DNA from: Sulfurospirillum halorespirans DSM 13726
Lineage (GTDB): Bacteria; Campylobacterota; Campylobacteria; Campylobacterales; Sulfurospirillaceae
Length of the DNA: 64,000 nucleotides
Direction of reading: 5' to 3'
NCBI RefSeq assembly: GCF_001723605.1
Contig: NZ_CP017111.1
Location: forward strand, 1,426,001-1,490,000
In this document: positions 1 to 64,000 of the stretch, piece by piece
Layout: every line of letters starts with the position of its first letter
Position numbering within the stretch: the stretch's first letter is position 1
Program-made: the position numbers and the translations under genes
Notes under the pieces: model-generated
What the model saw: only the letters and a program-made list of their open reading frames with translations
Told to the model about the DNA's origin: nothing
The model's database searches: none

Positions 1-805
1 TGCGCATGCGCACGAGCACACTCACGATGGTCATACGCATAGCCATTCACACGATCATGACGATCATACAGAGCACACGCATCCTCATGCGCATGACCAC
101 GATCATCACGAGCACAAACATCACGATGAGATTCATGCCAATCCTCAGTTAAACGATAAAAAAACCATCGCGGTCATCACCAAAATTTTAGATGCCAATG
201 ACAAGCAAGCAGGGCATAATCGCGCTCACTTTGAGGAGCATGGTGTTTTGGCGATCAATCTTATGAGCAGCCCAGGCAGTGGAAAAACCACGCTTTTGGA
301 AGCGACAATCGATACCAAACAGATCAAACTTGCGGTCATTGAGGGCGATCTTGAGACTAATCAAGATGCCGATCGTATCATTGCCAAAGGCGCACTTGCG
401 CATCAAATCACCACAGGTCAAGCGTGCCATTTGGATGCGTTTATGGTGCATGAGGGGCTTCATCATTTACCAATCGAAGGGCTTGATGTTGTCTTTATTG
501 AAAATGTGGGTAATCTTGTCTGTCCAGCTAGCTACGATGTTGGAAGCCACCTCAATGTCGTGTTGCTCTCCGTCCCTGAAGGCGATGACAAACCAGCCAA
601 ATACCCTGTGATGTTCCGAAGTGCCGACCTCTTTTTAATCACCAAATGCGATCTGTTACCTCATTTTGATTTTAGCGTTGAAAAAGCGATTCGTGAAGCG
701 CGCAAACTTAACCCAAAAGTCGATGTCATTGAGATAGACAGCAAGTCTGGCAAAGGAATTGATCAGTGGATTAATTACCTTAAAATGAAAAAAGCATTGA
801 GATAA
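1..805 (+). CDS. hypB: Hydrogenase maturation GTPase HypB (5' end outside window)
   Basis: The reading frame is open from base 2 and ends with TAA at 803-805; the true start lies upstream. HypB is the GTPase that helps insert nickel into [NiFe]-hydrogenase large subunits in the cytoplasm, working with HypA. The visible N-terminal part is extremely histidine-rich (about 21 His in the first 45 visible residues), a nickel storage segment found in some HypB proteins. A P-loop (SSPGSGKTT) follows at about visible residues 88-97, then the metal-binding Cys-His pair (ACHLDAF), and a TKCD guanine-specificity motif. hypC starts 2 bp after the stop, so this is the front of a hypBCDEA operon. Identification is firm; total length unknown. 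Confidence 0.97.
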   Translation, partial: AHAHEHTHDGHTHSHSHDHDDHTEHTHPHAHDHDHHEHKHHDEIHANPQLNDKKTIAVITKILDANDKQAGHNRAHFEEHGVLAINLMSSPGSGKTTLLEATIDTKQIKLAVIEGDLETNQDADRIIAKGALAHQITTGQACHLDAFMVHEGLHHLPIEGLDVVFIENVGNLVCPASYDVGSHLNVVLLSVPEGDDKPAKYPVMFRSADLFLITKCDLLPHFDFSVEKAIREARKLNPKVDVIEIDSKSGKGIDQWINYLKMKKALR

Positions 806-807
806 CC

Positions 808-1077
808 ATGTGCCTATCCATTCCTTCCAAAGTCATTGAAATTGACGAAAATAATTATGCAACAGTCGATACCATGGGTGTTAAGCGCAAAGTCACGCTT
901 GATTTGATCGCTGAAGAGGTTAACATTGGTGATTACGTGTTGATTCATGTGGGATTTGCGATGAATAAAATCAGCAAAGAGCATGCGGAAGATAGCATTG
1001 CCGCGTACAACGAGATCGCTGAAGCGATGAAAAACGGTGAGATTAGCGAAGATGAGGGAAACAATAACTATGTCTGA
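808..1077 (+). CDS. hypC: Hydrogenase assembly chaperone HypC
   Basis: An 89-residue protein starting MCLSIP, the invariant HypC N-terminus in which Cys2 (exposed after Met removal) carries the Fe(CN)2CO precursor together with HypD. His47 in the LIHVGFAM segment matches the conserved second ligand. The length is normal for HypC/HupF. It starts 2 bp after hypB and its last 8 bases overlap the hypD start. It acts in the cytoplasm as the chaperone that shuttles the iron moiety to the hydrogenase large subunit. The C-terminal tail is acidic and family-variable. Confidence 0.97.
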   Translation: MCLSIPSKVIEIDENNYATVDTMGVKRKVTLDLIAEEVNIGDYVLIHVGFAMNKISKEHAEDSIAAYNEIAEAMKNGEISEDEGNNNYV

Positions 1078-2194
1078 GGTCGATCTCATCGAGGGATTTC
1101 GCGACCCTGAGCATATGAAAGCCTTGGCGGCACTGATCAAAAAAGAGTGTCGCTCCAAGATCAACATTATGGAAGTGTGTGGCGGACATACGCATACCAT
1201 TATGAAGTTTGGGCTTTCTCAAATTTTGCCAGAGCTCATCGAATTTGTCCACGGTCCTGGATGTCCTGTGTGTATTATGCCCAAAGAGCGCATTGATCAT
1301 GCGATTGCTTTGGCGTCGATGCCTAATACGATTTTAGCAACGCTTGGCGATATGATACGCGTTCCAGGAAGTAAAACCTCTTTGCAAAAACTTCGGGCGG
1401 AAGGCAAAGATATTCGTTCGTTGTATTCGCCTTTAGATGTCATCAAAATTGCTCAAGAAAATCCCGATAAAAACGTGGTCTTTTTTGCCATTGGTTTTGA
1501 AACGACAACACCGATGAGTGCTGTTTTGATGCAACACGCCATTGAAAATAAACTGACCAATGTCTTCTTTCACATCAACCATGTCACCGTGCCTGAAGCG
1601 GTTGAGGCGATTATGAGTAGTGGAGACGCTCTCATCGATGCCTTCTTGGGACCTTCACACGTGAGTGTTATTACAGGGTATAAAATTTATGAGCCGATTG
1701 CTGAAAAGTACCACACACCGATTGTCGTCGCTGGCTTTGAACCGACCGATGTCATGGAGTCCGTTTTGCGCATTGTGCGCCAAGTCAACGAGGGTCAAAG
1801 TGTTGTTGACAATGAGTACGCCAGAGCCGTTTCGCGTGAGGGCAATCTCAAAGCGCAAGAATTGGTCAACACCTATTTTGAAAAACGAAGCCATTTTCGA
1901 TGGCGTGGCATTGGTGATATTCCAAACAGTGCGCTTAAACTTAAAGCGGAATATGCGGCTTATGATGCTGAAATTGTATTTGATGATGTGCTTCCTAAAA
2001 CGGAGTTGAACGACCATAAAATGTGTATTTGTGGCGACATCCTCAAAGGTCGTGCTAAACCGTTTGATTGTAAAGTCTTTGGCAAAGCCTGTACCCCAAC
2101 CAATCCGATGGGATCGTGCATGGTCTCAAGCGAAGGGGCGTGTTCAGCCTACTTCAAATATGGAAAATTGAACCTCAAAGGAGCCAGAGCGTGA
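1070..2194 (+). CDS. hypD: Hydrogenase maturation protein HypD
   Basis: HypD is the iron-sulfur scaffold where the Fe(CN)2CO group is assembled with HypC and HypE. I chose ATG 1070 (MSEVDLIEGF, 374 aa) because a GAGGGA ribosome site lies about 12 bases upstream; an upstream start at 1037 would run deeper into hypC. Conserved motifs are visible: EVCGGHTHT (Cys37), HGPGCPVC (Cys65, Cys68), GFETTTP in the middle, and a C-terminal cysteine-rich part (CICG, FDCKVFGKAC, GSCMVSSEGAC) that holds the [4Fe-4S] cluster. The stop overlaps the hypE GTG start, implying translational coupling. Confidence 0.97.
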   Translation: MSEVDLIEGFRDPEHMKALAALIKKECRSKINIMEVCGGHTHTIMKFGLSQILPELIEFVHGPGCPVCIMPKERIDHAIALASMPNTILATLGDMIRVPGSKTSLQKLRAEGKDIRSLYSPLDVIKIAQENPDKNVVFFAIGFETTTPMSAVLMQHAIENKLTNVFFHINHVTVPEAVEAIMSSGDALIDAFLGPSHVSVITGYKIYEPIAEKYHTPIVVAGFEPTDVMESVLRIVRQVNEGQSVVDNEYARAVSREGNLKAQELVNTYFEKRSHFRWRGIGDIPNSALKLKAEYAAYDAEIVFDDVLPKTELNDHKMCICGDILKGRAKPFDCKVFGKACTPTNPMGSCMVSSEGACSAYFKYGKLNLKGARA

Positions 2195-3195
2195 GCAAAA
2201 AGATACTTCTCTCTCACGGAGGTGGCGGTGAAGAGACCCAAAACCTTATTAAAGAACTTTTTTTTAAACATTTTGACAATGAAATTTTACTGCGCATGGA
2301 AGATGCCGCAAGTCTGGTGATGGGTAGCACTAAAATCGCTTTTACCACCGACTCGTTTGTGGTTTCGCCGCTTTTTTTTAAAGGTGGGAACATCGGAAAG
2401 CTCGCCATTGCTGGAACCGTAAATGATCTTTCGATGATGGGCGCAAAACCCAAATACTTGACCTGTTCGTTTATGATCGAAGAGGGTTTTGAGTACGCAA
2501 AGCTGGAAGAGATCGTCATCAGTATGCGTGATGAGATGGCAAAAAGTGGCGTTAAAATCGTCGCAGGCGATACGAAAGTGGTACCTCGTGGTGGCGTTGA
2601 TGGGCTGTTTATCAACACCGCTGGCATTGGTGAGATTCAGTACGAGGGCATTTCAGCGCATAACTTAACGGAGGGTGATGTCATCATTGTCTCCAATGAA
2701 GTGGGCAATCACGGTGCGTGTATTTTAGCGACACGCGAAGAGATTGAGTTGGAGAGCGACCTTCAAACCGATTGTGCCAGTTTATGGAAGCCCGTGGAAG
2801 CGCTCATTAACGCAGGTGTGAAGATTCATGCGCTGCGTGATGCAACCCGTGGAGGGCTGAGTGCTGTTTTGAATGAATGGGCGGAGACATCCAAGGTGTG
2901 CATTGAAGTGGACGAGGCGAAAATCCCTGTGGCGCAAGAAGTCAAAGGGGTATGTGAGCTTTTAGGATTTGAGCCTTATGAGTTTGCTAATGAGGGAACG
3001 ATGGTCATTTGCTTGCCTCAAAGCGAAGCGCAAAAAGCACTTGAGGTGCTTCAAACATTCCCTGAAACCGCCAAATGTGCATTTATCGGAAAAGTTACCA
3101 CTGCCTTTACATGTAAAGTTATTTTACACACGCCATGGGGCTCGGAGCGCTTTTTAGAACCGCCCAAAGGTGAGTTACTTCCAAGGATCTGTTGA
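2191..3195 (+). CDS. hypE: Carbamoyl dehydratase HypE
   Basis: HypE converts a C-terminal thiocarboxamide (delivered by HypF) to thiocyanate and donates cyanide to the HypCD complex. I chose GTG 2191, which overlaps the hypD stop and gives SKKILLSHGGGGEET, the expected N-terminus; an AAAGGAG site lies 12 bases upstream. The 334-residue protein has the PurM-like ATP-binding fold features (GGGGEE, RMEDAAS, TTDSFVVSP, AGDTKVV, RDATRGGL). It ends exactly in PRIC, the invariant C-terminal tetrapeptide whose Cys is modified. An intact C-terminus suggests an active enzyme. A copy of the TTACATGTAA palindrome lies at 3107-3116, read as TCK. Confidence 0.97.
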   Translation: MSKKILLSHGGGGEETQNLIKELFFKHFDNEILLRMEDAASLVMGSTKIAFTTDSFVVSPLFFKGGNIGKLAIAGTVNDLSMMGAKPKYLTCSFMIEEGFEYAKLEEIVISMRDEMAKSGVKIVAGDTKVVPRGGVDGLFINTAGIGEIQYEGISAHNLTEGDVIIVSNEVGNHGACILATREEIELESDLQTDCASLWKPVEALINAGVKIHALRDATRGGLSAVLNEWAETSKVCIEVDEAKIPVAQEVKGVCELLGFEPYEFANEGTMVICLPQSEAQKALEVLQTFPETAKCAFIGKVTTAFTCKVILHTPWGSERFLEPPKGELLPRIC

Positions 3196-3536
3196 TGCAC
3201 GAATTTTCGATCGTTACGGCACTGTTAGAGATGTGTGAAAAAAATGCCAAAGAAAACAATGCCACTAAAATCACCAAAGTGGAGATCAAAATCGGTAAGC
3301 TCAGCGGCGTTGAGCCCTATCTTTTGGAAACCGCGTTTGATACGTTTAAAGAAGATGGGATTTGCGCTGGGTGTGAATTTGTCGTTCATCTGCAAGAGAT
3401 TGTGGTGCATTGCGAAAGCTGTCACACCGAAGCAACACTTACACAAAATGAGTTTGTTTGCCCTACATGTAACAGTACGGATCTTCGCGTGATTGATGGT
3501 GAAGAGATGTACCTGATGCGTCTTGAAATGGAGTAA
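3195..3536 (+). CDS. hypA: Hydrogenase nickel metallochaperone HypA
   Basis: A 113-residue HypA. The start is set at ATG 3195, which overlaps the hypE stop by one base; an in-frame TTG one codon upstream is rejected because HypA needs His2 right after the initiator Met (MHEFS) to bind nickel. The zinc site is two CxxC pairs (CESC and CPTC) at about residues 74-77 and 91-94. Its job is nickel delivery with HypB to the hydrogenase large subunit and, in some relatives, to urease. It is the last gene of the hyp operon. A one-mismatch copy of the dispersed palindrome lies at 3463-3472 over the second CxxC. Confidence 0.96.
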   Translation: MHEFSIVTALLEMCEKNAKENNATKITKVEIKIGKLSGVEPYLLETAFDTFKEDGICAGCEFVVHLQEIVVHCESCHTEATLTQNEFVCPTCNSTDLRVIDGEEMYLMRLEME

Positions 3537-3559
3537 AGAGAGGCTAAGAGTCTGTAATG

Positions 3560-3565
3560 TATAAT
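3560..3565 (+). promoter_or_regulatory. -10 element (TATAAT) upstream of the GNAT gene
   Basis: An exact TATAAT lies in the 61-bp gap after hypA, 33 bp before the chosen start of the acetyltransferase gene. Housekeeping promoters in Campylobacterota are usually recognised by a good -10 with a weak -35, which fits. It suggests the acetyltransferase/HAD pair is transcribed separately from the hyp operon. Confidence 0.5.
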
Positions 3566-3597
3566 CAGTGATTACATTAACTTTATTAAGGATGCTA

Positions 3598-4098
3598 ATG
3601 CTAAACGAGTTACGACGTGCAACCCTTGAAGACTTACCCGAGATCATCAAGATCTACAACGAGGCAATCAAAGATGGCATCTCCACGGCAGATAGTAAAA
3701 TCGTCAGTGTTGAGGATAAACTAGAGTGGTTTCACGCCCACGACGCATCGCGTCCTATTTTGGTCAAAGAGTATCACGGGCGTATCATTGCGTGGATCAG
3801 TTTACAACCCTTTTATGCCAACCTTTTAGCGTATGCCAACAGTGCTCGTATCAATATTTACATCGATAAAAACTTCCAAGGTAAAAAATTGGGGCAACAG
3901 TTTTTAAGTGAGGCGATTGAGCAAGCCAAAAGCTATGAGATCAAAACGCTTTTAGCGTTGATCTTCTCAGAAAATGCGCCAAGTCTAAAGCTATTTAAGA
4001 AATTGGGCTTTAAAGAGTGGGGCAATCTGAACCGTGTTGCGACGATTGAGGGCGTGGATAAAGACCTGCTGATTTTAGGTCTTCGCATTGGAGCGTAA
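3598..4098 (+). CDS. GNAT family N-acetyltransferase (phosphinothricin acetyltransferase-like)
   Basis: A 166-residue GNAT-fold protein. ATG 3598 is chosen because AAGG lies 6-7 bases upstream; GTG 3568 and ATG 3592 are in frame but worse placed. The N-terminus (LRRATLEDLPEIIKIYNEAI) and the first-third motif SVEDKLEWFHAH resemble the PAT/MnaT subgroup that acetylates amino groups of phosphinothricin, methionine sulfone or similar compounds. The acetyl-CoA loop is IYIDKNFQGKKLGQQFL at about residues 85-102, and SENAPSLKLFKKLGF is the usual C-terminal motif. The substrate cannot be told from sequence. The following HAD gene starts directly after its stop, so the two are probably co-transcribed. 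Confidence 0.85.
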   Translation: MLNELRRATLEDLPEIIKIYNEAIKDGISTADSKIVSVEDKLEWFHAHDASRPILVKEYHGRIIAWISLQPFYANLLAYANSARINIYIDKNFQGKKLGQQFLSEAIEQAKSYEIKTLLALIFSENAPSLKLFKKLGFKEWGNLNRVATIEGVDKDLLILGLRIGA

Positions 4099-4734
4099 GT
4101 GAGCACAAAAGCGTCGATTATTTTTGATATGGATGGCACACTCATTGATTCGAGTGCTGCCATGACGAACAGTGTCAATTACGTGCGACATAGTTTAGGA
4201 CTGGAACCCATTGGGCAAAAATATTTAGAGTATCATCTCAACCAACCCGATCAGCATCTGCCGAAGATTTTTTACAATACCGAGGCGTATGACCCCGATC
4301 ATCGCGCGTTGTTTAAAGAGCATTATATGCAAAATTCTCCCTCGATGATAGCGCTCTATCCCGATGTTGTGACGATGTTGCAGCTACTTTTTCAAAAGGC
4401 ACATTTAGCCATTGCGACCAATGCGAGTGATTTTTTTGCGCGTCATATGTTGGAGAAAATGGGCATTTTGGACTATTTTTCTGCGATTGTGGGTGCCAAT
4501 AATGTTGCTGAGCCCAAACCAAGCCCTTTAATGGTTCGCCATCTCATGCAACTTTTAGAGAGTGAGCCTTCCAAAACGATTTTAGTCGGTGATAGCATCA
4601 AAGATGAAGGTGCGGCACAGAATGCGGGCATTGCGTTTATCTTCGCTGGATGGGGTTATGGTACGAGTGAAACAGCAGAGCAAAGAGCTGGGAATATCCA
4701 TGAACTTTTAGCGCTACTCAATAGGTTTATTTAA
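4099..4734 (+). CDS. HAD-superfamily phosphatase (phosphoglycolate phosphatase-like)
   Basis: A 211-residue haloacid dehalogenase-type hydrolase starting at GTG 4099, immediately after the TAA of the acetyltransferase gene. Motif I DMDGTLIDS (nucleophile Asp10, Asp12) is at the N-terminus, motif II is the NASD segment, motif III lysine lies in AEPKPSP, and motif IV is GDSIKDEGAAQNAG. The helical cap between motifs I and II is subfamily I, as in Gph/phosphoglycolate or pyrophosphate phosphatases. The exact substrate is uncertain. Its last 8 bases overlap the convergent gene on the other strand. Confidence 0.85.
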   Translation: MSTKASIIFDMDGTLIDSSAAMTNSVNYVRHSLGLEPIGQKYLEYHLNQPDQHLPKIFYNTEAYDPDHRALFKEHYMQNSPSMIALYPDVVTMLQLLFQKAHLAIATNASDFFARHMLEKMGILDYFSAIVGANNVAEPKPSPLMVRHLMQLLESEPSKTILVGDSIKDEGAAQNAGIAFIFAGWGYGTSETAEQRAGNIHELLALLNRFI

Positions 4735-7288
4735 AAATCTCAAACGGCGCTTCTAGGGTTCGTTTGATAATGTTCATCGGCGTCTTGAGGGTGTCTAAAA
4801 TGAGATGCGTCTCAATCTTTGGATCACTCACTGAGCCTGTGACATCGACATTGGTCGCAATCCGCTTATCTTCCCCTAAAATAATGCCACCCACGATCGG
4901 AATCATATCAATCGCGTTACTAAAGCTTTTGAGCGTCTTAATTTGGAGTTGAAGATTGAGAGTGTCTTTCGCCAAATCCACTCGCCCTTTGCCTAAAATG
5001 TCGGCACTTTTACCTCTGAGTTGAAGATCTGTAATGTTCATCGCCTCTTTGGTTTGGTTAAATTCCACATAGCCATTGTCCACAAAATAGCCCTCTTGAT
5101 TAAAGCTAGGGTCACTAAAGACAAGCAGCGAAGGGATGGTGTTGATCGTTGCCATCAGGTTATTGAAAAATTTTAGATCTTTGATGTAGGTTTGGTGCAT
5201 AATGAACGTGCCTTTCATCGTGTCCGCATCGGTACCATCAATGTTGAGTGAAAAATCGCCTTTATGAAAGTAGCGTTTGTTAAACAGCGCATTGATCATA
5301 TCAGCATCAAGCGCAGTTCCATTGATACCAAGATTGCCCTTGCGTGTTTCATATTCAAATGTCGATTTGCCTCGCTTGGAAGTGAGGTGAAGCTTGTCTT
5401 TGAACAGATTCATCGTATAGCGCTCGCTCAGAAGTGTTTTGTTACTTTCCATGTCAATAAAAGAGGAGTTTTCGCCAAAAAGAGTCACTTTAATGGGCAT
5501 ATCCAAAGGCGCATCATTGTGAGGCATTGAGATGTTAAGATCTTTTACATGTAAGGTTATCTCTTTGTCAAAATGAAGCGAAAGTTTGGTGTTTGTAGTA
5601 CTTGCATCGAGTGTTTTGGTATTGGTCGTGAGAGCTATATCAAAATTGCGCACAGGTTCACGATTGTCTAAAAATGGGGTGGTAACGTTTTGCAGATTGA
5701 TCTTTGCATCAAAATCTTCAAACGTTTTGGTTTGCACACTCACCGCCCCTTCGCTAAGGTTGGCATCGTGCATAAACGGTGAAAAAGGAGCGATTTTAGT
5801 AAGGTTGCTAAAGAGAAATTGGTTATTCTCTTTGGAAAATAACAGTGTGGCATCAAGGCTGGGAAGCGTCATTTTAGTGATGTTGTTTTCAATGGCAAAC
5901 GAGGCATTAAGATCAGGAAGATTGGCGATTTGTAGAAGTTGCGTACCGCTAAAATCAAGCAACAAGGCATTAATGTCGACCAATCCATCAAAGCGATTCT
6001 TCCTTGCATCAAAGAGTCCTGTGGCGTTAATATCAAACAGGTTTTTATAACGCAGATTTGTATTTTCAAGGGTGATTTTAAAATTATCAAGCCGAATCTC
6101 ACCATAATTGGTGGACATAGGAACACCGCTGAGCGTAAAGTCACTTGGGGAGAGTTTAAAGGTTCCTGAGGCATTGAGGTCGTACGGTAAAAAACGAATG
6201 TCAAGTTTGATATGTGCATCCGTTTTACCCGAAGTTTGGGTAATGGGCACATCGATTTTAAACGCATGCAAAATGTTATGTATGGGCGCATCAAGCTTGG
6301 ATGTAGCGTTTAGATCAACAACGATTCCCGTACCTTTGTTGATCAAATTATAGATAAACACATCGGCTTTTTCAATGGGGCGTTTTTCATAGGTGGGCTC
6401 ATGAATGTCAAACAGGAGTTTATCCTCTTTAAATTCGATGCCGATCTCTTTAACAAACCCTGGTGTCACATTGGGTGCAAAAGTGACGGTTGCATTTTTC
6501 ACCGTTGCTGCCGCGTGGAGTTGCATTGGATAATAATCAAACGTTTTTAGATCGAACTTGCCTTCAATGAAGTGGAGAAGATACGATTCGCCGACGATGT
6601 TTTTATCGATCCAGTCTTTGGCTATCGGGTCTAGCTCAACCTGTGTGACCACAAAATCCATCAGATCTTTAAGCTCTTTATTGGTAAAAGGTTCGCTTTG
6701 GAGATGATAGGTTAAAAGGGTCTCTTTAAGGTCCAAAAGGGCAATGCCTTTGAGCCCAAATGTCTCAAAATTGCCTTCAAACGTATGGTTTTTGGTCTTA
6801 AAATCCATACGCGCTTTTCCGTTTACATGTAAAGCATAATCTTTCAAAAATGCCTCTTGAATCTCAACCTCGATATTCCACTTCTCAATGGGTGTAATGA
6901 TCAGATTGACACTTAAATGTTTGCTGTCAAATTTAAAGGTGCTCTCTTCGTAATGCAAGGAGAGCGTTTCATTGGCATAATGGATCAGCTCAATGCTGAT
7001 TTTGCTAAAAAATTGGTTCAAATACGGGAAGTTTTTAATAAGTTCTGCAATCTCTTCAATCGACGTGTCCGTCTGTGTCTCTTTTTGAATATCAAGAGTT
7101 TGGATACTAACAATCAATTTTTTATCTAGTTTAATATATAATTGATCAATTTTTATCGTCGGTAAGCTTATTTTATCGATCGAAATGCCATTTATTAGGG
7201 TTGCCATTAATGCTACGAAAAAAAGAACCATGAACAGTAAAAATATCCAGATCTTCCTAATCGTATGTGATGTTGCTTTCATAATCAT
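4727..7288 (-). CDS. AsmA/YhdP-like membrane-anchored protein (DUF3971 type)
   Basis: An 853-residue protein with one N-terminal membrane segment (about residues 11-33) followed by a long beta-rich periplasmic part full of short repeats such as 'LDIN ATG LFDA' and 'NITDLQLRGKSADILGKGRVDL'. The C-terminal part (GKGRVDLAKDTLNLQLQIKT ... IPIVGGIILGEDKR ... VTGSVSDPKI) is the typical AsmA_2/YhdP ending. Such proteins bridge inner and outer membranes and are implicated in phospholipid transport. Two in-frame ATGs (7288, 7282) are possible. Its 5' end overlaps the divergent mltG start. Two copies of TTACATGTAA (5545, 6823) lie inside and are read LHV. Family assignment good, precise function inferred. 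Confidence 0.8.
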   Translation of the reverse strand: MIMKATSHTIRKIWIFLLFMVLFFVALMATLINGISIDKISLPTIKIDQLYIKLDKKLIVSIQTLDIQKETQTDTSIEEIAELIKNFPYLNQFFSKISIELIHYANETLSLHYEESTFKFDSKHLSVNLIITPIEKWNIEVEIQEAFLKDYALHVNGKARMDFKTKNHTFEGNFETFGLKGIALLDLKETLLTYHLQSEPFTNKELKDLMDFVVTQVELDPIAKDWIDKNIVGESYLLHFIEGKFDLKTFDYYPMQLHAAATVKNATVTFAPNVTPGFVKEIGIEFKEDKLLFDIHEPTYEKRPIEKADVFIYNLINKGTGIVVDLNATSKLDAPIHNILHAFKIDVPITQTSGKTDAHIKLDIRFLPYDLNASGTFKLSPSDFTLSGVPMSTNYGEIRLDNFKITLENTNLRYKNLFDINATGLFDARKNRFDGLVDINALLLDFSGTQLLQIANLPDLNASFAIENNITKMTLPSLDATLLFSKENNQFLFSNLTKIAPFSPFMHDANLSEGAVSVQTKTFEDFDAKINLQNVTTPFLDNREPVRNFDIALTTNTKTLDASTTNTKLSLHFDKEITLHVKDLNISMPHNDAPLDMPIKVTLFGENSSFIDMESNKTLLSERYTMNLFKDKLHLTSKRGKSTFEYETRKGNLGINGTALDADMINALFNKRYFHKGDFSLNIDGTDADTMKGTFIMHQTYIKDLKFFNNLMATINTIPSLLVFSDPSFNQEGYFVDNGYVEFNQTKEAMNITDLQLRGKSADILGKGRVDLAKDTLNLQLQIKTLKSFSNAIDMIPIVGGIILGEDKRIATNVDVTGSVSDPKIETHLILDTLKTPMNIIKRTLEAPFEIFK

Positions 7289-8168
7289 CTATTCACTTCT
7301 CTTTCACTTGAGCAGACCCATGGTTTCAAGCTCGGTTGCGTTTGTGCCACAAGGCTCAATAAGCCAAATTATATCATATATGGTTGATAAAAATTTTGAC
7401 CTCCACGAGAAGGTCGATAAATATATGCTCTGGATGATTGGCAAGCCTCAATCGGGTTGGGTGAACATCAACCAAAGCCCACTGACACGTGGTGACTTCC
7501 TCTACAAGCTATCACACGCAAAGGCACCGCTTAAGGTGATTACCTATATTCCCGGTGAAACCAAAGAGCTTCTGTTTGTTCAGATCGCTTTGGCATTTGA
7601 TCTCTCTTACGAAAAACTGATGCAAGAGTATGCCCTTGCCACACCGTATGTGGATGGATTTATCGTGCCTGAGACGTATTATATTCCTGTGGGGATTAGC
7701 GAAAAGCATTTGGTGCATTTTTTACTCGCGCATGCTAAAAAGTACCACAAAGATGTGTTTGAGAAGATCTTTGGCGAATTTAATGAAACAAAGTGGCAAA
7801 AATTTATCGTGATTGCTTCGATCATTCAAAAAGAGGCGGCCAATACGGATGAGATGGCTCTGGTCTCCTCAGTGATCTACAATCGTTTGAAAAAAGATAT
7901 GAAGCTTCAGATGGATGGCACGCTCAATTACGGACAGTATTCGCATCTGAAAATTACCCCTCAGCGCATTCGCGAAGACACGTCACCCTATAACACGTAC
8001 ATGTACAAAGGGCTACCGCCCAATCCCGTGTGCAGTGTGAGTAAAGAGGCGATATTTGCCGCTATTTTTCCAAAAACAACCAATTATCTCTATTTTGTTA
8101 AAAATAAGAACGGAACGCATACGTTTTCCCAAAATTATGAGACGCATTTGGAAAATATAAAAAATTAA
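7230..8168 (+). CDS. mltG: Endolytic murein transglycosylase MltG
   Basis: A 312-residue member of the YceG/MltG family, which cleaves nascent peptidoglycan strands and is thought to set glycan length. ATG 7230 is chosen because it gives a membrane segment at residues 5-25 as in other MltG proteins; an in-frame codon at 7185 would extend further into the opposite gene. The catalytic glutamate is Glu202 in ASIIQKEAA, followed by the conserved SSVIYNRL, MDGTLNYG, SPYNTY and GLPPNPV motifs and the C-terminal YFVKN...HTFSQNYEEH-like ending. No strong ribosome site is visible before the start. It is divergent from, and overlaps, the AsmA-like gene. Confidence 0.92.
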   Translation: MNSKNIQIFLIVCDVAFIIIYSLLFHLSRPMVSSSVAFVPQGSISQIISYMVDKNFDLHEKVDKYMLWMIGKPQSGWVNINQSPLTRGDFLYKLSHAKAPLKVITYIPGETKELLFVQIALAFDLSYEKLMQEYALATPYVDGFIVPETYYIPVGISEKHLVHFLLAHAKKYHKDVFEKIFGEFNETKWQKFIVIASIIQKEAANTDEMALVSSVIYNRLKKDMKLQMDGTLNYGQYSHLKITPQRIREDTSPYNTYMYKGLPPNPVCSVSKEAIFAAIFPKTTNYLYFVKNKNGTHTFSQNYETHLENIKN

Positions 8169-8204
8169 TAACCTTTATTTAATAAAGCGAAATAAAGAAA
8201 CTAA

Positions 8205-10487
<2,283 letters not shown>

Positions 10488-10519
10488 TTTTTTGATTTAC
10501 ATGTAAAGAAGGAGTCTCT

Positions 10520-11488
10520 TTGTCACAAGGGAAAAAAGTTTCGATTATTGGTGCAGGAAATGTCGGTGCAACGGTCTGCTATTGGCTTGCGATGCGCAAA
10601 CATTGTCGTGAAATTGTGATGATAGACCGTTATGAGGGTCTTGCCCAAGGCAAGGCTCTCGACATCCTCCAAGCGACCAGCCCTGAGGGCAGTCATACGC
10701 AAATTTCAAGCTCTTCGGATTATCAATCGATTGCCAATAGTAACATTGTTGTTATCACAGCAGGAAGTCCTAGAAAACCTGGTATGAGCCGAGACGATCT
10801 TTTGATGATTAATGCGAACATCACTCAAGAGATCATTGAAAAAATCACACAGTATGCCCCCGATGCCATCATTATTATTGTCTCCAATCCACTGGATGCT
10901 ATGACCTATGTTGCACTCAAAGTTGGGCATTATTCACGCAATCGTGTCATTGGTATGGCAGGGATTTTAGACAGTTCCAGAATGGAAACCTTTATCTCTC
11001 AAAAACTTGGATTTGGCTATGGACAGGTGACAGCAAGTGTGATGGGTGGACATGGCGATGACATGGTTCCACTGCCTCGTTACTCTTCCGTTAATGGCGT
11101 AGCGCTTACCGATTTACTCACCGATGTGGAAATTGAAGAAATTATTGAAAAAACACGCCATGGTGGAGCTGAGATTGTGAGCTATATGGGAACATCTGGG
11201 TATTATGCGCCTGCAAATTCAACTGTCAAAATGATCGAAGCTATTTTGAGTGACTCTCGCTCTATTTTCCCGTGTGCTGTTTTGCTAGAAGGAGAGTACG
11301 GCTACCATGACACCGTGAACGGTGTGCCCGTTGTTTTGGGCGCTAATGGTGTGGAACAAATCGTTGAATTACCCCTCAATGAACATGAGAAAAAGCAATT
11401 TTCAAAGAGTGTCGAATCGGTCAATAAATTATTAGAAACATTGCATAAAAGTGAGTTTTTTACCGCCAAGAAGTCTCCTGTAACTTAA
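10520..11488 (+). CDS. mdh: Malate dehydrogenase (LDH-like type)
   Basis: A 322-residue NAD-dependent malate dehydrogenase. It starts at TTG 10520 with AAGGAG 6-12 bases upstream. The Rossmann motif GAGNVGATV is at residues 11-19. Substrate arginines Arg85 and Arg91 lie in the mobile loop SPRKPGMSRDDL, Asp151 is in GILDSSRMETF, and the catalytic His178 is in GGHGDDMVPL. Arg85 (rather than Gln) in the loop supports malate over lactate. A TTACATGTAA copy fills the gap to icd (10497-10506), ending just before the ribosome site. It likely belongs to the same transcript as icd. Confidence 0.95.
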   Translation: MSQGKKVSIIGAGNVGATVCYWLAMRKHCREIVMIDRYEGLAQGKALDILQATSPEGSHTQISSSSDYQSIANSNIVVITAGSPRKPGMSRDDLLMINANITQEIIEKITQYAPDAIIIIVSNPLDAMTYVALKVGHYSRNRVIGMAGILDSSRMETFISQKLGFGYGQVTASVMGGHGDDMVPLPRYSSVNGVALTDLLTDVEIEEIIEKTRHGGAEIVSYMGTSGYYAPANSTVKMIEAILSDSRSIFPCAVLLEGEYGYHDTVNGVPVVLGANGVEQIVELPLNEHEKKQFSKSVESVNKLLETLHKSEFFTAKKSPVT

Positions 11489-11507
11489 ATTAGAGACAAA
11501 AAAAAGA

Positions 11508-11550
11508 TATAGTTAAGATTTTTATTGATTATGATGTTAACTTAACTATA
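11508..11550. promoter_or_regulatory. Inverted repeat upstream of sucCD
   Basis: In the 109-bp gap between mdh and sucC there is a perfect 10-bp inverted repeat, TATAGTTAAG at 11508-11517 and CTTAACTATA at 11541-11550, separated by 23 bp. Half-site spacing of about three helical turns suits a dimeric regulator or a looped pair, and related TTAA-rich sequence continues to the sucC ribosome site. It could instead act as an RNA hairpin. No regulator can be named. Confidence 0.45.
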
Positions 11551-11597
11551 GAGTCTTGGCATTGAAAGTTTAATTTAAGTTAATGCAGGGAGGTTTT

Positions 11598-12767
11598 ATG
11601 AATATTCATGAGTATCAAGCCAAAGAGATCTTTAAGAGATACAATGTTCCCACACCCAGTGGCTATGTCGCCTTTAGCGTTGAAGAGGCTGTTGAAAACG
11701 CAAAGAAACTTGGTGGTTCTATCTGGGTTGTAAAAGCACAAATTCACGCAGGTGGACGCGGTCTTGGTGGTGGTGTAAAACTCGCCCGAAGCTTAGATGA
11801 AGTCAAAACACTTGCACATGAAATTCTTGGTATGACCTTAGTCACACACCAAACTGGACCTGCGGGCAAACTGGTTCAGAAAGTCTATATCGAAGAGGGT
11901 GCTGACATCGCTGATGAGCTTTACCTTGGTATTGTTCTAGACCGTGCTCGTGAAATGCCAGTGATCATGGCATCACGTGAAGGCGGTATGGAGATCGAAA
12001 AAGTTGCAGCTACGTCTCCTGAAAAGATTATTAAAGTTGCGGTTGATCCTTTTATTGGATTTCAAGCGTTTCATGGTCGTGAGTTAGCGTACGGTCTTGG
12101 TCTTGAAAAAGAAGAGATCAGCAGTTTTATTAAATTTGCAGCAGCACTCTATAAAGTCTACATGGAAAACGATGCTGAGATGATCGAAATCAACCCTTTG
12201 GTCAAAACCAAAAGCGGTGCTTTTATAGCCCTTGATGGTAAAATGGGCTTTGATGATAACGCCCTTTTCCGTCACCCAGAGATCGAAGCGATGCGCGATG
12301 AGAGTGAAGAAAACCCGATAGAGCGTGAAGCTTCAGGGTATGGTTTGAGCTACGTCAAACTCGATGGCAATGTTGGCTGTATGGTCAATGGCGCAGGTCT
12401 TGCGATGGGTACGATGGATACGATTAACTATGTCGGTGGAAATCCTGCAAACTTCTTAGACGTGGGCGGCGGAGCCAATGCTCAAACCGTTGCTAAAGGC
12501 TTTGAGATTATCCTCAAAGATCCAAACGTCAAATCAATCTTTGTCAATATTTTTGGTGGAATCGTACGATGTGATCGTATCGCCAATGGCATCTTAGAAG
12601 CGACAAAGCTTGTGGATGTGCATGTTCCTGTCATCGTTAGATTGGATGGAACGAACGCCAAAGAGGCCGCTGAAATTTTGAAAAATGCAAATATTAAAAA
12701 TATTATTACGGCAAGTGATCTTAACGATGGTGCGATTAAAGCCGTCGCTGCTGCTAAAGGAAACTAA
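11598..12767 (+). CDS. sucC: Succinyl-CoA synthetase beta subunit
   Basis: A 389-residue ADP-forming succinyl-CoA ligase beta chain. I chose ATG 11598 ([22 protein letters not shown]), the canonical start, with GGGAGG 5 bases upstream, over ATG 11583. The ATP-grasp region has the [14 protein letters not shown] block, [24 protein letters not shown] and VDVGGGAN/GGIVRCD near the C-terminus. With SucD it interconverts succinyl-CoA and succinate with ATP formation. It is separated by 2 bp from sucD and followed by the oor operon, which supplies succinyl-CoA. Confidence 0.97.
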
Positions 12768-12769
12768 TT

Positions 12770-13642
12770 ATGAGCATATTGATTGACAAAAATACAAAAG
12801 TAATCGTTCAAGGTTTTACGGGCAAAGAGGGTAGTTTTCATGCGGAACAATGTTTAGCATACGGTACGAAAATAGTCGGTGGTGTGACTCCAGGTAAAGG
12901 TGGCACAGAGCATTTAGGGCAACCCGTGTTTAATACCGTTCGTGAAGCCGTCGTAGCAACGGGTGCAACGGTGAGCATGGTATTTGTTCCACCTGCCTTT
13001 GTAGGCGATGCTGTGTTAGAAGCAGCCGATGCAGGCATTGAACTAGCAGTGATTATCACCGAAGGTTCTCCCGTACGTGACATGCAAAGAGCTAAAGCGT
13101 ACGCCGTTAAAAAAGGGATGAAAACCATTGGACCAAACTGCCCAGGTATTATCACTGCAGAAGAGTGTAAAATCGGCATCATGCCAGGCTCCATCTTTAA
13201 AAAAGGGAACATTGGACTGATCAGTAAATCAGGCACATTGACCTATGAAGGTGCAAACCAAGTGTGCAATGAAGGCTTTGGTATTACGACAGCCGTTGGT
13301 ATTGGTGGCGATCCTATCATTGGGCTTTCCTACATTCAACTCCTTTCCATGTTTGAAGCAGACCCTGAGACTGAAGCGATCGTCATGATCGGTGAAATCG
13401 GAGGCGACCTTGAAATTCAAGCTGCCAAATACATTAAAGAGCACATCAAAAAACCTGTTGTTGCCTTTATCGCAGGTCAAAGTGCGCCCAAAGGTAAACG
13501 TATGGGCCATGCCGGTGCGATTGTGAGTGGAAGTGCAGGAACAGCAGCGGAGAAGATGGAAGCGCTGAGCAATGCAGGCGTACACGTTGTCAAATCTCCT
13601 GCTGAAATTGGAAAAAAGATAGCGGAAGTTTTAAAAAAATAA
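12770..13642 (+). CDS. sucD: Succinyl-CoA synthetase alpha subunit
   Basis: A 290-residue CoA-binding alpha chain. The N-terminal motif [14 protein letters not shown] is the CoA-binding Rossmann part, GPNCPGII lies at 121-128, and the phosphorylated histidine is His247 in [13 protein letters not shown]. Length and motifs match bacterial SucD exactly. It starts 2 bp after sucC, so the subunits are made together. The oor genes begin 96 bp downstream after a hairpin-forming stretch. Confidence 0.97.
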
Positions 13643-13651
13643 TAATACTTA

Positions 13652-13690
13652 AGTGAGCTAGATGGTGCGCTATTGTACAATCTAGCCACT
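13652..13690 (+). terminator. Stem-loop between sucD and oorD
   Basis: The arms AGTGAGCTAGAT (13652-13663) and ATCTAGCCACT (13680-13690) pair with one A-C mismatch, leaving a 16-nt loop that itself contains most of a palindrome (ATTGTACAAT, 13672-13681). No long T-run follows directly. It may attenuate transcription or set different sucCD and oor mRNA levels; a plain terminator is less certain. Confidence 0.4.
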
Positions 13691-13738
13691 CTTAAAAGAT
13701 AATTGCAACGAAAAGATTTAGGATAAGGAGAGAGAAGA

Positions 13739-14056
13739 ATGGGTTTAATTACCGCTCCAAGTAATACACCAGTATGGGTTAATGTCTCTAGGTGTAAAGC
13801 TTGTGATATTTGTGTAAGTATGTGTCCAGCAGGTGTTTTAGCAATGGTTCAAGCACCCAATTCGACACTGGGTTCGATGATAGAGGTTGTTGTTCCAGAC
13901 GCCTGTATTGGATGTCGGGATTGTGAATTACATTGTCCTGATTTTGCTATTTACGTAGCGGATAAAAGCGAATTTAAGTTTGCAAAACTTTCTGAAACCT
14001 CAAAAGAGAGAGCCGAGAAAGTCAAACAAAATAAATTTAGAAAACTGAGCGAATAA
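13739..14056 (+). CDS. oorD: 2-oxoglutarate:ferredoxin oxidoreductase, delta (4Fe-4S) subunit
   Basis: A 105-residue two-cluster ferredoxin-type subunit. Cys19, 22, 25, 29 and Cys56, 59, 62, 66 form two CxxCxxC(x)3C(P) [4Fe-4S] motifs. A GGAGAGAG purine run precedes ATG 13739. In the four-subunit OorDABC complex it passes electrons from the TPP site toward ferredoxin or a membrane acceptor; in Campylobacterota this enzyme replaces the 2-oxoglutarate dehydrogenase complex. It is followed by oorA after 9 bp. Confidence 0.95.
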   Translation: MGLITAPSNTPVWVNVSRCKACDICVSMCPAGVLAMVQAPNSTLGSMIEVVVPDACIGCRDCELHCPDFAIYVADKSEFKFAKLSETSKERAEKVKQNKFRKLSE

Positions 14057-14065
14057 GGATCATTG

Positions 14066-15199
14066 ATGGCAAGAGAAGTAATATCAAGCGGCAATGCCTT
14101 AGTAGCAAAAGCGGCAGTAGAATGTGGATGTAAATTTTTTGGAGGCTATCCTATTACGCCTTCGAGTGAAATTGCAGAGGATTTAAGCAAACTTCTTCCA
14201 CGTGTGGGTGGAAAGTTTATTCAAATGGAAGATGAAATCGCAGGTATCTGTGTCGCCCTTGGCGCTTCTATGAGTGGAACAAAGTCGATGACAGCCTCAT
14301 CAGGTCCTGGTATTTCACTTAAAGCGGAGCAAATTGGTTACAGCTTCATCACCGAAGTTCCTTTGGTGATCGTTAACGTTATGCGTGGTGGTCCTTCAAC
14401 GGGTCTTCCAACACGTGTTTCTCAAGCAGACATTGGTCAAGCAAAGTACCCAACACACGGTGATTTTGCCTCTATTTCACTCTGCCCAGGCAGTCTTGAA
14501 GAAGCCTACACTGAGACGATTAGAGCATTTAATATCGCTGAAAAATACATGACTCCCGTTTTTGTTCTTTTAGATGAAACGCTAGGACACATGCACGGAA
14601 AAGCGATGCTTCCTGACCTTGCGGAGGTTGAGAAAAGCGTGGTCAAACGTGCTGAATTTACAGGCGATCCAAAAGACTACAAACCTTACGCAGCAGGCCC
14701 AACAGAACCAGCCGTACTCAATCCTTTCTTCAAAGGGTATCACTACCACGTCACAGGTTTGCACCATGGTGAAATGGGCTTTCCAACAGAAGATGGCGCG
14801 ATTTGTGAGTACAACATTGAGCGTTTGGTCAATAAAATCAATACCAAATCAGAAGATCTTGTCCATTACGAAGAGTTTATGCTGGATGATGCTGATGTCT
14901 GTATTATTGCCTATGGCAGTATCAGTCGTGGTGCTAAAGAAGCGGTCATGAAACTTCGAAATGATGGCATCAAAGCAGGTCTGTTTAGACCAATTACGCT
15001 CTGGCCAAGTCCTGTTGCTAAACTTCAAGAGATCGGTAAGAAATTTAAGAAGATCATGGTAACAGAGCTCAATATGGGACAATACTTAGAAGAGATTCAA
15101 CGCGTTATGAAACGAGATGATTTTGCGACACTGCACAAAGCAAACGGTCGTCCAATCGCTCCACTTGAAATGGTTGCTAAAGTTAAGGAGATGATCTAA
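14066..15199 (+). CDS. oorA: 2-oxoglutarate:ferredoxin oxidoreductase, alpha subunit
   Basis: A 377-residue alpha chain of the pyruvate/2-oxoglutarate:acceptor oxidoreductase family. ATG 14066 (MAREVISSGNALVAKAAVECGCKFFGGYPITPSSEIAE) has AAGGAT 5 bases upstream; the in-frame TTG one codon earlier is less likely. The GGYPITPSSE segment and the MEDEIAGICVALGASMSGTKSMTASSGPG block are diagnostic for the TPP-pyrimidine domain of KorA/OorA. The stop overlaps the oorB start (TAATG). Together with OorB, C and D it makes succinyl-CoA from 2-oxoglutarate. Confidence 0.96.
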   Translation: MAREVISSGNALVAKAAVECGCKFFGGYPITPSSEIAEDLSKLLPRVGGKFIQMEDEIAGICVALGASMSGTKSMTASSGPGISLKAEQIGYSFITEVPLVIVNVMRGGPSTGLPTRVSQADIGQAKYPTHGDFASISLCPGSLEEAYTETIRAFNIAEKYMTPVFVLLDETLGHMHGKAMLPDLAEVEKSVVKRAEFTGDPKDYKPYAAGPTEPAVLNPFFKGYHYHVTGLHHGEMGFPTEDGAICEYNIERLVNKINTKSEDLVHYEEFMLDDADVCIIAYGSISRGAKEAVMKLRNDGIKAGLFRPITLWPSPVAKLQEIGKKFKKIMVTELNMGQYLEEIQRVMKRDDFATLHKANGRPIAPLEMVAKVKEMI

Positions 15200-16032
15200 T
15201 GGCATTTAATTACGATAAATATCTACGTGTAGATAAAATGCCAACCTTATGGTGTTGGGGTTGTGGTGATGGTGTTATTTTAAAATCCGTTATTCGTGCT
15301 ATCGATAAAATGGGTTGGGATATGAACGATGTCTGCATCGTTTCAGGTATTGGGTGTAGCGGGCGTTTTAGCTCTTACATCGACTGTAACACAGTTCATA
15401 CAACGCATGGTCGTGCCATTGCGTATGCAACAGGCATCAAGCTTGCAAACCCTGAAAAACATGTCATTGTTGTCACAGGTGATGGCGATGGTCTGGCAAT
15501 TGGTGGTAATCACACGATTCATGGTTGTCGACGAAATATCGATCTAAATCATATTTTGATCAACAACTTCATCTATGGTTTGACCAACTCTCAAACCAGT
15601 CCAACAACACCGCAAGGGTTTTGGACAGCAACAGCAAACTACGGTAACGTCGATCCAACCTTTGATGCAGCCAAATTGGCTGACGCGGCAGGCGCAACCT
15701 TTGTTGCGCGTGAGTCTGTACTTGATCCACAAAAATTGGAGAAGATATTTGTTGCAGGCTTTACGCATAAAGGGTACTCTTTCTTTGATGTGTTCTCAAA
15801 CTGTCATATCAACCTTGGACGTAAAAATAAAATGGGCGAAGCGGTACAGAATCTTGAGTGGATTGAAAACCGTATTGTAGGTAAAAATAAGTTTGAACTT
15901 TTAAGTGCTGAAGAGCGTGTGGATAAATTCCCAACAGGCATCCTCAAACAAGAAGAGGGCAAACTCGAATACTGTGAAGCGTATGACAAAGTCATTTACG
16001 CCGCACAAAATAAAACAACCGTTGTGCTATAA
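15199..16032 (+). CDS. oorB: 2-oxoglutarate:ferredoxin oxidoreductase, beta (TPP-binding) subunit
   Basis: A 277-residue beta chain carrying the thiamine diphosphate/Mg site: LWCWGCGDG at residues 18-25, GIGCSGRFSSY at 51-60, and the TPP motif GDGDGLAIGGNH at 94-105 followed by NNFIYGLTNSQTSPTTP. Conserved cysteines may bind a further cluster. Length is usual for KorB/OorB. It is translationally coupled to oorA by a one-base overlap and followed by oorC after 10 bp with an AAGGAG site. Confidence 0.96.
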   Translation: MAFNYDKYLRVDKMPTLWCWGCGDGVILKSVIRAIDKMGWDMNDVCIVSGIGCSGRFSSYIDCNTVHTTHGRAIAYATGIKLANPEKHVIVVTGDGDGLAIGGNHTIHGCRRNIDLNHILINNFIYGLTNSQTSPTTPQGFWTATANYGNVDPTFDAAKLADAAGATFVARESVLDPQKLEKIFVAGFTHKGYSFFDVFSNCHINLGRKNKMGEAVQNLEWIENRIVGKNKFELLSAEERVDKFPTGILKQEEGKLEYCEAYDKVIYAAQNKTTVVL

Positions 16033-16042
16033 GGAGCCCCTG

Positions 16043-16600
16043 ATGAGAAGACAATTACGTTTCGTAGGTGTGGGTGGTCAGGGTGTTATCTTGGCGGGTG
16101 AAATTTTAGCGGTTGCGAAGATTAAAGAGGGTGGGTACGGCGTTAAAGCATCTACTTATACCTCTCAAGTACGTGGTGGACCAACAAAAGTTGATATTTT
16201 ACTCGATGAGAGCGAAATCCTTTTTCCTTATGCTAATGAGGGTGAAATCGAGTTTATGATCGCTACAGCACAAGTGAGTTTCAATCACTTCAAAAATGGT
16301 GTCAAACCAGGTGGAATCATCGTTGTTGAGCCAAACTTGGTAACCGTCAACGAAGAAGATCGCAAAAAATGGAAAATCATTGAAATTCCTATTATCACGA
16401 TTGCCAAAGAAGAGGTTGGCAATGTTATCACCCAATCTGTTGTCGCACTTGCCATTACGGTCGAGATGACACAAGTACTAGCGCACGACTTGGTACGCGA
16501 AGTTATGCTCTCTAAAGTTCCTGAAAAAGTTCATGTCGCCAATAATAAAGCGTATGAACTGGGTGTCAAATACGCCAAAGAAGCACTCGCTACACTTTAA
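16043..16600 (+). CDS. oorC: 2-oxoglutarate:ferredoxin oxidoreductase, gamma subunit
   Basis: A 185-residue gamma chain starting at ATG 16043 (MRRQLRFVGVGGQGVILAGEILA) with AAGGAG 7 bases upstream; in-frame codons upstream fall within oorB and are rejected. GVGGQGVILAGEIL and YTSQVRGGPTKVDI are family signatures of the POR/KOR gamma domain. It closes the oorDABC operon, and a stem-loop terminator follows seven bases after the stop. Confidence 0.95.
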   Translation: MRRQLRFVGVGGQGVILAGEILAVAKIKEGGYGVKASTYTSQVRGGPTKVDILLDESEILFPYANEGEIEFMIATAQVSFNHFKNGVKPGGIIVVEPNLVTVNEEDRKKWKIIEIPIITIAKEEVGNVITQSVVALAITVEMTQVLAHDLVREVMLSKVPEKVHVANNKAYELGVKYAKEALATL

Positions 16601-16606
16601 AACTTC

Positions 16607-16636
16607 AAGCTCTTCGGAATCAAATCCGAAGGGCTT
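16607..16636 (+). terminator. Stem-loop terminator after oorC
   Basis: AAGCTCTTCGGA pairs with TCCGAAGGGCTT (12 bp, one G-T pair) around a 6-nt loop. The following sequence is only moderately T-rich. It lies between convergent oorC and the small membrane-protein gene, so it may serve both strands. A one-mismatch relative of the dispersed palindrome (TTAAATGTAA) is just downstream at 16643-16652. Confidence 0.6.
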
Positions 16637-16659
16637 ACTGCTTTAAATGTAAAACTATT

Positions 16660-16959
16660 TTAGAAAAATAACCACACGAGTAAAACTACTCCAAAACCAA
16701 GATTGAACCAGCTTACGCCATTTTCAAAGAGATAGATAAGCAGTTCGTAGTTGTAGCTCTCAAGCGTTGTTGGGTGCATCGCCAAGCCGTTTTGGGCAAA
16801 ATTGACAATGTCATTGGAGTAGAAATAAGCGATAATCTCAGGAGCGATAAAAAAGAGTATGACGCCTACAATGCCCCAGAGTGTTTTTTTGGGTTTCATA
16901 TCCATGAGGGCTTTTTTTGTGGCTGGGTGGCGTGCGATTTTTTGGAGTTTTTCTTTCAA
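16660..16959 (-). CDS. Small two-helix membrane protein, function unknown
   Basis: A 99-residue protein if TTG 16959 is the start; AAGG lies 5-8 bases upstream on that strand. A longer reading to 17028 would run through the tRNA-Gly gene and is rejected. The N-terminal 30 residues are basic and soluble, then two hydrophobic segments follow (TLWGIVGVILFFIAPEIIAYFY and a C-terminal WFNLGFGVVLLVWLFF). The short conserved-looking region between them (NGLAMHPTTLESYNYELLIYLFENG) may face the periplasm. I do not recognise the family. It sits between oorC and tRNA-Gly and may be co-transcribed with the tRNA. Confidence 0.6.
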   Translation of the reverse strand: MKEKLQKIARHPATKKALMDMKPKKTLWGIVGVILFFIAPEIIAYFYSNDIVNFAQNGLAMHPTTLESYNYELLIYLFENGVSWFNLGFGVVLLVWLFF

Positions 16960-16975
16960 AGGAAACCTTGTGATG

Positions 16976-17050
16976 TGGAGCGGGTGACGAGAATCGGACT
17001 CGCTACTTTCAGCTTGGGAAGCTAACACTCTACCAATGAGTTACACCCGC
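16976..17050 (-). tRNA. tRNA-Gly (anticodon CCC)
   Basis: Read on the minus strand, the acceptor stem GCGGGTG (17050-17044) pairs with CACCCGC, followed by T and an encoded CCA (16979-16976). The D arm is ACTC/GAGT with GG in the loop, the anticodon stem is TTAGC/GCTGA with loop TTCCCAA, so the anticodon is CCC for glycine (codon GGG). The T arm is GCGAG/CTCGT with loop TCCGATT. All four arms close. Length 75 nt with CCA. Confidence 0.92.
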
Positions 17051-17064
17051 ATTTTCAAGCAGGC

Positions 17065-17070
17065 ATTATA
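17065..17070 (-). promoter_or_regulatory. -10 element of tRNA-Gly
   Basis: TATAAT on the minus strand, 15 bp before the mature 5' end of tRNA-Gly. It lies back to back with the mbfA -10 element 24 bp away on the other strand, making a compact divergent promoter region. Confidence 0.6.
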
Positions 17071-17093
17071 GCATAGGAAACGCTTAAGAGGAG

Positions 17094-17099
17094 TATAAT
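17094..17099 (+). promoter_or_regulatory. -10 element of the mbfA-type gene
   Basis: An exact TATAAT 27 bp before the ATG at 17126, with the ribosome site AAAGGAG in between. No operator is obvious in the short divergent region, although iron-responsive control would be expected for this gene family. Confidence 0.55.
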
Positions 17100-17125
17100 T
17101 CAGTCAAAAATCCAAAGGAGTTGTG

Positions 17126-17998
17126 ATGGCGCATACCTTACATATAAACAAAGCATTGAAGCAACAGCAAAATGAGATGGACGATTTTACGATCTATTCG
17201 ATGCTTTCTCTTTCCGATAAAAATAAAGCCAATCAAACCATTTTTCGCAAAATCGCCAAAGAAGAGCAAGGGCACTACACGTATTTGAAAACCTACACGC
17301 ATCAAGAGCTTCAACCTCGCCGTTATGTCGTTTTGTTCTATCTTTTCCTTTCAAAAATTGTGGGCATCTCATTTACGCTCAAGTTTTTAGAGGGACGCGA
17401 GGAGGGTGCGAAGGCATTTTACAAAGAGCTTATACTCACCGATCCCAAAGCACAAGAGATTTATGAGCAAGAGATTCACCATGAAATTGAACTGATCGAT
17501 ATGTTGCATGACAAAAAGTTATTCTATGCCGGTGCGATTGTTTTGGGGATGAACGATGCGTTGGTAGAGCTTACTGGAACACTCAGTGGTATCGCATTAG
17601 CGTTTGATAAAAGCGTGGTGGTAGGTGTTACGGGGCTTATTATGGGCATCGCCGCTTCACTTTCAATGGCAGGATCTGCTTATTTGGAGTCCAAGGAAAA
17701 TGTCGGTGATGATGTCAACCCTTTGACCTATTCGCTGTACACAGGCGTTTCGTATATTTTAACAACCGCGATTTTAGTGGCACCTTTTTTCATCTTTGAG
17801 AAAATCTCTATTGCTATCGTTTGGATGTTTGGTTCCGCACTTGTGGCAATTTTTCTCTATAATTTTTACATCTGCGTCGCCAAAGATTTGTCGTTTTGGA
17901 AACGGGTGCGTGAGATGTCTTACATCACCTTTGGGGTTGCACTTATCTCGTTTGGCATCGGTTATGTGGTCAAACATTACTTTGGGATTGAGATCTAA
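17126..17998 (+). CDS. mbfA: Ferritin-like/VIT1-CCC1 fusion iron (manganese) exporter, MbfA type
   Basis: A 290-residue two-domain protein. Residues 1-130 are a rubrerythrin/ferritin-like helical domain with likely di-iron ligands in NEMDDF, AKEEQGHY and EQEIHHEIEL. Residues 135-290 are a VIT1/CCC1-type membrane domain (GAIVLGMNDALVELTGTLSGIALAF, GLIMGIAASLSMAGSAYLESK) with about five membrane spans. The MbfA family exports iron from the cytoplasm and protects against iron and peroxide stress; metal choice here is inferred. ATG 17126 is preferred over GTG 17123 because AAAGGAG ends 5 bases before it. The gene stands alone between tRNA-Gly and fumC. Confidence 0.85.
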   Translation: MAHTLHINKALKQQQNEMDDFTIYSMLSLSDKNKANQTIFRKIAKEEQGHYTYLKTYTHQELQPRRYVVLFYLFLSKIVGISFTLKFLEGREEGAKAFYKELILTDPKAQEIYEQEIHHEIELIDMLHDKKLFYAGAIVLGMNDALVELTGTLSGIALAFDKSVVVGVTGLIMGIAASLSMAGSAYLESKENVGDDVNPLTYSLYTGVSYILTTAILVAPFFIFEKISIAIVWMFGSALVAIFLYNFYICVAKDLSFWKRVREMSYITFGVALISFGIGYVVKHYFGIEI

Positions 17999-18061
17999 AA
18001 AAGCTAGATTAGGTTTTACATGTAATTTTAAAAGTGCTATTTTTTTCAATTATCTCTGCTC

Positions 18062-18067
18062 TATAAT
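18062..18067 (+). promoter_or_regulatory. -10 element of fumC
   Basis: TATAAT 26 bp before the fumC ATG. A TTACATGTAA copy lies 37 bp upstream of it (18016-18025), in a position where it could overlap regulator binding or end the preceding transcript. Confidence 0.55.
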
Positions 18068-18093
18068 GATTAAAATGAAATCAAGGAGTCATT

Positions 18094-19485
18094 ATGGAGT
18101 ACAGAGTTGAAAAGGACACAATGGGCGAGATTAAGGTTCCTAATGAGCGTTACTGGGGAGCTCAGACTGAGCGTAGTTTGGAGAACTTTAAGATCGGTAC
18201 CGAGAAGATGCCCAAAGAGCTTATCCGCGCTTTTGCACTGTTGAAACGCTCTTTATCCACGGTCAATCAAAAGCTAAACAAACTCGATGCCAAAAAAGCA
18301 GGAGCGATTATCCAAGCGTGCGATGAGATTCTTGCAGGTAAGTTTGATGGTGAATTTCCCCTCGCCATCTGGCAAACGGGCAGTGGCACACAGACCAATA
18401 TGAACCTCAATGAAGTCATCGCCAACCGCGCTACGGAAATACTCGGAGGTGATTTTAGAAAAGAAAAACTGATTCACCCCAATGATCATGTCAATATGTC
18501 TCAAAGCTCGAACGACACCTTCCCCACAGCGATGCACATCGCCAGTGTCATCGAGATCGAAGAGCAACTGCTTCCTTCCTTAGAAAAGCTCAAAGAGACA
18601 CTCGAAGCTAAAGAGAAAGAGTTTGCAGGCATCATCAAAATCGGTCGCACTCATCTTCAAGATGCAACGCCACTCACACTTGGGCAAGAGTTTAGCGGGT
18701 ACCGCAGTATGTTGGAGCACTCTTCTTCACACATTCTCTTAGCGCTTCAATCCTTGCGCGAGCTTGCCATCGGTGGAACGGCTGTGGGAACGGGCATCAA
18801 CGCGCATCCAAAACTGAGTGAATTTGTCAGTGAAGAGCTTACGAAACTGACAGGCAAAACCTTTGTCTCTTCTCCCAATAAATTTCACGCTTTAACCTCC
18901 CATGATGCGCTTGTGTTTGCGAGTGGTGCGAACAAAGGACTAGCGGCAAACTTGATGAAAATCGCCAATGACATCAGGTGGCTCGCATCAGGTCCAAGGT
19001 GTGGCATTGGCGAGCTCAATATCCCTGAAAATGAGCCAGGAAGTTCTATCATGCCCGGTAAAGTCAACCCAACCCAAGCCGAAGCGGTCACGATGGTTGC
19101 ATGCCAAGTGTTTGGTGCCGATACGGCGATTGCATTTGGGGCAAGCCAAGGTAACTTTGAGCTCAACGTCTTTAAACCCGTCATTATCCTCAACTTTTTG
19201 CAACAAGTCAGACTGCTAGGCGATGTGATGGAGTCGTTTCGGATTCATTGTGTGGAAGGCATTGAAGCCAACAGTGAGAAGATCGCATCCAACCTTCAAA
19301 ATTCGTTGATGCTGGTAACCGCGCTCAATCCGTACATCGGCTATGAAAATGCAGCAAAAGTCGCCAAACTCGCGCACAAAGAGCATTTAAGCCTCAAAGA
19401 AGCGTGCATCAAACTCGCGCTGTTAACCTCTGAAGAGTTTGATCGTTACGTAATCCCCTCAGAGATGATTCACCCCAAAGCGTAA
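18094..19485 (+). CDS. fumC: Fumarate hydratase class II
   Basis: A 463-residue oxygen-stable fumarase that interconverts fumarate and malate. Signatures include [19 protein letters not shown] at the N-terminus, [12 protein letters not shown] (substrate site), [18 protein letters not shown] with the catalytic His, and the SS loop [17 protein letters not shown] precedes ATG 18094. It completes the TCA-cycle block of this region, acting beside mdh. A stem-loop follows 11 bp after the stop. Confidence 0.97.
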
Positions 19486-19496
19486 AAATGAGACAT

Positions 19497-19521
19497 GTAG
19501 CGATCAAAATGCGATCGCTAC
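19497..19521 (+). terminator. Stem-loop after fumC
   Basis: GTAGCGATC (19497-19505) and GATCGCTAC (19513-19521) form a perfect 9-bp stem with a 7-nt loop, directly followed by a T-containing stretch and a TTACATGTAA copy (19525-19534). It probably ends fumC transcription; the T-run is short, so efficiency is uncertain. Confidence 0.55.
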
Positions 19522-19549
19522 GCTTTACATGTAACACTTTTGTGACGCA

Positions 19550-19565
19550 TGGTATGGCTTTTGCA
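19550..19565 (+). promoter_or_regulatory. Sigma-54-type promoter for the Tpx-like/ankyrin pair
   Basis: TGGTATGGCTTTTGCA contains the diagnostic GG and GC dinucleotides exactly 10 bases apart (GG 19551-19552, GC 19563-19564), with TTGCA at the -12 box. A start site near 19576 would leave a 20-nt leader holding AAGGAG and the TTG start at 19596. In this phylum sigma-54 mainly drives flagellar genes; rpoN itself lies at 61443-62714. No activator site was identified. Confidence 0.6.
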
Positions 19566-19595
19566 TAAACTCCTTAAAATCTTCAAGGAGTCCTC

Positions 19596-20093
19596 TTGGA
19601 AACAATCGTTAAAGGTATCAGTAAACCCTTACAGAAAAATGAGCGAAAAATGGGCTCTGAAGCGCCTGCTATCAGCCTTACCATGCAAAGTGGTGAGAGC
19701 AAAGTCATCGGTATGTTGGCAACCAAAGTGCAAGTGATGATCACCTTGCCGTATCACGATTCGCTAAGCCCCGCACTTTTTGAGATCACTCAAAAATACC
19801 ACGAACAAGCGTTTATCTATTTTATCGGTCCACAGCCGTTAGATCAATCAATCAATCCTGCCTGTACTTCGGTTGATTTTGAAGAACTTGCCAAGAAATT
19901 TGGCGTCTACATCAATGAAACACTCTGCGCAAAATCTCTCTTCATCATCAACAAAGACGGGCAATTTGTCTACAAAGAGATCACGAGCGATGTTGAAGAT
20001 GCGTTTGATCTTGAGATGTTTGAGACGAAGCTTCATGAAGCGATCCATTTTAAGAAAAAAGGGCATGTGCACGAGAATTGGATGGGCGCATGA
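19596..20093 (+). CDS. Tpx-like thioredoxin-fold protein lacking the peroxidatic cysteine
   Basis: A 165-residue protein starting at TTG 19596 with AAGGAG 5 bases upstream. Its layout follows thiol peroxidase (Tpx): MGSEAPAISL, the beta strand VQVMITLPYHD, and CAKSLFIINKDGQFVYKEI near the C-terminus. Where Tpx has PS(I/L)xTxxC, this protein reads PYHDSLSP, so the peroxidatic Cys is replaced (about Pro59). Cys90, aligned with the Tpx resolving Cys, and Cys111 remain. It is therefore unlikely to be a classical peroxidase; it may be a redox sensor, chaperone or inactive relative. It shares an operon with the ankyrin protein behind a sigma-54-type promoter. Alignment made by eye. Confidence 0.65.
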   Translation: METIVKGISKPLQKNERKMGSEAPAISLTMQSGESKVIGMLATKVQVMITLPYHDSLSPALFEITQKYHEQAFIYFIGPQPLDQSINPACTSVDFEELAKKFGVYINETLCAKSLFIINKDGQFVYKEITSDVEDAFDLEMFETKLHEAIHFKKKGHVHENWMGA

Positions 20094-20530
20094 GTGAGCA
20101 AACCTTGCTTTGGCTCGCTTCCAATAGCTACAATGCAAATGATTTCAATTTCGTTGGGAAGTACGGAAACTCAGCGCTGATGAAAGCGGTGCGCGAAGGC
20201 AATGTGGCTGTGACTACGGAACTCATTGAAGCAGGTGTGGATCTGGAGCTTAGAAATATCGATGGCAATACGGCGATTTGGAACGCCTGTTTTGGTGGGG
20301 ATTTTACCTGTGTGGAGCTTTTGGTCAAAGCTGGCATTGAGCTTAACAGCCAAAATGACAATGGCGTAACGGCGTTGATGTTTTGTGCTAGTTCAGGAAA
20401 AGAGGCGATGACGAGGCTTTTATTGGACTTTCATGCTGATACAAGCATCGCTAATTTGGATGATTTTAAAGCGATCGATCTTGCGAGTACGCCCACTATT
20501 TACAAGATGCTCAAAGCAAGCATCTCGTAA
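20090..20530 (+). CDS. Ankyrin-repeat protein
   Basis: A 146-residue protein with three to four ankyrin repeats: YGNSALMKAVREGNVAVTTELIEAGVDLELRN, DGNTAIWNACFGGDFTCVELLVKAGIELNSQN, NGVTALMFCASSGKEAMTRLLLDFHADTSIAN and a partial last unit. No signal peptide, so it is probably cytoplasmic. ATG 20090 overlaps the stop of the Tpx-like gene by 4 bases, so the two are coupled. Ankyrin proteins are paired with catalase in some Campylobacter, where they assist haem trafficking; a similar helper role for the Tpx-like partner is only analogy. Confidence 0.8.
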   Translation: MSEQTLLWLASNSYNANDFNFVGKYGNSALMKAVREGNVAVTTELIEAGVDLELRNIDGNTAIWNACFGGDFTCVELLVKAGIELNSQNDNGVTALMFCASSGKEAMTRLLLDFHADTSIANLDDFKAIDLASTPTIYKMLKASIS

Positions 20531-20551
20531 ACAGAGCGTTACATGTAAAAG

Positions 20552-21157
20552 TTAGCGTAGAAAGTTTTTAATGCCTGTAAAGATGAGTTGCGCCGAAAGT
20601 GCTGAGAGCACAAGCCCTGTAACTTTACTAAAAACGATCAGTCCTGTTCGCCCGATCAGTCGTTCGATGTGTCCAGAGAGATAGAGCAACACGCCAATGC
20701 TGAATATTGCCCCTAGCAGTGCGCTTGAACCAAGCACCAAGTCTTCAATACCCTCCATATCGGCACCCATAACCATCAGCGCACCCACGGTTCCAGGTCC
20801 CACGGTGACGGGAATTGCCAAAGGGACAACGGCATGTTTGAGGATGTCAGCTTTACATGTAGGCTCAGCATTGACATCTTTTTGCACCAAATCAACAGCG
20901 GTGAGAAACAAAAGTGCACCCGCACCAATGCGAAACGCATCCAGCGTTATGCCAAAAAGTTCAAAAATGTATTTGCCAAAAAAGAGAATAATCATACAGC
21001 TGATCGCAATCGCCAAGGTTACTTTGATCGCAAGGCGTCTTTTGTCACTTTCACTGATCCCTTTGGTCATCGACAAAAAGATGGTCGTGACAAAAAAAGG
21101 CGTCATAATAAAAAAGAATTTGACATAAATCGCAAAAAAAGCAGAGAGGTGAATCAT
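20552..21157 (-). CDS. MarC family integral membrane protein
   Basis: A 201-residue UPF0056/MarC protein with about six membrane spans. Motifs typical of the family are FFVTTIFLSMTKG, FRIGAGALLFLTAVDLV, PLAIPVTVGPGTVGALMV and the C-terminal QLIFTGIKNFL. The name comes from the E. coli mar locus but the family has no established transport substrate. AAGGAG and a TATAAT lie upstream on its strand. Two copies of the dispersed palindrome flank or enter it (exact at 20539, TTACATGTAG at 20853). Confidence 0.85.
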   Translation of the reverse strand: MIHLSAFFAIYVKFFFIMTPFFVTTIFLSMTKGISESDKRRLAIKVTLAIAISCMIILFFGKYIFELFGITLDAFRIGAGALLFLTAVDLVQKDVNAEPTCKADILKHAVVPLAIPVTVGPGTVGALMVMGADMEGIEDLVLGSSALLGAIFSIGVLLYLSGHIERLIGRTGLIVFSKVTGLVLSALSAQLIFTGIKNFLR

Positions 21158-21181
21158 GGTGTCTCCTTAAAAAGAGTTGGC

Positions 21182-21187
21182 ATTATA
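21182..21187 (-). promoter_or_regulatory. -10 element of the marC-family gene
   Basis: TATAAT on the minus strand, 24 bp before the start codon at 21157, with AAGGAG between them. The divergent gene starting at 21223 must use its own promoter in the same 65-bp gap; CAGAAT near 21211 is a weak candidate. Confidence 0.5.
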
Positions 21188-21222
21188 GCACTTTTTCAGT
21201 TGCGCTTTGGCAGAATGGAGGC

Positions 21223-21828
21223 ATGAAAAAAGAGATCCTTTACCTAACCGAATATTTAGCCAAAAGTGATAGCGAGCAAGCCAAAGCTTTTTACGAACTC
21301 TTGGTGCAAACCCTCGTCACTTTCGAGCTTTATACGCCTACCAAATTTACGCAAGCGCAGATTAGCGCGCTGATGGCACGTCAAGGCTTTGGTGCACCTT
21401 CTTCTTATGATGTGGGCGTTAAAGCACTTGATGCTGCATTGGAGCAAACGCTTCCAATTCCACTGCAAGAGGCAAAAAAAAGCCTTTTTATGACCCTTCT
21501 CACGGTCAATTTTCCCAAGAAAAAAAGCTTCTTATCGGTCTCGTTAGAGCTCTTTCTCTCTCAACTTGAACCTGTGGAAAAGAGCATTTATGAGAACCTT
21601 TTAGCCTACGTTTCAGGGCTCAATCGCGCCCTTGCACTCTTTTTTGTTTTGGGCAAAGAGGAGGCTTCTATTTTTACCCCAGAGCGTTTAGTTGCGTTTG
21701 GAGACGCTTTACATGTAAAGCTTGTGGAGCTTGTTTTTAATGAAGAAGAGAAAGCACTTTTAAGTCAAGGACTCAAAGAGTTATTGGGCGTTTACCTGAG
21801 CCTTTATGGAAAATATCTTTACATATAA
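21223..21828 (+). CDS. Hypothetical protein, 201 aa, mostly helical
   Basis: An intact gene with a GGAGG ribosome site just upstream of ATG 21223. I do not recognise the family. The protein has no signal peptide or clear membrane span; it looks alpha-helical, with LTEYLAKSDSEQAKAFYELL at the N-terminus and leucine-rich stretches such as YENLLAYVSGLNRALALFFVLGKEEAS. The TTACATGTAA copy at 21709 is the full 16-bp palindrome GCTTTACATGTAAAGC and codes for LHVK. Codon use matches the neighbours, so recent transfer is not suggested. It may be a lineage-specific cytoplasmic protein. Confidence 0.75.
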   Translation: MKKEILYLTEYLAKSDSEQAKAFYELLVQTLVTFELYTPTKFTQAQISALMARQGFGAPSSYDVGVKALDAALEQTLPIPLQEAKKSLFMTLLTVNFPKKKSFLSVSLELFLSQLEPVEKSIYENLLAYVSGLNRALALFFVLGKEEASIFTPERLVAFGDALHVKLVELVFNEEEKALLSQGLKELLGVYLSLYGKYLYI

Positions 21829-21863
21829 AGCTAAAACGGTCAATTTTAGTCTTTCGTTTACGT

Positions 21864-21869
21864 TATAAT
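21864..21869 (+). promoter_or_regulatory. -10 element of the DUF1847 gene
   Basis: TATAAT 29 bp before ATG 21899, within the 70-bp gap after the preceding stop. The surrounding sequence is very AT-rich. Confidence 0.5.
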
Positions 21870-21898
21870 TGTCATTATAAATTATAAAGGTTTTGAGA

Positions 21899-22555
21899 AT
21901 GAAAAAAGATGAAAAAGAGCTCAGTTGTGCTGAGTGTGGGACGCTAAATTGCCATAAACATGAGAGCCGTTACCCTAAGTTTTGTCTCACCACAAATGTC
22001 GATGATGCAATGCTTGAAGAGTCTCTTGAGTGCTACCAAGAAGAGGGAATTGATCGTAAAATTGCTATGGCTGCGGCTGAGATCGAAGGCAAATACTATG
22101 GACAGTTAACACGTGTAGAAGAGATACTTGCCTTTGCTGGGCGTATTGGTGCGAAAAAAATTGGTATTGCTTCGTGTGTGGGACTCGCAGCTGAGTCTAA
22201 AATTTTTGCTGAGATTCTCAAAGTCAACGGCTTTGATGTTTTTATGGCAATCTGTAAAGTAGGTTCACGCGATAAGTGCGAAATAGGACTTAAAGAAGAG
22301 CAAAAAATCCGCCCTAATACCTTTGAGCCGATGTGCAATCCTGTGCTTCAAGCCAAGTATTTAAACAAAGCTAAGACGGATCTCAATGTCATTATGGGTT
22401 TGTGTGTTGGGCATGATTCATTGTTTATCAAATACGCCAAAGCGACGACAACGTATCTGGTTGTCAAAGATCGTGTTTTAGGGCACAATCCCATCGCAGC
22501 ACTGCATTTAACCCAGACCTATTATAAAAAACTTCTAATACCTAGAGAACTCTAA
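21899..22555 (+). CDS. DUF1847 family metal-binding protein
   Basis: A 218-residue cysteine-rich protein. ATG 21899 has AAAGG 8 bases upstream; TTG 21893 is an alternative. The N-terminus (LSCAECGTLNCHKHESRYPKFC) carries CxxC...C...C and looks like a metal or iron-sulfur site. Further conserved cysteines occur in IGIASCVGLAAESK, AICKVGSRDKCEIG, EPMCNPVLQA and GLCVGHDSLF. This matches the DUF1847 family, found mostly in anaerobes and not biochemically characterised as far as I know. It ends against a bidirectional-looking terminator. Confidence 0.8.
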   Translation: MKKDEKELSCAECGTLNCHKHESRYPKFCLTTNVDDAMLEESLECYQEEGIDRKIAMAAAEIEGKYYGQLTRVEEILAFAGRIGAKKIGIASCVGLAAESKIFAEILKVNGFDVFMAICKVGSRDKCEIGLKEEQKIRPNTFEPMCNPVLQAKYLNKAKTDLNVIMGLCVGHDSLFIKYAKATTTYLVVKDRVLGHNPIAALHLTQTYYKKLLIPREL

Positions 22556-22599
22556 TAATGTTTTCACAGGGAGAAAAGTGTTTTACATGTAAAGAGTGA

Positions 22600-22624
22600 A
22601 GCCCTAAAATAGGGCTTTTATTGG
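22600..22624. terminator. Terminator between DUF1847 gene and yggS
   Basis: AGCCCTA and TAGGGCT form a 7-bp stem around AAA and are followed by TTTTATT on the plus strand. It lies between convergent genes; the minus-strand transcript also meets the same stem. A TTACATGTAA copy is 8 bp upstream (22583-22592). Confidence 0.7.
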
Positions 22625-22628
22625 AGGA

Positions 22629-23306
22629 TTATTTAAATAAAATAGAACCTAAACGAATCATATTTGACCCACACGCAATCGCGAGTTCAAAATCATCACT
22701 CATTCCCATAGAGCAGTATTTTGCACCCTGATTTTGGAGTGATTCAAAAATTTTATGCGTCGTTTCAAAACTTTTTTGAATGATGGCCCTCTCTTCGCTA
22801 TGCGCACCAATACTCATGACGCCTTTAAGCTGAAGATGTTTACATGTAAGCGCGATTTGCTCATACACTTCGAGCGCCTCTTCAGGCATAACACCCGCTT
22901 TTTGCTCTTCATAGGCACTGTTGATTTGAAGCAAAACGTTCATCGTTTTATGCTTTACATGTAAACGTTTATCGATCTCTTGCGCGAGTTCTAAGGAGCT
23001 TAGCGAGTGCATTAATGAAGGCTCTAAGTCGATGAGCTGATTGATCTTATTGGTTTGTAAACGCCCGATAAAATGCCATTCGAGTGGAAGATGTTCGAGG
23101 GCATGAACTTTATCACTCATGTCTTGGATTTTATTTTCTCCAAAACAGCGTTGCCCTGCGTTGTACATCGCTTCGATCATCGAAGGATCAGCACTTTTAC
23201 TCGCAGCAACAATCTTCACAATCAGGTGTTGATCGACACTCAAACGCGCTTTTTCAACGCGTGTGAGAATTTCATCCAGTGTGGTTACAAAATTTTTAGT
23301 TTCCAT
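22629..23306 (-). CDS. yggS: Pyridoxal-phosphate homeostasis protein (YggS/PLPBP family)
   Basis: A 225-residue PLP-binding protein with a fold like alanine racemase N-terminal domain. The PLP lysine is in KIVAASKSADPSMIEAMY, followed by FGENKIQD, WHFIGRLQTNK, and the C-terminal SMGMSDDFELAIACGSNMIRLGS phosphate loop, all family hallmarks. It balances free PLP and amino/keto acid pools. The start overlaps rseP by 11 bp. Two TTACATGTAA copies (22840, 22955) lie within it, read TCK and LHV. Confidence 0.93.
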   Translation of the reverse strand: METKNFVTTLDEILTRVEKARLSVDQHLIVKIVAASKSADPSMIEAMYNAGQRCFGENKIQDMSDKVHALEHLPLEWHFIGRLQTNKINQLIDLEPSLMHSLSSLELAQEIDKRLHVKHKTMNVLLQINSAYEEQKAGVMPEEALEVYEQIALTCKHLQLKGVMSIGAHSEERAIIQKSFETTHKIFESLQNQGAKYCSMGMSDDFELAIACGSNMIRLGSILFK

Positions 23307-24354
23307 TGGTTAGCCTGTAAATATCATTAAAAATGCTCAACGCCATCAGGCTTAAAAGCAACATCCAACCAGCGGTGGTCATACTGGTAAGAACCCGCTC
23401 GCTCGGTGCTCGTTTGGTGATAAGCTCGTACAGATTGAACATAATGTGTCCGCCATCAAGGGCAGGAATTGGCAGAAGATTGAGCACGCCAAGGTTGACT
23501 GAAATAAGCGCTGTGAGTGCAAAAAGTGCGACAAGACCTGCGGCACTCGCTTCGGACGTGACTTGAACAATGGAGATGATGCCGCCTAACTCTTTGGGAG
23601 AGACAACGCCTTCGATCAATTTTTGAAGACTGGTCAAAATGAGTGTGGTTGATTTAACCGTCTGTTGCCACGCAAAGCTTGGAAGTTCGCTGCTACCATA
23701 GACCACTTCCATCGTTTTTCCACTCGGTGCAATGCCGATCATCTTTTTCTGTTTGGTCTCGCCAAACATATTTTGGTATTCGTTGATTTTTGGGGTTAAA
23801 AGAAGGGTTTGGACACTGCCTAAACGCTCGATTTTGACTTCGAGTTTGCCCGTGCTCTCTTGAATCAGCTGGCTGACTTCATCCCACGCCTCAATGAGTG
23901 TGCCGTTGATCATCACAATGCGGTCATTTTCTTGAAGACCTGCTTCAAGTGCGGGTGAGCTTGGGCTAATTTGACCAATAATCGGAGCAAATTTGGTTAC
24001 ACCCATAGAGCCAATGGCGATGAAAAGCAAAAAGGCGAGTAAGAAATTCGCAAAAGGTCCTGCAAAAAGGATGATGATGCGCTTCCATGGCGCTTTGGTC
24101 GTGTAGCTATCGGCATCATAACTGATTTTGGTCGGATCACGATCGTCTTGTCCTTTCATCTGCACGTAACCACCCAGAGGAATGAGCGAGAGGCAATATT
24201 CCGTCTTTCCAACCACTTTTGTGAAGACTTTTTTGCCAAATCCGATGCTAAAAACTTCGACATGCACGCCAAAAAAACGTGCCGCTAAATAGTGACCCAA
24301 TTCGTGGAAAAAAATGAGAAAGGAAAGAACCAGAATGGAGGTAAGTGTTCCCAT
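23296..24354 (-). CDS. rseP: RIP metalloprotease RseP (site-2 protease)
   Basis: A 352-residue intramembrane zinc protease. The active site HELGH is at residues 17-21 within the first membrane segment; the FGVHVEVFSIGFGKK motif follows. A single PDZ domain covers about residues 110-200 (ISPSSPALEAGLQENDRIVMINGT), and LNLLPIPALDGGHIMFNLYE near the C-terminus supplies the third zinc ligand (Asp). It probably cleaves signal peptides and anti-sigma-like membrane proteins. It shares one base with pgsA upstream. Confidence 0.95.
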   Translation of the reverse strand: MGTLTSILVLSFLIFFHELGHYLAARFFGVHVEVFSIGFGKKVFTKVVGKTEYCLSLIPLGGYVQMKGQDDRDPTKISYDADSYTTKAPWKRIIILFAGPFANFLLAFLLFIAIGSMGVTKFAPIIGQISPSSPALEAGLQENDRIVMINGTLIEAWDEVSQLIQESTGKLEVKIERLGSVQTLLLTPKINEYQNMFGETKQKKMIGIAPSGKTMEVVYGSSELPSFAWQQTVKSTTLILTSLQKLIEGVVSPKELGGIISIVQVTSEASAAGLVALFALTALISVNLGVLNLLPIPALDGGHIMFNLYELITKRAPSERVLTSMTTAGWMLLLSLMALSIFNDIYRLTNGN

Positions 24355-24896
24355 TAATGGGTTCCTTTTTTGGTATAGCCGATGATGTATTCATAGCCAG
24401 AGTAAAGTGTCAGTGCCACAGCTGCCCACAAAAGTAGGTCTGCAAAAGGCCAGTTCATCATTAAAAAACCAATGGCGATCATCTGAAGAACGGTTTTGAC
24501 TTTGCCTGCCATACTCGCAGCAATGTCTTTGCCTTCGCCCATCGCAGCTACACGAAGTCCTGTGATGAAAAATTCACGCGTGAGGATGAGAAAAATCGCC
24601 CAAGGGTTGGCTCGATCAATCATCATGAGCCCTAAAAAAGCGGCTAAGGTGAGCATTTTATCTGCCAATGGATCTAAAATAGCACCGAGCTGTGTTTTTT
24701 GATTCCAGTTGCGTGCGATGTAGCCGTCAAAAAAGTCCGTCGCACTCGCTATCACGAAAATGAGTGTCGCAAAGTAGTCTATCCAGCTTACATGTAAACC
24801 TGAAAAGAGACTCAAATCGCGATTGACTAAAAAAATAAACATAAGGGGCGCTAAGGCGATTCGCATGCTTGCAAGTGCGTTAGGTAGGTTCATCAT
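24354..24896 (-). CDS. pgsA: CDP-diacylglycerol--glycerol-3-phosphate 3-phosphatidyltransferase
   Basis: A 180-residue membrane enzyme that makes phosphatidylglycerol phosphate. The CDP-alcohol phosphotransferase motif DG(x)2AR(x)8G(x)3D(x)3D is visible in FFDGYIARNWNQKTQLGAILDPLADK. Four to five membrane spans are likely. The start ATG overlaps the stop of the enoyl reductase gene (ATGA); a second ATG follows directly. A TTACATGTAA copy at 24788 is read LHV near the N-terminus. Confidence 0.94.
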   Translation of the reverse strand: MMNLPNALASMRIALAPLMFIFLVNRDLSLFSGLHVSWIDYFATLIFVIASATDFFDGYIARNWNQKTQLGAILDPLADKMLTLAAFLGLMMIDRANPWAIFLILTREFFITGLRVAAMGEGKDIAASMAGKVKTVLQMIAIGFLMMNWPFADLLLWAAVALTLYSGYEYIIGYTKKGTH

Positions 24897-25660
24897 TTAA
24901 ACGTCGTTCCACCATCAATGAGCATGGTATGCCCTGTGATCCACGAAGCTTTTTCCGAGCAAAGGAATAGACACGCCCCTGCAAGGTCTTGTGGTTGTCC
25001 CATACGTCCTAAAGGAGAGAGTTTTGCGGTAACATCACGTACCTCTTCGTAGTTAGTAAACGCTCGCAACGCATCGGTTTCGATGGGACCGCCGCTGACC
25101 GCATTGACACGAATGCCTTTACAGCCAAGTTCTGCCGCGGCGTAACGTACCATCGTCTCAACCGCCGCTTTGGCGGTACCATGACCTGCATAGTTTTCGA
25201 TGTAGACAAGATTGCCTGTAGAGGAGAGAGAGATGATGCTACCACCACCGACTTTTTCCATACGTTTGGCGGATTCTTGCGCTCCCACAACAAAAGCGTT
25301 AACGGTTGCGGTAAAAATGTTGTTGATACCACGGGGTTTGAGTTTCATAAACTTTGTGTATCCACCTACCACTGGGCGACCCGAGATGATGGCATTGGAG
25401 ATAAAATAATCCACACGATCAAAATCTTTATCGATCTCTAAAAAGAGGTCTTTATAGGTCTCTGGTTCTAAGATATTAAGGGCGTAGGCTCTAGCTTTAA
25501 TGCCATAGTTTGCCTCCAAATCTTTGACTTGCTCCATTGCAATCTCTTCATTGGAATTATACGTAAATGCAACATTCACACCCGCTCTGGCAAATTCATA
25601 CACAATAGCTTGTCCGATACCTCTGGTACCGCCACTTATGACAAGTGTTTTTCCCTTCAT
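24893..25660 (-). CDS. Enoyl-ACP reductase of the SDR type (FabL/FabI-like)
   Basis: A 255-residue short-chain dehydrogenase. The nucleotide motif is SGGTRGIG (residues 9-16). The catalytic pair is Tyr157 and Lys164 in YAGHGTAK, that is Y(x)6K, the spacing of enoyl-ACP reductases such as FabI/FabL rather than the Y(x)3K of FabG. N-terminal GxxxGIG and C-terminal SWITGHTMLIDGGTTF fit the FabL branch. It probably carries out the last reduction in fatty-acid elongation. It lies in a tight operon between dapA and pgsA. FabG-like annotation remains possible, but the spacing argues against it. Confidence 0.8.
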   Translation of the reverse strand: MKGKTLVISGGTRGIGQAIVYEFARAGVNVAFTYNSNEEIAMEQVKDLEANYGIKARAYALNILEPETYKDLFLEIDKDFDRVDYFISNAIISGRPVVGGYTKFMKLKPRGINNIFTATVNAFVVGAQESAKRMEKVGGGSIISLSSTGNLVYIENYAGHGTAKAAVETMVRYAAAELGCKGIRVNAVSGGPIETDALRAFTNYEEVRDVTAKLSPLGRMGQPQDLAGACLFLCSEKASWITGHTMLIDGGTTFK

Positions 25661-26553
25661 TAAAATCCTTTGATGGTATATTTTTTGAGTGTATTTTCAA
25701 TACGCTTCATGTTCTCATTACTCGGTGCGCACAGTGGTAAGCGGTACTCTAAGCTCTCCAATAATCCTGCAATGTACATCGCAGCTTTAATAGGAATAGG
25801 GTTACTCTCACAAAAAAGTGTTTTATTGATCTCATAGAGTGAATCATTGATCGCTTTTGCCCCATGAAAATCACCTTTGAGCGCTAAATGCGTGAGCTCT
25901 GCAATTTGGTCAGGTAAGATGTTAGACGTAACCGAAATAACGCCCGATCCACCGTTGGATAAAATAGGGTAGTTAATCGCATCTTCACCGCTAAAAACGG
26001 AAAGTTTGGGTTGGTGTGCGAGCAAATCAACACAACGATCAATTGAACCTGTTGCCTCTTTTACCCCGTAAATATTGGGGCAGGCTTCAAAAAGTCTAAA
26101 GATGGTATCTGGCAACAAATCGCACCCCGTACGTCCTGGGACATTGTACAACAGTACAGGAATATCTACAGAACCCGAAATGGCTTTGTAGTGCTGAAAC
26201 AGCCCTTCTTGCGTTGGTTTGTTATAGTACGGTGTGACGGAGAGAATGCCGTGTGCGCCATGTGCTTGGGCAAACTTTGCCAATCCAATCGCTTCATGCG
26301 TTGCATTGCTTCCCGCCCCTGCGAGCACTTTAACATCGCTGTGTGAACAGACATCGACCGCTATTTCGATACAGCGACGGTGTTCGTCATGATCCAGTGT
26401 TGCACTCTCCCCCGTCGTTCCTACAGGAACAACAACGTCGATGCCATTTTTAATCTGTCTTTCTATAAGTTTTGCGTATTGAACTTCATCGAGTTTTCCA
26501 TTTTTAAACGGAGTGATAAGCGCGGTCATCGCTCCTTGTAACGCCTGTTGCAT
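25660..26553 (-). CDS. dapA: 4-hydroxy-tetrahydrodipicolinate synthase
   Basis: A 297-residue DHDPS that condenses pyruvate with aspartate semialdehyde for lysine and peptidoglycan meso-DAP. The Schiff-base lysine is Lys165 in YGVKEATGS, Tyr136 is in LYNVPGRTG, and the Thr pair is in VGTTGES (47-48). Length and motifs are normal. Its stop overlaps the next gene start by one base and it begins 1 bp after the M16 peptidase gene, so it is part of the long minus-strand operon. Confidence 0.97.
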
Positions 26554-26554
26554 G

Positions 26555-27856
26555 TTAGTAATCCTTTCTTAATATAACGGTCGTGGATGATTGTGGAACC
26601 AAATAGGTCGTGACAGCTTTGATAATATCCTCTTTTTTCAGTGCATTGATGCCTTCTTCATAGGTTAATAATGGGGAGATGTTCCCCTTGGCATAATACG
26701 AGCCAAACAACGTTGCAAGCTCGCTTGAACTCTCTAAATTGTGTATGAAATCGGCTCGTGTGTTGATCTTGATCTTTTCAATATCGCGATCACTCACATC
26801 GCCTTTTTTAAGGCTTTCAATGATGTTTAAAATCTCTACTTCAACGCTCTCCGCTTTCACACCAGGGTTACAAACGGCTAAAAATAAGAAGACAGAGGGG
26901 TCTTTGGCTTCCATCGCGTAGCCATAGATTTGATTGACCAGTTTTTTCTCATCGACCAAAATTCGGTGAAGTTTACTGCTCTTTCCACTGCTTAGAAGTT
27001 CGCTTAAAGCAGATAATGCAACTTGATCTTTGTGTGCGAAGTTAGGGATTTTGTAGGCAATCGCCACCATTTCCACTTCGCTCTCTTTTTTAATGAGCAG
27101 GCGTTTTGCGCCATCTTGCTGTGGCTCGACTTGATGATGCGCTGCTGGAACAGAAGTCGCGTTTTTGATCTCGCCAAAGTATTTGGTAACGTTACTAAAT
27201 ACCTCTTCAGGCTCAATGTCACCTGCTACAACAACGATAGCATTTGAGGGTTGATAATACTTAGCGTGAAAACTACGAATATCTTCAATGCTCCAACTTT
27301 TAATGTCATTAATAAACCCAATCGGTGTCCAGTGATACGGATGATAGGTAAATGCGTTGTTGAAAAGTCTGAAGTAGAGATACCCAATCGGAGAGTTATC
27401 GGTTCTCCAAAGGCGCTCTTCAAGTACCACATTGCGCTCTGGTTGAAACTCTTCATCGGAGAGTTTAAGATTTTGCATCAGTTCTGCGAAAAGCTCTAAG
27501 GATTTTGGCAAGTTCTTGGAGGAACTTTTAATGTAGTAGTGTGTAAAATCAAACCCTGTAGAGGCGTTATTCACCCCACCAAATCCTTTGACGATTTCGT
27601 CAAATTCACCCGTTTTGAGGTTTTTGGTGGATTTGAAATTGAGATGCTCTAGCATGTGAGCAATGCCACTTTTCCCCATAATTTCATTGCCACTGCCGAC
27701 TTTGTAAAAAATATCTGTTGTGATGACATCACTTTTGTTGTGCATGGGAATGACAACGATTTGTAGACCATTCTCCAAGGTTTTGGTCAAGTGCTCAGGA
27801 AGTGAATTAGCCATCAATGCTCCTAAAAATATTAAAAATAGTAGTACCTTTTTCAT
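26555..27856 (-). CDS. M16 family zinc metallopeptidase, exported
   Basis: A 433-residue single-chain M16B-type peptidase. A signal peptide is visible ([18 protein letters not shown]), so it acts in the periplasm. The inverted zinc motif HxxEH is His67-Glu70-His71 in GIAHMLEHL, with a distal Glu in VVLEERLWR; the C-terminal half contains the conserved R/Y region near [10 protein letters not shown]. In relatives this gene stands next to dapA and pyrD, as here. Substrate unknown; PqqL/processing-peptidase-like names are only family labels. Confidence 0.88.
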
Positions 27857-27862
27857 CTGTTA

Positions 27863-28927
27863 TCATCTCCTGTCGCTTCCTATAACTTCGTTAATATGCG
27901 TAAATCCATCTTGGTCCATACGCTCTAAAATGCCTAAATTGATCGCTCGATTGAGCGAAGGTCCTTTGAAAATGAAGGCTGAATAGACTTGGATCAAACT
28001 CGCCCCCGCTTTAAGCCTTCGGTACGCTTCATCGGCTGAGTCGATACCACCGACGGAAATAAGGGTCGTTTTACCGTAAAACTCTTTAGCAAGGGCTTCA
28101 AACATCGCAAAACTTTTCTCACACAACACTTTACCACTAATGCCACCAAAATCTTTGGCGTTGGGAAGCAAGGAGTAGTCAATCGTTGTGTTCGTTGCCA
28201 CGATGCCAGAAGCGCCATTTTCAAGCGCGGTTGAGCTTACATGTAAAGCATCATCCATCGCAAGATCGGGCGCAATTTTAAGTAAAACAGGTTTACATGT
28301 AAGCTCTTTTGCCATCACAAAAAGATCTTTAATAAACTGCTCATTTTGCAAATCTCTAAGGCCTGGTGTATTGGGAGAAGAGATATTGATGACCAAATAA
28401 TCACTCAAATCTTTAAAACGCTTAATCAATTTTTCGTAATCTTTGAGTGCATTTTCAGCCGTTGTCGTTTTATTTTTTCCAATGTTCGCCCCCAACGGTG
28501 TTGCAAAAGGGTAGAGGGTTTCGAGACGTTTACCCACTTTATACATGCCTTCATTGTTAAAACCCATCGCATTTTGGATGGACTCTTGCTCAACATAGCG
28601 AAACAATCGTGGTTTGGCATTGCCACTTTGTGGCTCAGGCGTAATCGTGCCATACTCAATATGCCCAAATCCAAGGGCTGTGAGCATTTTAATCATCGTT
28701 GCATTTTTATCAAATCCCGCGCCAAGACCGAGTGGATTGAAAAACGTTTTGCCAAAAAGATGCTGTTCAAGGCGTTTGTCGTGGATAAAAAAGCGCTCTG
28801 CTAAAGGTGTAAGGATAAAAGGTGTTAAATTAGCACCCTGTTTAAAGAAAAATTCTGCGATATGGTGTGCATTCTCTGGCGAGAAGTTAAACATACATTT
28901 TTTCATCAAACCAAAATAATCAACCAT
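27863..28927 (-). CDS. pyrD: Dihydroorotate dehydrogenase, class 2
   Basis: A 354-residue quinone-linked enzyme of pyrimidine synthesis. The N-terminal helix pair typical of membrane-associated class 2 is present, then NPLGLGAGFDKN, FGHIEYGTITPEPQ, and the catalytic serine region INISSPNTPGLRDLQ. FMN phosphate is bound by LISVGGIDSADEAY. Two TTACATGTAA copies (28237, 28293) are read LHV and TCK. It follows a clear promoter and starts the downstream dapA-fabL-pgsA-rseP-yggS run. Confidence 0.96.
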   Translation of the reverse strand: MVDYFGLMKKCMFNFSPENAHHIAEFFFKQGANLTPFILTPLAERFFIHDKRLEQHLFGKTFFNPLGLGAGFDKNATMIKMLTALGFGHIEYGTITPEPQSGNAKPRLFRYVEQESIQNAMGFNNEGMYKVGKRLETLYPFATPLGANIGKNKTTTAENALKDYEKLIKRFKDLSDYLVINISSPNTPGLRDLQNEQFIKDLFVMAKELTCKPVLLKIAPDLAMDDALHVSSTALENGASGIVATNTTIDYSLLPNAKDFGGISGKVLCEKSFAMFEALAKEFYGKTTLISVGGIDSADEAYRRLKAGASLIQVYSAFIFKGPSLNRAINLGILERMDQDGFTHINEVIGSDRR

Positions 28928-28956
28928 CTTCGATTTCCTTCAATATTAAGTACGCG

Positions 28957-28962
28957 ATTATA
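28957..28962 (-). promoter_or_regulatory. -10 element of pyrD
   Basis: TATAAT on the minus strand, 29 bp before the pyrD start, in the 74-bp gap after msbA. It is the main interruption of an otherwise near-continuous minus-strand gene run, so pyrD and the following six genes may form their own transcript. Confidence 0.5.
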
Positions 28963-29001
28963 CCCCATTAAAGATAAAAGATGGTTGATTTTTGGGCAGT
29001 T

Positions 29002-30717
29002 TTAGTGTTGCAGACCTTTTAGATTGAGGTACTCTTTCGAGCTGTTTAAGAGCTCTTCGTCGCTGCCTATGGCAGAAATTTTACCGTGCTTGAGCAGGAC
29101 GATTTTGTCGGCTTTTTTAATCGTGCTCAAACGGTGCGCGATCACAAAGGTAATCTTGTCTTTAATCAGATATTCAATTGCTTCGGTGATTTTTTGCTCA
29201 CTGTGTGAATCAAGTGCTGAAGTGGCTTCATCCAAAATAAGCACTTGCGGATTGGTGTAAATGGCACGTGCAATGGCGATGCGCTGGCGTTGACCGCCTG
29301 AAAGATTGGTGCCAAATTCATCCAAATGGGTATGAATTCCCAGCGGCAGATTTTGTACAAACTCGTACGCATTGGCTTTTTGAAGCGCATCAATGACGTT
29401 GGCTTCATTAACCTCTTTGCCATACGCCACGTTCGCTGCAATGGTGTCGTGAAAAATGTAAACGCGCTGTGTGACCATCGCAATATTATGACGAAGATTG
29501 TGCAAATTGAAGGATTTAAGATCCATGCCATTGATGGTGATAGATCCCTTGCTGGGGTCGTAAAAGCGCATCAGCATATTCATAAGTGAACTCTTTCCTC
29601 CACCACTATCGCCAATAAGCGCGATCATTTCACCTGATTTTGTCTCAAGTGTTACCTCATTTAAAGCCTGTTTTTCGCCGTACGAGAGCGAAACATTCTC
29701 AAAGGTGATGGTCTCAATTTTGGAAGGAATTTCTTCTTTCCCATCGGTAATAGAAGGGATTTGATCCAACAAGAAGAAAATGCGCTCGCTTGCCACAATA
29801 GCATCTTGCATCTTATTGTAAAGGCCTGAGATCTTTTTGATAGGGGTGTAGAGCATAAAAAGAGCCGTTAAAAAAGAGAAAAAGGAGCCCACACTCATCG
29901 TGCCATCGATGACTTCATTGCCACCAACGATAATGACAACCGCAACACCAATGGAGCCTAGTGTCTCCATAATGGGGCTGACGAGTTCATTGACTTTAAC
30001 CGATTTCATTGTAAGTTTAAAATAGCGTTCATTGTCTTTTTTAAAGAGCGAATGTTCGTAGCCTTGGGCATTATTGGCTTGAATGATTTCAATATTGTTG
30101 AAAATTTCACTCAGTTTTGCGGTAATGTCAGAGACTTTTTCTTGAGAAGCGCGTGAAACTTTTTTCATGCGTTTTGAAAGTTTGCTGAGCGGATAAATAG
30201 CCAACGGCATGATAATCAACGCATAAAAAGCAAGCTCAGGGCTTTGATAAATGACAACGCCCACAAGCCCAAAAATAGTCAATGTCTCGCGTAAAAATTC
30301 AGGAATAAGATTGGAAACAACGGTTCTAACACGCTCAACATCATTGGTATTACGACTGATAAGCTCGCCCGTTCGGTACTCATGAAAAAACGTGAGGTCG
30401 AGTTTTAAAAGATTTTCTAAAATGTTTTCACGAAAACGTTTGATAATATCTTGCCCAATATACGCCGTAAAGTAAGCTTGCATGTAACGCCCCGCCTCTT
30501 TGGTCGCGTAGACGGCGATGATCGCATAGGGTAAGAGTTGCAGCATCTCTTTATCTTTGGCGATGAAAATTTCATCCAAAAGAGGCTTCACCAAATACGC
30601 CGAATACGCCGTTCCACCACTGGAAAGCACCATGCCTAAAATGGCTAAAAGAAAGTAGGGAATATAGTCTTTAAAAAAAGGAAAAAACCGTGCGAGAACA
30701 CCTTTAATACTGAGCAT
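29002..30717 (-). CDS. msbA: Lipid A/phospholipid ABC exporter MsbA-type
   Basis: A 571-residue half-transporter: six membrane spans in residues 1-315 and an ABC ATPase in 335-571. Walker A is GDSGGGKSS, the signature is LSGGQRQRIAIARA, and Walker B is VLILDEATSALD, followed by the H-loop AHRLST. It flips lipid A-core or similar lipids across the inner membrane. Its neighbours murJ and pgsA support an envelope role, although other lipid substrates are possible. Confidence 0.9.
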   Translation of the reverse strand: MLSIKGVLARFFPFFKDYIPYFLLAILGMVLSSGGTAYSAYLVKPLLDEIFIAKDKEMLQLLPYAIIAVYATKEAGRYMQAYFTAYIGQDIIKRFRENILENLLKLDLTFFHEYRTGELISRNTNDVERVRTVVSNLIPEFLRETLTIFGLVGVVIYQSPELAFYALIIMPLAIYPLSKLSKRMKKVSRASQEKVSDITAKLSEIFNNIEIIQANNAQGYEHSLFKKDNERYFKLTMKSVKVNELVSPIMETLGSIGVAVVIIVGGNEVIDGTMSVGSFFSFLTALFMLYTPIKKISGLYNKMQDAIVASERIFFLLDQIPSITDGKEEIPSKIETITFENVSLSYGEKQALNEVTLETKSGEMIALIGDSGGGKSSLMNMLMRFYDPSKGSITINGMDLKSFNLHNLRHNIAMVTQRVYIFHDTIAANVAYGKEVNEANVIDALQKANAYEFVQNLPLGIHTHLDEFGTNLSGGQRQRIAIARAIYTNPQVLILDEATSALDSHSEQKITEAIEYLIKDKITFVIAHRLSTIKKADKIVLLKHGKISAIGSDEELLNSSKEYLNLKGLQH

Positions 30718-32115
30718 TTAGTTGACCTTTTCCCATTGTGTTCCTTGTGCTGTGTCCATGAGTTGAATCGCTTTGGCTTCCAAAAGCGTGCGAATCTCAT
30801 CCGCTTTAGCAAAATCTTTCGCTTTTTTAGCAACAGTGCGTTGTTCGATCAATGCCTCAATCTCCGCTTTTTCGGCCTCACTCACTCCAATTTGAAAATA
30901 CATGTAAGGATTGTAAAGTCCAATGCCAAGGAGGGATTCTATCCACTGTAAATTGGCATGGGTTGTGGCTTTGAGCACTTTGTCTTTGGGATTGGCATCA
31001 AGCGTTTCATTGGCTGAGGAGATCATCTCATCCAAACTTGCTAAGGCTTTTGAGATGTTGAGATCATCGCTCAAAGATTCAAGCATTGCCTCTTTAAAAC
31101 TCATCGAAACCTCACTTGGCGTGCTTTCAAAGACTCGTTTTTTGAGACGATACAGTTTATCAAGACGTTTTTTTGTGTTGAGAAGATCCTCTTCTGCAAA
31201 GTTAAAATTAGCCCTGTAGTGCGTTGCAAGCAGGTAAAAACGAAGCACTTCGCCGCTGTAAATCGCTAAGGCATCTTTGAGAAAGAAGCTATTGCCAAGA
31301 GATTTGCTCATCTTCTCGCCGCTAATCGTTACAAAGCCATTGTGCATCCAGTATTTTGCCAACTCTTGATCGCTTTTGCACCTCGTTTGCGCCGCTTCAT
31401 TTTCATGGTGAGGAAAGAGAAGATCTGCGCCTCCAGCGTGAATATCGATCTGAAAATCACCACTGCTAGCAAGGTGTTTTTCGATCATTGCCGAACATTC
31501 AATGTGCCAGCCAGGACGTCCCACACCAAATGGAGCAGGGTAGCTTGGTTCATTGGCTTTGGAGAATTTCCACAGTGCAAAATCTTTTTGGTCTTTTTTC
31601 TCCTCTTTTTGTTCTACCCGTGATTGGGAGGCATCATCTTCAAGGATTCTGTGGCTTAAGGAGAGGTACTTAGCATCTTTTGCCGTATCAAAATAGATAC
31701 CATCACTTGTTGCATACGCGACTTCTTTATCCAGCATTGAGGTGACAAACAAAATGATCTCCGCAACGCTCTCCGTCGCCTTTGGCTCAATGTCGGCATC
31801 GTTTACATGTAAAGCGTGCATCTCGTTTTTATAGCGCTCAATGTAAAAGGAGGTGATCTCTTCGAGTGATTTACCACTCTCTTTCATTTTATGAATAATT
31901 TTATCATCAATGTCGGTGAAGTTTTTAACAAACGTGACGGTATATCCTAGTGCTGTAAACACACGACGCAAAAGATCAAATGCAATCGCACTTCTAGCAT
32001 GTCCTAAGTGCGCATCATCATAGACCGTTGGACCGCAGACATAGATTTTAACTTCGTTTTCTTTAAGGGGGATAAACGGTACTTTTTTCTTCTGTACCGA
32101 ATCATATATAAGCAT
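30718..32115 (-). CDS. cysS: Cysteinyl-tRNA synthetase
   Basis: A 465-residue class I synthetase. I chose ATG 32115 (MLIYDSVQKKKVPF) with AAGGA upstream, overlapping murJ by 14 bp; an earlier in-frame codon at 32157 would run further into murJ. The zinc ligands include Cys in KIYVCGPTVYD, WHIECSAM and HHENEAAQ; HLGHARS is the HIGH motif and EKMSKSLGN the KMSKS motif. Length matches the family. A TTACATGTAA copy at 31803 is read LHV. Confidence 0.96.
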   Translation of the reverse strand: MLIYDSVQKKKVPFIPLKENEVKIYVCGPTVYDDAHLGHARSAIAFDLLRRVFTALGYTVTFVKNFTDIDDKIIHKMKESGKSLEEITSFYIERYKNEMHALHVNDADIEPKATESVAEIILFVTSMLDKEVAYATSDGIYFDTAKDAKYLSLSHRILEDDASQSRVEQKEEKKDQKDFALWKFSKANEPSYPAPFGVGRPGWHIECSAMIEKHLASSGDFQIDIHAGGADLLFPHHENEAAQTRCKSDQELAKYWMHNGFVTISGEKMSKSLGNSFFLKDALAIYSGEVLRFYLLATHYRANFNFAEEDLLNTKKRLDKLYRLKKRVFESTPSEVSMSFKEAMLESLSDDLNISKALASLDEMISSANETLDANPKDKVLKATTHANLQWIESLLGIGLYNPYMYFQIGVSEAEKAEIEALIEQRTVAKKAKDFAKADEIRTLLEAKAIQLMDTAQGTQWEKVN

Positions 32116-33511
32116 GAATAAGTTCCTTTGCATAGCGTAAAATGCCCCATTCCACAAGAAGGAGCGCTACTAATATAAGTGTTTTTTTACTATACAGTAT
32201 AGCAAAAAACTTCGCTAGCCCAAACGAGCGAAGGGTAAAAAAGAGCAAAATAAACGCCGACAAGGAGCCAGCAAGTGCTAGTCCTGCCGCGCCCATGGGC
32301 TTGATCAGCGAAAATGAGAAGATAAGATTGGCGGCAAGTGCATACATCGCGATGATGGCCGCCTCTTTTTGGCGCATTCTCGCATACAGCCACAATGAAA
32401 AAAGTTTAGAAAGCCCAAAAGGGATCAGTCCGATCATGTACATCCCAAGCACAAACCCTGTATTGGCGGTGTCTTGCTTTGAAAATGAGCCATGCTCAAA
32501 GAGTAACCAAACGATTTCATCGCTGAGCATAAAGCCTCCCAGCGTAGAGGTCGTGAGTAAAAACGCTAACAGCCAAAAACCTTGAGAAAGAAGGTTGAAA
32601 GCCTCTTCTTCTTTGTCTGCTTTGAGTAATCGGGTCATTCTAGGAAAAAGACCCGTCGTAAGCGCAATCGCAAAAAGAGCCAACGGGAGTTGAAAAATAC
32701 GGTTCCCATAGTAAAGATAGCTGATACTGCCTGTCACGAGAAAACTTGCTAATGTTGTGTCGACAAATGAGACAATTTGCGGTGTTGAATTTCCAATAAC
32801 CGAGTGCCAAAAGGAGAGGTTAAAGCTTTTACGACTCTCTTCTAATGCCGCATCTTTTTTGTGGCGGTACTTAAACCCAAGGGCTAAAAATTTGAAAAAG
32901 CGATCTCTTTTAAGTGCCAAAAGATGCGCGATGACTTGCAAAAGTCCACCGACTAAAACACCATAACTTAAAGCATACACAATCGTTTTACGGTCATAAT
33001 TTTGAAATAAAAGCAGTGCTGTGATCATTCCAATGTTCAGCAGTGCGGTGGAAAAAGCAGTGACTGCGAAATGGTGTTTGTATTGGAGCAGTGAGCCAAA
33101 AAGCGTGACACAAAAGATAAGTGGCAGGTAATAAAAGTTAATCGCAACAAACGGGGCGGAGAGTGCTACGGTTTCATCATCAAAACCAAAGGCAATCATT
33201 TTGGCAAAAAATTCACTAAAAATTGTGACGATTAATGAGAAGATAATGAGGAAAAGTAAAAATCGTGAGAAAATGGTATAGGTAAAAAGTGCCTTGCGCG
33301 GTGATTTGATAAAACTGGGAATAAAACTTTGTGTAAACGCACCTTCAGCGAAAATACGACGAAAAAGATTGGGAAATTTAAAGGCAACAAAGAAAATGTC
33401 GCTGTAAATATTAGCCCCTAAAATAGAAGCACTCAGCATATCTCGAATAAATCCAAAGATACGTGAGACCAGTGTTCCGATACTGTTTGTGAAAAATGAT
33501 TTTATAAGCAT
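32102..33511 (-). CDS. murJ: Lipid II flippase MurJ (MviN)
   Basis: A 469-residue membrane protein of the MOP/MviN family with about 13-14 hydrophobic helices. The start MLIKSFFTNSIGTLVSRIFGFIRDMLSASILG is the classic MurJ N-terminus with the conserved Arg in GFIRD, and LFRRIFAEGAFTQSFIP is the second signature. It moves lipid II across the inner membrane for peptidoglycan synthesis. It heads the minus-strand envelope run and is divergent from the FapA-like gene. Confidence 0.94.
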   Translation of the reverse strand: MLIKSFFTNSIGTLVSRIFGFIRDMLSASILGANIYSDIFFVAFKFPNLFRRIFAEGAFTQSFIPSFIKSPRKALFTYTIFSRFLLFLIIFSLIVTIFSEFFAKMIAFGFDDETVALSAPFVAINFYYLPLIFCVTLFGSLLQYKHHFAVTAFSTALLNIGMITALLLFQNYDRKTIVYALSYGVLVGGLLQVIAHLLALKRDRFFKFLALGFKYRHKKDAALEESRKSFNLSFWHSVIGNSTPQIVSFVDTTLASFLVTGSISYLYYGNRIFQLPLALFAIALTTGLFPRMTRLLKADKEEEAFNLLSQGFWLLAFLLTTSTLGGFMLSDEIVWLLFEHGSFSKQDTANTGFVLGMYMIGLIPFGLSKLFSLWLYARMRQKEAAIIAMYALAANLIFSFSLIKPMGAAGLALAGSLSAFILLFFTLRSFGLAKFFAILYSKKTLILVALLLVEWGILRYAKELIHAYI

Positions 33512-33531
33512 TTAGAATTTTATCTAAATAA

Positions 33532-33541
33532 CGTTTAAACG
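33532..33541. repeat. Palindrome CGTTTAAACG between murJ and the FapA-like gene
   Basis: A perfect 10-bp palindrome in the 136-bp divergent gap, flanked by two TTTATCTA direct repeats (near 33519 and 33547). It could be an operator for either gene, or the two repeats could simply reflect AT-rich promoter sequence. Nothing else is recognisable in the gap besides a weak ribosome site for the plus-strand gene. Confidence 0.3.
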
Positions 33542-33647
33542 AAATTTTTATCTATTTTTCGCTAAGATAAGCAACATTTATATCACATTTGTCGATATTT
33601 AATTCAGAGCATTATTAGGGCTCATACAAAAACTGAGGTACATAACA

Positions 33648-35579
33648 TTGGGGCTATTTGACAAAATCAAGGGAACTCATACCGACGAGGCGAAGCAAAA
33701 CGATGGTGGAACCTCTGAATTTAAATCCATTGTTATTGACACCACAAATGTCATCAAAGAAGTAAAAAATGTTGCTATTGCGAATCATCTGAAAGTAACG
33801 GATCTTACTTTCACACTGCTTCGCACGACCACTTACTACAGTGATGAAAAGAGCGAAAATAATGAAATGAATGAGGATGAGCTCAAACTCTTGCACGATG
33901 ATGGTTTCTTACTCAATCCCAATCTTAAACTCACGCAGCACTATCGCATTGAGATTTATAAAATTGACGATCAAGAGGACGATCATACACCACTTCCTGA
34001 TATAACACTGAGCGGTAATAAAAGCCTTACTAAGATTATTGCGATGGTTGCGAAAAGCAATGATGTGCGATTTACCCCGAAACTTGAAGAGAAGATGATT
34101 GAAGATATTCAGATCAAAAAGATCAAAGCGGGTATTTTGGTAGGCATTCGTGACCAAAACATGCACAAAGAGGTCAAAAAAATTGTCGCAAATATTCGCG
34201 TTAATGGCATTATTGATCAAAATCAGACCTTTGTTGTGTGTCAAGGTGTGGATGAAATCCCTTGTGTGAATGACGATCTGATCTTTCATTATAAAAAGAA
34301 AATTAATGCGAAAAGCAGCGATGGAAAAGTGGACTATTCCAAGCGAGGATTTGTTTTAGCCGTAGATAAAGATGAGTGCATTATTGAGTACATTAAACCG
34401 CAAGTTGGTATGCCTGGGCGTAATTGCAGGGGTGCTTTTATTCCTGTAAAAGAGCCTCGAAAAGCCAATGATGCTCCTATTTTGATCACCCCTAATTTGA
34501 CGAAAAAAGAGAGCGAAACGAGCATCAAATACATTGCCAACCGTGGTGGTTATGTCAATTTTGACAAAGGTACCTACGATATTCAAGATCAGATGGAGAT
34601 TAACGAGATTAGCTTTAAATCCACGGGATCTATCGATGCAAGTTTGGGCTCAAACATCAAGATCAACATCAAAGAAAAAGACATTCTTAAAGATGCCATT
34701 GGTGCGGGAATGAGTGTGGAAACTACTGAAGTGCATGTGGACGGTAACATCGGAAGTGGCGCTAAAATTAAAGCAAAAATCGCTGAAATTGGTGGGCAAA
34801 CCCATCAAAGCTCTTACATTGAAGCCGATAAAATCATCATCGCAGTTCACCGTGGCGAAGCCAATGGTATTGATGTTGAAATTGACCGTTTAGAAGGCGG
34901 CAAAGTGGTTGGCGATACTGTACATGTAAAACATATGATCGGCGGTGAAATAATCGCCAAGATTGTCAAAATCGACAATCTTATGTCGAACGCCAAAATA
35001 ACGGCTTCGGAAATTTTAGAAGTGACGGAGCTTAAGGGAACCAATAACAAATTTATCATTGATCCAAGCGTGACCAAAGAGTTTAATGAGCTCATTGAGT
35101 CGATCAATAAAAAGATCGAAAAGCTTGAAGAAGAGCTCAAAGCTTTTCCAAGGCAGTTAAGTTCTAAAAAAGAGTTTATTGATAAAAATAAACCGATGGC
35201 AGAGATGGTCAAAGAGAAGATTATGGAGCTTAAGCGAACCGGCGTTGAGCCTCCTATGACACTTTTTGCCAAGATCAAGGATTTTCAAGAAAAAGTGATT
35301 GATTACAACACCTTTTTGCAAACGTTTAAAGATAAAAAAGAGGAGTTGCAAGAGTACCGAGAAGAGCTCAATCGCGTTCAAAATAAGGTCTTCTCTGCCA
35401 AAATCATCAACCATTCGGCGTGGAAAGAGTTTAACGAAGTGCGCTTTAGACTGATTTATCCGCCAAAAGATGTGACCTACAATCCTAAGGAGCGCGAAAT
35501 CGCACGTGAAATTACGCTCAAAGATATGGGAACCGGTGAACACAGAGTGATGCGCTCAACGGAGTACAGCAACAAATGA
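33648..35579 (+). CDS. FapA (DUF342) family protein
   Basis: A 643-residue protein starting at TTG 33648, with GAGG 10 bases upstream. The central region (about 225-450) is the DUF342/FapA beta-helix: GKVDYSKRGFVLAVDKDECIIEYIKPQVGMPGRNCRG, GGYVNFDKGTY, VHVDGNIGSGAKIKAK, RLEGGKVVGDTVHVKHMIGGEI. The C-terminal part (about 480-600) is a charged coiled coil (SINKKIEKLEEELKA..., DKKEELQEYREELNR). Some FapA proteins help place polar flagella in gamma-proteobacteria; that role here is unproven. The stop overlaps ruvA (ATGA). A one-mismatch palindrome copy (GTACATGTAA) is at 34920. Confidence 0.8.
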   Translation: MGLFDKIKGTHTDEAKQNDGGTSEFKSIVIDTTNVIKEVKNVAIANHLKVTDLTFTLLRTTTYYSDEKSENNEMNEDELKLLHDDGFLLNPNLKLTQHYRIEIYKIDDQEDDHTPLPDITLSGNKSLTKIIAMVAKSNDVRFTPKLEEKMIEDIQIKKIKAGILVGIRDQNMHKEVKKIVANIRVNGIIDQNQTFVVCQGVDEIPCVNDDLIFHYKKKINAKSSDGKVDYSKRGFVLAVDKDECIIEYIKPQVGMPGRNCRGAFIPVKEPRKANDAPILITPNLTKKESETSIKYIANRGGYVNFDKGTYDIQDQMEINEISFKSTGSIDASLGSNIKINIKEKDILKDAIGAGMSVETTEVHVDGNIGSGAKIKAKIAEIGGQTHQSSYIEADKIIIAVHRGEANGIDVEIDRLEGGKVVGDTVHVKHMIGGEIIAKIVKIDNLMSNAKITASEILEVTELKGTNNKFIIDPSVTKEFNELIESINKKIEKLEEELKAFPRQLSSKKEFIDKNKPMAEMVKEKIMELKRTGVEPPMTLFAKIKDFQEKVIDYNTFLQTFKDKKEELQEYREELNRVQNKVFSAKIINHSAWKEFNEVRFRLIYPPKDVTYNPKEREIAREITLKDMGTGEHRVMRSTEYSNK

Positions 35580-36133
35580 TAGTAGGAATTGAAGGACACG
35601 TCGTTAAAAAAGAGGTGACGTTTGTTCATATTAAAACCGCTTCAGGACTGACTTATAAAGTCTTTGTCTCCTTGGTCTGCATTGGAAAGATTACCACCGA
35701 TGTGATAGCGTTACATGTAAGCCAAATTATCCGCGAAGATCAGCACAGTTTGTACGGATTTATCGATGAAAATGAGAAAAAAGTGTTTGATACATTGATT
35801 AAACTCAATGGCATTGGCCCTTCAACGGCTTTGGCGGTTTGCTCTACACTCAGTCCTGATGATTTTGCGCAAGCCTTGGTGAGTCAAAATGTGCAAGCCT
35901 TTCAAAAGGTTCCAGGCATTGGCCCTAAAAGTGCCAAGCGCATCTTAGTGGAACTCAGTGATTTTTCATTGCAATTAAACTATGATGATCACAGCTCTGG
36001 AAGCATGATCGAAGCCTCTTTGGCACTTGAAAGCCTTGGATTTAAGAAAGAGATGATTAAAAAAGTCCTGAGCACCTGTCAGGGAGTTGATACCCAAACA
36101 CTGATCAAAGAAGCTCTTAGAAAGCTTAGTTAA
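35576..36133 (+). CDS. ruvA: Holliday junction DNA helicase subunit RuvA
   Basis: A 185-residue RuvA. The N-terminal OB fold (MIVGIEGHVVKKEVTFVHIKT) is followed by two helix-hairpin-helix motifs, LIKLNGIGPSTALAVCS and FQKVPGIGPKSAKRILVEL, and a C-terminal RuvB-binding domain (SLALESLGFKKEMIKKVLS). It binds four-way junctions and targets the RuvB motor. Start overlaps the FapA-like gene stop by 4 bases. A TTACATGTAA copy at 35711 is read LHV. Confidence 0.95.
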   Translation: MIVGIEGHVVKKEVTFVHIKTASGLTYKVFVSLVCIGKITTDVIALHVSQIIREDQHSLYGFIDENEKKVFDTLIKLNGIGPSTALAVCSTLSPDDFAQALVSQNVQAFQKVPGIGPKSAKRILVELSDFSLQLNYDDHSSGSMIEASLALESLGFKKEMIKKVLSTCQGVDTQTLIKEALRKLS

Positions 36134-36145
36134 CAAAGGAAGAAA

Positions 36146-37180
36146 ATGACTGTAGCCGTTTTATTTGGCGCCCAAAGTTTTGAACATGAGATTAGCGTGG
36201 TGAGTGCCATCGCGCTTAAAAAAGTCCTAAAATGCGACATTGTTTATATTTTTTGTGATTATGAACGTAATTTTTACCTGATCCCGACCGATAAAATTAC
36301 CTCCAAACGCTTTAGCAGTGGTGAGTACAAAAAAGACAAAGCGCTTCTCCTTAAGCAAGGTGGTTTTTACGCTAAAAAGATGCTGGGAGAAGAGAAAATT
36401 ACGTTTGATGTGATGATCAACCTTGTGCATGGACGAGATGGCGAAGATGGAAAACTAAGTTCACTGCTTGATTTTTTTGGTGTGCCTTACATTGGTCCAC
36501 GCACAGAGGGGAGTTGCATCAGTTACAACAAACTGTTTACGAAACTCTACGCACAAGAAGTGGGTGTGAATGTGCTCGATTACCAAGCGCTTCGTAAAGG
36601 TAGCAATGAGCTGATTCGTGTTCCGTATCCTTTGATCATCAAGCCGCTTCGTCTTGGAAGTTCCATTGGGATTGGCATTGTGAAAGAGAAAAAAGAGCTT
36701 GAGTATGCACTCGATGTCGCCTTTGAATTTGATGACACGGTTTTAATAGAGCCTTTTATTAGCGGTGTCAAAGAGTACAATCTTGCAGGGTGCAAGACCG
36801 ACGCATTTCAATTTTCGATCATTGAAGAGCCCCAAAAAGAGGAATTTTTAGACTTTGATAAAAAGTATTTGGACTTTTCACGCACCAAAAGAGTTAATGA
36901 AGCCACGCTTGATGCCCAAGAAGAAGCCAGCATTAAAGAGGCGTTTGAGAGGCTTTACGATCCACTCTTTTTAGGTGCACTCATTCGTTGTGACTTCTTT
37001 GTTGTTGAGGGCAAAGTTTATTTGAATGAGATTAACCCCATTCCTGGAAGCATGGCAAATTACCTTTTTGATGATTTTGATGGCGTGATGAAAGCGCTTT
37101 CAAACTACTTACCCAAAGATATTACGATGAGCAAAGAGTACCGCTATATTAACTCAATTCAAGCCGCTAAAGGGAAGTAA
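36146..37180 (+). CDS. ddl: D-alanine--D-alanine ligase
   Basis: A 344-residue ATP-grasp ligase joining two D-Ala for peptidoglycan. N-terminal FGAQSFEHEISVVSA, LVHGRDGEDGKLSSLLDFFGVPYIGP, PLIIKPLRLGSSIGIGIVKE (ATP-grasp) and VYLNEINPIPGSMANYLF (Mg and substrate loop) are all clear. It begins 12 bp after ruvA with AAGGAAG upstream. It acts just before MurF, which is encoded 1.3 kb downstream. Confidence 0.96.
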   Translation: MTVAVLFGAQSFEHEISVVSAIALKKVLKCDIVYIFCDYERNFYLIPTDKITSKRFSSGEYKKDKALLLKQGGFYAKKMLGEEKITFDVMINLVHGRDGEDGKLSSLLDFFGVPYIGPRTEGSCISYNKLFTKLYAQEVGVNVLDYQALRKGSNELIRVPYPLIIKPLRLGSSIGIGIVKEKKELEYALDVAFEFDDTVLIEPFISGVKEYNLAGCKTDAFQFSIIEEPQKEEFLDFDKKYLDFSRTKRVNEATLDAQEEASIKEAFERLYDPLFLGALIRCDFFVVEGKVYLNEINPIPGSMANYLFDDFDGVMKALSNYLPKDITMSKEYRYINSIQAAKGK

Positions 37181-37188
37181 CAGTGTTG

Positions 37189-37210
37189 TTTATGTAAGAT
37201 ATTACATAAA
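37189..37210. promoter_or_regulatory. Inverted repeat, probable operator of the Phd-type antitoxin gene
   Basis: TATGTAA (37191-37197) and TTACATA (37202-37208) form a perfect inverted repeat around GATA, extended by two more T/A pairs outward to 37189 and 37210. It lies 20-40 bp before the antitoxin start. Phd/YefM proteins repress their own promoters by binding such short palindromes, so autoregulation is a sensible reading. Note that TTACAT is also a half-site of the window-wide TTACATGTAA motif. Confidence 0.5.
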
Positions 37211-37230
37211 ATTTTGCACAAAGGTATGTA

Positions 37231-37455
37231 ATGACCTACGCTAAAAACGAGATAATGACAGCAACCGATATGGTGCGCAACTTTAGCTCCGTCTTAGGAA
37301 GCCTCAGTAAAGGGGAAAACAAACGTATCGTCATCGTGAAAAATAACCGTTTTGAAGCGGTAATGATTACGGTGGACGAATACGAAAAAATGAGCGAAGC
37401 GGTTCATATTTTGGAAAAAATCTACGCTAGCACGAAAAAGAAGAGTGATGGCTAA
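37231..37455 (+). CDS. Phd/YefM-family antitoxin, no adjacent toxin
   Basis: A 74-residue protein. ATG 37231 has AAAGG 6 bases upstream. The N-terminal half (IMTATDMVRNFSSVLGSLSKGENKRIVIVKNNRFEAVMITVDEYEKM) has the Phd/YefM fold: a ribbon for DNA binding and the phrase 'I.KN.R..AV.I..DEYE'. The C-terminal part, which normally wraps the toxin, is short. No RelE, Doc or other small toxin gene is next to it; the next gene is an alpha/beta hydrolase overlapping by 8 bp. It may be an orphan regulator. Confidence 0.8.
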   Translation: MTYAKNEIMTATDMVRNFSSVLGSLSKGENKRIVIVKNNRFEAVMITVDEYEKMSEAVHILEKIYASTKKKSDG

Positions 37456-38167
37456 GAGAGAGATTGTATTTCAAAATAGCACGTATGCGCTCTCCTACGA
37501 GCTACTCAACCAACATCAACCTCAAACGATTCTGTTTCTACATGGCTGGGGAAGCAGTAAAGAGATCATGAAGCAAGCGTTTGGCAAGTGCTTTCCTGCG
37601 TACCAGCATCTCTATCTTGATCTTCCTGGATTTGGAGCTTCTTCCATTAATGATGTCATTGAAACAGGAACTTACGCAGACATTGTTCAGGTTTTCTTGA
37701 AGGCTTTACATGTAAAACCTCTCATCGTTTTTGGACACTCTTTTGGGGGAAAAGTTGCCACATTACTTCAGCCAGAGGTGTTGGTGCTACTCTCCAGTGC
37801 TGGCATACTTGCGCCAAAATCCCTGAAAATCAGAGCAAAAATAGCACTTTTTAAACTGCTCAAACCCTTCGCTCCACGCTCGTTCTACCGCTTTTTTGCG
37901 ACCAAAGATGTGGAGGGCATGAGTAACGTGATGTATGAAATTCTCAAATGCGTTGTCAACGAAGACTTGAGCGCGCAATTTCTTACATGTAAAGCCAAAA
38001 GCTTTCTGTTTTGGGGAAAAGAGGACACCGCAACTCCTCTTTCAAGTGGCGAAAAGATGCACGCGCTTATCAAGGGAAGTCACTTTTATGCGATGGAAGG
38101 CGATCATTTCTTTTTTATCAAACAGGCAAAACAGATTGAAAAAACACTGGGAGAGTTTGGATGGTGA
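37448..38167 (+). CDS. Alpha/beta hydrolase
   Basis: A 239-residue alpha/beta-fold hydrolase. ATG 37448 is used; a GTG one codon upstream is in frame. The oxyanion motif is FLHGWGSSKE (residues 30-39), the nucleophile Ser98 is in VFGHSFGGK, the acid is in FWGKEDTATP, and the histidine in MEGDHFFF. Most like small esterases or BioH-like enzymes, but substrate cannot be told. It overlaps both its neighbours, so it is part of the ruvA-ddl-murF transcript. Two TTACATGTAA copies (37706 LHVK, 37983 TCK) lie inside. Confidence 0.85.
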   Translation: MAKREIVFQNSTYALSYELLNQHQPQTILFLHGWGSSKEIMKQAFGKCFPAYQHLYLDLPGFGASSINDVIETGTYADIVQVFLKALHVKPLIVFGHSFGGKVATLLQPEVLVLLSSAGILAPKSLKIRAKIALFKLLKPFAPRSFYRFFATKDVEGMSNVMYEILKCVVNEDLSAQFLTCKAKSFLFWGKEDTATPLSSGEKMHALIKGSHFYAMEGDHFFFIKQAKQIEKTLGEFGW

Positions 38168-38433
38168 ATACCTATCTGCTTAATGTCACAGGGCATGTTC
38201 AAGGCGTAGGGTATCGTCGTTTTGTGCTCAGTGTAGCAAAGGCTTTGGACTACGTTGGTTATGTGAAAAATCTTGCAGATGGCAGCGTTGAAGTGGTCAT
38301 CAACACTGAATTTGAAGAAGAGTTGGAGTTTTTTATCAGCAAGCTTTACGATGGAACACTGTTTTCAGCGGTTCACGACGTTACATGTAAAAAGATCGAA
38401 ATGATGATCTTTGATGATTTTGAAAAGAGATAA
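38161..38433 (+). CDS. acyP: Acylphosphatase
   Basis: A 90-residue acylphosphatase-fold protein with the signature GHVQGVGYRRFV at residues 11-22 and the second signature VKNLADGSVEV at 35-45. Arg19 and Asn37 align with the catalytic Arg and Asn of characterised enzymes. It hydrolyses acyl phosphates such as acetyl phosphate; pta and ackA, which make and use acetyl phosphate, lie 1.5 kb downstream. A TTACATGTAA copy at 38381 is read TCK. Confidence 0.88.
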   Translation: MVNTYLLNVTGHVQGVGYRRFVLSVAKALDYVGYVKNLADGSVEVVINTEFEEELEFFISKLYDGTLFSAVHDVTCKKIEMMIFDDFEKR

Positions 38434-38438
38434 GGGTT

Positions 38439-39875
38439 ATGGATCAAATGGTTTTAAGTGTGGTACATCTATGTTTTATTTTAGGAATCGGGTTTTATTT
38501 TATCACCGCAATGCAGTGGTACAGCTATAGGCTTGAACGCATTTTCTTCCACTACAACCGTTACGACTGGCATCTTTACTTCTTTGCGCTTCCATTAATG
38601 GGTTATTATTTTTTAGAAGGCATTTTTCTCTACGCGTTTGTTGCACTCTTTTTAGCACTGCTGTTTGTTTGGCAAAAAAAGATGGACAAAAAATTGGTCT
38701 GGACGGCACGCGTCAAACGCTTTTTCCTCTTTTTAGTGTTAGCAACCTTGTTTCAAGATCTGTTATGTTTAATGCTTGCCTCATGTTTCAAACTGGGCAT
38801 CATCATTCCTTTGGCGGTGGCTCAATGTGCAAGTATGGTGTACGAAAAGATCCTTTTTGAAGGGTTTAAAAAAGAGGCACAGCACAGATTGATGAACAAT
38901 CCAAAGCTCAAAGTGGTTGCCATTACTGCCAGTTACGGAAAAACGAGCATTAAAAACTTTCTGGCACAGATTTTAAGCAGCCAACTCAAGGTCTACAAAA
39001 CGCCTCGCAGTGTCAATACTCTTGGAGGCATCATCAAAGACATTAATGAATCACTACCCGATGTATGCGATGTTTACATCGTTGAAGCAGGAGCACGTAT
39101 GCGAGGTGACATTGATGAGATCGCGCGACTGGTTCATCCGCATATCGCCGTGGTAGGGTGCATTGGAGAACAGCATATTGAGTACTTTAAAACGCTTGAA
39201 AACATCCGCAATACCAAAATGGAGATGATCAACTCAACGCGACTTGAGAAGGCTTTTGTGCATGAGAGTGCCAACATTAAACCAACCTCGATGATCCTCT
39301 CATTTGGCTCTGAGTTGAGCGATATTGAAGCCTCATTGCAAGGGCTCAGCTTTTCTATGATGCTTGATGGCGTTAAAGAGCACTTTACATGTAAGCTTTT
39401 GGGTGCGTTTAATGCTATCAATATTGCCGCAGCGATTCACGTTGCACGCGCGTTGGGGCTGGAACTTCCTGTGATTAAAGAAGCGGTTGCAAATCTGCAA
39501 GGCGTGGAGCATCGTCTGCAAAAAATTGAGGCAGGTGGAAAGCTTATTATTGATGATAGTTACAATGGTAATTTAGAAGGCATGCTGAGTTCATACGATC
39601 TTGTTGCAACGCATGTGGGGCGCAAAGTGATCATCACGCCAGGTATTGTTGAAAGCAGTGAAGAGGCCAATGCCGCTCTAGCGCAAAAAATAGACGCTGT
39701 TTTTGATCTGGTGATCCTCACAGGCAAGGCTAATGTTGAGATCTTAGATTTACATGTAAAAAAAGCGCAGAAGATTATACTCAGTGATAAATCAAAACTC
39801 CAAGAGACCTTGGCGGAACAAACGCACGCGGGAGATGTGATACTTTTTTCGAATGATGCTCCAAATTTTATCTAA
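38439..39875 (+). CDS. murF: UDP-N-acetylmuramoyl-tripeptide--D-Ala-D-Ala ligase with N-terminal membrane domain
   Basis: A 478-residue Mur ligase. The first about 145 residues are unusual: four to five hydrophobic segments (LCFILGIGFYFITAMQWY, LYFFALPLMGYYFLEGIFLYAFVALFLALLF, FFLFLVLATLFQDLLCLML, IIIPLAVAQCASM) take the place of the soluble MurF N-domain. The ATPase motif is ITASYGKTSIKNF, followed by the carbamylated-lysine region and IIDDSYNGNLEGM in the C-terminal domain. It adds D-Ala-D-Ala to the nucleotide precursor; ddl is nearby. Palindrome copies at 39385 (TCK) and 39750 (LHVK). Confidence 0.85.
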   Translation: MDQMVLSVVHLCFILGIGFYFITAMQWYSYRLERIFFHYNRYDWHLYFFALPLMGYYFLEGIFLYAFVALFLALLFVWQKKMDKKLVWTARVKRFFLFLVLATLFQDLLCLMLASCFKLGIIIPLAVAQCASMVYEKILFEGFKKEAQHRLMNNPKLKVVAITASYGKTSIKNFLAQILSSQLKVYKTPRSVNTLGGIIKDINESLPDVCDVYIVEAGARMRGDIDEIARLVHPHIAVVGCIGEQHIEYFKTLENIRNTKMEMINSTRLEKAFVHESANIKPTSMILSFGSELSDIEASLQGLSFSMMLDGVKEHFTCKLLGAFNAINIAAAIHVARALGLELPVIKEAVANLQGVEHRLQKIEAGGKLIIDDSYNGNLEGMLSSYDLVATHVGRKVIITPGIVESSEEANAALAQKIDAVFDLVILTGKANVEILDLHVKKAQKIILSDKSKLQETLAEQTHAGDVILFSNDAPNFI

Positions 39876-39888
39876 AAATCCTATTTTA

Positions 39889-39907
39889 TTATACGAATGT
39901 TATACGA
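39889..39907 (+). promoter_or_regulatory. Direct repeats and -10 upstream of pta
   Basis: TTATACGA occurs twice, at 39889-39896 and 39900-39907, exactly 11 bp apart (one helical turn), with TATGAT (39915-39920) downstream as a possible -10 and AAAGGAG before the pta ATG. The spacing suits a regulator binding one face of the DNA. No regulator can be named. Confidence 0.4.
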
Positions 39908-39944
39908 TCTAAAGTATGATAGGGGATAATTTAAAAGGAGTGAG

Positions 39945-42053
39945 ATGAAAACGAAGAGTTTATATATCTCATCGCTTGCGCCAGCAGCGGGCAGTCTGAT
40001 CGTAGCGATGGGTATTATGGAGCTGTTAAAAAGCCGTCTTGGGAGAGTTGCTTTTTTTCGCCCTGTCATTTTAGATGGCAGTGGAGCCGATAAAGATATT
40101 AACTTTATGTTAGAGTATTATGCACTGGGTATGGAGTATAAAGATGCCTATGGTTATACGGTACATGAAGTTGAAAGCTTAATTGCAGAAAATAAGTTCA
40201 ATCACGTTTTAGAAAACCTTATTGATAAACTCAAAATCTTGGAAAGCCAGTATGATTTTGTTCTCATCGAAGGGCTCAATCAGTCTAACTTTTCACAAGC
40301 ACTTGATTTTGACATCAATCTCTCCATTGCTAAAAATCTCAGTAGCCCTTTTATTGGTGTCCTCAAAGGCAAAAATAAGAGCGTCAAAGAGGTGATGGAT
40401 GAGATTTTGATTGAAGCAGAGGCGATTAAAGGTGCAGGCTGTCAACACTTTGCAACCTTTGTCAATCGTTTAGGCGAAGACGAAGCTGAAGAGCTCAAAG
40501 CGCTTTCAAAACAAGATGCTTTACAATGCGCACCGCTCTATTTTTTACCCGAAGTTCCAGAACTCGACACTCCAACCGTCGCTGAAATCAAAAAAGCGCT
40601 TGGCTGTATGCACATTTACGGTGAAGAAAAAGATCTCAGACGTGTGGTCAAACAGAGCAAAATTGCAGCGATGAAACTCGATAATTTCTTAGAATACATC
40701 GAAGATGGCGACTTGGTTATCACTTCAGGTGATCGCTCTGACATTATTGTCGGCTGCTTGAGTACGGTTTTTTCTAACAATTACCCGAACATCTCAGGTA
40801 TTTTACTGACCGCTGGTATGATGCCTCACAAATCCATCAACAAGCTTGTTGCAGGATTTAAAGATCTCTCTATTCCTATCTTAAGTGTGGAAGATGGCAC
40901 CTTTAATACAGCAGTCAATGTTGCGAAAGTTCCTGCAACCATTACACCGCAAAGTGTACGAAAAATCGCGTTGGCTATGGGACTTTTCTCTTCCAATGTC
41001 AATATCACAGAGATTGAAAAGTGTATCGACACCGAATCAGCCACAAGTGCTATTACTCCGATTATGTTTGAGTATGCACTTTTTGAGCGTGCGAGAAGAG
41101 ATCGTAAAAAAATTGTCTTGCCTGAGAGCAATGATGAGCGCATTTTGCGTGCAACAGAGATTTTGTTGCGTCGTGATGTTGCTGATATTATTCTTTTAGG
41201 CGTTGAAGAAGAGGTTCGCCAAAAAAGTGCAAGTCTTGGACTAGACATTAGCAAAGCGACCATCATCGATCCGTTGAATTCTCCGCTTATGGATGAGTTT
41301 GTGACGTCGTTTTACGAGATGCGAAAAGCCAAAGGGCTTGCGCTTGATGTGGCACGCGATAGCATGATGATGAAAAATTACTTTGGAACGATGATGGTCT
41401 ATCTTGGACATGCCGATGGTATGGTTTCAGGCGCTATTCACACGACACAAGAGACGATTCGACCTGCGCTTCAGATCATCAAAACTAAGCCAGGTATCTC
41501 CATTGTTTCGAGCCTTTTCTTTATGTGTTTGGATACACGTGTGTTGGTTTATGGCGATTGTGCCGTCAATCAAGACCCTAATGCAGAGGAGCTTGCGCAA
41601 ATTGCTATCTCCTCTGCCGATACGGCAAAAATGTTTGGTATTGAGCCAAAAATCGCGATGCTTTCTTACTCTACGGGTGATTCAGGCAAGGGTGAAGAGG
41701 TTGAAAAAGTGCGTCTTGCAACGAAGATTGTCAAAGAGACACGTCCTGATTTATTGGTCGAAGGTCCGATTCAATACGACGCTGCCATTGATCCAAGTGT
41801 TGCTAAAACCAAACTGCCAAACAGTCAGGTCGCTGGTAAAGCAACGATCTTTATCTTCCCCGATCTTAATACAGGCAATAACACCTACAAAGCGGTTCAA
41901 AGAAGCTCCGGTGCGGTTGCCATTGGTCCCGTTTTACAAGGCCTTAGAAAACCAGTTAATGACTTAAGTCGTGGATGTTTAGTCCCTGATATTGTCAATA
42001 CCGTTGCCATTACAGCCATTCAAGCACAAACCAATGATGGAGATATTAAGTGA
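39945..42053 (+). CDS. pta: Phosphate acetyltransferase (long, multi-domain form)
   Basis: A 702-residue Pta that interconverts acetyl-CoA and acetyl phosphate. Residues 1-220 are an AAA-like dethiobiotin synthetase-type domain (SLAPAAGSLIVAMGIMELL), 220-380 a DRTGG domain, and 385-702 the catalytic PTA_PTB domain (LPESNDERILRATEIL, GMVSGAIHTTQETIRPALQII, VEGPIQYDAAIDP, FPDLNTGNNTYKAVQR). Its TGA overlaps the ackA GTG start, so the acetate pathway enzymes are coupled. In this phylum the pair allows acetate overflow and use. Confidence 0.96.
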   Translation: MKTKSLYISSLAPAAGSLIVAMGIMELLKSRLGRVAFFRPVILDGSGADKDINFMLEYYALGMEYKDAYGYTVHEVESLIAENKFNHVLENLIDKLKILESQYDFVLIEGLNQSNFSQALDFDINLSIAKNLSSPFIGVLKGKNKSVKEVMDEILIEAEAIKGAGCQHFATFVNRLGEDEAEELKALSKQDALQCAPLYFLPEVPELDTPTVAEIKKALGCMHIYGEEKDLRRVVKQSKIAAMKLDNFLEYIEDGDLVITSGDRSDIIVGCLSTVFSNNYPNISGILLTAGMMPHKSINKLVAGFKDLSIPILSVEDGTFNTAVNVAKVPATITPQSVRKIALAMGLFSSNVNITEIEKCIDTESATSAITPIMFEYALFERARRDRKKIVLPESNDERILRATEILLRRDVADIILLGVEEEVRQKSASLGLDISKATIIDPLNSPLMDEFVTSFYEMRKAKGLALDVARDSMMMKNYFGTMMVYLGHADGMVSGAIHTTQETIRPALQIIKTKPGISIVSSLFFMCLDTRVLVYGDCAVNQDPNAEELAQIAISSADTAKMFGIEPKIAMLSYSTGDSGKGEEVEKVRLATKIVKETRPDLLVEGPIQYDAAIDPSVAKTKLPNSQVAGKATIFIFPDLNTGNNTYKAVQRSSGAVAIGPVLQGLRKPVNDLSRGCLVPDIVNTVAITAIQAQTNDGDIK

Positions 42054-43258
42054 AAATTTTAGTCTTAAATGCGGGTAGTTCTTCTGTTAAATATCAACTC
42101 TTTAATATGGCAAATAATGCCGTTCTCGCCAGTGGTATGATTGAGCAAATCGGCGAAAAAGAGTCGATGGCTAAAATTAAGTACAAAGATGCGGATGATG
42201 TTGAGCATAAACGAGAGCAAAAATGTGCCATTCCTGATCATGATGAAGCACTCAAATGGATGAGTCAAGCGTTGATTCATTCGGGTGTGATTAAAGATCT
42301 CAATGATCTTGATGGCATCGGGCACCGTGTTGTTCAAGGAGGCGCTTCGTTTCAAGAACCTGCGATGGTCAATGAGTATGTTATGTCGGAGATTGAGCGT
42401 CTGATTCCTCTAGGACCCTTGCACAATCCTGGACATTTAGCAGGAATGAGAGTCGCGGTGCACCAAAGCCCCAATGTGCCTCAAGTGGCCATTTTTGACA
42501 CTGCTTTTCATTCAACATTGCCAAAATACGCTTACATGTACGCGATTCCTTACAAATATTATGATGATTTACGCATTCGTCGTTATGGTTTTCATGGAAC
42601 ATCGCATCGCTACATTGTGAAAGAAGCCGCCAAATACCTGAAGCAAGATGTCAATACCCTCAATGCCATTACGCTTCACTTAGGCAACGGTGCGAGTGTT
42701 GCTGCCATTGAAAATGGTAAAAGTGTGGACACTTCTATGGGCTTAACACCGCTTGAAGGACTCATTATGGGAACACGCAGTGGCGATATTGACCCTGCTA
42801 TTTTGTTCTATTTGGCACGAAAGCGTGGGCTGACACTTGATGATCTTGATAAAATGCTCAATAAAGAGAGTGGTTTAAAAGGGATATGCGGAAGCAACGA
42901 CATGCGAGAAATTACGCAAATGGCAGAAGAGGGCGATGAAAAAGCTCAGCTTGCGCGCGATATGTTTAACTACCGTCTGAAAAAGTACATTGGCTCTTAC
43001 AGCGCGGTACTTGGGCGTGTCGATTGCATCGTTTTTACAGGCGGAATTGGTGAAAATGACAGTGGGGTTCGCCTCAAGTCGTGTGAAAATTTAGAAAATT
43101 TTGGCATTAAGATTGATCCACTGCTCAATGAAATGCGCTCAAGCGATATTCTGCAAATTAGCGCACCAGATAGCAAGGTCAAAGTATTAGTTATCCCTAC
43201 AAACGAAGAGTTGGAAATCGCAATGGAAACGATGGAGATGATCGAAAAACATCACTAA
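42050..43258 (+). CDS. ackA: Acetate kinase
   Basis: A 402-residue acetate kinase starting at GTG 42050, which overlaps the pta stop. Signatures are VLNAGSSSVKYQLF, FDTAFHSTLP, RRYGFHGTSHRYI, LHLGNGASVAA, and FTGGIGEND. It makes ATP from acetyl phosphate. The near-match TTACATGTAC lies at 42532. A strong terminator hairpin built from two palindrome copies follows 7 bp after its stop. Confidence 0.97.
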   Translation: MKILVLNAGSSSVKYQLFNMANNAVLASGMIEQIGEKESMAKIKYKDADDVEHKREQKCAIPDHDEALKWMSQALIHSGVIKDLNDLDGIGHRVVQGGASFQEPAMVNEYVMSEIERLIPLGPLHNPGHLAGMRVAVHQSPNVPQVAIFDTAFHSTLPKYAYMYAIPYKYYDDLRIRRYGFHGTSHRYIVKEAAKYLKQDVNTLNAITLHLGNGASVAAIENGKSVDTSMGLTPLEGLIMGTRSGDIDPAILFYLARKRGLTLDDLDKMLNKESGLKGICGSNDMREITQMAEEGDEKAQLARDMFNYRLKKYIGSYSAVLGRVDCIVFTGGIGENDSGVRLKSCENLENFGIKIDPLLNEMRSSDILQISAPDSKVKVLVIPTNEELEIAMETMEMIEKHH

Positions 43259-43265
43259 AATTAGT

Positions 43266-43299
43266 GTTTACATGTAAAGAAAAATCTTTACATGTAAAC
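43266..43299. terminator. Terminator made of two inverted TTACATGTAA copies
   Basis: The arm at 43266-43280 (two-sided extension of the motif, GTTTACATGTAAAGA) pairs perfectly over 15 bp with 43285-43299, with AAAA as the loop, followed by CTTCTTTATT. The two motif copies (43268-43277, 43288-43297) are 20 bp apart. Each copy is also self-complementary, so a cruciform or two small hairpins are alternatives. It lies between convergent ackA and yqeY. Confidence 0.7.
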
Positions 43300-43363
43300 C
43301 TTCTTTATTAACAGAGTTTTTAAAGCTTTGCTTTAAAAGCGTGATAAGCGTTCTAATAGAATT

Positions 43364-43810
43364 CTAAATTAAAAGTTCTTTGGCAATAGCGTTGATGCGT
43401 TTACCATCTGCCACGCCTTCGCATTCTGCAAGCACACCTGCCATAATCTTTCCAATCTCTTTCAGGCTCGTAGCACCACTGGATTGAATATGTTTTTGAA
43501 CGATGATTTTAAGTGCTTCATCATCCAATTGTTGTGGCAAATACGATTTTAAAATAGCCGCTTCTGCCATCTCTTTATCGTAAAGATCCATTCGGTCTGC
43601 TTCTTTAAAGGCGGTTGAGGCGTCATCGCGTTGTTTGAGTGATTTTTGGATGATTTTCATGATGTCCGCATCACTCAGCTCTTTGCGCTCATCGACTTCG
43701 ATTTGTTTGAGTGCACTCATCAAAAAACGGATCACATCACGTTTAAAATTGTCTTTGGTTTTCATTGCCTCTTTGAGATCATCTTGGAGTTTTGTTTTGA
43801 GTTGTGACAT
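43364..43810 (-). CDS. GatB/YqeY domain protein
   Basis: A 148-residue YqeY-type protein: LQDDLKEAMKTKDNFKRDVIRFLMSALKQIEVDERKELSD at the N-terminus and the GatB-tail domain with LKEIGKIMAGVLAECEGVADGKRINAIAKELL at the end. The domain is tRNA-binding in GatB, but free-standing YqeY has no firm function. A single gene facing ackA; its promoter overlaps that of flgH. Confidence 0.9.
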   Translation of the reverse strand: MSQLKTKLQDDLKEAMKTKDNFKRDVIRFLMSALKQIEVDERKELSDADIMKIIQKSLKQRDDASTAFKEADRMDLYDKEMAEAAILKSYLPQQLDDEALKIIVQKHIQSSGATSLKEIGKIMAGVLAECEGVADGKRINAIAKELLI

Positions 43811-43851
43811 CTTTTTTCCTTAGAAACTTAATTTGCTTTAGAGGCGTACAT

Positions 43852-43864
43852 TTTATAGTATAAT
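43852..43864. promoter_or_regulatory. Overlapping divergent -10 elements of yqeY and flgH
   Basis: TATAAA on the minus strand (43857-43852) and TATAAT on the plus strand (43859-43864) sit side by side, 42 bp from the yqeY start and 29 bp from the flgH start. Polymerases on the two promoters could not bind together, so the genes probably compete for expression. The flgH signal is housekeeping-like rather than sigma-54-like. Confidence 0.5.
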
Positions 43865-43892
43865 GGTAAAAAATAGAATAAAATGGAGTTGT

Positions 43893-44597
43893 ATGAGAGT
43901 TCTTACATGTAGCTTTGTAGCTGTTTTGGCCTTAGCGGGTTGCTCTGCACATCCTGCGAGTCCTCAAATTAGCATGAAAGCGCCTGTTTATGTCGATGAA
44001 ATTCCTTCGCGCGTGAATGAAAATGTGACCCCTAACCCTGGTAGTCTTTTTGGTCAAGGGGATAATCCTCTCTTTGCCGATCTTAAAGCAATGCACGTCA
44101 ATGATGTCGTAACCGTGACGATTACAGAGAATACAGCCCAAAGTTCTACAGGGAAAAAAACACTTGAAAAAGAGAACTCAAGCAATTTGGGTGCGGGCAT
44201 CACAACTGCCGCTGGAGGTGTGGCTGGTAATGCAGCGAGACAACTCAATAAAGTGGGCAATATTGGCTTTACTGCAGGCTCAAGTAACTCTTTTACGGGA
44301 TCAGGAACAAACACCCGAAATGAGAGTTTTTCCACGACGATTTCAGCACGTATCATTAAAATTTTAAATAATGGCAATTATTTTATTGAAGGGAGTCGTG
44401 AGTTATTGATCAACGGCGAGAAACAGATGATTCAAGTGAGCGGTGTGATTCGCCCGTATGATATTGATCAGTACAATAACATTGATTCTAAATATATTGC
44501 TGAAGCGAAGATTCTCTACAAAACAGAAGGCGATATTGATCAAACGAACACAAAGCCATGGGGTACCAAATTTATGGAAACCATTTGGCCATTTTAA
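43893..44597 (+). CDS. flgH: Flagellar L-ring protein FlgH
   Basis: A 234-residue lipoprotein of the outer-membrane L ring. ATG 43893 is chosen because GGAG lies 5 bases upstream and it opens directly into a lipoprotein signal (RVLTCSFVAVLALAGC, lipobox Cys18). Motifs NPGSLFGQGDNPLFADLKAMHVNDVVTVTITENTAQSS and VSGVIRPYDI are typical of FlgH. No other flagellar genes are adjacent. Its signal peptide codon run contains a near-copy of the palindrome (TTACATGTAG, 43903). Confidence 0.95.
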   Translation: MRVLTCSFVAVLALAGCSAHPASPQISMKAPVYVDEIPSRVNENVTPNPGSLFGQGDNPLFADLKAMHVNDVVTVTITENTAQSSTGKKTLEKENSSNLGAGITTAAGGVAGNAARQLNKVGNIGFTAGSSNSFTGSGTNTRNESFSTTISARIIKILNNGNYFIEGSRELLINGEKQMIQVSGVIRPYDIDQYNNIDSKYIAEAKILYKTEGDIDQTNTKPWGTKFMETIWPF

Positions 44598-44621
44598 TGT
44601 ATTTATGACAAAGGACAGTGA

Positions 44622-45065
44622 TTGGAAAACGTTAACGCACCTAAATTTATCGAACGAGATAAAATTTTTAAAGCTAAAGATATTATTGTAGCCCTCAAGT
44701 ATTTTGGCGTCAGTTTTGATAAACTCAAAACCGCTACCCCCGAGCGTGCTAGAGCTATTGTGATTGGCTACAAAGCATGGCGATTAGGGCTGAATGAGAC
44801 ACAACTACGCTCCGTGATTGAGCGCAAAATTGATGATAAAGAGATTATCGATCTTTTAGGGTATAAAGAGAAAAAGAGTATTCGTAGTTGGAGCATTTAT
44901 ACGAAAGTAAAAGAGGATGATTACCGCATCAAAGTAGAGCGTTTATGGTGTAAAAAACTGGGTGCTTTATGTTTGATCGCCAAAATAGGGCAAAAAGAGC
45001 TCATTACCTTAGCCAATGAAACGTTTAAAGACCAACTGGATTGTACGATTCCTAAAGAGTTTTAA
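44622..45065 (+). CDS. Hypothetical protein, 147 aa, downstream of flgH
   Basis: TTG 44622 is the likely start, with AAGGA 7-11 bases upstream and 24 bp from the flgH stop, so it is likely co-transcribed. The soluble protein is basic in its middle (KEKKSIRSWSIYTKVKEDDYRIKVERLWCKKLG) and has a possible helix-turn-helix-like start (ERARAIVIGYKAWRLGLNETQLRSVIERKI). No signal peptide or membrane span. I do not recognise the family. A flagellar link rests only on position. Confidence 0.7.
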   Translation: MENVNAPKFIERDKIFKAKDIIVALKYFGVSFDKLKTATPERARAIVIGYKAWRLGLNETQLRSVIERKIDDKEIIDLLGYKEKKSIRSWSIYTKVKEDDYRIKVERLWCKKLGALCLIAKIGQKELITLANETFKDQLDCTIPKEF

Positions 45066-45070
45066 GCGCT

Positions 45071-45098
45071 ACCCTTGCCTTACATGTAAGGCAAGGGT
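45071..45098. terminator. Bidirectional terminator, perfect 28-bp palindrome centred on TTACATGTAA
   Basis: ACCCTTGCCTTACA (45071-45084) is followed directly by its reverse complement, then TTTTGATT on the plus strand. The centre is an exact copy of the dispersed motif (45080-45089). It sits between convergent genes (the hypothetical gene and ctsF) and can end transcripts from both sides. GC-rich outer arms give a strong stem. Confidence 0.8.
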
Positions 45099-45103
45099 TT
45101 TGA

Positions 45104-46345
45104 TTACGATTTAACCGCTTTTGCCATATCCCACATTGGCATAAAAATACCAAGTGCCATTAATAGAACCATCGCTGCAATAAATCCAAGCAAAATAGGC
45201 TCAATATAACTTGCTATATTGTCGATAATTTGGCTAAAGCGTGACTTGAAATATTGTGTCACTTTTTCCAGCATTTTATCAAGCGTACCACTTTGCTCAC
45301 CTGCTTGAATCATCTGAATTAACATTCCCTCAAAAAGCCCTGTATCACGAAACGATTCGGTTAGCGAGATACCACGCTGAACGGAAACTTTGACAGCCGA
45401 GAGTCTTTTTTTAAGATGGGTGTTATCCAGCGTTAACAAGGCTGTATCCAACGCATCAGCAATGGGAATACCTGCACGAATAAGCTCTGTGAAGACAAGG
45501 CAAAAACGACTCAGAGTGGCATAAAAGATGATGTTACCAATAAGATAAAGCTTGAGAATATATTGATCATACTTTTTTTTGAACTCTTCGTTGTGCACTA
45601 GGAGATATTTAAAGAGAACAATGGTAATAAAAATCGCCGCAAGAAGGTAGAGACCATAATTATTAATCAGATTTTCCATAAAAAGAAGGATCTTTGTAGG
45701 CAGGGGAAGTTCCGCCTTGAGCTTTGAGAAAATATCTTTAAATTTGGGAACGACATAAACCATTAAAATTGAAAAAGCAATGGCAATGGCAATAACGACG
45801 GTAATGGGATAACGCATCGCTTTTTTAAATTTTTGTCTATTCTCTTCTATCTCTTCCAAAATTTCTGCGAGTTTTTCCAAAGATTCTGCCATGTTACCGG
45901 TACTTTCACCCAGCTCAACAAGAGCCAGTGTCACATCGCCAACCTCTTCACGGTAATTCATTAAGGCTTGTGTGAGGCTAAGACCCGAGTTGAGATCGTC
46001 ATTGACACTGTTAAAGATCTCTTTGAGTGATTTGTCAACCGTGGCATTGGCAACTTCTTTGACGCTATCGTGAATAGAAATCCCTGCATTGGTCATAACG
46101 CTGAGTTGTCTGATTGCGGCAATGAGGTTTGGCATCTTGATTTTTTTACGAAAAAGCGCGCCTAAAAACTGCGTTTTTAATTCACTAAGTTGGTCTTCAA
46201 GGGGTGCTGAAGTCTCTTTAACATTTAAAATAACACCAGGAATTTTAACTTTTGCAATGGCAATAGCATCGCTACGGTTCGGTGACTTAACAACAGTTTT
46301 AGTTTTTTGACCTTTAAATAGGTAATTCACTTCAAAATATTTCAT
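45104..46345 (-). CDS. ctsF: Type II secretion/competence inner-membrane protein (GspF/PilC family, CtsF-like)
   Basis: A 413-residue GspF-type platform protein. Two T2SSF domains (about residues 75-190 and 280-400) contain IRQLSVMTNAGISIHDSVKEVA and FTELIRAGIPIADALDTAL, with three membrane spans at about 190-210, 235-255 and 385-405. It would anchor pseudopilus assembly with the ATPase encoded immediately upstream (4-bp overlap). The gene order fits ctsF of the Campylobacter natural-transformation locus; an MSHA-like pilus or other T2SS role is the alternative. Confidence 0.85.
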   Translation of the reverse strand: MKYFEVNYLFKGQKTKTVVKSPNRSDAIAIAKVKIPGVILNVKETSAPLEDQLSELKTQFLGALFRKKIKMPNLIAAIRQLSVMTNAGISIHDSVKEVANATVDKSLKEIFNSVNDDLNSGLSLTQALMNYREEVGDVTLALVELGESTGNMAESLEKLAEILEEIEENRQKFKKAMRYPITVVIAIAIAFSILMVYVVPKFKDIFSKLKAELPLPTKILLFMENLINNYGLYLLAAIFITIVLFKYLLVHNEEFKKKYDQYILKLYLIGNIIFYATLSRFCLVFTELIRAGIPIADALDTALLTLDNTHLKKRLSAVKVSVQRGISLTESFRDTGLFEGMLIQMIQAGEQSGTLDKMLEKVTQYFKSRFSQIIDNIASYIEPILLGFIAAMVLLMALGIFMPMWDMAKAVKS

Positions 46346-48105
46346 CCTTTGGCCACCCTTGCAATCTCATCCAGTGAGGTAATGCCATTGGCTGCACGCG
46401 TAATACCATCTTGATACATATCAAAAAATCCCTCTTTGATGGCCTGCTCTTTAATTTCGCTCTTGGAAGCACCTTGGGCGATCATACTGGAAATTTTCTC
46501 ACTAATGGGTAGAATTTCTGAGATCATTTCACGTCCCAGATAGCCTGTTTGAGAGCACTTTTCGCATCCATTATGTTTATAAAATTGATACTCGTCAGGA
46601 AGCAGTGCTTTGATCTCATCATAGGCCGTTTTAGGAAGGGTGTATTTTGTTTTACAGTAAGGGCAGAGTTTGCGCACCAATCTTTGAGCTTCAATAGCAA
46701 TGAGTGAACCACTGATCAAATAAGGCTCAATGCCCATATCCACCACCCTCGTAACGGCACTAATGGCATCATTTGTATGGAGTGTTGAAAAGACCAAGTG
46801 ACCTGTAAGGGCTGCTTGAACAGCAATGCGTAAGGTTTCAGTATCGCGTACCTCACCAATCATAATAATATCAGGATCTTGTCGTAAAATAGAACGCAGG
46901 GCCGAAGCAAAGGTAAGGTTGGCTTTTTCATTCACTTGGACTTGTTGTGTTAAGTTAAGCTGGTACTCCACAGGATCTTCAACGGTAATAATCTTACTTT
47001 GCACGCTTTTAATCGCATTAAGCGCGGCATAAAGCGTGGTCGTTTTACCACTTCCTGTAGGACCCGTTACAAAGATAATACCATAAGGAGTTCGCATCGC
47101 TTGCGCAAATTTGGCATAGGTTGCAGGCTGCATGCCCAAATCTTCAATCTTAATCATCACCTTGGATTTATCCAAAATACGAATAACAATCGACTCTCCA
47201 TTGATGGTAGGAAGGGCTGAAATCCTAAAGTCATACTCGCGCCCAAGGATCGTAGCAGAAAAGCGACCATCTTGCGGTTTACGCTTCTCGGCAATATCCA
47301 TGTTTGAGAGTAGTTTCATGCGTGATGCAAGGGGAGGGTAAATATCTTTGTCAAAAATGAACGTTTCTGTAAGCATTCCATCAATTCGGCTACGGACAAT
47401 ACAGTTATTCTCCGTAGGCTCAATGTGAATATCACTTGCACGGGCTAGAATCGACGTTTTAAGAATGATTTCAATCAGTTTTAAAATACCTGAAGACTCT
47501 TGAGGATTTTCAGCAGCACTGGAGGTGATCTCTTTGCGAATCTCGCCAATCAAGCCTTTAATGCTCTCGCCAAGCTCCATTTTAATGAGGTATTTATCAA
47601 TTTGTGAAGGCTCAGCGATGATGACTTTGAGTAGTTTTCGTGGGAAAATTCGTTGAACACCCTCTTGGGCATTAATATCCAGAGGATCTTTGAGCGCTAC
47701 AAAAATATTGATCTCATCTTCGCGAATTGGCAATGCTTTGTATTTTTTGAGCTGTGCAAAAGGGAGTTTAGAGGCGAGCCGATAGTCAATGTCAATCGAG
47801 TCAAGATCAAGATACTCATAGTTAAGATTTTTAGCTAAAGCGTGTAAGAATTTTTCACTGTCAATGGCAAAATTGGCATTCACATCTTCTAAATTCAAAT
47901 ACCCTTTTTTAAAAAACTCTATCACTAAAATAAGCAGATCTTCTTTGGTGAAAAAGTTGTTCTCTAAAAGAATTTCACCTAAAACCTTATGACTGTTTTG
48001 TTTTGTCTCTTCTTTGATTTTGGCAGCACTGTTTTCATCGATAATACGGTTATGAATAAGATAGGTTAAGAGGGTTGTTGTAATATCGTTCATTGTCTCT
48101 GCCAT
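46342..48105 (-). CDS. ctsE: Assembly ATPase (GspE/PilB family, CtsE-like)
   Basis: A hexameric secretion/pilus ATPase of about 587 residues. The start is uncertain: ATG 48105, ATG 48093 or TTG 48153; none has a strong ribosome site. N-terminal MshEN-type domain, then GspE core with IVIRILDKS, Walker A GPTGSGKTTTLYAAL, Walker B region PDIIMIGEVRDTETL and the His box GHLVFSTLHTND. A tetracysteine zinc motif (CPYC...CEKC) follows. It drives assembly with the GspF protein encoded downstream. Part of the eight-gene competence-type operon. Confidence 0.85.
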   Translation of the reverse strand: MAETMNDITTTLLTYLIHNRIIDENSAAKIKEETKQNSHKVLGEILLENNFFTKEDLLILVIEFFKKGYLNLEDVNANFAIDSEKFLHALAKNLNYEYLDLDSIDIDYRLASKLPFAQLKKYKALPIREDEINIFVALKDPLDINAQEGVQRIFPRKLLKVIIAEPSQIDKYLIKMELGESIKGLIGEIRKEITSSAAENPQESSGILKLIEIILKTSILARASDIHIEPTENNCIVRSRIDGMLTETFIFDKDIYPPLASRMKLLSNMDIAEKRKPQDGRFSATILGREYDFRISALPTINGESIVIRILDKSKVMIKIEDLGMQPATYAKFAQAMRTPYGIIFVTGPTGSGKTTTLYAALNAIKSVQSKIITVEDPVEYQLNLTQQVQVNEKANLTFASALRSILRQDPDIIMIGEVRDTETLRIAVQAALTGHLVFSTLHTNDAISAVTRVVDMGIEPYLISGSLIAIEAQRLVRKLCPYCKTKYTLPKTAYDEIKALLPDEYQFYKHNGCEKCSQTGYLGREMISEILPISEKISSMIAQGASKSEIKEQAIKEGFFDMYQDGITRAANGITSLDEIARVAKG

Positions 48106-48159
48106 AGTTGATAAATTTTGGCTATTGTACCATTTCTCATACAAAGAAACCAACTCATT

Positions 48160-49035
48160 TTAATCAATGACTTCTCCTACGGCGATTTGGTTTAGCAGAC
48201 TTTGCGCCGCTTGCGATTTATTATTTTTCAAATAGGCTTTAAGCGCTAGTGCTGCATCTTCTTTATGCCCCAATTTGATTTTGGATTTTGCAAACCAAAT
48301 CCAGCTTTTTTCATTTTCAGAATCAACATTATTGGCAATCAATGCCCATTTATTGCTTTCATTATAGTTTTTAGCAAGGTAGTACTCTTCCGCAAGCATC
48401 AATGCAAAGGTAATGCTATGCGTTTTTTCAAATTTTTCTTTGAGATACTGGATGGAGTTAACCTCATGGGTTTCAATTTTAATAACCCCTTTTTGCTTAG
48501 GTTCTTCCAAAAGAGGTGGGGGCAGTAGCATTGTATCGATCTTTTCTTCTTTGCTACGATAAAAACTCTCATCATTAATGGTGTTAGGTGTTTTTCGTGT
48601 AAGAATTCTGTTTTCAAGTTCTTCTTCTTGAATTCCAAAAGCGCTCTTTTTCTCTACGGGTTCAGGCAGGTAGGATGACTTTTTATCAGAACTATTTTTT
48701 CCAATGATGGGTAGCTGAAGCGTAAGTGTTTCATCTGCTTTTTGCTCGTTATTGGATGTGGAAGGCATGTATTTTGCTGTGCTGTTATTGGCTTCAACGA
48801 CAGTAGTTGTTGAAAGATTATTGTCCATAGCTGTAATTTCATTTTTCATCAGTGTCGCGGTTGCCGACTCTTTTTCTTTGGAATTGAAAACATCTAACAC
48901 TAAAGGGTAAAAGAAGAGTCCGACCAGTACAAAAAGAAATACGGATGAGCCGATAATGAGATAATGCAAACGCTGCTTAAGTCGGTACTGAAAAACTTTT
49001 TTTTCAAGTTCAACAATTTCTACGGTACTAAGCAT
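48160..49035 (-). CDS. Competence operon membrane protein with C-terminal TPR-like repeats (CtsX-like position)
   Basis: A 291-residue protein with a cytoplasmic N-terminus (1-22), one membrane span (about 24-46, YLIIGSSVFLFVLVGLFFYPLV), a long low-complexity Ser/Thr/Asn/Glu-rich linker (50-180) and a helical end (200-285) resembling tetratricopeptide repeats (EKTHSITFALMLAEEYYLAKNYNESNKWALIANN). It lies between the AAA ATPase and GspE genes, the same place as ctsX in Campylobacter. Sequence homology to CtsX is not something I can confirm by eye. Overlaps ctsP by 8 bp. Confidence 0.65.
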   Translation of the reverse strand: MLSTVEIVELEKKVFQYRLKQRLHYLIIGSSVFLFVLVGLFFYPLVLDVFNSKEKESATATLMKNEITAMDNNLSTTTVVEANNSTAKYMPSTSNNEQKADETLTLQLPIIGKNSSDKKSSYLPEPVEKKSAFGIQEEELENRILTRKTPNTINDESFYRSKEEKIDTMLLPPPLLEEPKQKGVIKIETHEVNSIQYLKEKFEKTHSITFALMLAEEYYLAKNYNESNKWALIANNVDSENEKSWIWFAKSKIKLGHKEDAALALKAYLKNNKSQAAQSLLNQIAVGEVID

Positions 49036-49837
49036 GGATCATCCCTAGACTAATGCCAGCCATTTCAAGGTATTTTACATGTAAAGCATTACTCTTAACA
49101 ACAGAGGGTTTATGCTCATCATAATACTCTAAAATTTCAAAAAGTTTATAGAGAAGTTTGTTGATCGTTCTCAAATTTCCACCAGTAAGTTTTGCAATTA
49201 ATTTATAGTGTTTATCTCTAAAAAGATTCAAAAATTCAAAACGATTATGAAACAGGAGTTTTTTTTCGATATAGGTTTTAATCTCATTTTGTGATGCATT
49301 GTCTATCTCAATCGTCTCCCAAATGCGCGTTTGGAAGTAATCTTTTGCGAGTAAATCCTCTTTTTCTGTTTTATGAACCGTAAACAAAAATTTAAATAAA
49401 CGAGAATCCGCCATCAGACGAATTTTCTCGATTAAATCGGTTGGATAAAGCTGCGCCTCATCAATTAATACCGTAATGGCTTGATCCGTAGACGTAATAT
49501 GTTTACTAAGCAATGCTAAAAATTCATTGTAATTGGAAAACTCAGGAGATGTTCTTCCAAAAATATGTTCATAAAGCGCTTTAATGAAGACTTTCTCTTC
49601 GAAAAAAGGACGTGGGAAAAAAATAATACGTTTTTTTGGCTTTAAGTCATTGTAAATTTTTTGGAGCAAAAACGTTTTACCTGTGCCTGGTTTTCCATAA
49701 AACAAGATCAGCTTTAAAGGCTTATCTAAGGTTTGCACCAATTTGTCATAGGTTATTGCCGATTTGTCCAAATTCACATAATCAAAGATTTCACCATCCA
49801 CAAAGATAGTTTTAAGATCGCTGTATTGGTTATTCAT
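49028..49837 (-). CDS. ctsP: AAA ATPase (ExeA/MshM family, CtsP-like)
   Basis: A 269-residue ATPase of the ExeA/MshM type. ATG 49837 (MNNQYSDLKTIF) follows AAAGA and overlaps the secretin stop by 8 bp; TTG 49858 is possible. Walker A is FYGKPGTGKTFLLQKI, Walker B is VLIDEAQLYP, and TGGNLRTINKLLYKLFEIL is the typical C-terminal sensor. Such proteins help secretin assembly or act with a peptidoglycan-binding partner. The TTACATGTAA at 49075 (LHVK) is the only exact motif copy in the whole operon. Confidence 0.8.
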   Translation of the reverse strand: MNNQYSDLKTIFVDGEIFDYVNLDKSAITYDKLVQTLDKPLKLILFYGKPGTGKTFLLQKIYNDLKPKKRIIFFPRPFFEEKVFIKALYEHIFGRTSPEFSNYNEFLALLSKHITSTDQAITVLIDEAQLYPTDLIEKIRLMADSRLFKFLFTVHKTEKEDLLAKDYFQTRIWETIEIDNASQNEIKTYIEKKLLFHNRFEFLNLFRDKHYKLIAKLTGGNLRTINKLLYKLFEILEYYDEHKPSVVKSNALHVKYLEMAGISLGMIHA

Positions 49838-51362
49838 ATATTCTTTGACTGTATCCAAGATCTTTAAGCGTTGCTTTATCGCTTCCTTTTACCCCTATGA
49901 TGCGCGGTGTAATGACAAAAACAAGCTCATTGGTTGCGATGGTATCCGCAGAGTGTTTAAAGGCTTCCCCTAAGAGAGGAATGCTGCTTAGCAGTGGTAC
50001 GCTGCTCTCTTCTTTCCCTTTGGTTGAGGCAATCAGTCCTCCGAGGATGATAGTACTGCCATCTTTCACTTTAACAACGGTGGAGAGTTTTTTCTCTTGG
50101 GTATCTGGGGCAATCTCTCTAGGATTGGTTTGCTGAGAATCATCATCAGAATATTTAAAATTACTGACAGAAGGATTGATACGTAAAATAATCTCATTGT
50201 CTTCTGAAATTTCAGGGGTGATGTTAAGAAGCACGCCAATAAAAATAGAGTAGTTGGTGTAGGTTGTCGCTATACTTGAACTCGTTTCAGTAGAGCTTGT
50301 TTCTTCAGGGATTCGGTAATTGATATTATCACCAACCGTAATCAATGCTTGCTGATTATTCATCGTTAAAACTTTTGGACTTGAAATCACTTTGGTATCG
50401 CCACTTGATCCTAGAAAATCAATTACACCTGACACTGAGAAAAGGGCATCATTAACAACGGTTAAACTATTGAGATTACTTGATGCATTAGCCGTACCTG
50501 TACTTGAAGAGTTGTATAAAGTATTTGGGTTACTTGTTGACAAAGCCCCTTGATTACTATTATTGAAAATAGAGTTACTACCAAAGCTTAAAGAAAATTG
50601 ACTCCAATCTACACCTGTTTTATTGCTGCTACTGAGTGCAACGGAAATGATAGAGACATCAATAAGCACTTGTCTATGAAGCCTATCTTTGAGAAGATCG
50701 ATATAATCAGAAACGCGGTCTAACTGCTTTTTAGTTGCTGTTACGGTAATCATACCTGCATTTGCGTTGATAATAGGTGATGATGCTTTGTAATTCTCTC
50801 CTCCTGTATTCAAGACAGAGGTAAGTTCTATGGAGATTGTTTTCCAAAAATCAAATGATTCATTGGATGAGATTGAGTTTTGACTTTGAGTTGTTGTGTT
50901 TTTGGTTCCACTGCCTGTTGCTTCGACAGGGGTTGCATCTACAGAGGCGTTAATAACGGCTTTTCCCTCACGAATGGAGGAGATATAATCTACTTTAAAA
51001 GATTTAGTACTAAGAGCAGAAATTTTTAAATAATTTTTATCATAAACATAAAAAAGATCATTATCCTGAATAATAAGTTGAAAAACTTCATCGAGAGAGA
51101 GATTTTTAATATTAACACCATTGAGATTTTTTGCAAGGGCTTTTTCTGCTTCGGTATCTTTAACAACAATGCTAAAATCACACACTTCTCCAAGTTCGGC
51201 AAGTAGCTCGGCTCCTGTGGCTTTGTTATTCGTTTTGATATTAAACGTGCGATATTCACATGGCTTACTTTTTTCTGCAGCGTGAACGGGCGAAAGAGCG
51301 ATCGCTAATATCGCTGCTATTGCAATAATGTTATTTGGAAAATATGTTAACATTGCTCTCAT
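49830..51362 (-). CDS. ctsD: Secretin (outer-membrane channel, MshL/CtsD-like)
   Basis: A 510-residue secretin with a signal peptide (residues 1-28, NIIAIAAILAIALSPVHA). N-terminal STN-like domain (ATGAELLAELGEVCDFSIVVKD), then an N1-type domain with KKQLDRVSDYIDLLKDRLHRQVLIDVSI, a Ser/Asn-rich loop, and the secretin core (TKVISSPKVLTMNNQQALITVGD, VVKVKDGSTIILGGLIA, VPLLSSIPLLGEAF, ELVFVITPRII). It forms the outer-membrane pore for DNA or pilus passage. Best match is the MSHA/Cts group, where the secretin is not a classical PilQ. Confidence 0.88.
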   Translation of the reverse strand: MRAMLTYFPNNIIAIAAILAIALSPVHAAEKSKPCEYRTFNIKTNNKATGAELLAELGEVCDFSIVVKDTEAEKALAKNLNGVNIKNLSLDEVFQLIIQDNDLFYVYDKNYLKISALSTKSFKVDYISSIREGKAVINASVDATPVEATGSGTKNTTTQSQNSISSNESFDFWKTISIELTSVLNTGGENYKASSPIINANAGMITVTATKKQLDRVSDYIDLLKDRLHRQVLIDVSIISVALSSSNKTGVDWSQFSLSFGSNSIFNNSNQGALSTSNPNTLYNSSSTGTANASSNLNSLTVVNDALFSVSGVIDFLGSSGDTKVISSPKVLTMNNQQALITVGDNINYRIPEETSSTETSSSIATTYTNYSIFIGVLLNITPEISEDNEIILRINPSVSNFKYSDDDSQQTNPREIAPDTQEKKLSTVVKVKDGSTIILGGLIASTKGKEESSVPLLSSIPLLGEAFKHSADTIATNELVFVITPRIIGVKGSDKATLKDLGYSQRIYE

Positions 51363-51759
51363 CTTTTGTCCTTATTACAAGTTCTTTTTTTTCAATTTCA
51401 TTTTGGAGAATAACACTATTGTGCGTGATTTTTGCCAGCTTGTAGGCACCTACCGTTTCATTTCTTTTATACCATGTGCCACTAATTTTTGCTTTTTGAT
51501 CAAAGGTCGCTTCTAACGTATAAACCATGAGTTGCGCCGTTTCATTGCCATCGCTCTTTTGTTGATCGGTCGTGATACTAATAAATGGATTTTCAAGCTT
51601 GTCTAGCATAATGACATCAGCGCCCACCCTGCGCTCAGCAATACGTTCAAAAATTTTGTCATACTCTTTGACTTCACTTCCTAAAGACAAAGCCTCTTTT
51701 GCGTTTATCATAGTGATGTAAAAACATAATCCTATCACTGTTTTTAGTAATGTTTTCAA
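51331..51759 (-). CDS. PilP/GspC-like periplasmic protein
   Basis: I chose TTG 51759 (MKTLLKTVIGLCFYITMINA, a clean signal peptide) with GGGGGAT 7 bases upstream and a TTGA overlap with the preceding stop; an in-frame TTG at 51774 would add five residues. The mature part ends in a small beta domain (ATFDQKAKISGTWYKRNETVGAYKLAKITHNSVILQNEIEKKELVIRTKDES), the pattern of PilP or GspC homology regions that contact the secretin. It lies just before the secretin gene, the position of ctsR in Campylobacter. Overlaps the secretin start by 32 bp. Confidence 0.65.
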   Translation of the reverse strand: MKTLLKTVIGLCFYITMINAKEALSLGSEVKEYDKIFERIAERRVGADVIMLDKLENPFISITTDQQKSDGNETAQLMVYTLEATFDQKAKISGTWYKRNETVGAYKLAKITHNSVILQNEIEKKELVIRTKDESNVNIFSK

Positions 51760-52403
51760 TATTTCATCCCCCAAACAGCAATATTAAATTGTCCATCAAT
51801 ATTTTTCTGACCAGTGACATTCAGTTCATAAATATCAACAACCAATTCACTCTCTTCAATAGCATTCATAAATTTCATGGTATTGGCAAATGAGCCACTA
51901 AAATCAACTTTGAGGGTTAAAATTTGTTCAATTTTCTGAATACTGGGTTCATTGATTTTGTTTTCAATGACTTTAATACGCACAGCATATTTTTGTGCTA
52001 ATTGTGCAATAGAGTGTAAAAAATTTGCCCAATTTTCATCATTGAAAAGAAGATAAGAGAGCTCTTTAAGCTTACCGTCAACATAGGCATTGGTAAACGT
52101 TGTTTTTTCTAAAAGAAGTTTTGCATTTTCAATATCTGACTTGACTTTTCTGATTAAAAAAGTTGAATCTCCATCGCGTGAAACAGAGGTAAGATATGCT
52201 TGTTCATCGTGAAGCTTTTTTTCAACCTCTTTAGCATTGCGCATGGTTTGATTGAGCATTTTTTCGGTAATAGGAAAGAGATAGCTGTAAAATAAAAAGC
52301 CAATCAGAGTAAAAACCATAGCAAAAACAAGATATGTCTCACTACTTTTTTTGCCTTGAAAATAGAGATCAATCTTATCCATAAGCGTATCAATACTATT
52401 CAT
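51756..52403 (-). CDS. PilO-like inner-membrane protein
   Basis: A 215-residue protein with a short cytoplasmic N-terminus, one membrane span (about residues 23-44, YLVFAMVFTLIGFLFYSYLFPI), a coiled coil (about 46-110) and a ferredoxin-like C-terminal domain (ILTLKVDFSGSFANTMKFMNAIEESELVVDIYELNV). This architecture is that of PilO/GspM alignment-complex subunits. It overlaps the preceding gene by 8 bp. Assignment rests on architecture more than sequence identity. Confidence 0.7.
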   Translation of the reverse strand: MNSIDTLMDKIDLYFQGKKSSETYLVFAMVFTLIGFLFYSYLFPITEKMLNQTMRNAKEVEKKLHDEQAYLTSVSRDGDSTFLIRKVKSDIENAKLLLEKTTFTNAYVDGKLKELSYLLFNDENWANFLHSIAQLAQKYAVRIKVIENKINEPSIQKIEQILTLKVDFSGSFANTMKFMNAIEESELVVDIYELNVTGQKNIDGQFNIAVWGMKY

Positions 52404-53922
52404 CGTTCAATCCTATAGAGATTTTACTGGTATAGAGTTTGATTTTATCATCTTGAATAATTTTATCGGTTGTGATCCTGTATTTTTTTAACGCTGTCAA
52501 ATCTTGAATAAATTCCGTAATCCTTTTTTCACTTTGATTACGAACGAAAAAGTTGAGTTGTTTTTGCTTAAATTCTATGGCTTCAACTTTGCAGCCATTT
52601 TGGTTTGAAAGTTGGAAGATTTCTAAAAGCATTAACGCTTTCATTGGGTACGAGATCTTTTTATTATAGATTTCACTTAAGAGTTTTTTTCTAAATTCAA
52701 ACTTAGTGGTCTCATTGTTAACCAAAGTATCCACTTTCTCTTTTTCAGCTTTGAGCTTGGCTAACTCTTGTCTAATTGCAGATGTTTTTTGAAAAATCTC
52801 ATTGTATTCACTTGTCTCTTTTACTGCTTTGAGGCTTAGAAAAGAGTGGTATGCAAATTGATATGCAGGGTAAGCAAGACTTAAGATAATACTCGCAGCC
52901 ATGATGCCTAAAAGTTTACCAGAGGCTCTGTATTTAAGAGGTGGAGGTCTTTTGTAGATTGAAAAATTGAGATTATCGTCTTGATTTTCCATATAAAGCT
53001 GAGCACTCAGCATCATTAAAATATGAATTTGATCGATGTACCACTCTTTCGAGTTAATAGCGATGCTAAAATTGAACTCAAAAGATTCTAATCCAAGGTA
53101 ACTTTTACCATACTCTTCAATGCCTGAAAATGCACCAATTTCAGATCCTAGATAGATACGATCAATAAAATCGATGTTATAAGAGCGTTTTGTAAAGACT
53201 AAAACATCGCTAATGTATAAGAAAATTTCTCCAAAAAGTTGCATTAAACTTTGTTGGTATTGGTTATTGGTTGCTCTAAGCCCTTCGTTGGTTAAGAGTT
53301 TGTAAAAATCTTCTTCATCGATGCGCTCACCGATGAGTTCACAAAATTTTTCGTTGATCTCTTTGAGTGAGTAGTGCAGTGATTTCGAGTAGATATATTC
53401 ACCGCCTTTATAGATGGTTAAAAAGGCATCTGCTTTTTGAAAATAGACAAAACAGTGTGTTCCCTCAGCTTCAATAAAATTTTTACGGTAAAGCGCTTTA
53501 ATTAAAAAAGGTGCAGCGGTAACATAATCAATATAGCGTGTTTTTTCTTTAATAGGTGTGAGTTTGGAATGAATAAGGGTTGCATCAATAATAAAGATAT
53601 TAAAAGAGCGATTTTTAGCATCTTTGGATTCTGTCTCAATATAACTAATAACGTATTCAATCGCTGAATCAAGGGCTAATTCATCGTAAACTTTGATCTC
53701 TATGGCATCTTTGAGGTCACTATCGGGAATATTGCGGCTAACATCTATCGTAGCACTAATAACATCGCGCGCTTGAAGATAGGAGATAAAAAAAGCATTT
53801 TTATCACTTTTTTCGAGCTTATTAAGTTTAATTTCATTTTTAGAGTAAGAATAAGAAACAAGCGACAAAGGGTCTATAGATACAATTTCTGAGCTAGAAC
53901 GTTTATCCTCAGGTGCGGCCAT
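52396..53922 (-). CDS. PilM-PilN-like fusion protein of the competence operon
   Basis: A 508-residue protein, first gene of the operon; AAAAGGGG lies about 9 bases before its ATG. Residues 1-330 are soluble with an actin-like/PilM flavour (FFISYLQARDVISATIDV, VYFQKADAFLTIYKGGEYIYSKSL, IDRIYLGSEIGAFSGIEEY). One membrane span follows (about 337-357), then a coiled coil and a small ferredoxin-like domain (VEAIEFKQKQLNFFVRNQSEKRITEFIQDLTAL), which is the PilN layout. In most type IV pilus systems these are separate proteins. The first part may be degenerate, since I see no clear nucleotide-binding motif. Confidence 0.65.
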   Translation of the reverse strand: MAAPEDKRSSSEIVSIDPLSLVSYSYSKNEIKLNKLEKSDKNAFFISYLQARDVISATIDVSRNIPDSDLKDAIEIKVYDELALDSAIEYVISYIETESKDAKNRSFNIFIIDATLIHSKLTPIKEKTRYIDYVTAAPFLIKALYRKNFIEAEGTHCFVYFQKADAFLTIYKGGEYIYSKSLHYSLKEINEKFCELIGERIDEEDFYKLLTNEGLRATNNQYQQSLMQLFGEIFLYISDVLVFTKRSYNIDFIDRIYLGSEIGAFSGIEEYGKSYLGLESFEFNFSIAINSKEWYIDQIHILMMLSAQLYMENQDDNLNFSIYKRPPPLKYRASGKLLGIMAASIILSLAYPAYQFAYHSFLSLKAVKETSEYNEIFQKTSAIRQELAKLKAEKEKVDTLVNNETTKFEFRKKLLSEIYNKKISYPMKALMLLEIFQLSNQNGCKVEAIEFKQKQLNFFVRNQSEKRITEFIQDLTALKKYRITTDKIIQDDKIKLYTSKISIGLNDE

Positions 53923-53959
53923 TTTTTAAACCCCTTTTATTCTAAAAATTGTCATTATT

Positions 53960-53980
53960 TCACTGATCATCATACAGTGA
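53960..53980. promoter_or_regulatory. Short inverted repeat upstream of the competence operon
   Basis: TCACTG (53960-53965) and CAGTGA (53975-53980) flank a 9-bp spacer in the 83-bp gap between era and the first operon gene. It might be an operator for the operon or a weak terminator stem for era. TAGAAT further down on the minus strand is a possible -10. Evidence is thin. Confidence 0.3.
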
Positions 53981-54005
53981 CTTTATTGCATTATGGTGAC
54001 AGACT

Positions 54006-54896
54006 TTATTCTACTATATAACCAATTTTCTTCAACATTTCTTTATCTTGGCTCCAACCTTGCTTAACAACCACAACAAGTTTCAAAAAGACACGTTTTT
54101 GTGACAGAGATTCAATGAGCAAACGTGCGCTGGAACCGATTCTCTTGATGGTTTGACCCTCTTTGCCGATTACAATACCTTTTTGACTTTTTTTGTCAAC
54201 AATAATAGTAGCATAAATATTATCGATTGTCTCTTTTTCATCCACTTTATCGATGATAACATCCGCAAAATAGGGGATTTCGTCACTGGTATTTTCAAAA
54301 ATAGCTTCACGAATCAGTTCTTTATAAATGTCGCGCGCACGCTCTGTTGTGAGGATTTCAGGATCATAAAGATAGGGATGTTCTGGCATAAATTTGGAGA
54401 TCGCTTCTAAAAGATAGGATTGTGAGATTCCTTTTTTAATCGAAACAGGAATAAGGGCTACAAATTTATCTTGATACGCTTGGTACTCCGTGATCTTATC
54501 AAAAAGAGCTGTTTGGGATATGCTATCGGTTTTAGTGAGTAAGACCATGTGTGGAATATTAGCTTTATTGAGCGCTGAAAAATCAATATAATTTTGAATA
54601 CTATCGCTTGCAGGGGCAAGAAAAAGAATAAGATCGCAATCGCCCATTGCTTTCATAGCTTCTTCGAGCATAAATTGGTTAAGAAGCCTCTCTTGTTCAT
54701 GAATACCGGGTGTGTCAATAAAAATAATTTGGGTATTTTCATGCATTGCAATGATGTTGAGGCGCTTCCTCGTTGCATTGGCTTTATGTGAAACCATCGC
54801 GAGTTTTTCGCCGACAAGCCAGTTGAGTAGGGAACTTTTACCCGCATTGGGTCTACCAATAACGGCAACGTACCCTGTTTTAGTTTTTTCGTTCAT
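54006..54896 (-). CDS. era: GTPase Era
   Basis: A 296-residue Era GTPase that assists 30S ribosome maturation. G1 is GRPNAGKSS, G3 is DTPGIH, G4 is TKTD, and the effector segment has NATRKRLN. The C-terminal KH domain (DKKSQKGIVIGKEGQTIKRIGSSARLLIE) binds 16S rRNA. It follows hslU by 13 bp and may be in the same transcript as hslVU and rplI. Confidence 0.96.
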   Translation of the reverse strand: MNEKTKTGYVAVIGRPNAGKSSLLNWLVGEKLAMVSHKANATRKRLNIIAMHENTQIIFIDTPGIHEQERLLNQFMLEEAMKAMGDCDLILFLAPASDSIQNYIDFSALNKANIPHMVLLTKTDSISQTALFDKITEYQAYQDKFVALIPVSIKKGISQSYLLEAISKFMPEHPYLYDPEILTTERARDIYKELIREAIFENTSDEIPYFADVIIDKVDEKETIDNIYATIIVDKKSQKGIVIGKEGQTIKRIGSSARLLIESLSQKRVFLKLVVVVKQGWSQDKEMLKKIGYIVE

Positions 54897-54909
54897 TTTG
54901 CTTCTTTAA

Positions 54910-56235
54910 TTATAAAATATAGCGGCTGCTATCTTCACTCTCGACGATGGCATCAAGCTTTTCATGTACAAGTTCTTTGCTTACATGTAAGGTTTCACCT
55001 GCGTGTTCATCGGCGGTGTAACTGATGTCTTCTAGGACTTTTTCGATAATCGTATGAAGCCTTCTCGCTCCTATATCTTCAGTCTTTTCATTGGTGATTT
55101 GAGCGATTTTTGCAATCGACGCAATGGCATCATCCTCAAAAATAAGCTCTACACCTTCCGTTTTTAAAAGGGCTTGGTATTGACGTAAAAGGGAGTTTTT
55201 GGGTTGTGTCAAAATTTTGTAGAGAATCTCTTCTGTGAGTGAGCTGAGTTCCACGCGCAGTGGAAAACGACCTTGAAGTTCTGGAATGAGGTCGCTTGGT
55301 TTACTCACATGAAATGCACCTGCTGAGATAAAAAGAATGTGATCGGTTTTAATGCTTCCGTATTTGGTATTGACATCACTGCCTTCCACAATCGGCAAAA
55401 GATCACGTTGAACGCCTTCTTTGCTTGGATCACTACGGTGTGATTGTGAAGCGCTCACAGCAATCTTATCGATCTCATCAATGAAAATAATGCCGCCATT
55501 TTGAGCTCTCTCTCTGGCTTCACTTTTAACGGCTTCCATGTCCAAAAGTTTTTCGCTCGCTTCGATTTTCAGTGCTTCTTTGGCGTCTTTGACTTTCATC
55601 TCTTTTTTGATGTTATTTTGACCTGAACCTAAAATCTTGATAAAAGACTCTTGCACTTTGATCATTTCAGGAGGAAGCGAAGAATCGCCCAAATCACTGC
55701 TGTTTTGAGAAATTTCCACTTCAATTTTCAGATCATCCAGTTCACCATCACGAAGCCTTTGGCGCATCTTCTCAGAACTTTTTTCATAATCCGCTTTTTT
55801 CTCTTCGCTCACACCTTTTGGAAGAGGAGGAAGCAGTTTCTCGATGATCGTTTTTTCTACATGTAAGGCTATATCGTCTTGGTTTTTCTCTTTGTGTTCA
55901 GCTTTAACAAGGTTAATAGACGCCATCATCAAATCGCGTACCATCGACTCAACATCACGTCCAACAAAGCCCACTTCCGTGTATTTACTCGCTTCCACTT
56001 TCACAAAGGGTAATGAGAGCATTTTTGCCATACGGCGCGCAATTTCTGTTTTTCCCACACCGGTTGAGCCGATCATCAAGATGTTCTTGGGCATCACCTC
56101 TTCTGCCATTTCACCTTCAAGCTGGAGTCTTCTGTAACGATTGCGAAGGGCGATGGCGATGGCTTTTTTAGCATTAAACTGTCCGATGATATACTCATCC
56201 AAATAGGCAACGGTTTGTTTGGGTGTTAAATTCAT
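54910..56235 (-). CDS. hslU: ATP-dependent protease ATPase subunit HslU
   Basis: A 441-residue AAA+ unfoldase of the HslUV protease. N-terminal [17 protein letters not shown], Walker [14 protein letters not shown], Walker [12 protein letters not shown], the intermediate domain (about 110-240) and the C-terminal tail ending in ...SRYIL that docks into HslV are present. The start overlaps hslV by 4 bp. Palindrome copies at 54981 (LHV) and a near copy at 55858. Confidence 0.96.
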
Positions 56236-56777
56236 GCTTCTGTACTCTCTAAAACAAACGTTTTAATGTTGTCGTTGGTGTAAATACACAGTTCACTGGC
56301 AATTTTAAGGCTCTCTTTCACCAGTGTCTCTTCATCCAAATTGGCGTGACGATCAAGTGCGCGTGCAGCTGAAATGGCGTAGTTTCCGCCACTCCCAATC
56401 GCTGCAATTTTACCATCTTCGGGTTCAACGACATCACCCGTGCCGCTGAGAATGTAAATATGCTCGCATGTGAGTACAATCATCATCGCTTCAAGACGTC
56501 TGAGCATCTTATCTTTGCGCCATTCTTTAGAAAATTCAATGACTGATTTGTACAAATCGCCTTTTTTCTGCTCTAAAATACCCTCAAACATATCAAAAAG
56601 GTTAAACGCATCAGCAGTGCTTCCTGCAAAACCTGCTAAGATTTTTCCGTTGTAGAGTTTGCGAATTTTCGTGGCATTACTTTTAAGCACGGTATTGCCA
56701 AAAGTGACTTGCCCGTCACCGCCAATAACCGCTTTTTTGTCGCCGCGACACGCAAGGATGGTGGTTGCTTCAAACAT
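56232..56777 (-). CDS. hslV: ATP-dependent protease peptidase subunit HslV
   Basis: A 181-residue HslV with a four-residue propeptide (MFEA) before the mature N-terminus TTILACR, so the catalytic Thr is residue 5. [27 protein letters not shown] and [14 protein letters not shown] are family motifs. It forms the double hexamer chamber capped by HslU. It starts 5 bp after rplI. Confidence 0.96.
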
Positions 56778-56782
56778 AAAAT

Positions 56783-57229
56783 TTATTCTCCAAGAATAAT
56801 AAGCGCCAATGTGGCGTGAATACCGTGTCCTAACTTAATACTTACATCAAAATTACCCGTAGTTTTGATTGCATGTTCAAGCTCAACGGTTTTTTTATCG
56901 ATTTCGATTTTGTGTTGCTCTTTAAGTTCATGCGCAATTTCCTCTTTAGTCACTGCACCAAAAAGACTTCCATTCGCGCCAAGTTTACGTTTGACTGTAA
57001 GTTTTAATTCACCCAATTTTTTCTCTATCGCTTTAAGATTGGCGATTTCTTCCGCTTCTGCAGCTGCTTTTTTGCGTTGGTCTGATTCGTATTTTCGCAT
57101 CACTTCATTGGTCGCCAAAAGCGCAAAGCCTTTACCAATGAGGAAGTTTTGACCGTAACCGTCTTTAACCTCTTTGATTTCGCCTTTTTTACCCAAATCT
57201 TTAACATCTTTAATCAATAAAACTTTCAT
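56783..57229 (-). CDS. rplI: 50S ribosomal protein L9
   Basis: A 148-residue L9. The N-terminal rRNA-binding domain has the signature [34 protein letters not shown], followed by the long connecting helix (about 40-75) and a C-terminal domain ([27 protein letters not shown]). Usual length. Located between the rhodanese gene and hslV. Confidence 0.97.
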
Positions 57230-57247
57230 ATAAAATCCTTTAGTTTT

Positions 57248-57667
57248 CTATTTCATCGTTTTTGGAAGTGGGGCATTTTTCAGCTTTTCACCGTGAAATG
57301 CATCAATGCCACCACTGAGTTGGGCGATATTGGAAAAGCCCATTCTACGTAAAATAAATAGCATTTGCGTTGTGCGCCCACCGATATGACAGTAAAAAAT
57401 CAAAAGCTTACCGGAGAGCTTTTTCAGCTCATCCATGTGTTGATGAATGGTCGACGTTGGTAAAAGCATGTCTGTGCCTTTGATGCTTGACTCAGAATAC
57501 TCATACATCTCTCTGATGTCAATCAGCACAAAATCAAGTCTCTTTTGAGCTCTTAGATTTAGCATTACATGTAACTCTTCGCCACTGACTTCGCAGCTTT
57601 TTGTTACTGTTTGAACTAAATTCATCATTGCTTCTTCACTCCATTCATCGTTAATTGGCTCATCCAC
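57248..57667 (-). CDS. Rhodanese-domain protein
   Basis: A 139-residue single rhodanese domain. The active-site loop is YCHIGGRTTQM, with Cys as the persulfide-carrying nucleophile. ATG 57667 lies 5 bp after argG with no good ribosome site; ATG 57628 (MMNLVQTV) has GGAG 10 bases upstream and may be the real start. It might move sulfur for thiolation or detoxify cyanide/thiosulfate; no partner is indicated. The palindrome at 57565 is read LHV. Confidence 0.85.
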   Translation of the reverse strand: MDEPINDEWSEEAMMNLVQTVTKSCEVSGEELHVMLNLRAQKRLDFVLIDIREMYEYSESSIKGTDMLLPTSTIHQHMDELKKLSGKLLIFYCHIGGRTTQMLFILRRMGFSNIAQLSGGIDAFHGEKLKNAPLPKTMK

Positions 57668-57672
57668 TGAGA

Positions 57673-58902
57673 TTAAGCTTTGCCTTGCTTTTTTCTATTT
57701 TTACCGCTAATGATAAAGCGTAATGCATTCAGCTTAATAAAGCCTTCGGCATCTTTTTGGTTGTACACTTCATCTTCTTCAAACGTACAGAATGCTTCAT
57801 TGAAAAGATTATTGGTTTTAGAATCTCTTCCGATAACCGAAACATTGCCTTTGTAGAGTTTAAGTTTAACCGTGCCGTTAACACCCTCTTGCGATTTATC
57901 AATAGCTGCTTGCATCATTTCACGTTCAGGTGAGAACCAAAAACCATTGTAAATCGTTTTTGCATAGCGAGGCATAATCTCATCTTTAAAGTGCGCCGCT
58001 TCACGATCCAGCGTAATGCTCTCAATCGCTCTGTGAGCACGAAGCATAATCGTACCACCAGGCGTTTCATAGCAACCTCTACTTTTCATACCTACAAAAC
58101 GGTTTTCAACAATGTCTGTGCGACCAATACCGTGTTTGCAACCGAGTTCATTCAGTTTAGTAAGCATCGTAGCAGGGCTAAGTTTAACACCATTCAATGC
58201 GACTGGATCACCTTTTTCATAGGTAATTTCAATGACTTCGGATTGATCAGGCGCTTTTTCAGGACTTACGGTCCATCTCCACATATCCTCTTCTGGTTCA
58301 GCCGCTGGATTTTCAAGCACAAGTCCCTCGTAAGAGATGTGAAGCAAGTTTGCATCCATAGAGTAGGGTGATTTACCTGGCTTTTTCTCAATGCTGATAC
58401 CATTTTTTTCTGCATACGCTAGTAATTTTTCACGAGAGTTCAAATCCCATTCGCGCCAAGGCGCGATGATAACAAGGTCTGAATTCATGCTCAAATATCC
58501 CATCTCAAAACGGACTTGATCATTTCCTTTACCCGTTGCACCATGACTTACGCCATCGGCTCCGACCATCGCAGCGATCTCTGCTTGACGTTTTGCAATG
58601 AGTGGTCTAGCAATAGAGGTTCCAAGAAGATACTCACCTTCATAAATGGCGTTAGCTCTAAACATTGGGAATACATAATCTTTAACAAATTCTTCTTTTA
58701 AATCTTCAATAAAAATATTTTCTGGCTTAATGCCTAAAGAGATGGCTTTTTTGCGCGCTGGCTCTAACTCTTCACCTTGACCAATGTCCGCTGTGAACGT
58801 GACTACTTCACATTTGTACTCATCTTGGAGCCATTTTAAAATAATACTGGTATCAAGTCCACCTGAATAGGCTAAAACTACTTTTTTAACATCTTTTTTC
58901 AT
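57673..58902 (-). CDS. argG: Argininosuccinate synthase
   Basis: A 409-residue enzyme condensing citrulline and aspartate in arginine synthesis. ATG 58902 ([25 protein letters not shown]) is chosen with GAGGA upstream; an in-frame codon at 59001 would add 33 residues not seen in the family. The ATP-binding [19 protein letters not shown], and [18 protein letters not shown] motifs are clear. It is divergent from the S4-domain gene and followed by the rhodanese gene. Confidence 0.96.
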
Positions 58903-58921
58903 AATACGAATCCTCACAGAA

Positions 58922-58927
58922 TTTATA
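58922..58927 (-). promoter_or_regulatory. Possible -10 element of argG
   Basis: TATAAA on the minus strand, 19 bp before the argG start. No ARG-box-like palindrome is evident, but a TTACATGTAA copy lies farther upstream at 58986-58995 in the divergent region. Confidence 0.35.
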
Positions 58928-59058
58928 GAATTGCGTGATGGTAGCGCAAGTTTGTAAAAACTTTGCTTATGCTTTAGGCAGGATTTTACATGTAAAGTCA
59001 AAAAAGCAAGTTTAAATATTCTTTTGATAGAATGGGCGTTAAATCCTAAGGATGGGGT

Positions 59059-59304
59059 ATGAGAGTCGATAAATTTTTAAACAGCGTAAATATTACCAAG
59101 CGTCGCGCCATATCAGAAGATATGTGCAAAAATGGCGTTGTTTGCATTAATGGCACGGTTGCAAAGCCTGCAAAAGATGTCAAAGTCGGTGATATTATTA
59201 CGATTAATTATCTTGAAAAAGCAGTGAAATACGAAGTTTTGCAAATTCCTGAAGCCAAAACCATTCCAAAAACGAAACAAAACGAATACGTAAGGGAAGC
59301 GTAA
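59059..59304 (+). CDS. S4-domain RNA-binding protein (Hsp15-like)
   Basis: An 81-residue protein with an S4 domain: [47 protein letters not shown]. Single-domain S4 proteins such as Hsp15/RqcP bind ribosomal RNA, for instance on stalled 50S subunits. AAGGA precedes ATG 59059 and TAGAAT (59028-59033) is a possible -10. Its stop shares a base with the trpD start, so it leads the trpD-tsaE-lptB-rpoN run. Confidence 0.88.
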
Positions 59305-60287
59305 TGAATTACCAAGAGGCCTATGCACAGTTTAATGCGCTCTTTGAAAATGAACTCAGTTCTGAAGCAGCAGTGCAATTTTTAGTTGAACTCTACGAGC
59401 GAGGTGAGAGTTTTGAGGAGATCGCAGCTGCGGCAAATGTGATGCGTGAACACAGCGTCAAGCTCGATATTCCAGCGCATTTAAAAGCCGAACTGATTGA
59501 CATTGTAGGCACAGGTGGCGATAAAAGCGGAACGTTTAACATCTCCACAACGACTTCCATTGTTTTAGCCGCTCTTGGGTGCAAAGTCGCCAAACATGGT
59601 AGTGGCTCAGCCACTTCACTCTCTGGTAGTGCGGATGTGCTTAAAGCGTTAGGACTCAACCTTAGTTTAACACCTGAAAAACAGATCAAAATGCTTGAAG
59701 AGTGTGGTTTCGTTTTTATGTTTGCGATGAATCATCACCCTTGCATGAAACACATCATGCCAATTCGAAAAAGTCTCTCACATCGTACGATTTTTAATAT
59801 GTTAGGACCTCTTGCCAATCCTGCCGGGGCTCAAAAACAGATGATTGGTGTGTTTCATGTGGATTACATTGATCGTTTTAGTAAAGCATTACGAGAGCTT
59901 GGGACAACGAAAAGTATGGTCGTAAGCTCTTTAGATGGACTGGATGAAGTGAGCATCACCGCTCCTACACGTTACACGATGATTGAAAATAAAGTCATCA
60001 CCGAAGGTGAAATCAACCCTGAAGATTATGGCTTTACATTGGCTCCGCTTGAAGCGATCAAAGGTGGGGAGAGTGTTCAAAATGCCGAGATTACCCGCGC
60101 CATTTTACGTGGTGATGAAAAAGGCGCCAAACGCGATGTCGTCCTTTTAAATGGCGCATGCGCTTTGATGATTGATGGAAAAGCCAGAGATATGCAAGAA
60201 GGCATAGCGCTCATGAAAGAGGCCATTGAGAGTAAAAAAGCGTGGGATAAGCTGGGCGAAATTATTAAGCTCTCCTATCTCATATGA
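59304..60287 (+). CDS. trpD: Anthranilate phosphoribosyltransferase
   Basis: A 327-residue TrpD, second step of tryptophan synthesis. IVGTGGDKSGTFNISTTTSIVLAALG is the PRPP/Mg motif, HGSGSATSLSGSADVLKALGL and FNMLGPLANPAG are also diagnostic. No other trp genes are in the window. It is coupled by overlaps to the S4 gene before it and tsaE after it. Confidence 0.95.
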   Translation: MNYQEAYAQFNALFENELSSEAAVQFLVELYERGESFEEIAAAANVMREHSVKLDIPAHLKAELIDIVGTGGDKSGTFNISTTTSIVLAALGCKVAKHGSGSATSLSGSADVLKALGLNLSLTPEKQIKMLEECGFVFMFAMNHHPCMKHIMPIRKSLSHRTIFNMLGPLANPAGAQKQMIGVFHVDYIDRFSKALRELGTTKSMVVSSLDGLDEVSITAPTRYTMIENKVITEGEINPEDYGFTLAPLEAIKGGESVQNAEITRAILRGDEKGAKRDVVLLNGACALMIDGKARDMQEGIALMKEAIESKKAWDKLGEIIKLSYLI

Positions 60288-60715
60288 GTCAACGCTATGA
60301 GAAAGTGTGCGATTTAGCGCACTTAAATGCTTTTGCCACAGAGATAAAAGATGAGCTTGGAAACGCTGGCGTACTTCTTCTTCGCGGCAATCTTGCCAGT
60401 GGGAAGACCGCTTTTGTCAAAGCATTTGCTCTAGCTTTAGGCATTAAAGAAGCGATTTCATCACCCACTTTTTCGATTTTGCATGAGTATAAGGGAAAAT
60501 TGTTTCACTATGATATTTACCAATGCGGGAGCAACGGTTTTTTGCAAAGTGGTTTGATCGAAAAATTAGATACTGAGGGTTACCATCTCATCGAGTGGGG
60601 CGACGCTGAGTTCGAAAAATTACTGCACCATTTTGGGATAGGATACAGTACAATTGATATCGAAATACTGGATTTAAAACGCAATTATAAGGTTCACATC
60701 AATGCATACGCTTAA
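60284..60715 (+). CDS. tsaE: tRNA t6A synthesis ATPase TsaE
   Basis: A 143-residue TsaE. The P-loop is LLRGNLASGKTAFVKAFA (residues 33-50), followed by ISSPTFSILHEY and FHYDIYQ, and IEWGD near the C-terminus. It supports threonylcarbamoyl-A37 formation with TsaB and TsaD. It overlaps trpD by 4 bp and lptB by 14 bp. Confidence 0.93.
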   Translation: MSQRYEKVCDLAHLNAFATEIKDELGNAGVLLLRGNLASGKTAFVKAFALALGIKEAISSPTFSILHEYKGKLFHYDIYQCGSNGFLQSGLIEKLDTEGYHLIEWGDAEFEKLLHHFGIGYSTIDIEILDLKRNYKVHINAYA

Positions 60716-61424
60716 CGTTCAAGAATTACAAAAAACGATTAAAAAAACGCAGATTATCAAAGGGGTTTCGCTTGATGTCAAAAGTGGCGAAGTCGTAGGA
60801 CTTTTAGGCCCCAATGGTGCGGGTAAAACAACGATGTTTTATATGATCTGTGGGCTTATTCCACCGACTTCTGGAACGGTCTATTTTGACAATCATGATG
60901 TGACCAAAATACCTTTACATGTAAGAGCAAAACTGGGCATTGGCTATCTTCCTCAAGAATCAAGTATCTTTAAAGATTTGAGTGTAGAAGAGAATATTAT
61001 GCTTGCTGCTGAGATTGTCTATCCGAACAAAGAAGACGCTATGAAGCGTGTGGAAGAGCTATTAAATCTGCTCAACATCGAGCCGATTCGCAAACGCAAT
61101 GGCGTAAGCCTGAGCGGTGGCGAGAGACGTCGTTGTGAAATCGCACGTTCCCTTGTCTTGCAACCTAAATTTCTTTTACTGGATGAGCCTTTCGCGGGAG
61201 TCGATCCTATCGCAGTCTCCGATATTCAAGGCATTGTGCAAGAGCTTGCAAAACTTGGTATTGGTGTTTTGATTACCGACCATAATGTGCGCGAAACACT
61301 TGCTATTTGCGATAGGGCGTATGTGCTCAAAGATGGCGCACTTTTAGCCAGTGGAAGCAGCGATGAAGTTGCTCAAAACAAACTGGTCAAAACCTACTAT
61401 CTTGGCGAAGATTTCAGGTTTTAA
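60702..61424 (+). CDS. lptB: LPS export ABC transporter ATPase LptB
   Basis: A 240-residue ATPase powering LptB2FG lipopolysaccharide extraction. Walker A GPNGAGKTTMFYMI, Q-loop GYLPQESSIFKDLSVEEN, signature LSGGERRRCEIARSL, Walker B FLLLDEPFAGVDP and H-loop ITDHNVRETL are all present and match LptB closely. As in many bacteria it is followed by rpoN. A palindrome copy at 60915 is read LHV. Confidence 0.95.
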   Translation: MHTLNVQELQKTIKKTQIIKGVSLDVKSGEVVGLLGPNGAGKTTMFYMICGLIPPTSGTVYFDNHDVTKIPLHVRAKLGIGYLPQESSIFKDLSVEENIMLAAEIVYPNKEDAMKRVEELLNLLNIEPIRKRNGVSLSGGERRRCEIARSLVLQPKFLLLDEPFAGVDPIAVSDIQGIVQELAKLGIGVLITDHNVRETLAICDRAYVLKDGALLASGSSDEVAQNKLVKTYYLGEDFRF

Positions 61425-61442
61425 CCCACAAGGAGATTGTTT

Positions 61443-62714
61443 TTGAAACTTAGGGTTTCGGGTACACAAACCACCAAACAAAAGTTCTCCTCAACGCTTC
61501 GAGGTTGGCTTCCCATACTCCAAGCCAATCTGGATAGTTTGGTGGAGACACTGGAACCGTTTGTGCAAGAAAATCCCTTTATCAGTGTCAAGTCAGGCTC
61601 CGAAACACCCGATAAACGTTTTGAAAAGAAAAACTTTTTCGCAGAAGTGGCTAAAACATCGGTTTCCGATACGATTGAAGCGCTCACCTTAGATAAAAAA
61701 TCACTCTTTCAAGCCCTTAATGAACAGATCAATCCACCGCTTTTTCCTACTGAAAAATCCCAACGAATTGCCTATGAAATTATCGAAAATATCAACTCTG
61801 AGGGGTATTTTGAAGCAGAATCTTTAGCTGAAATTGCCAAAAAACTGGATGTCAAAGTGGATGAAGTGGAAAAGATACGGCAACGTTTTGCATATCTTGA
61901 ACCTTTGGGCATTGGCGCACTTGATGTGAAAGAGACGTTTTTATTTCAGCTTCAAGACCTCTCTTTAGACAATGAACTCTATGCGATGACAGAAAAGCTC
62001 ATCATTAACTTTGAAAATATCGAATCTTTTGGCAAAGAGCCTCTTTTTCACGAGGCGCTAAATATCATCAAACGCTTTCGTAATCCTCCCGCGATTGACT
62101 TTTTGGAAGATGAAAAAGAGGTCATTCCCGATATTTTTATCTATGATTTAGCTGGTGCCATTGAAGTGCGGATCAATGATGCCTATTATCCTGAAGTGAT
62201 TTTGGATACCGAAGGGCTGGATGTTGACCATAGTTTTGTCTCTCAAAAAATCAAAGATGCCAAAGATCTTATTGACGCCCTTGAAATGCGCAAAGCAACG
62301 CTGTATAAAATCGGTTTGATGATCGTGGAGTATCAGTATGACTTTTTCTTTGGGAAAGCGATAAAGCCTATGAAACTCAAAGATTTAGCCGATGATTTGG
62401 GGCGCAATCCTTCAACCATTTCACGCGCCATTGCAGGTAAATACCTTTCGTGTTCCCGTGGCGTCATCCCTATGAAACAGTTTTTTGCCACAGCAGTGGA
62501 GGAAGACATCTCTAACAGTGCAATTAAGGAGTATATGATTGAGTTGGTAAAAAGTGAGAGCAAGCTCAAGCCACTCAGTGATATTAAACTCTTGGAGTTG
62601 ATCGAGGGAAAATTTAACATTAAAATGGTGCGACGAACGATTACAAAATACCGCCAGCAGTTTAATATCGCCAGTTCATCCGAGCGTAAAAAACTCTACA
62701 CGCTCAAATTTTAA
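61443..62714 (+). CDS. rpoN: RNA polymerase sigma-54 factor RpoN
   Basis: A 423-residue sigma-54. TTG 61443 (MKLRVSGTQTTKQKF) is chosen because AAGGAG ends 7 bases before it; TTG 61437 is too close to that site. Region I (LRGWLPILQANLDSLVETLEPFVQENPF), the core-binding domain and C-terminal DNA-binding part are present; the RpoN box reads VRRTITKYR near the end. In this phylum it directs flagellar class 2 genes. Its gene ends in a 4-bp overlap with the convergent J-domain gene. Confidence 0.95.
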   Translation: MKLRVSGTQTTKQKFSSTLRGWLPILQANLDSLVETLEPFVQENPFISVKSGSETPDKRFEKKNFFAEVAKTSVSDTIEALTLDKKSLFQALNEQINPPLFPTEKSQRIAYEIIENINSEGYFEAESLAEIAKKLDVKVDEVEKIRQRFAYLEPLGIGALDVKETFLFQLQDLSLDNELYAMTEKLIINFENIESFGKEPLFHEALNIIKRFRNPPAIDFLEDEKEVIPDIFIYDLAGAIEVRINDAYYPEVILDTEGLDVDHSFVSQKIKDAKDLIDALEMRKATLYKIGLMIVEYQYDFFFGKAIKPMKLKDLADDLGRNPSTISRAIAGKYLSCSRGVIPMKQFFATAVEEDISNSAIKEYMIELVKSESKLKPLSDIKLLELIEGKFNIKMVRRTITKYRQQFNIASSSERKKLYTLKF

Positions 62715-63541
62715 GCGATTTTAGCATCCACATGTCTGAAGTGCATTTTGAGCATTTCATAGGCATTTTGAATCTCTTGAAACTTCGCCACATACTTTAC
62801 ATGTAAATCCCCATCGTAAAGCCCACAACTGTCTGGATGGTACTTTTTAACCAAGGTTAGATAATTTTTTCGAATCATCTCAAAAGAGTCTTCCACCCGA
62901 CATCCTAGAATACCAAAATACTCTTCAAGCAAGGAGAAAAGGGCATTATGACGACTTCGTTTGGCGCGTTTTGCCACAAAACTTCTCTTATAGGCTAAAA
63001 ACTCTTCCATCGCATAGGAAAACTCTACAAAGCAACCAAAGAGCTCTTTTTGCTCCAGTAGTTTTTCCAAAAGATGTACTGTCACATCAGAGTTTGGATA
63101 AAGCGTAATCGTGCCATTTTTTGGGCGAATTCTGACCAAATGGTCTTTAAAATAACTTTTGAGATACGAAGCAAAAAGGGTGTTGTGGGAACCTAGATGA
63201 AACACAACCGCATAACTGTCCTCAATCACGAGGTTAATACTCATTTTTTGAAGCACTTGATTTGATTTTAAAAGAGAGATTTTGATGGTTTTATCGATGG
63301 CATTTTCGATGATATGAGCGTGTTCTGCATTGCCCGTTTTACGCAGATAGATTTTACCAATCAGTTTTAGAAAATAACGACGTTGCACCAACTCGTCTTG
63401 TTCTTTGAAGATAATCATTTTCTCTTTGCGACCGATCTTTTTTTGAAAATTTTTATCGGCAATATTTTGCAAATAGTAAAAGGTTTTTGAATCTTCTTGA
63501 ATCGTAAGCGCAAGCATATCATGAGAGAGTGAAAGGTGCAT
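62711..63541 (-). CDS. Protein with C-terminal DnaJ domain
   Basis: A 276-residue protein. The last about 65 residues are a J domain with the HPD motif in LTLVKKYHPDSCG (helices FGILGCRVEDSFEMIRKNYL and KYVAKFQEIQNAYEMLKMHF). The first about 200 residues are not a domain I recognise and show no membrane span. A C-terminal J domain recalls DjlA, but DjlA's N-terminal anchor is absent. It may recruit DnaK to a specific client bound by the N-terminal part. A palindrome copy at 62797 (LHVK) lies inside the J domain. Confidence 0.8.
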   Translation of the reverse strand: MHLSLSHDMLALTIQEDSKTFYYLQNIADKNFQKKIGRKEKMIIFKEQDELVQRRYFLKLIGKIYLRKTGNAEHAHIIENAIDKTIKISLLKSNQVLQKMSINLVIEDSYAVVFHLGSHNTLFASYLKSYFKDHLVRIRPKNGTITLYPNSDVTVHLLEKLLEQKELFGCFVEFSYAMEEFLAYKRSFVAKRAKRSRHNALFSLLEEYFGILGCRVEDSFEMIRKNYLTLVKKYHPDSCGLYDGDLHVKYVAKFQEIQNAYEMLKMHFRHVDAKIA

Positions 63542-63603
63542 CTATCCATCCTTTTGTGTCAAGTTATGACACTTAAAGCAAAAAAGATTCCAAGTTTAAA
63601 CTA

Positions 63604-64000
63604 TTAGACCCAAATGGCATCTTCATTCAAATCTGGATTGCCTTGGAGTATCTGATACGGCTGATACGAAGCCTTGTATTTGAGGCTTTGGCAATTCTCT
63701 ACGTAGTAGCCAAGATAGATCCAATCGAGGTCATACTCTTTGGCTAAAATGATCTGCTCGTAAATGGAAAGTCGTCCTAAAGAGAGTTTTTCATAATCGG
63801 GATCGTAATAAAAATAGATCGAAGAGATGCCATCATCAAGAAAATCGATGAGATCGACACCGATGAGTTTATCATCTTGAAAATAGAGCACTTCTTTGCC
63901 AAAATTTTGTGCACCACTCACATAGAGTTCATGGTAACTTTGCGGTTTGAGGTAGTAGTATTGCCAGCCACGTTTTTCTTCCATGTGGCGATGATATTTG
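63604..64000 (-). CDS. bpt: Aspartate/glutamate leucyltransferase (5' part outside window)
   Basis: The C-terminal 132 codons of an arginyl/leucyl-tRNA--protein transferase; the frame stays open to the window edge (KYHRHMEEKRGW), so the start is beyond base 64000. GVDLIDFLDDGISSIYFYYDPDYEKLSLGRLSIYEQIILAKEYDLDWIYLGYYV is the typical C-terminal domain. It attaches Leu to N-terminal Asp or Glu of proteins to mark them for ClpS/ClpAP degradation. Confidence 0.88.
   Translation of the reverse strand, partial: KYHRHMEEKRGWQYYYLKPQSYHELYVSGAQNFGKEVLYFQDDKLIGVDLIDFLDDGISSIYFYYDPDYEKLSLGRLSIYEQIILAKEYDLDWIYLGYYVENCQSLKYKASYQPYQILQGNPDLNEDAIWV

Follow-up and report, generated by a model that had tools for sequence, protein, structure and literature searches.

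The 10-bp palindrome TTACATGTAA is iterated at about 500 copies per Mb in the Sulfurospirillum genome analysed here (G000), where it is accompanied by a D12-class adenine methyltransferase. We tentatively predict that it is a methyltransferase-linked highly iterated palindrome that, once methylated, signals self DNA during uptake, a reading that seems quite possible while falling short of probable. In the window, the whole 64,000-nucleotide stretch analysed, 30 exact copies lie between positions 3107 and 62806; dinucleotide shuffles give an expectation of 0.08, and none of 100 shuffles reached 30. The 3.03-Mb genome holds 1,496 copies and only 4 of the reversed word, and 200 kb of sampled sequence contains 112 against 0.37 expected under a third-order Markov model, with 5–16 copies per 20 kb in all 10 sampled stretches. 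Shuffles, reversed word and Markov model together rule out chance or base composition as the source of the copies. An earlier note on this DNA had described thirty exact copies far above chance in the window; the excess proves to be of the gross, genome-wide kind that characterizes HIP-type palindromes, contrary to the outcome that the note had named as refuting it, and the runner-up 10-mer palindrome in the window has 4 copies. The same note had placed 30 of about 42 ACATGT hexamers within the 10-mer, and the count is indeed 30 of 42.

Exact copies in intergenic DNA lie at 10497..10506, 18016..18025, 19525..19534, 20539..20548, 22583..22592, and 45080..45089, the last being the same in most aligned species. 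Further exact copies are found at 3107..3116, 5545..5554, 6823..6832, 21709..21718, 22840..22849, 22955..22964, 24788..24797, 28237..28246, 28293..28302, 54981..54990, 57565..57574, 58986..58995, 60915..60924, and 62797..62806. Cross-species comparison characterizes the copies at 31803..31812 (same in 12 of the 16 species aligned; G009 has TCACATGTAA), 35711..35720 (mostly same genus-wide, TTACATGTCA in G021), 37706..37715 and 37983..37992 (both same in most aligned enzyme-bearing species), 38381..38390 (exact word kept by few species and often TTACATGTCA elsewhere), 39385..39394 (same in most aligned species), 39750..39759 (same in part of the genus), and 49075..49084 (same in most aligned species; TAACATGTAA/G in G009, G020, and G011). 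The two remaining copies form a pair behind ackA, with a left arm at 43268..43277 that reads TTACATGTAG in several species and a right arm at 43288..43297 that reads CTACATGTAA in several; the arms remain complementary in the species with variant arms. Some copies of DUS, the uptake sequences of Neisseriaceae, are likewise paired behind genes and able to form a hairpin. One-mismatch copies, put at about ten by the earlier note, number 13 in the window, and 8 of these differ solely at the outermost letter: CTACATGTAA at 3463..3472 and 55857..55866, TTACATGTAC at 9276..9285 and 42532..42541, TTACATGTAG at 20853..20862 and 43903..43912, ATACATGTAA at 30898..30907, and GTACATGTAA at 34920..34929. 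Variants at the outermost letter are in surplus, as in HIP-type palindromes (25 vs 1.8 expected in 280 kb), and inner one-letter variants are at background (14 vs 12.1 expected). Sites are 5.8-fold denser in intergenic DNA than elsewhere. A role solely as a terminator is rejected by their occurrence in tandem, divergent, and convergent gaps alike (24, 11, and 10 sites, or 2,173, 2,197, and a somewhat higher 3,419 per Mb).

The sole D12-class adenine methyltransferase detected in G000, P0001, is encoded outside the window at G000:C1:2740748-2741728. It matches PF02086 at 143.8 bits (cut-off 22) and carries the catalytic DPPY motif (D208-P-P-Y211), which is invariant in 14 sequences. Its top structural match is E. 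coli Dam, a weak one (TM 0.39), and a PDB sequence search found no relative. P0001 is 47–48% identical over nearly its full length to an enzyme encoded behind cysE-like and iceA2-like reading frames, which we read as HpyIM; hpyIM adjoins iceA and is described as CATG-specific in the accessible part of the literature. P0001 thus resembles the HpyIM/M.NlaIII-type CATG methyltransferases in identity, Pfam family, and motif, and is predicted to methylate the A of the central CATG; it differs from them in that no iceA/NlaIII neighbour was seen in Sulfurospirillum. N4/N6 beta-class methyltransferases (PF01555) were found neither in G000 nor in five further enzyme-bearing species tested (G008, G013, G014, G016, and G021). 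An Eco57I-type enzyme (PF07669) was rejected as a partner of the palindrome, having matches in 23 of 24 genomes with no pattern. Sixty viral loci with the enzyme (1.03 Mb) contained no copy of TTACATGTAA, an uninformative result as the hosts of the phages are unknown.

Comparison across the genus shows that TTACATGTAA is under per-site selection. All 19 aligned sites are retained in G008 (88–97% identity), and 19 of 21 in the reverse direction. Eight enzyme-bearing species at 76–80% DNA identity retain 7–9 of 10–11 sites, where class-matched 10-mers predict 1.2–2.7, and G004 (90% identity) retains 10 of 11 against 6.4 expected. The view of the earlier note that selection acts on the whole palindrome is thereby directly supported. 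The methyltransferase is absent from between its usual neighbours in G009, G010, G011, and G020, and tblastn at E 0.1 revealed no remnant. Retention in these species is 0/10 (2.5 expected) in G009, 3/11 (3.0) in G020, 1/9 (0.95) in G010, and 0/6 (0.65) in G011; the sites of the two sister pairs, G009/G020 and G010/G011, have decayed to background. A first suspicion, that genomes lacking the enzyme show decay at position 2 alone, was not upheld at orthologous places; owing to an 8-kb overlap between two stretches, some rows of that comparison, as well as some G009 sequence in the variant counts, are double-counted. The enzyme of G002 and G021 is divergent (48–50%) and lies 18–25 kb from the usual locus. 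In G021, position 2 of the palindrome is often G (26 one-off variants vs 0.7 expected), and the same loosening is weakly present in G002 (4 vs 0.2). With the variants of family f17, which we read as Sulfurimonadaceae, these constitute lineage dialects such as uptake sequences have.

All 14 species that have the orthologous enzyme reach 360 or more copies of TTACATGTAA per Mb. Among the 19 genus genomes at least 90% complete, densities, which rest partly on rounded genome sizes, range over 152–512 per Mb in the 14 with an enzyme and 19–389 per Mb in the 5 without (p = 0.0024, no phylogenetic correction). In f17, 9 genomes hold 19 copies or more, and 6 of them have a full-length homologue; among the 36 others, 4 do (p = 0.0016 by Fisher's test, no phylogenetic correction). 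The association of enzyme and palindrome is therefore strong within the genus and independently in f17, with exceptions. The methylation link proposed by the earlier note by analogy with HIP1 of cyanobacteria thus finds support, to the extent that these exceptions allow.

The erosion of TTACATGTAA in several relatives without the methyltransferase suggests a self-labelling system made up of enzyme and palindrome. In the proposed mechanism, a P0001-type enzyme would mark the A in the CATG core, and the methylated extended palindrome would serve as a self mark in natural transformation, the weakest step of the scheme. Fragments bearing the marked palindrome would be preferentially taken up or recombined, and the sites would in this way spread and be maintained. 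More tentatively still, the system may be an enzymatically written kin signal, in which a nuclease-free CATG-core methyltransferase and a 10–14-bp palindrome are kept together by preferential uptake of methylated DNA, with dialects that track the enzyme and decay after its loss. Transformation genes are present: ComEC was found in 41 of 44 family genomes, among them G000, and the window contains type II secretion/pilus-like genes. However, ComEC is also retained by species with decayed sites, which speaks against the uptake reading; the idea that sites vanished because ComEC was lost is not supported, given that G009, G010, and G020 retain it and G011 has a partial match. Uptake sequences are, moreover, non-palindromic and oriented, and TTACATGTAA is a perfect palindrome; to our knowledge, known uptake signals are not palindromes.

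The methyltransferase evidence (the sole D12 enzyme, its loss in two sister pairs, the densities, and the site decay) would equally suit an epigenetic or architectural site with no role in uptake, where a reader of methylated or hemimethylated copies organises, replicates, or segregates the chromosome as in SeqA/Dam and CcrM. Presence in every sampled stretch agrees with such a function, as does a preference reaching past the 10-mer, as with a bound protein. The weak extension noticed earlier is real: in the 308 half-sites of 154 sites, T is the adjacent letter 224 times and C the one beyond it 148 times, so that the consensus becomes CTTTACATGTAAAG, flanked by weakly A/T-rich sequence. Gaps of 500–1000 bp are scarce (14 vs 27.4 ± 4.6), a hint at some spacing rule, and none exceeds 8 kb (1.3 expected). 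Overall, however, spacing is near random (CV 0.95 vs 1.01 ± 0.08 simulated) and close pairs are in excess (16 gaps below 100 bp vs 8.4 expected), a pattern that a spacing function would not favour; uptake signals show both close pairs and near-random spacing. On these spacing data a nucleoid protein, one of the candidates of the earlier note, is still conceivable. No reader protein was identified, and we regard the epigenetic site as somewhat unlikely.

Rather less likely is a sequence-specific DNA-binding protein that drives TTACATGTAA with or without uptake, the methyltransferase being a frequent companion lost along with it. The extended consensus would fit such a protein, and so would G018, G144, and G111, which hold the palindrome but no enzyme and in which inner variants are not clearly in surplus. 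G018 (99% complete) keeps 7 of 11 sites, with few inner variants, and no D12 enzyme was found in it; it lacks the whole gene block that would hold the methyltransferase, and the absence may therefore reflect either an assembly gap or a deletion. Outside the genus, genomes with no homologue at E 1e-10 hold 567 (G111), 340 (G144), 265 (G266), 194 (G305), 87 (G373), 22 (G306), and 19 (G362) copies, and no D12 enzyme was found in G111, G144, G306, or G362. G144 is a complete genome. Conversely, many genomes, those of a Helicobacter-like group included, have a homologue (45–52% identity) without the palindrome, and in g19 a homologue is present in 7 of 10 genomes, 6 of which have at most 23 copies. 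Because both combinations occur, TTACATGTAA does not strictly require the enzyme, nor does the enzyme suffice for it, which counts against the methyltransferase-linked reading favoured above. Two observations speak against a binding protein as the driver: the gene-level coincidence seen in both sister pairs, and the looser flanks of the palindrome in G021.

HIP1 (GCGATCGC) and the alternate HIPs of cyanobacteria resemble TTACATGTAA in being short palindromes that far exceed expectation throughout a genus, in taking variant forms in other lineages and having a surplus of outer-letter variants, and, with the exceptions noted above, in being accompanied by a methyltransferase with a shorter inner target, here a predicted one. 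In the accessible part of Elhai's account (PMC4390886), methyl-directed mismatch repair is the ratchet behind HIP1 and variant surplus is likewise described at the outer letters alone. A similar ratchet could create and keep palindromes around methylated CATG in Sulfurospirillum as a by-product, with no functional selection. This is very unlikely: the literature available in part reports Epsilonproteobacteria as missing several mismatch-repair genes, a statement about the lineage rather than G000 itself, and the mismatch-repair role offered by the earlier note is accordingly disfavoured. Conservation of single sites at 76–80% identity also seems above what a weak ratchet would yield. TTACATGTAA further differs from HIP1 in phylum, sequence, its D12 adenine enzyme of HpyIM type, inner variants at background, and the strong per-site conservation measured.

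Least likely of all is a restriction-modification relic or addiction system in which sites left unmethylated or altered would be penalized by an unseen nuclease. HpyIM is indeed part of a Helicobacter restriction-modification locus for CATG, according to the accessible literature, and G000 has few ACATGT copies outside the palindrome (21 without a TT half vs about 61 expected), but restriction sites are normally avoided rather than enriched, and no restriction gene was seen beside the methyltransferase among Pfam-identified neighbours at the G000 and G014 loci and one G013 locus (transglutaminase-like, MerT-like, response regulator, kinase, and urea carboxylase). Bare-ACATGT depletion was dropped as a hallmark of the system, as G328, which lacks the palindrome, shows it too (10 vs 20.9).

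Returning to the methyl-marked uptake signal, its logic would be that of CtsM in Campylobacter, applied to a rare long site rather than a common short one. CtsM of Campylobacter jejuni is described in the accessible sources as an adenine methyltransferase (RAATTY) for methylation-dependent DNA uptake. The two systems share the order Campylobacterales, an adenine methyltransferase, and transformation genes; they differ in that RAATTY, with about 28,000 sites in a C. coli genome according to the same sources, is a common motif that needs no enrichment, whereas TTACATGTAA is rare and enriched. Genus g28 has homologues 30–33% identical and about 370 aa long, which are probably CtsM judging by their spread and by size (the ctsM gene is given as 1,095 bp in the portion of the source available) rather than by CtsM sequence. 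DUS of Neisseriaceae and USS of Pasteurellaceae resemble TTACATGTAA in reaching hundreds per Mb, in intergenic enrichment, and in lineage dialects, and differ in that TTACATGTAA is palindromic and methyltransferase-linked, with uptake as a proposed role.

With TTACATGTAA, iterated palindromes have a further, independent representative in a phylum other than cyanobacteria. HIP1 has gone without an established function for decades, and Sulfurospirillum includes cultivated species. The genus offers natural experiments in species with enzyme and sites, without enzyme and with eroded sites, and with another enzyme and looser flanks; the purpose of iterated palindromes is therefore directly testable. 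Should the uptake reading be true, methylation-dependent transformation would extend from Campylobacter to a rare, enriched signal; should the kin-signal reading be true, two puzzles, HIP palindromes and uptake sequences, would be joined in one system. A literature search that left out most subscription journals returned no work on Sulfurospirillum uptake sequences and no title on TTACATGTAA as an iterated palindrome, and there was no fitting title among the matches listed for Sulfurospirillum and natural transformation. By title, the literature on highly iterated palindromes is mostly cyanobacterial, and palindrome, orphan methyltransferase, and uptake sequence occur together in work on Neisseria.

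The 10-mer palindrome TTACATGTAA, built on the core ACATGT with CATG at its centre, occurs in 30 exact copies in the window against 0.08 expected. Other 10-mer palindromes are not comparably frequent, none exceeding 4 copies there. The genome of the host (G000; a single contig of 3,029,840 bases) holds 1,496 copies, compared with 4 of the reversed word, and 200 kb of it sampled at ten places contained 112 copies, 5 to 16 in each stretch, where a third-order Markov model gave 0.37. The earlier note's claim of a palindrome far above expectation therefore extends from the window to the genome. The iterated palindrome in Sulfurospirillum is real, is in form of the highly iterated palindrome (HIP) kind, and is apparently undescribed in the open-access literature. 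A survey of 398 genomes of the order found 49 to 1,496 copies in all 24 genus genomes searched, at least 19 in 13 of 20 genomes of the same family outside the genus and in 9 of 45 genomes of family f17 (read as Sulfurimonadaceae), and at most 11 in each of the remaining 309. At least two families thus either gained the word or retained it. Flanking letters vary among some of the genomes with the palindrome, while ACATGT is constant: G021 tolerates TG and CG before it, and in the f17 genomes G194 and G339 CT is frequent at this place besides TT.

Individual sites, inside as well as between genes, are maintained by selection or by an equally effective restoring process. Over 280 kb of G000, which contain 154 palindrome copies, outermost-letter variants were in excess (25 versus 1.8, 16 of the 25 being T to C) and those at the four inner half-positions were at background (14 versus 12.1). 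Between G000 and G008 (88-97% identity) all 19 aligned sites were conserved; starting from G008, 19 of 21 were. Around pta, eight species at 76-80% identity that carry the D12 adenine methyltransferase P0001 or a homologue kept 7-9 of 10-11 sites, compared with 1.2-2.7 expected from class-matched 10-mers, bearing out the earlier proposal that selection acts on the whole palindrome. G004 (90%) kept 10 of 11 sites there versus 6.4 expected. Without class matching, 4/10 sites were kept in G001, 2/7 in G021 and 1/6 in G002 and, on short contigs, 2/5 in G022 and 5/7 in G003.

As for METHYLTRANSFERASE, G000 yielded a single D12 adenine methyltransferase, P0001 (327 aa; G000:C1:2740748-2741728, outside the window). 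It contains a DPPY motif and scores 143.8 in Pfam, where the cut-off is 22. No nuclease gene turned up among its neighbours, which comprise a transglutaminase-like gene, a gene for a response regulator, and histidine kinase or urea carboxylase genes. The same transglutaminase-like gene adjoins the enzyme in all seven species examined (G000, G004, G008 and G013-G016). Orthologues with 57-94% identity are present in 13 other species, and G006 has the enzyme in fragments where a contig ends. A midpoint-rooted tree of 43 enzyme sequences, drawn without support values, places the 14 orthologues in one clade, all with >360 palindrome copies per Mb. P0001 is 47-48% identical to a G238 protein encoded behind two reading frames that, partly from Pfam Hexapep, we take to be cysE-like and iceA2-like. 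In Helicobacter, hpyIM adjoins iceA and is called CATG-specific in passages of two reports (PMC13340068, PMC4687069). CATG is the palindrome centre, so that a gene chosen by its distribution has its predicted target inside the word. D12 methyltransferases also occur in other settings: plasmid pSDCE1 of S. diekertiae encodes a divergent one, 48% identical to P0001 (L315 1692-2732), that of the near-identical pSDIE1 (L376) is annotated as shortened, and in G194 an AccI-type restriction-modification pair adjoins one that is itself beside tsaD (L120 7028-11735).

In G009, G010, G011 and G020, two sister pairs in separate parts of the genus in the pta tree, the methyltransferase is missing without remnant and the flanking transglutaminase-like gene and response regulator are present. 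Their sites have decayed, with 0/10, 1/9, 0/6 and 3/11 kept against background expectations of 2.5, 0.95, 0.65 and 3.0, respectively; in G009 mismatches at former sites are distributed over all positions. In G002 and G021 the enzyme is divergent (48-50%) and lies 18-25 kb away from the usual place; ACATGT is enriched in both (39 versus 7.0 and 133 versus 22.8), and the letters flanking it are less strict, distinctly so in G021 and weakly so in G002. Among 19 genus genomes at least 90% complete, density was 152-512 per Mb with an enzyme versus 19-389 per Mb without one (p = 0.0024, no phylogenetic correction), and enzyme and palindrome were also associated in f17 (6/9 versus 4/36, p = 0.0016, likewise uncorrected for phylogeny).

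Exceptions run in both directions. G018 (74% identity; 99% complete, 13 contigs) kept 7 of 11 sites around pta versus 1.0 expected, though no D12 enzyme was found in it. The transglutaminase-like gene that adjoins the enzyme elsewhere is absent from it too, as is any close orthologue of the following large gene, and the locus was not found at the starts of all 13 contigs or the far ends of seven; an assembly gap or a deletion may account for this. The incomplete assemblies of G001 and G019 yielded no homologue, and a G001 contig ends inside the enzyme region. Outside the genus, G111, G144, G266, G305, G373, G306 and G362 (567, 340, 265, 194, 87, 22 and 19 copies) gave no P0001 homologue at E 1e-10. 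No D12 enzyme was found in G111, G144, G306 and G362; among the other three, G266 carries D12 enzymes of a different type, G373 has a fragment, and G305 shows only a trace below cut-off. Conversely, many genomes of other families have a homologue and no palindrome, and in genus g19 a homologue is present in 7 of 10 genomes, six of these seven with at most 23 copies. Inside the genus, enzyme and palindrome thus go together well, yet the enzyme does not explain everything. The palindrome is strongly, though not exclusively, linked to an HpyIM-type methyltransferase that has no nuclease of its own, and the earlier suggestion of a methylation-related palindrome is supported in that enzyme absence coincides with decay, with G018, G111 and G144 among the exceptions. 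In 16-kb stretches (L122, L124, L125, L126) of G174, G328, G334 and G060, which have a homologous methyltransferase and few or no palindromes, ACATGT stands at about 0.2-0.4 of its composition-based expectation.

By our own simple gene finder, 95 of 142 G000 sites lie within genes and 47 between them, a gene-position bias of 391 per Mb in genes versus 2,254 per Mb intergenic. Two reading frames dominate in genes (62 Leu-His-Val and 30 xTT-ACA-TGT-AAx), and 3 in-gene sites include a stop. Taken together, the spacings are near random, but pairs <100 bp are in excess (16 versus 8.4) and gaps of 500-1000 bp too few (14 versus 27.4). Behind ackA, two copies 20 bp apart form an inverted repeat (window 43268-43297). 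In several species a change in one arm is matched in the other (TTACATGTAG with CTACATGTAA), so that the pair probably has a hairpin role there as well.

The observations are that the word is enriched, that single sites are under selection, that they have decayed in species where the enzyme is absent, and that dialects exist. Beyond these, we favour a role as a self mark in DNA uptake. P0001 would methylate the palindrome site, and the methylated site might then, as the weakest step, be used as a self mark in transformation. This reading is preferred because the adenine methyltransferase CtsM of Campylobacter, in the same order as the P0001 host, offers a precedent for methylation-dependent uptake (in passages of PMC8627207 and PMC10046745), because transformation genes are present, and because of the spacing and the few plasmid copies. 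A signal that acts per fragment would explain the close pairs and near-random spacing better than a chromosomal ruler would; the 500-1000 bp deficit points the other way. Plasmids pSDCE1 and pSDIE1 carry 4 copies each, versus 17.8 and 17.0 expected at chromosomal density, a scarcity that fits any acquired-DNA model. A mismatch-repair ratchet, as proposed for HIP1 of cyanobacteria in PMC4390886, is disfavoured since Epsilonproteobacteria are reported, in passages of PMC2147049 and PMC2734928, to be without several genes of that mismatch repair. The function of the palindrome is now directly testable. Separately, G002 contains a CRISPR-like array in which a 36-nt repeat occurs 22 times without variation, once every 66 nt (L012 1-1422).
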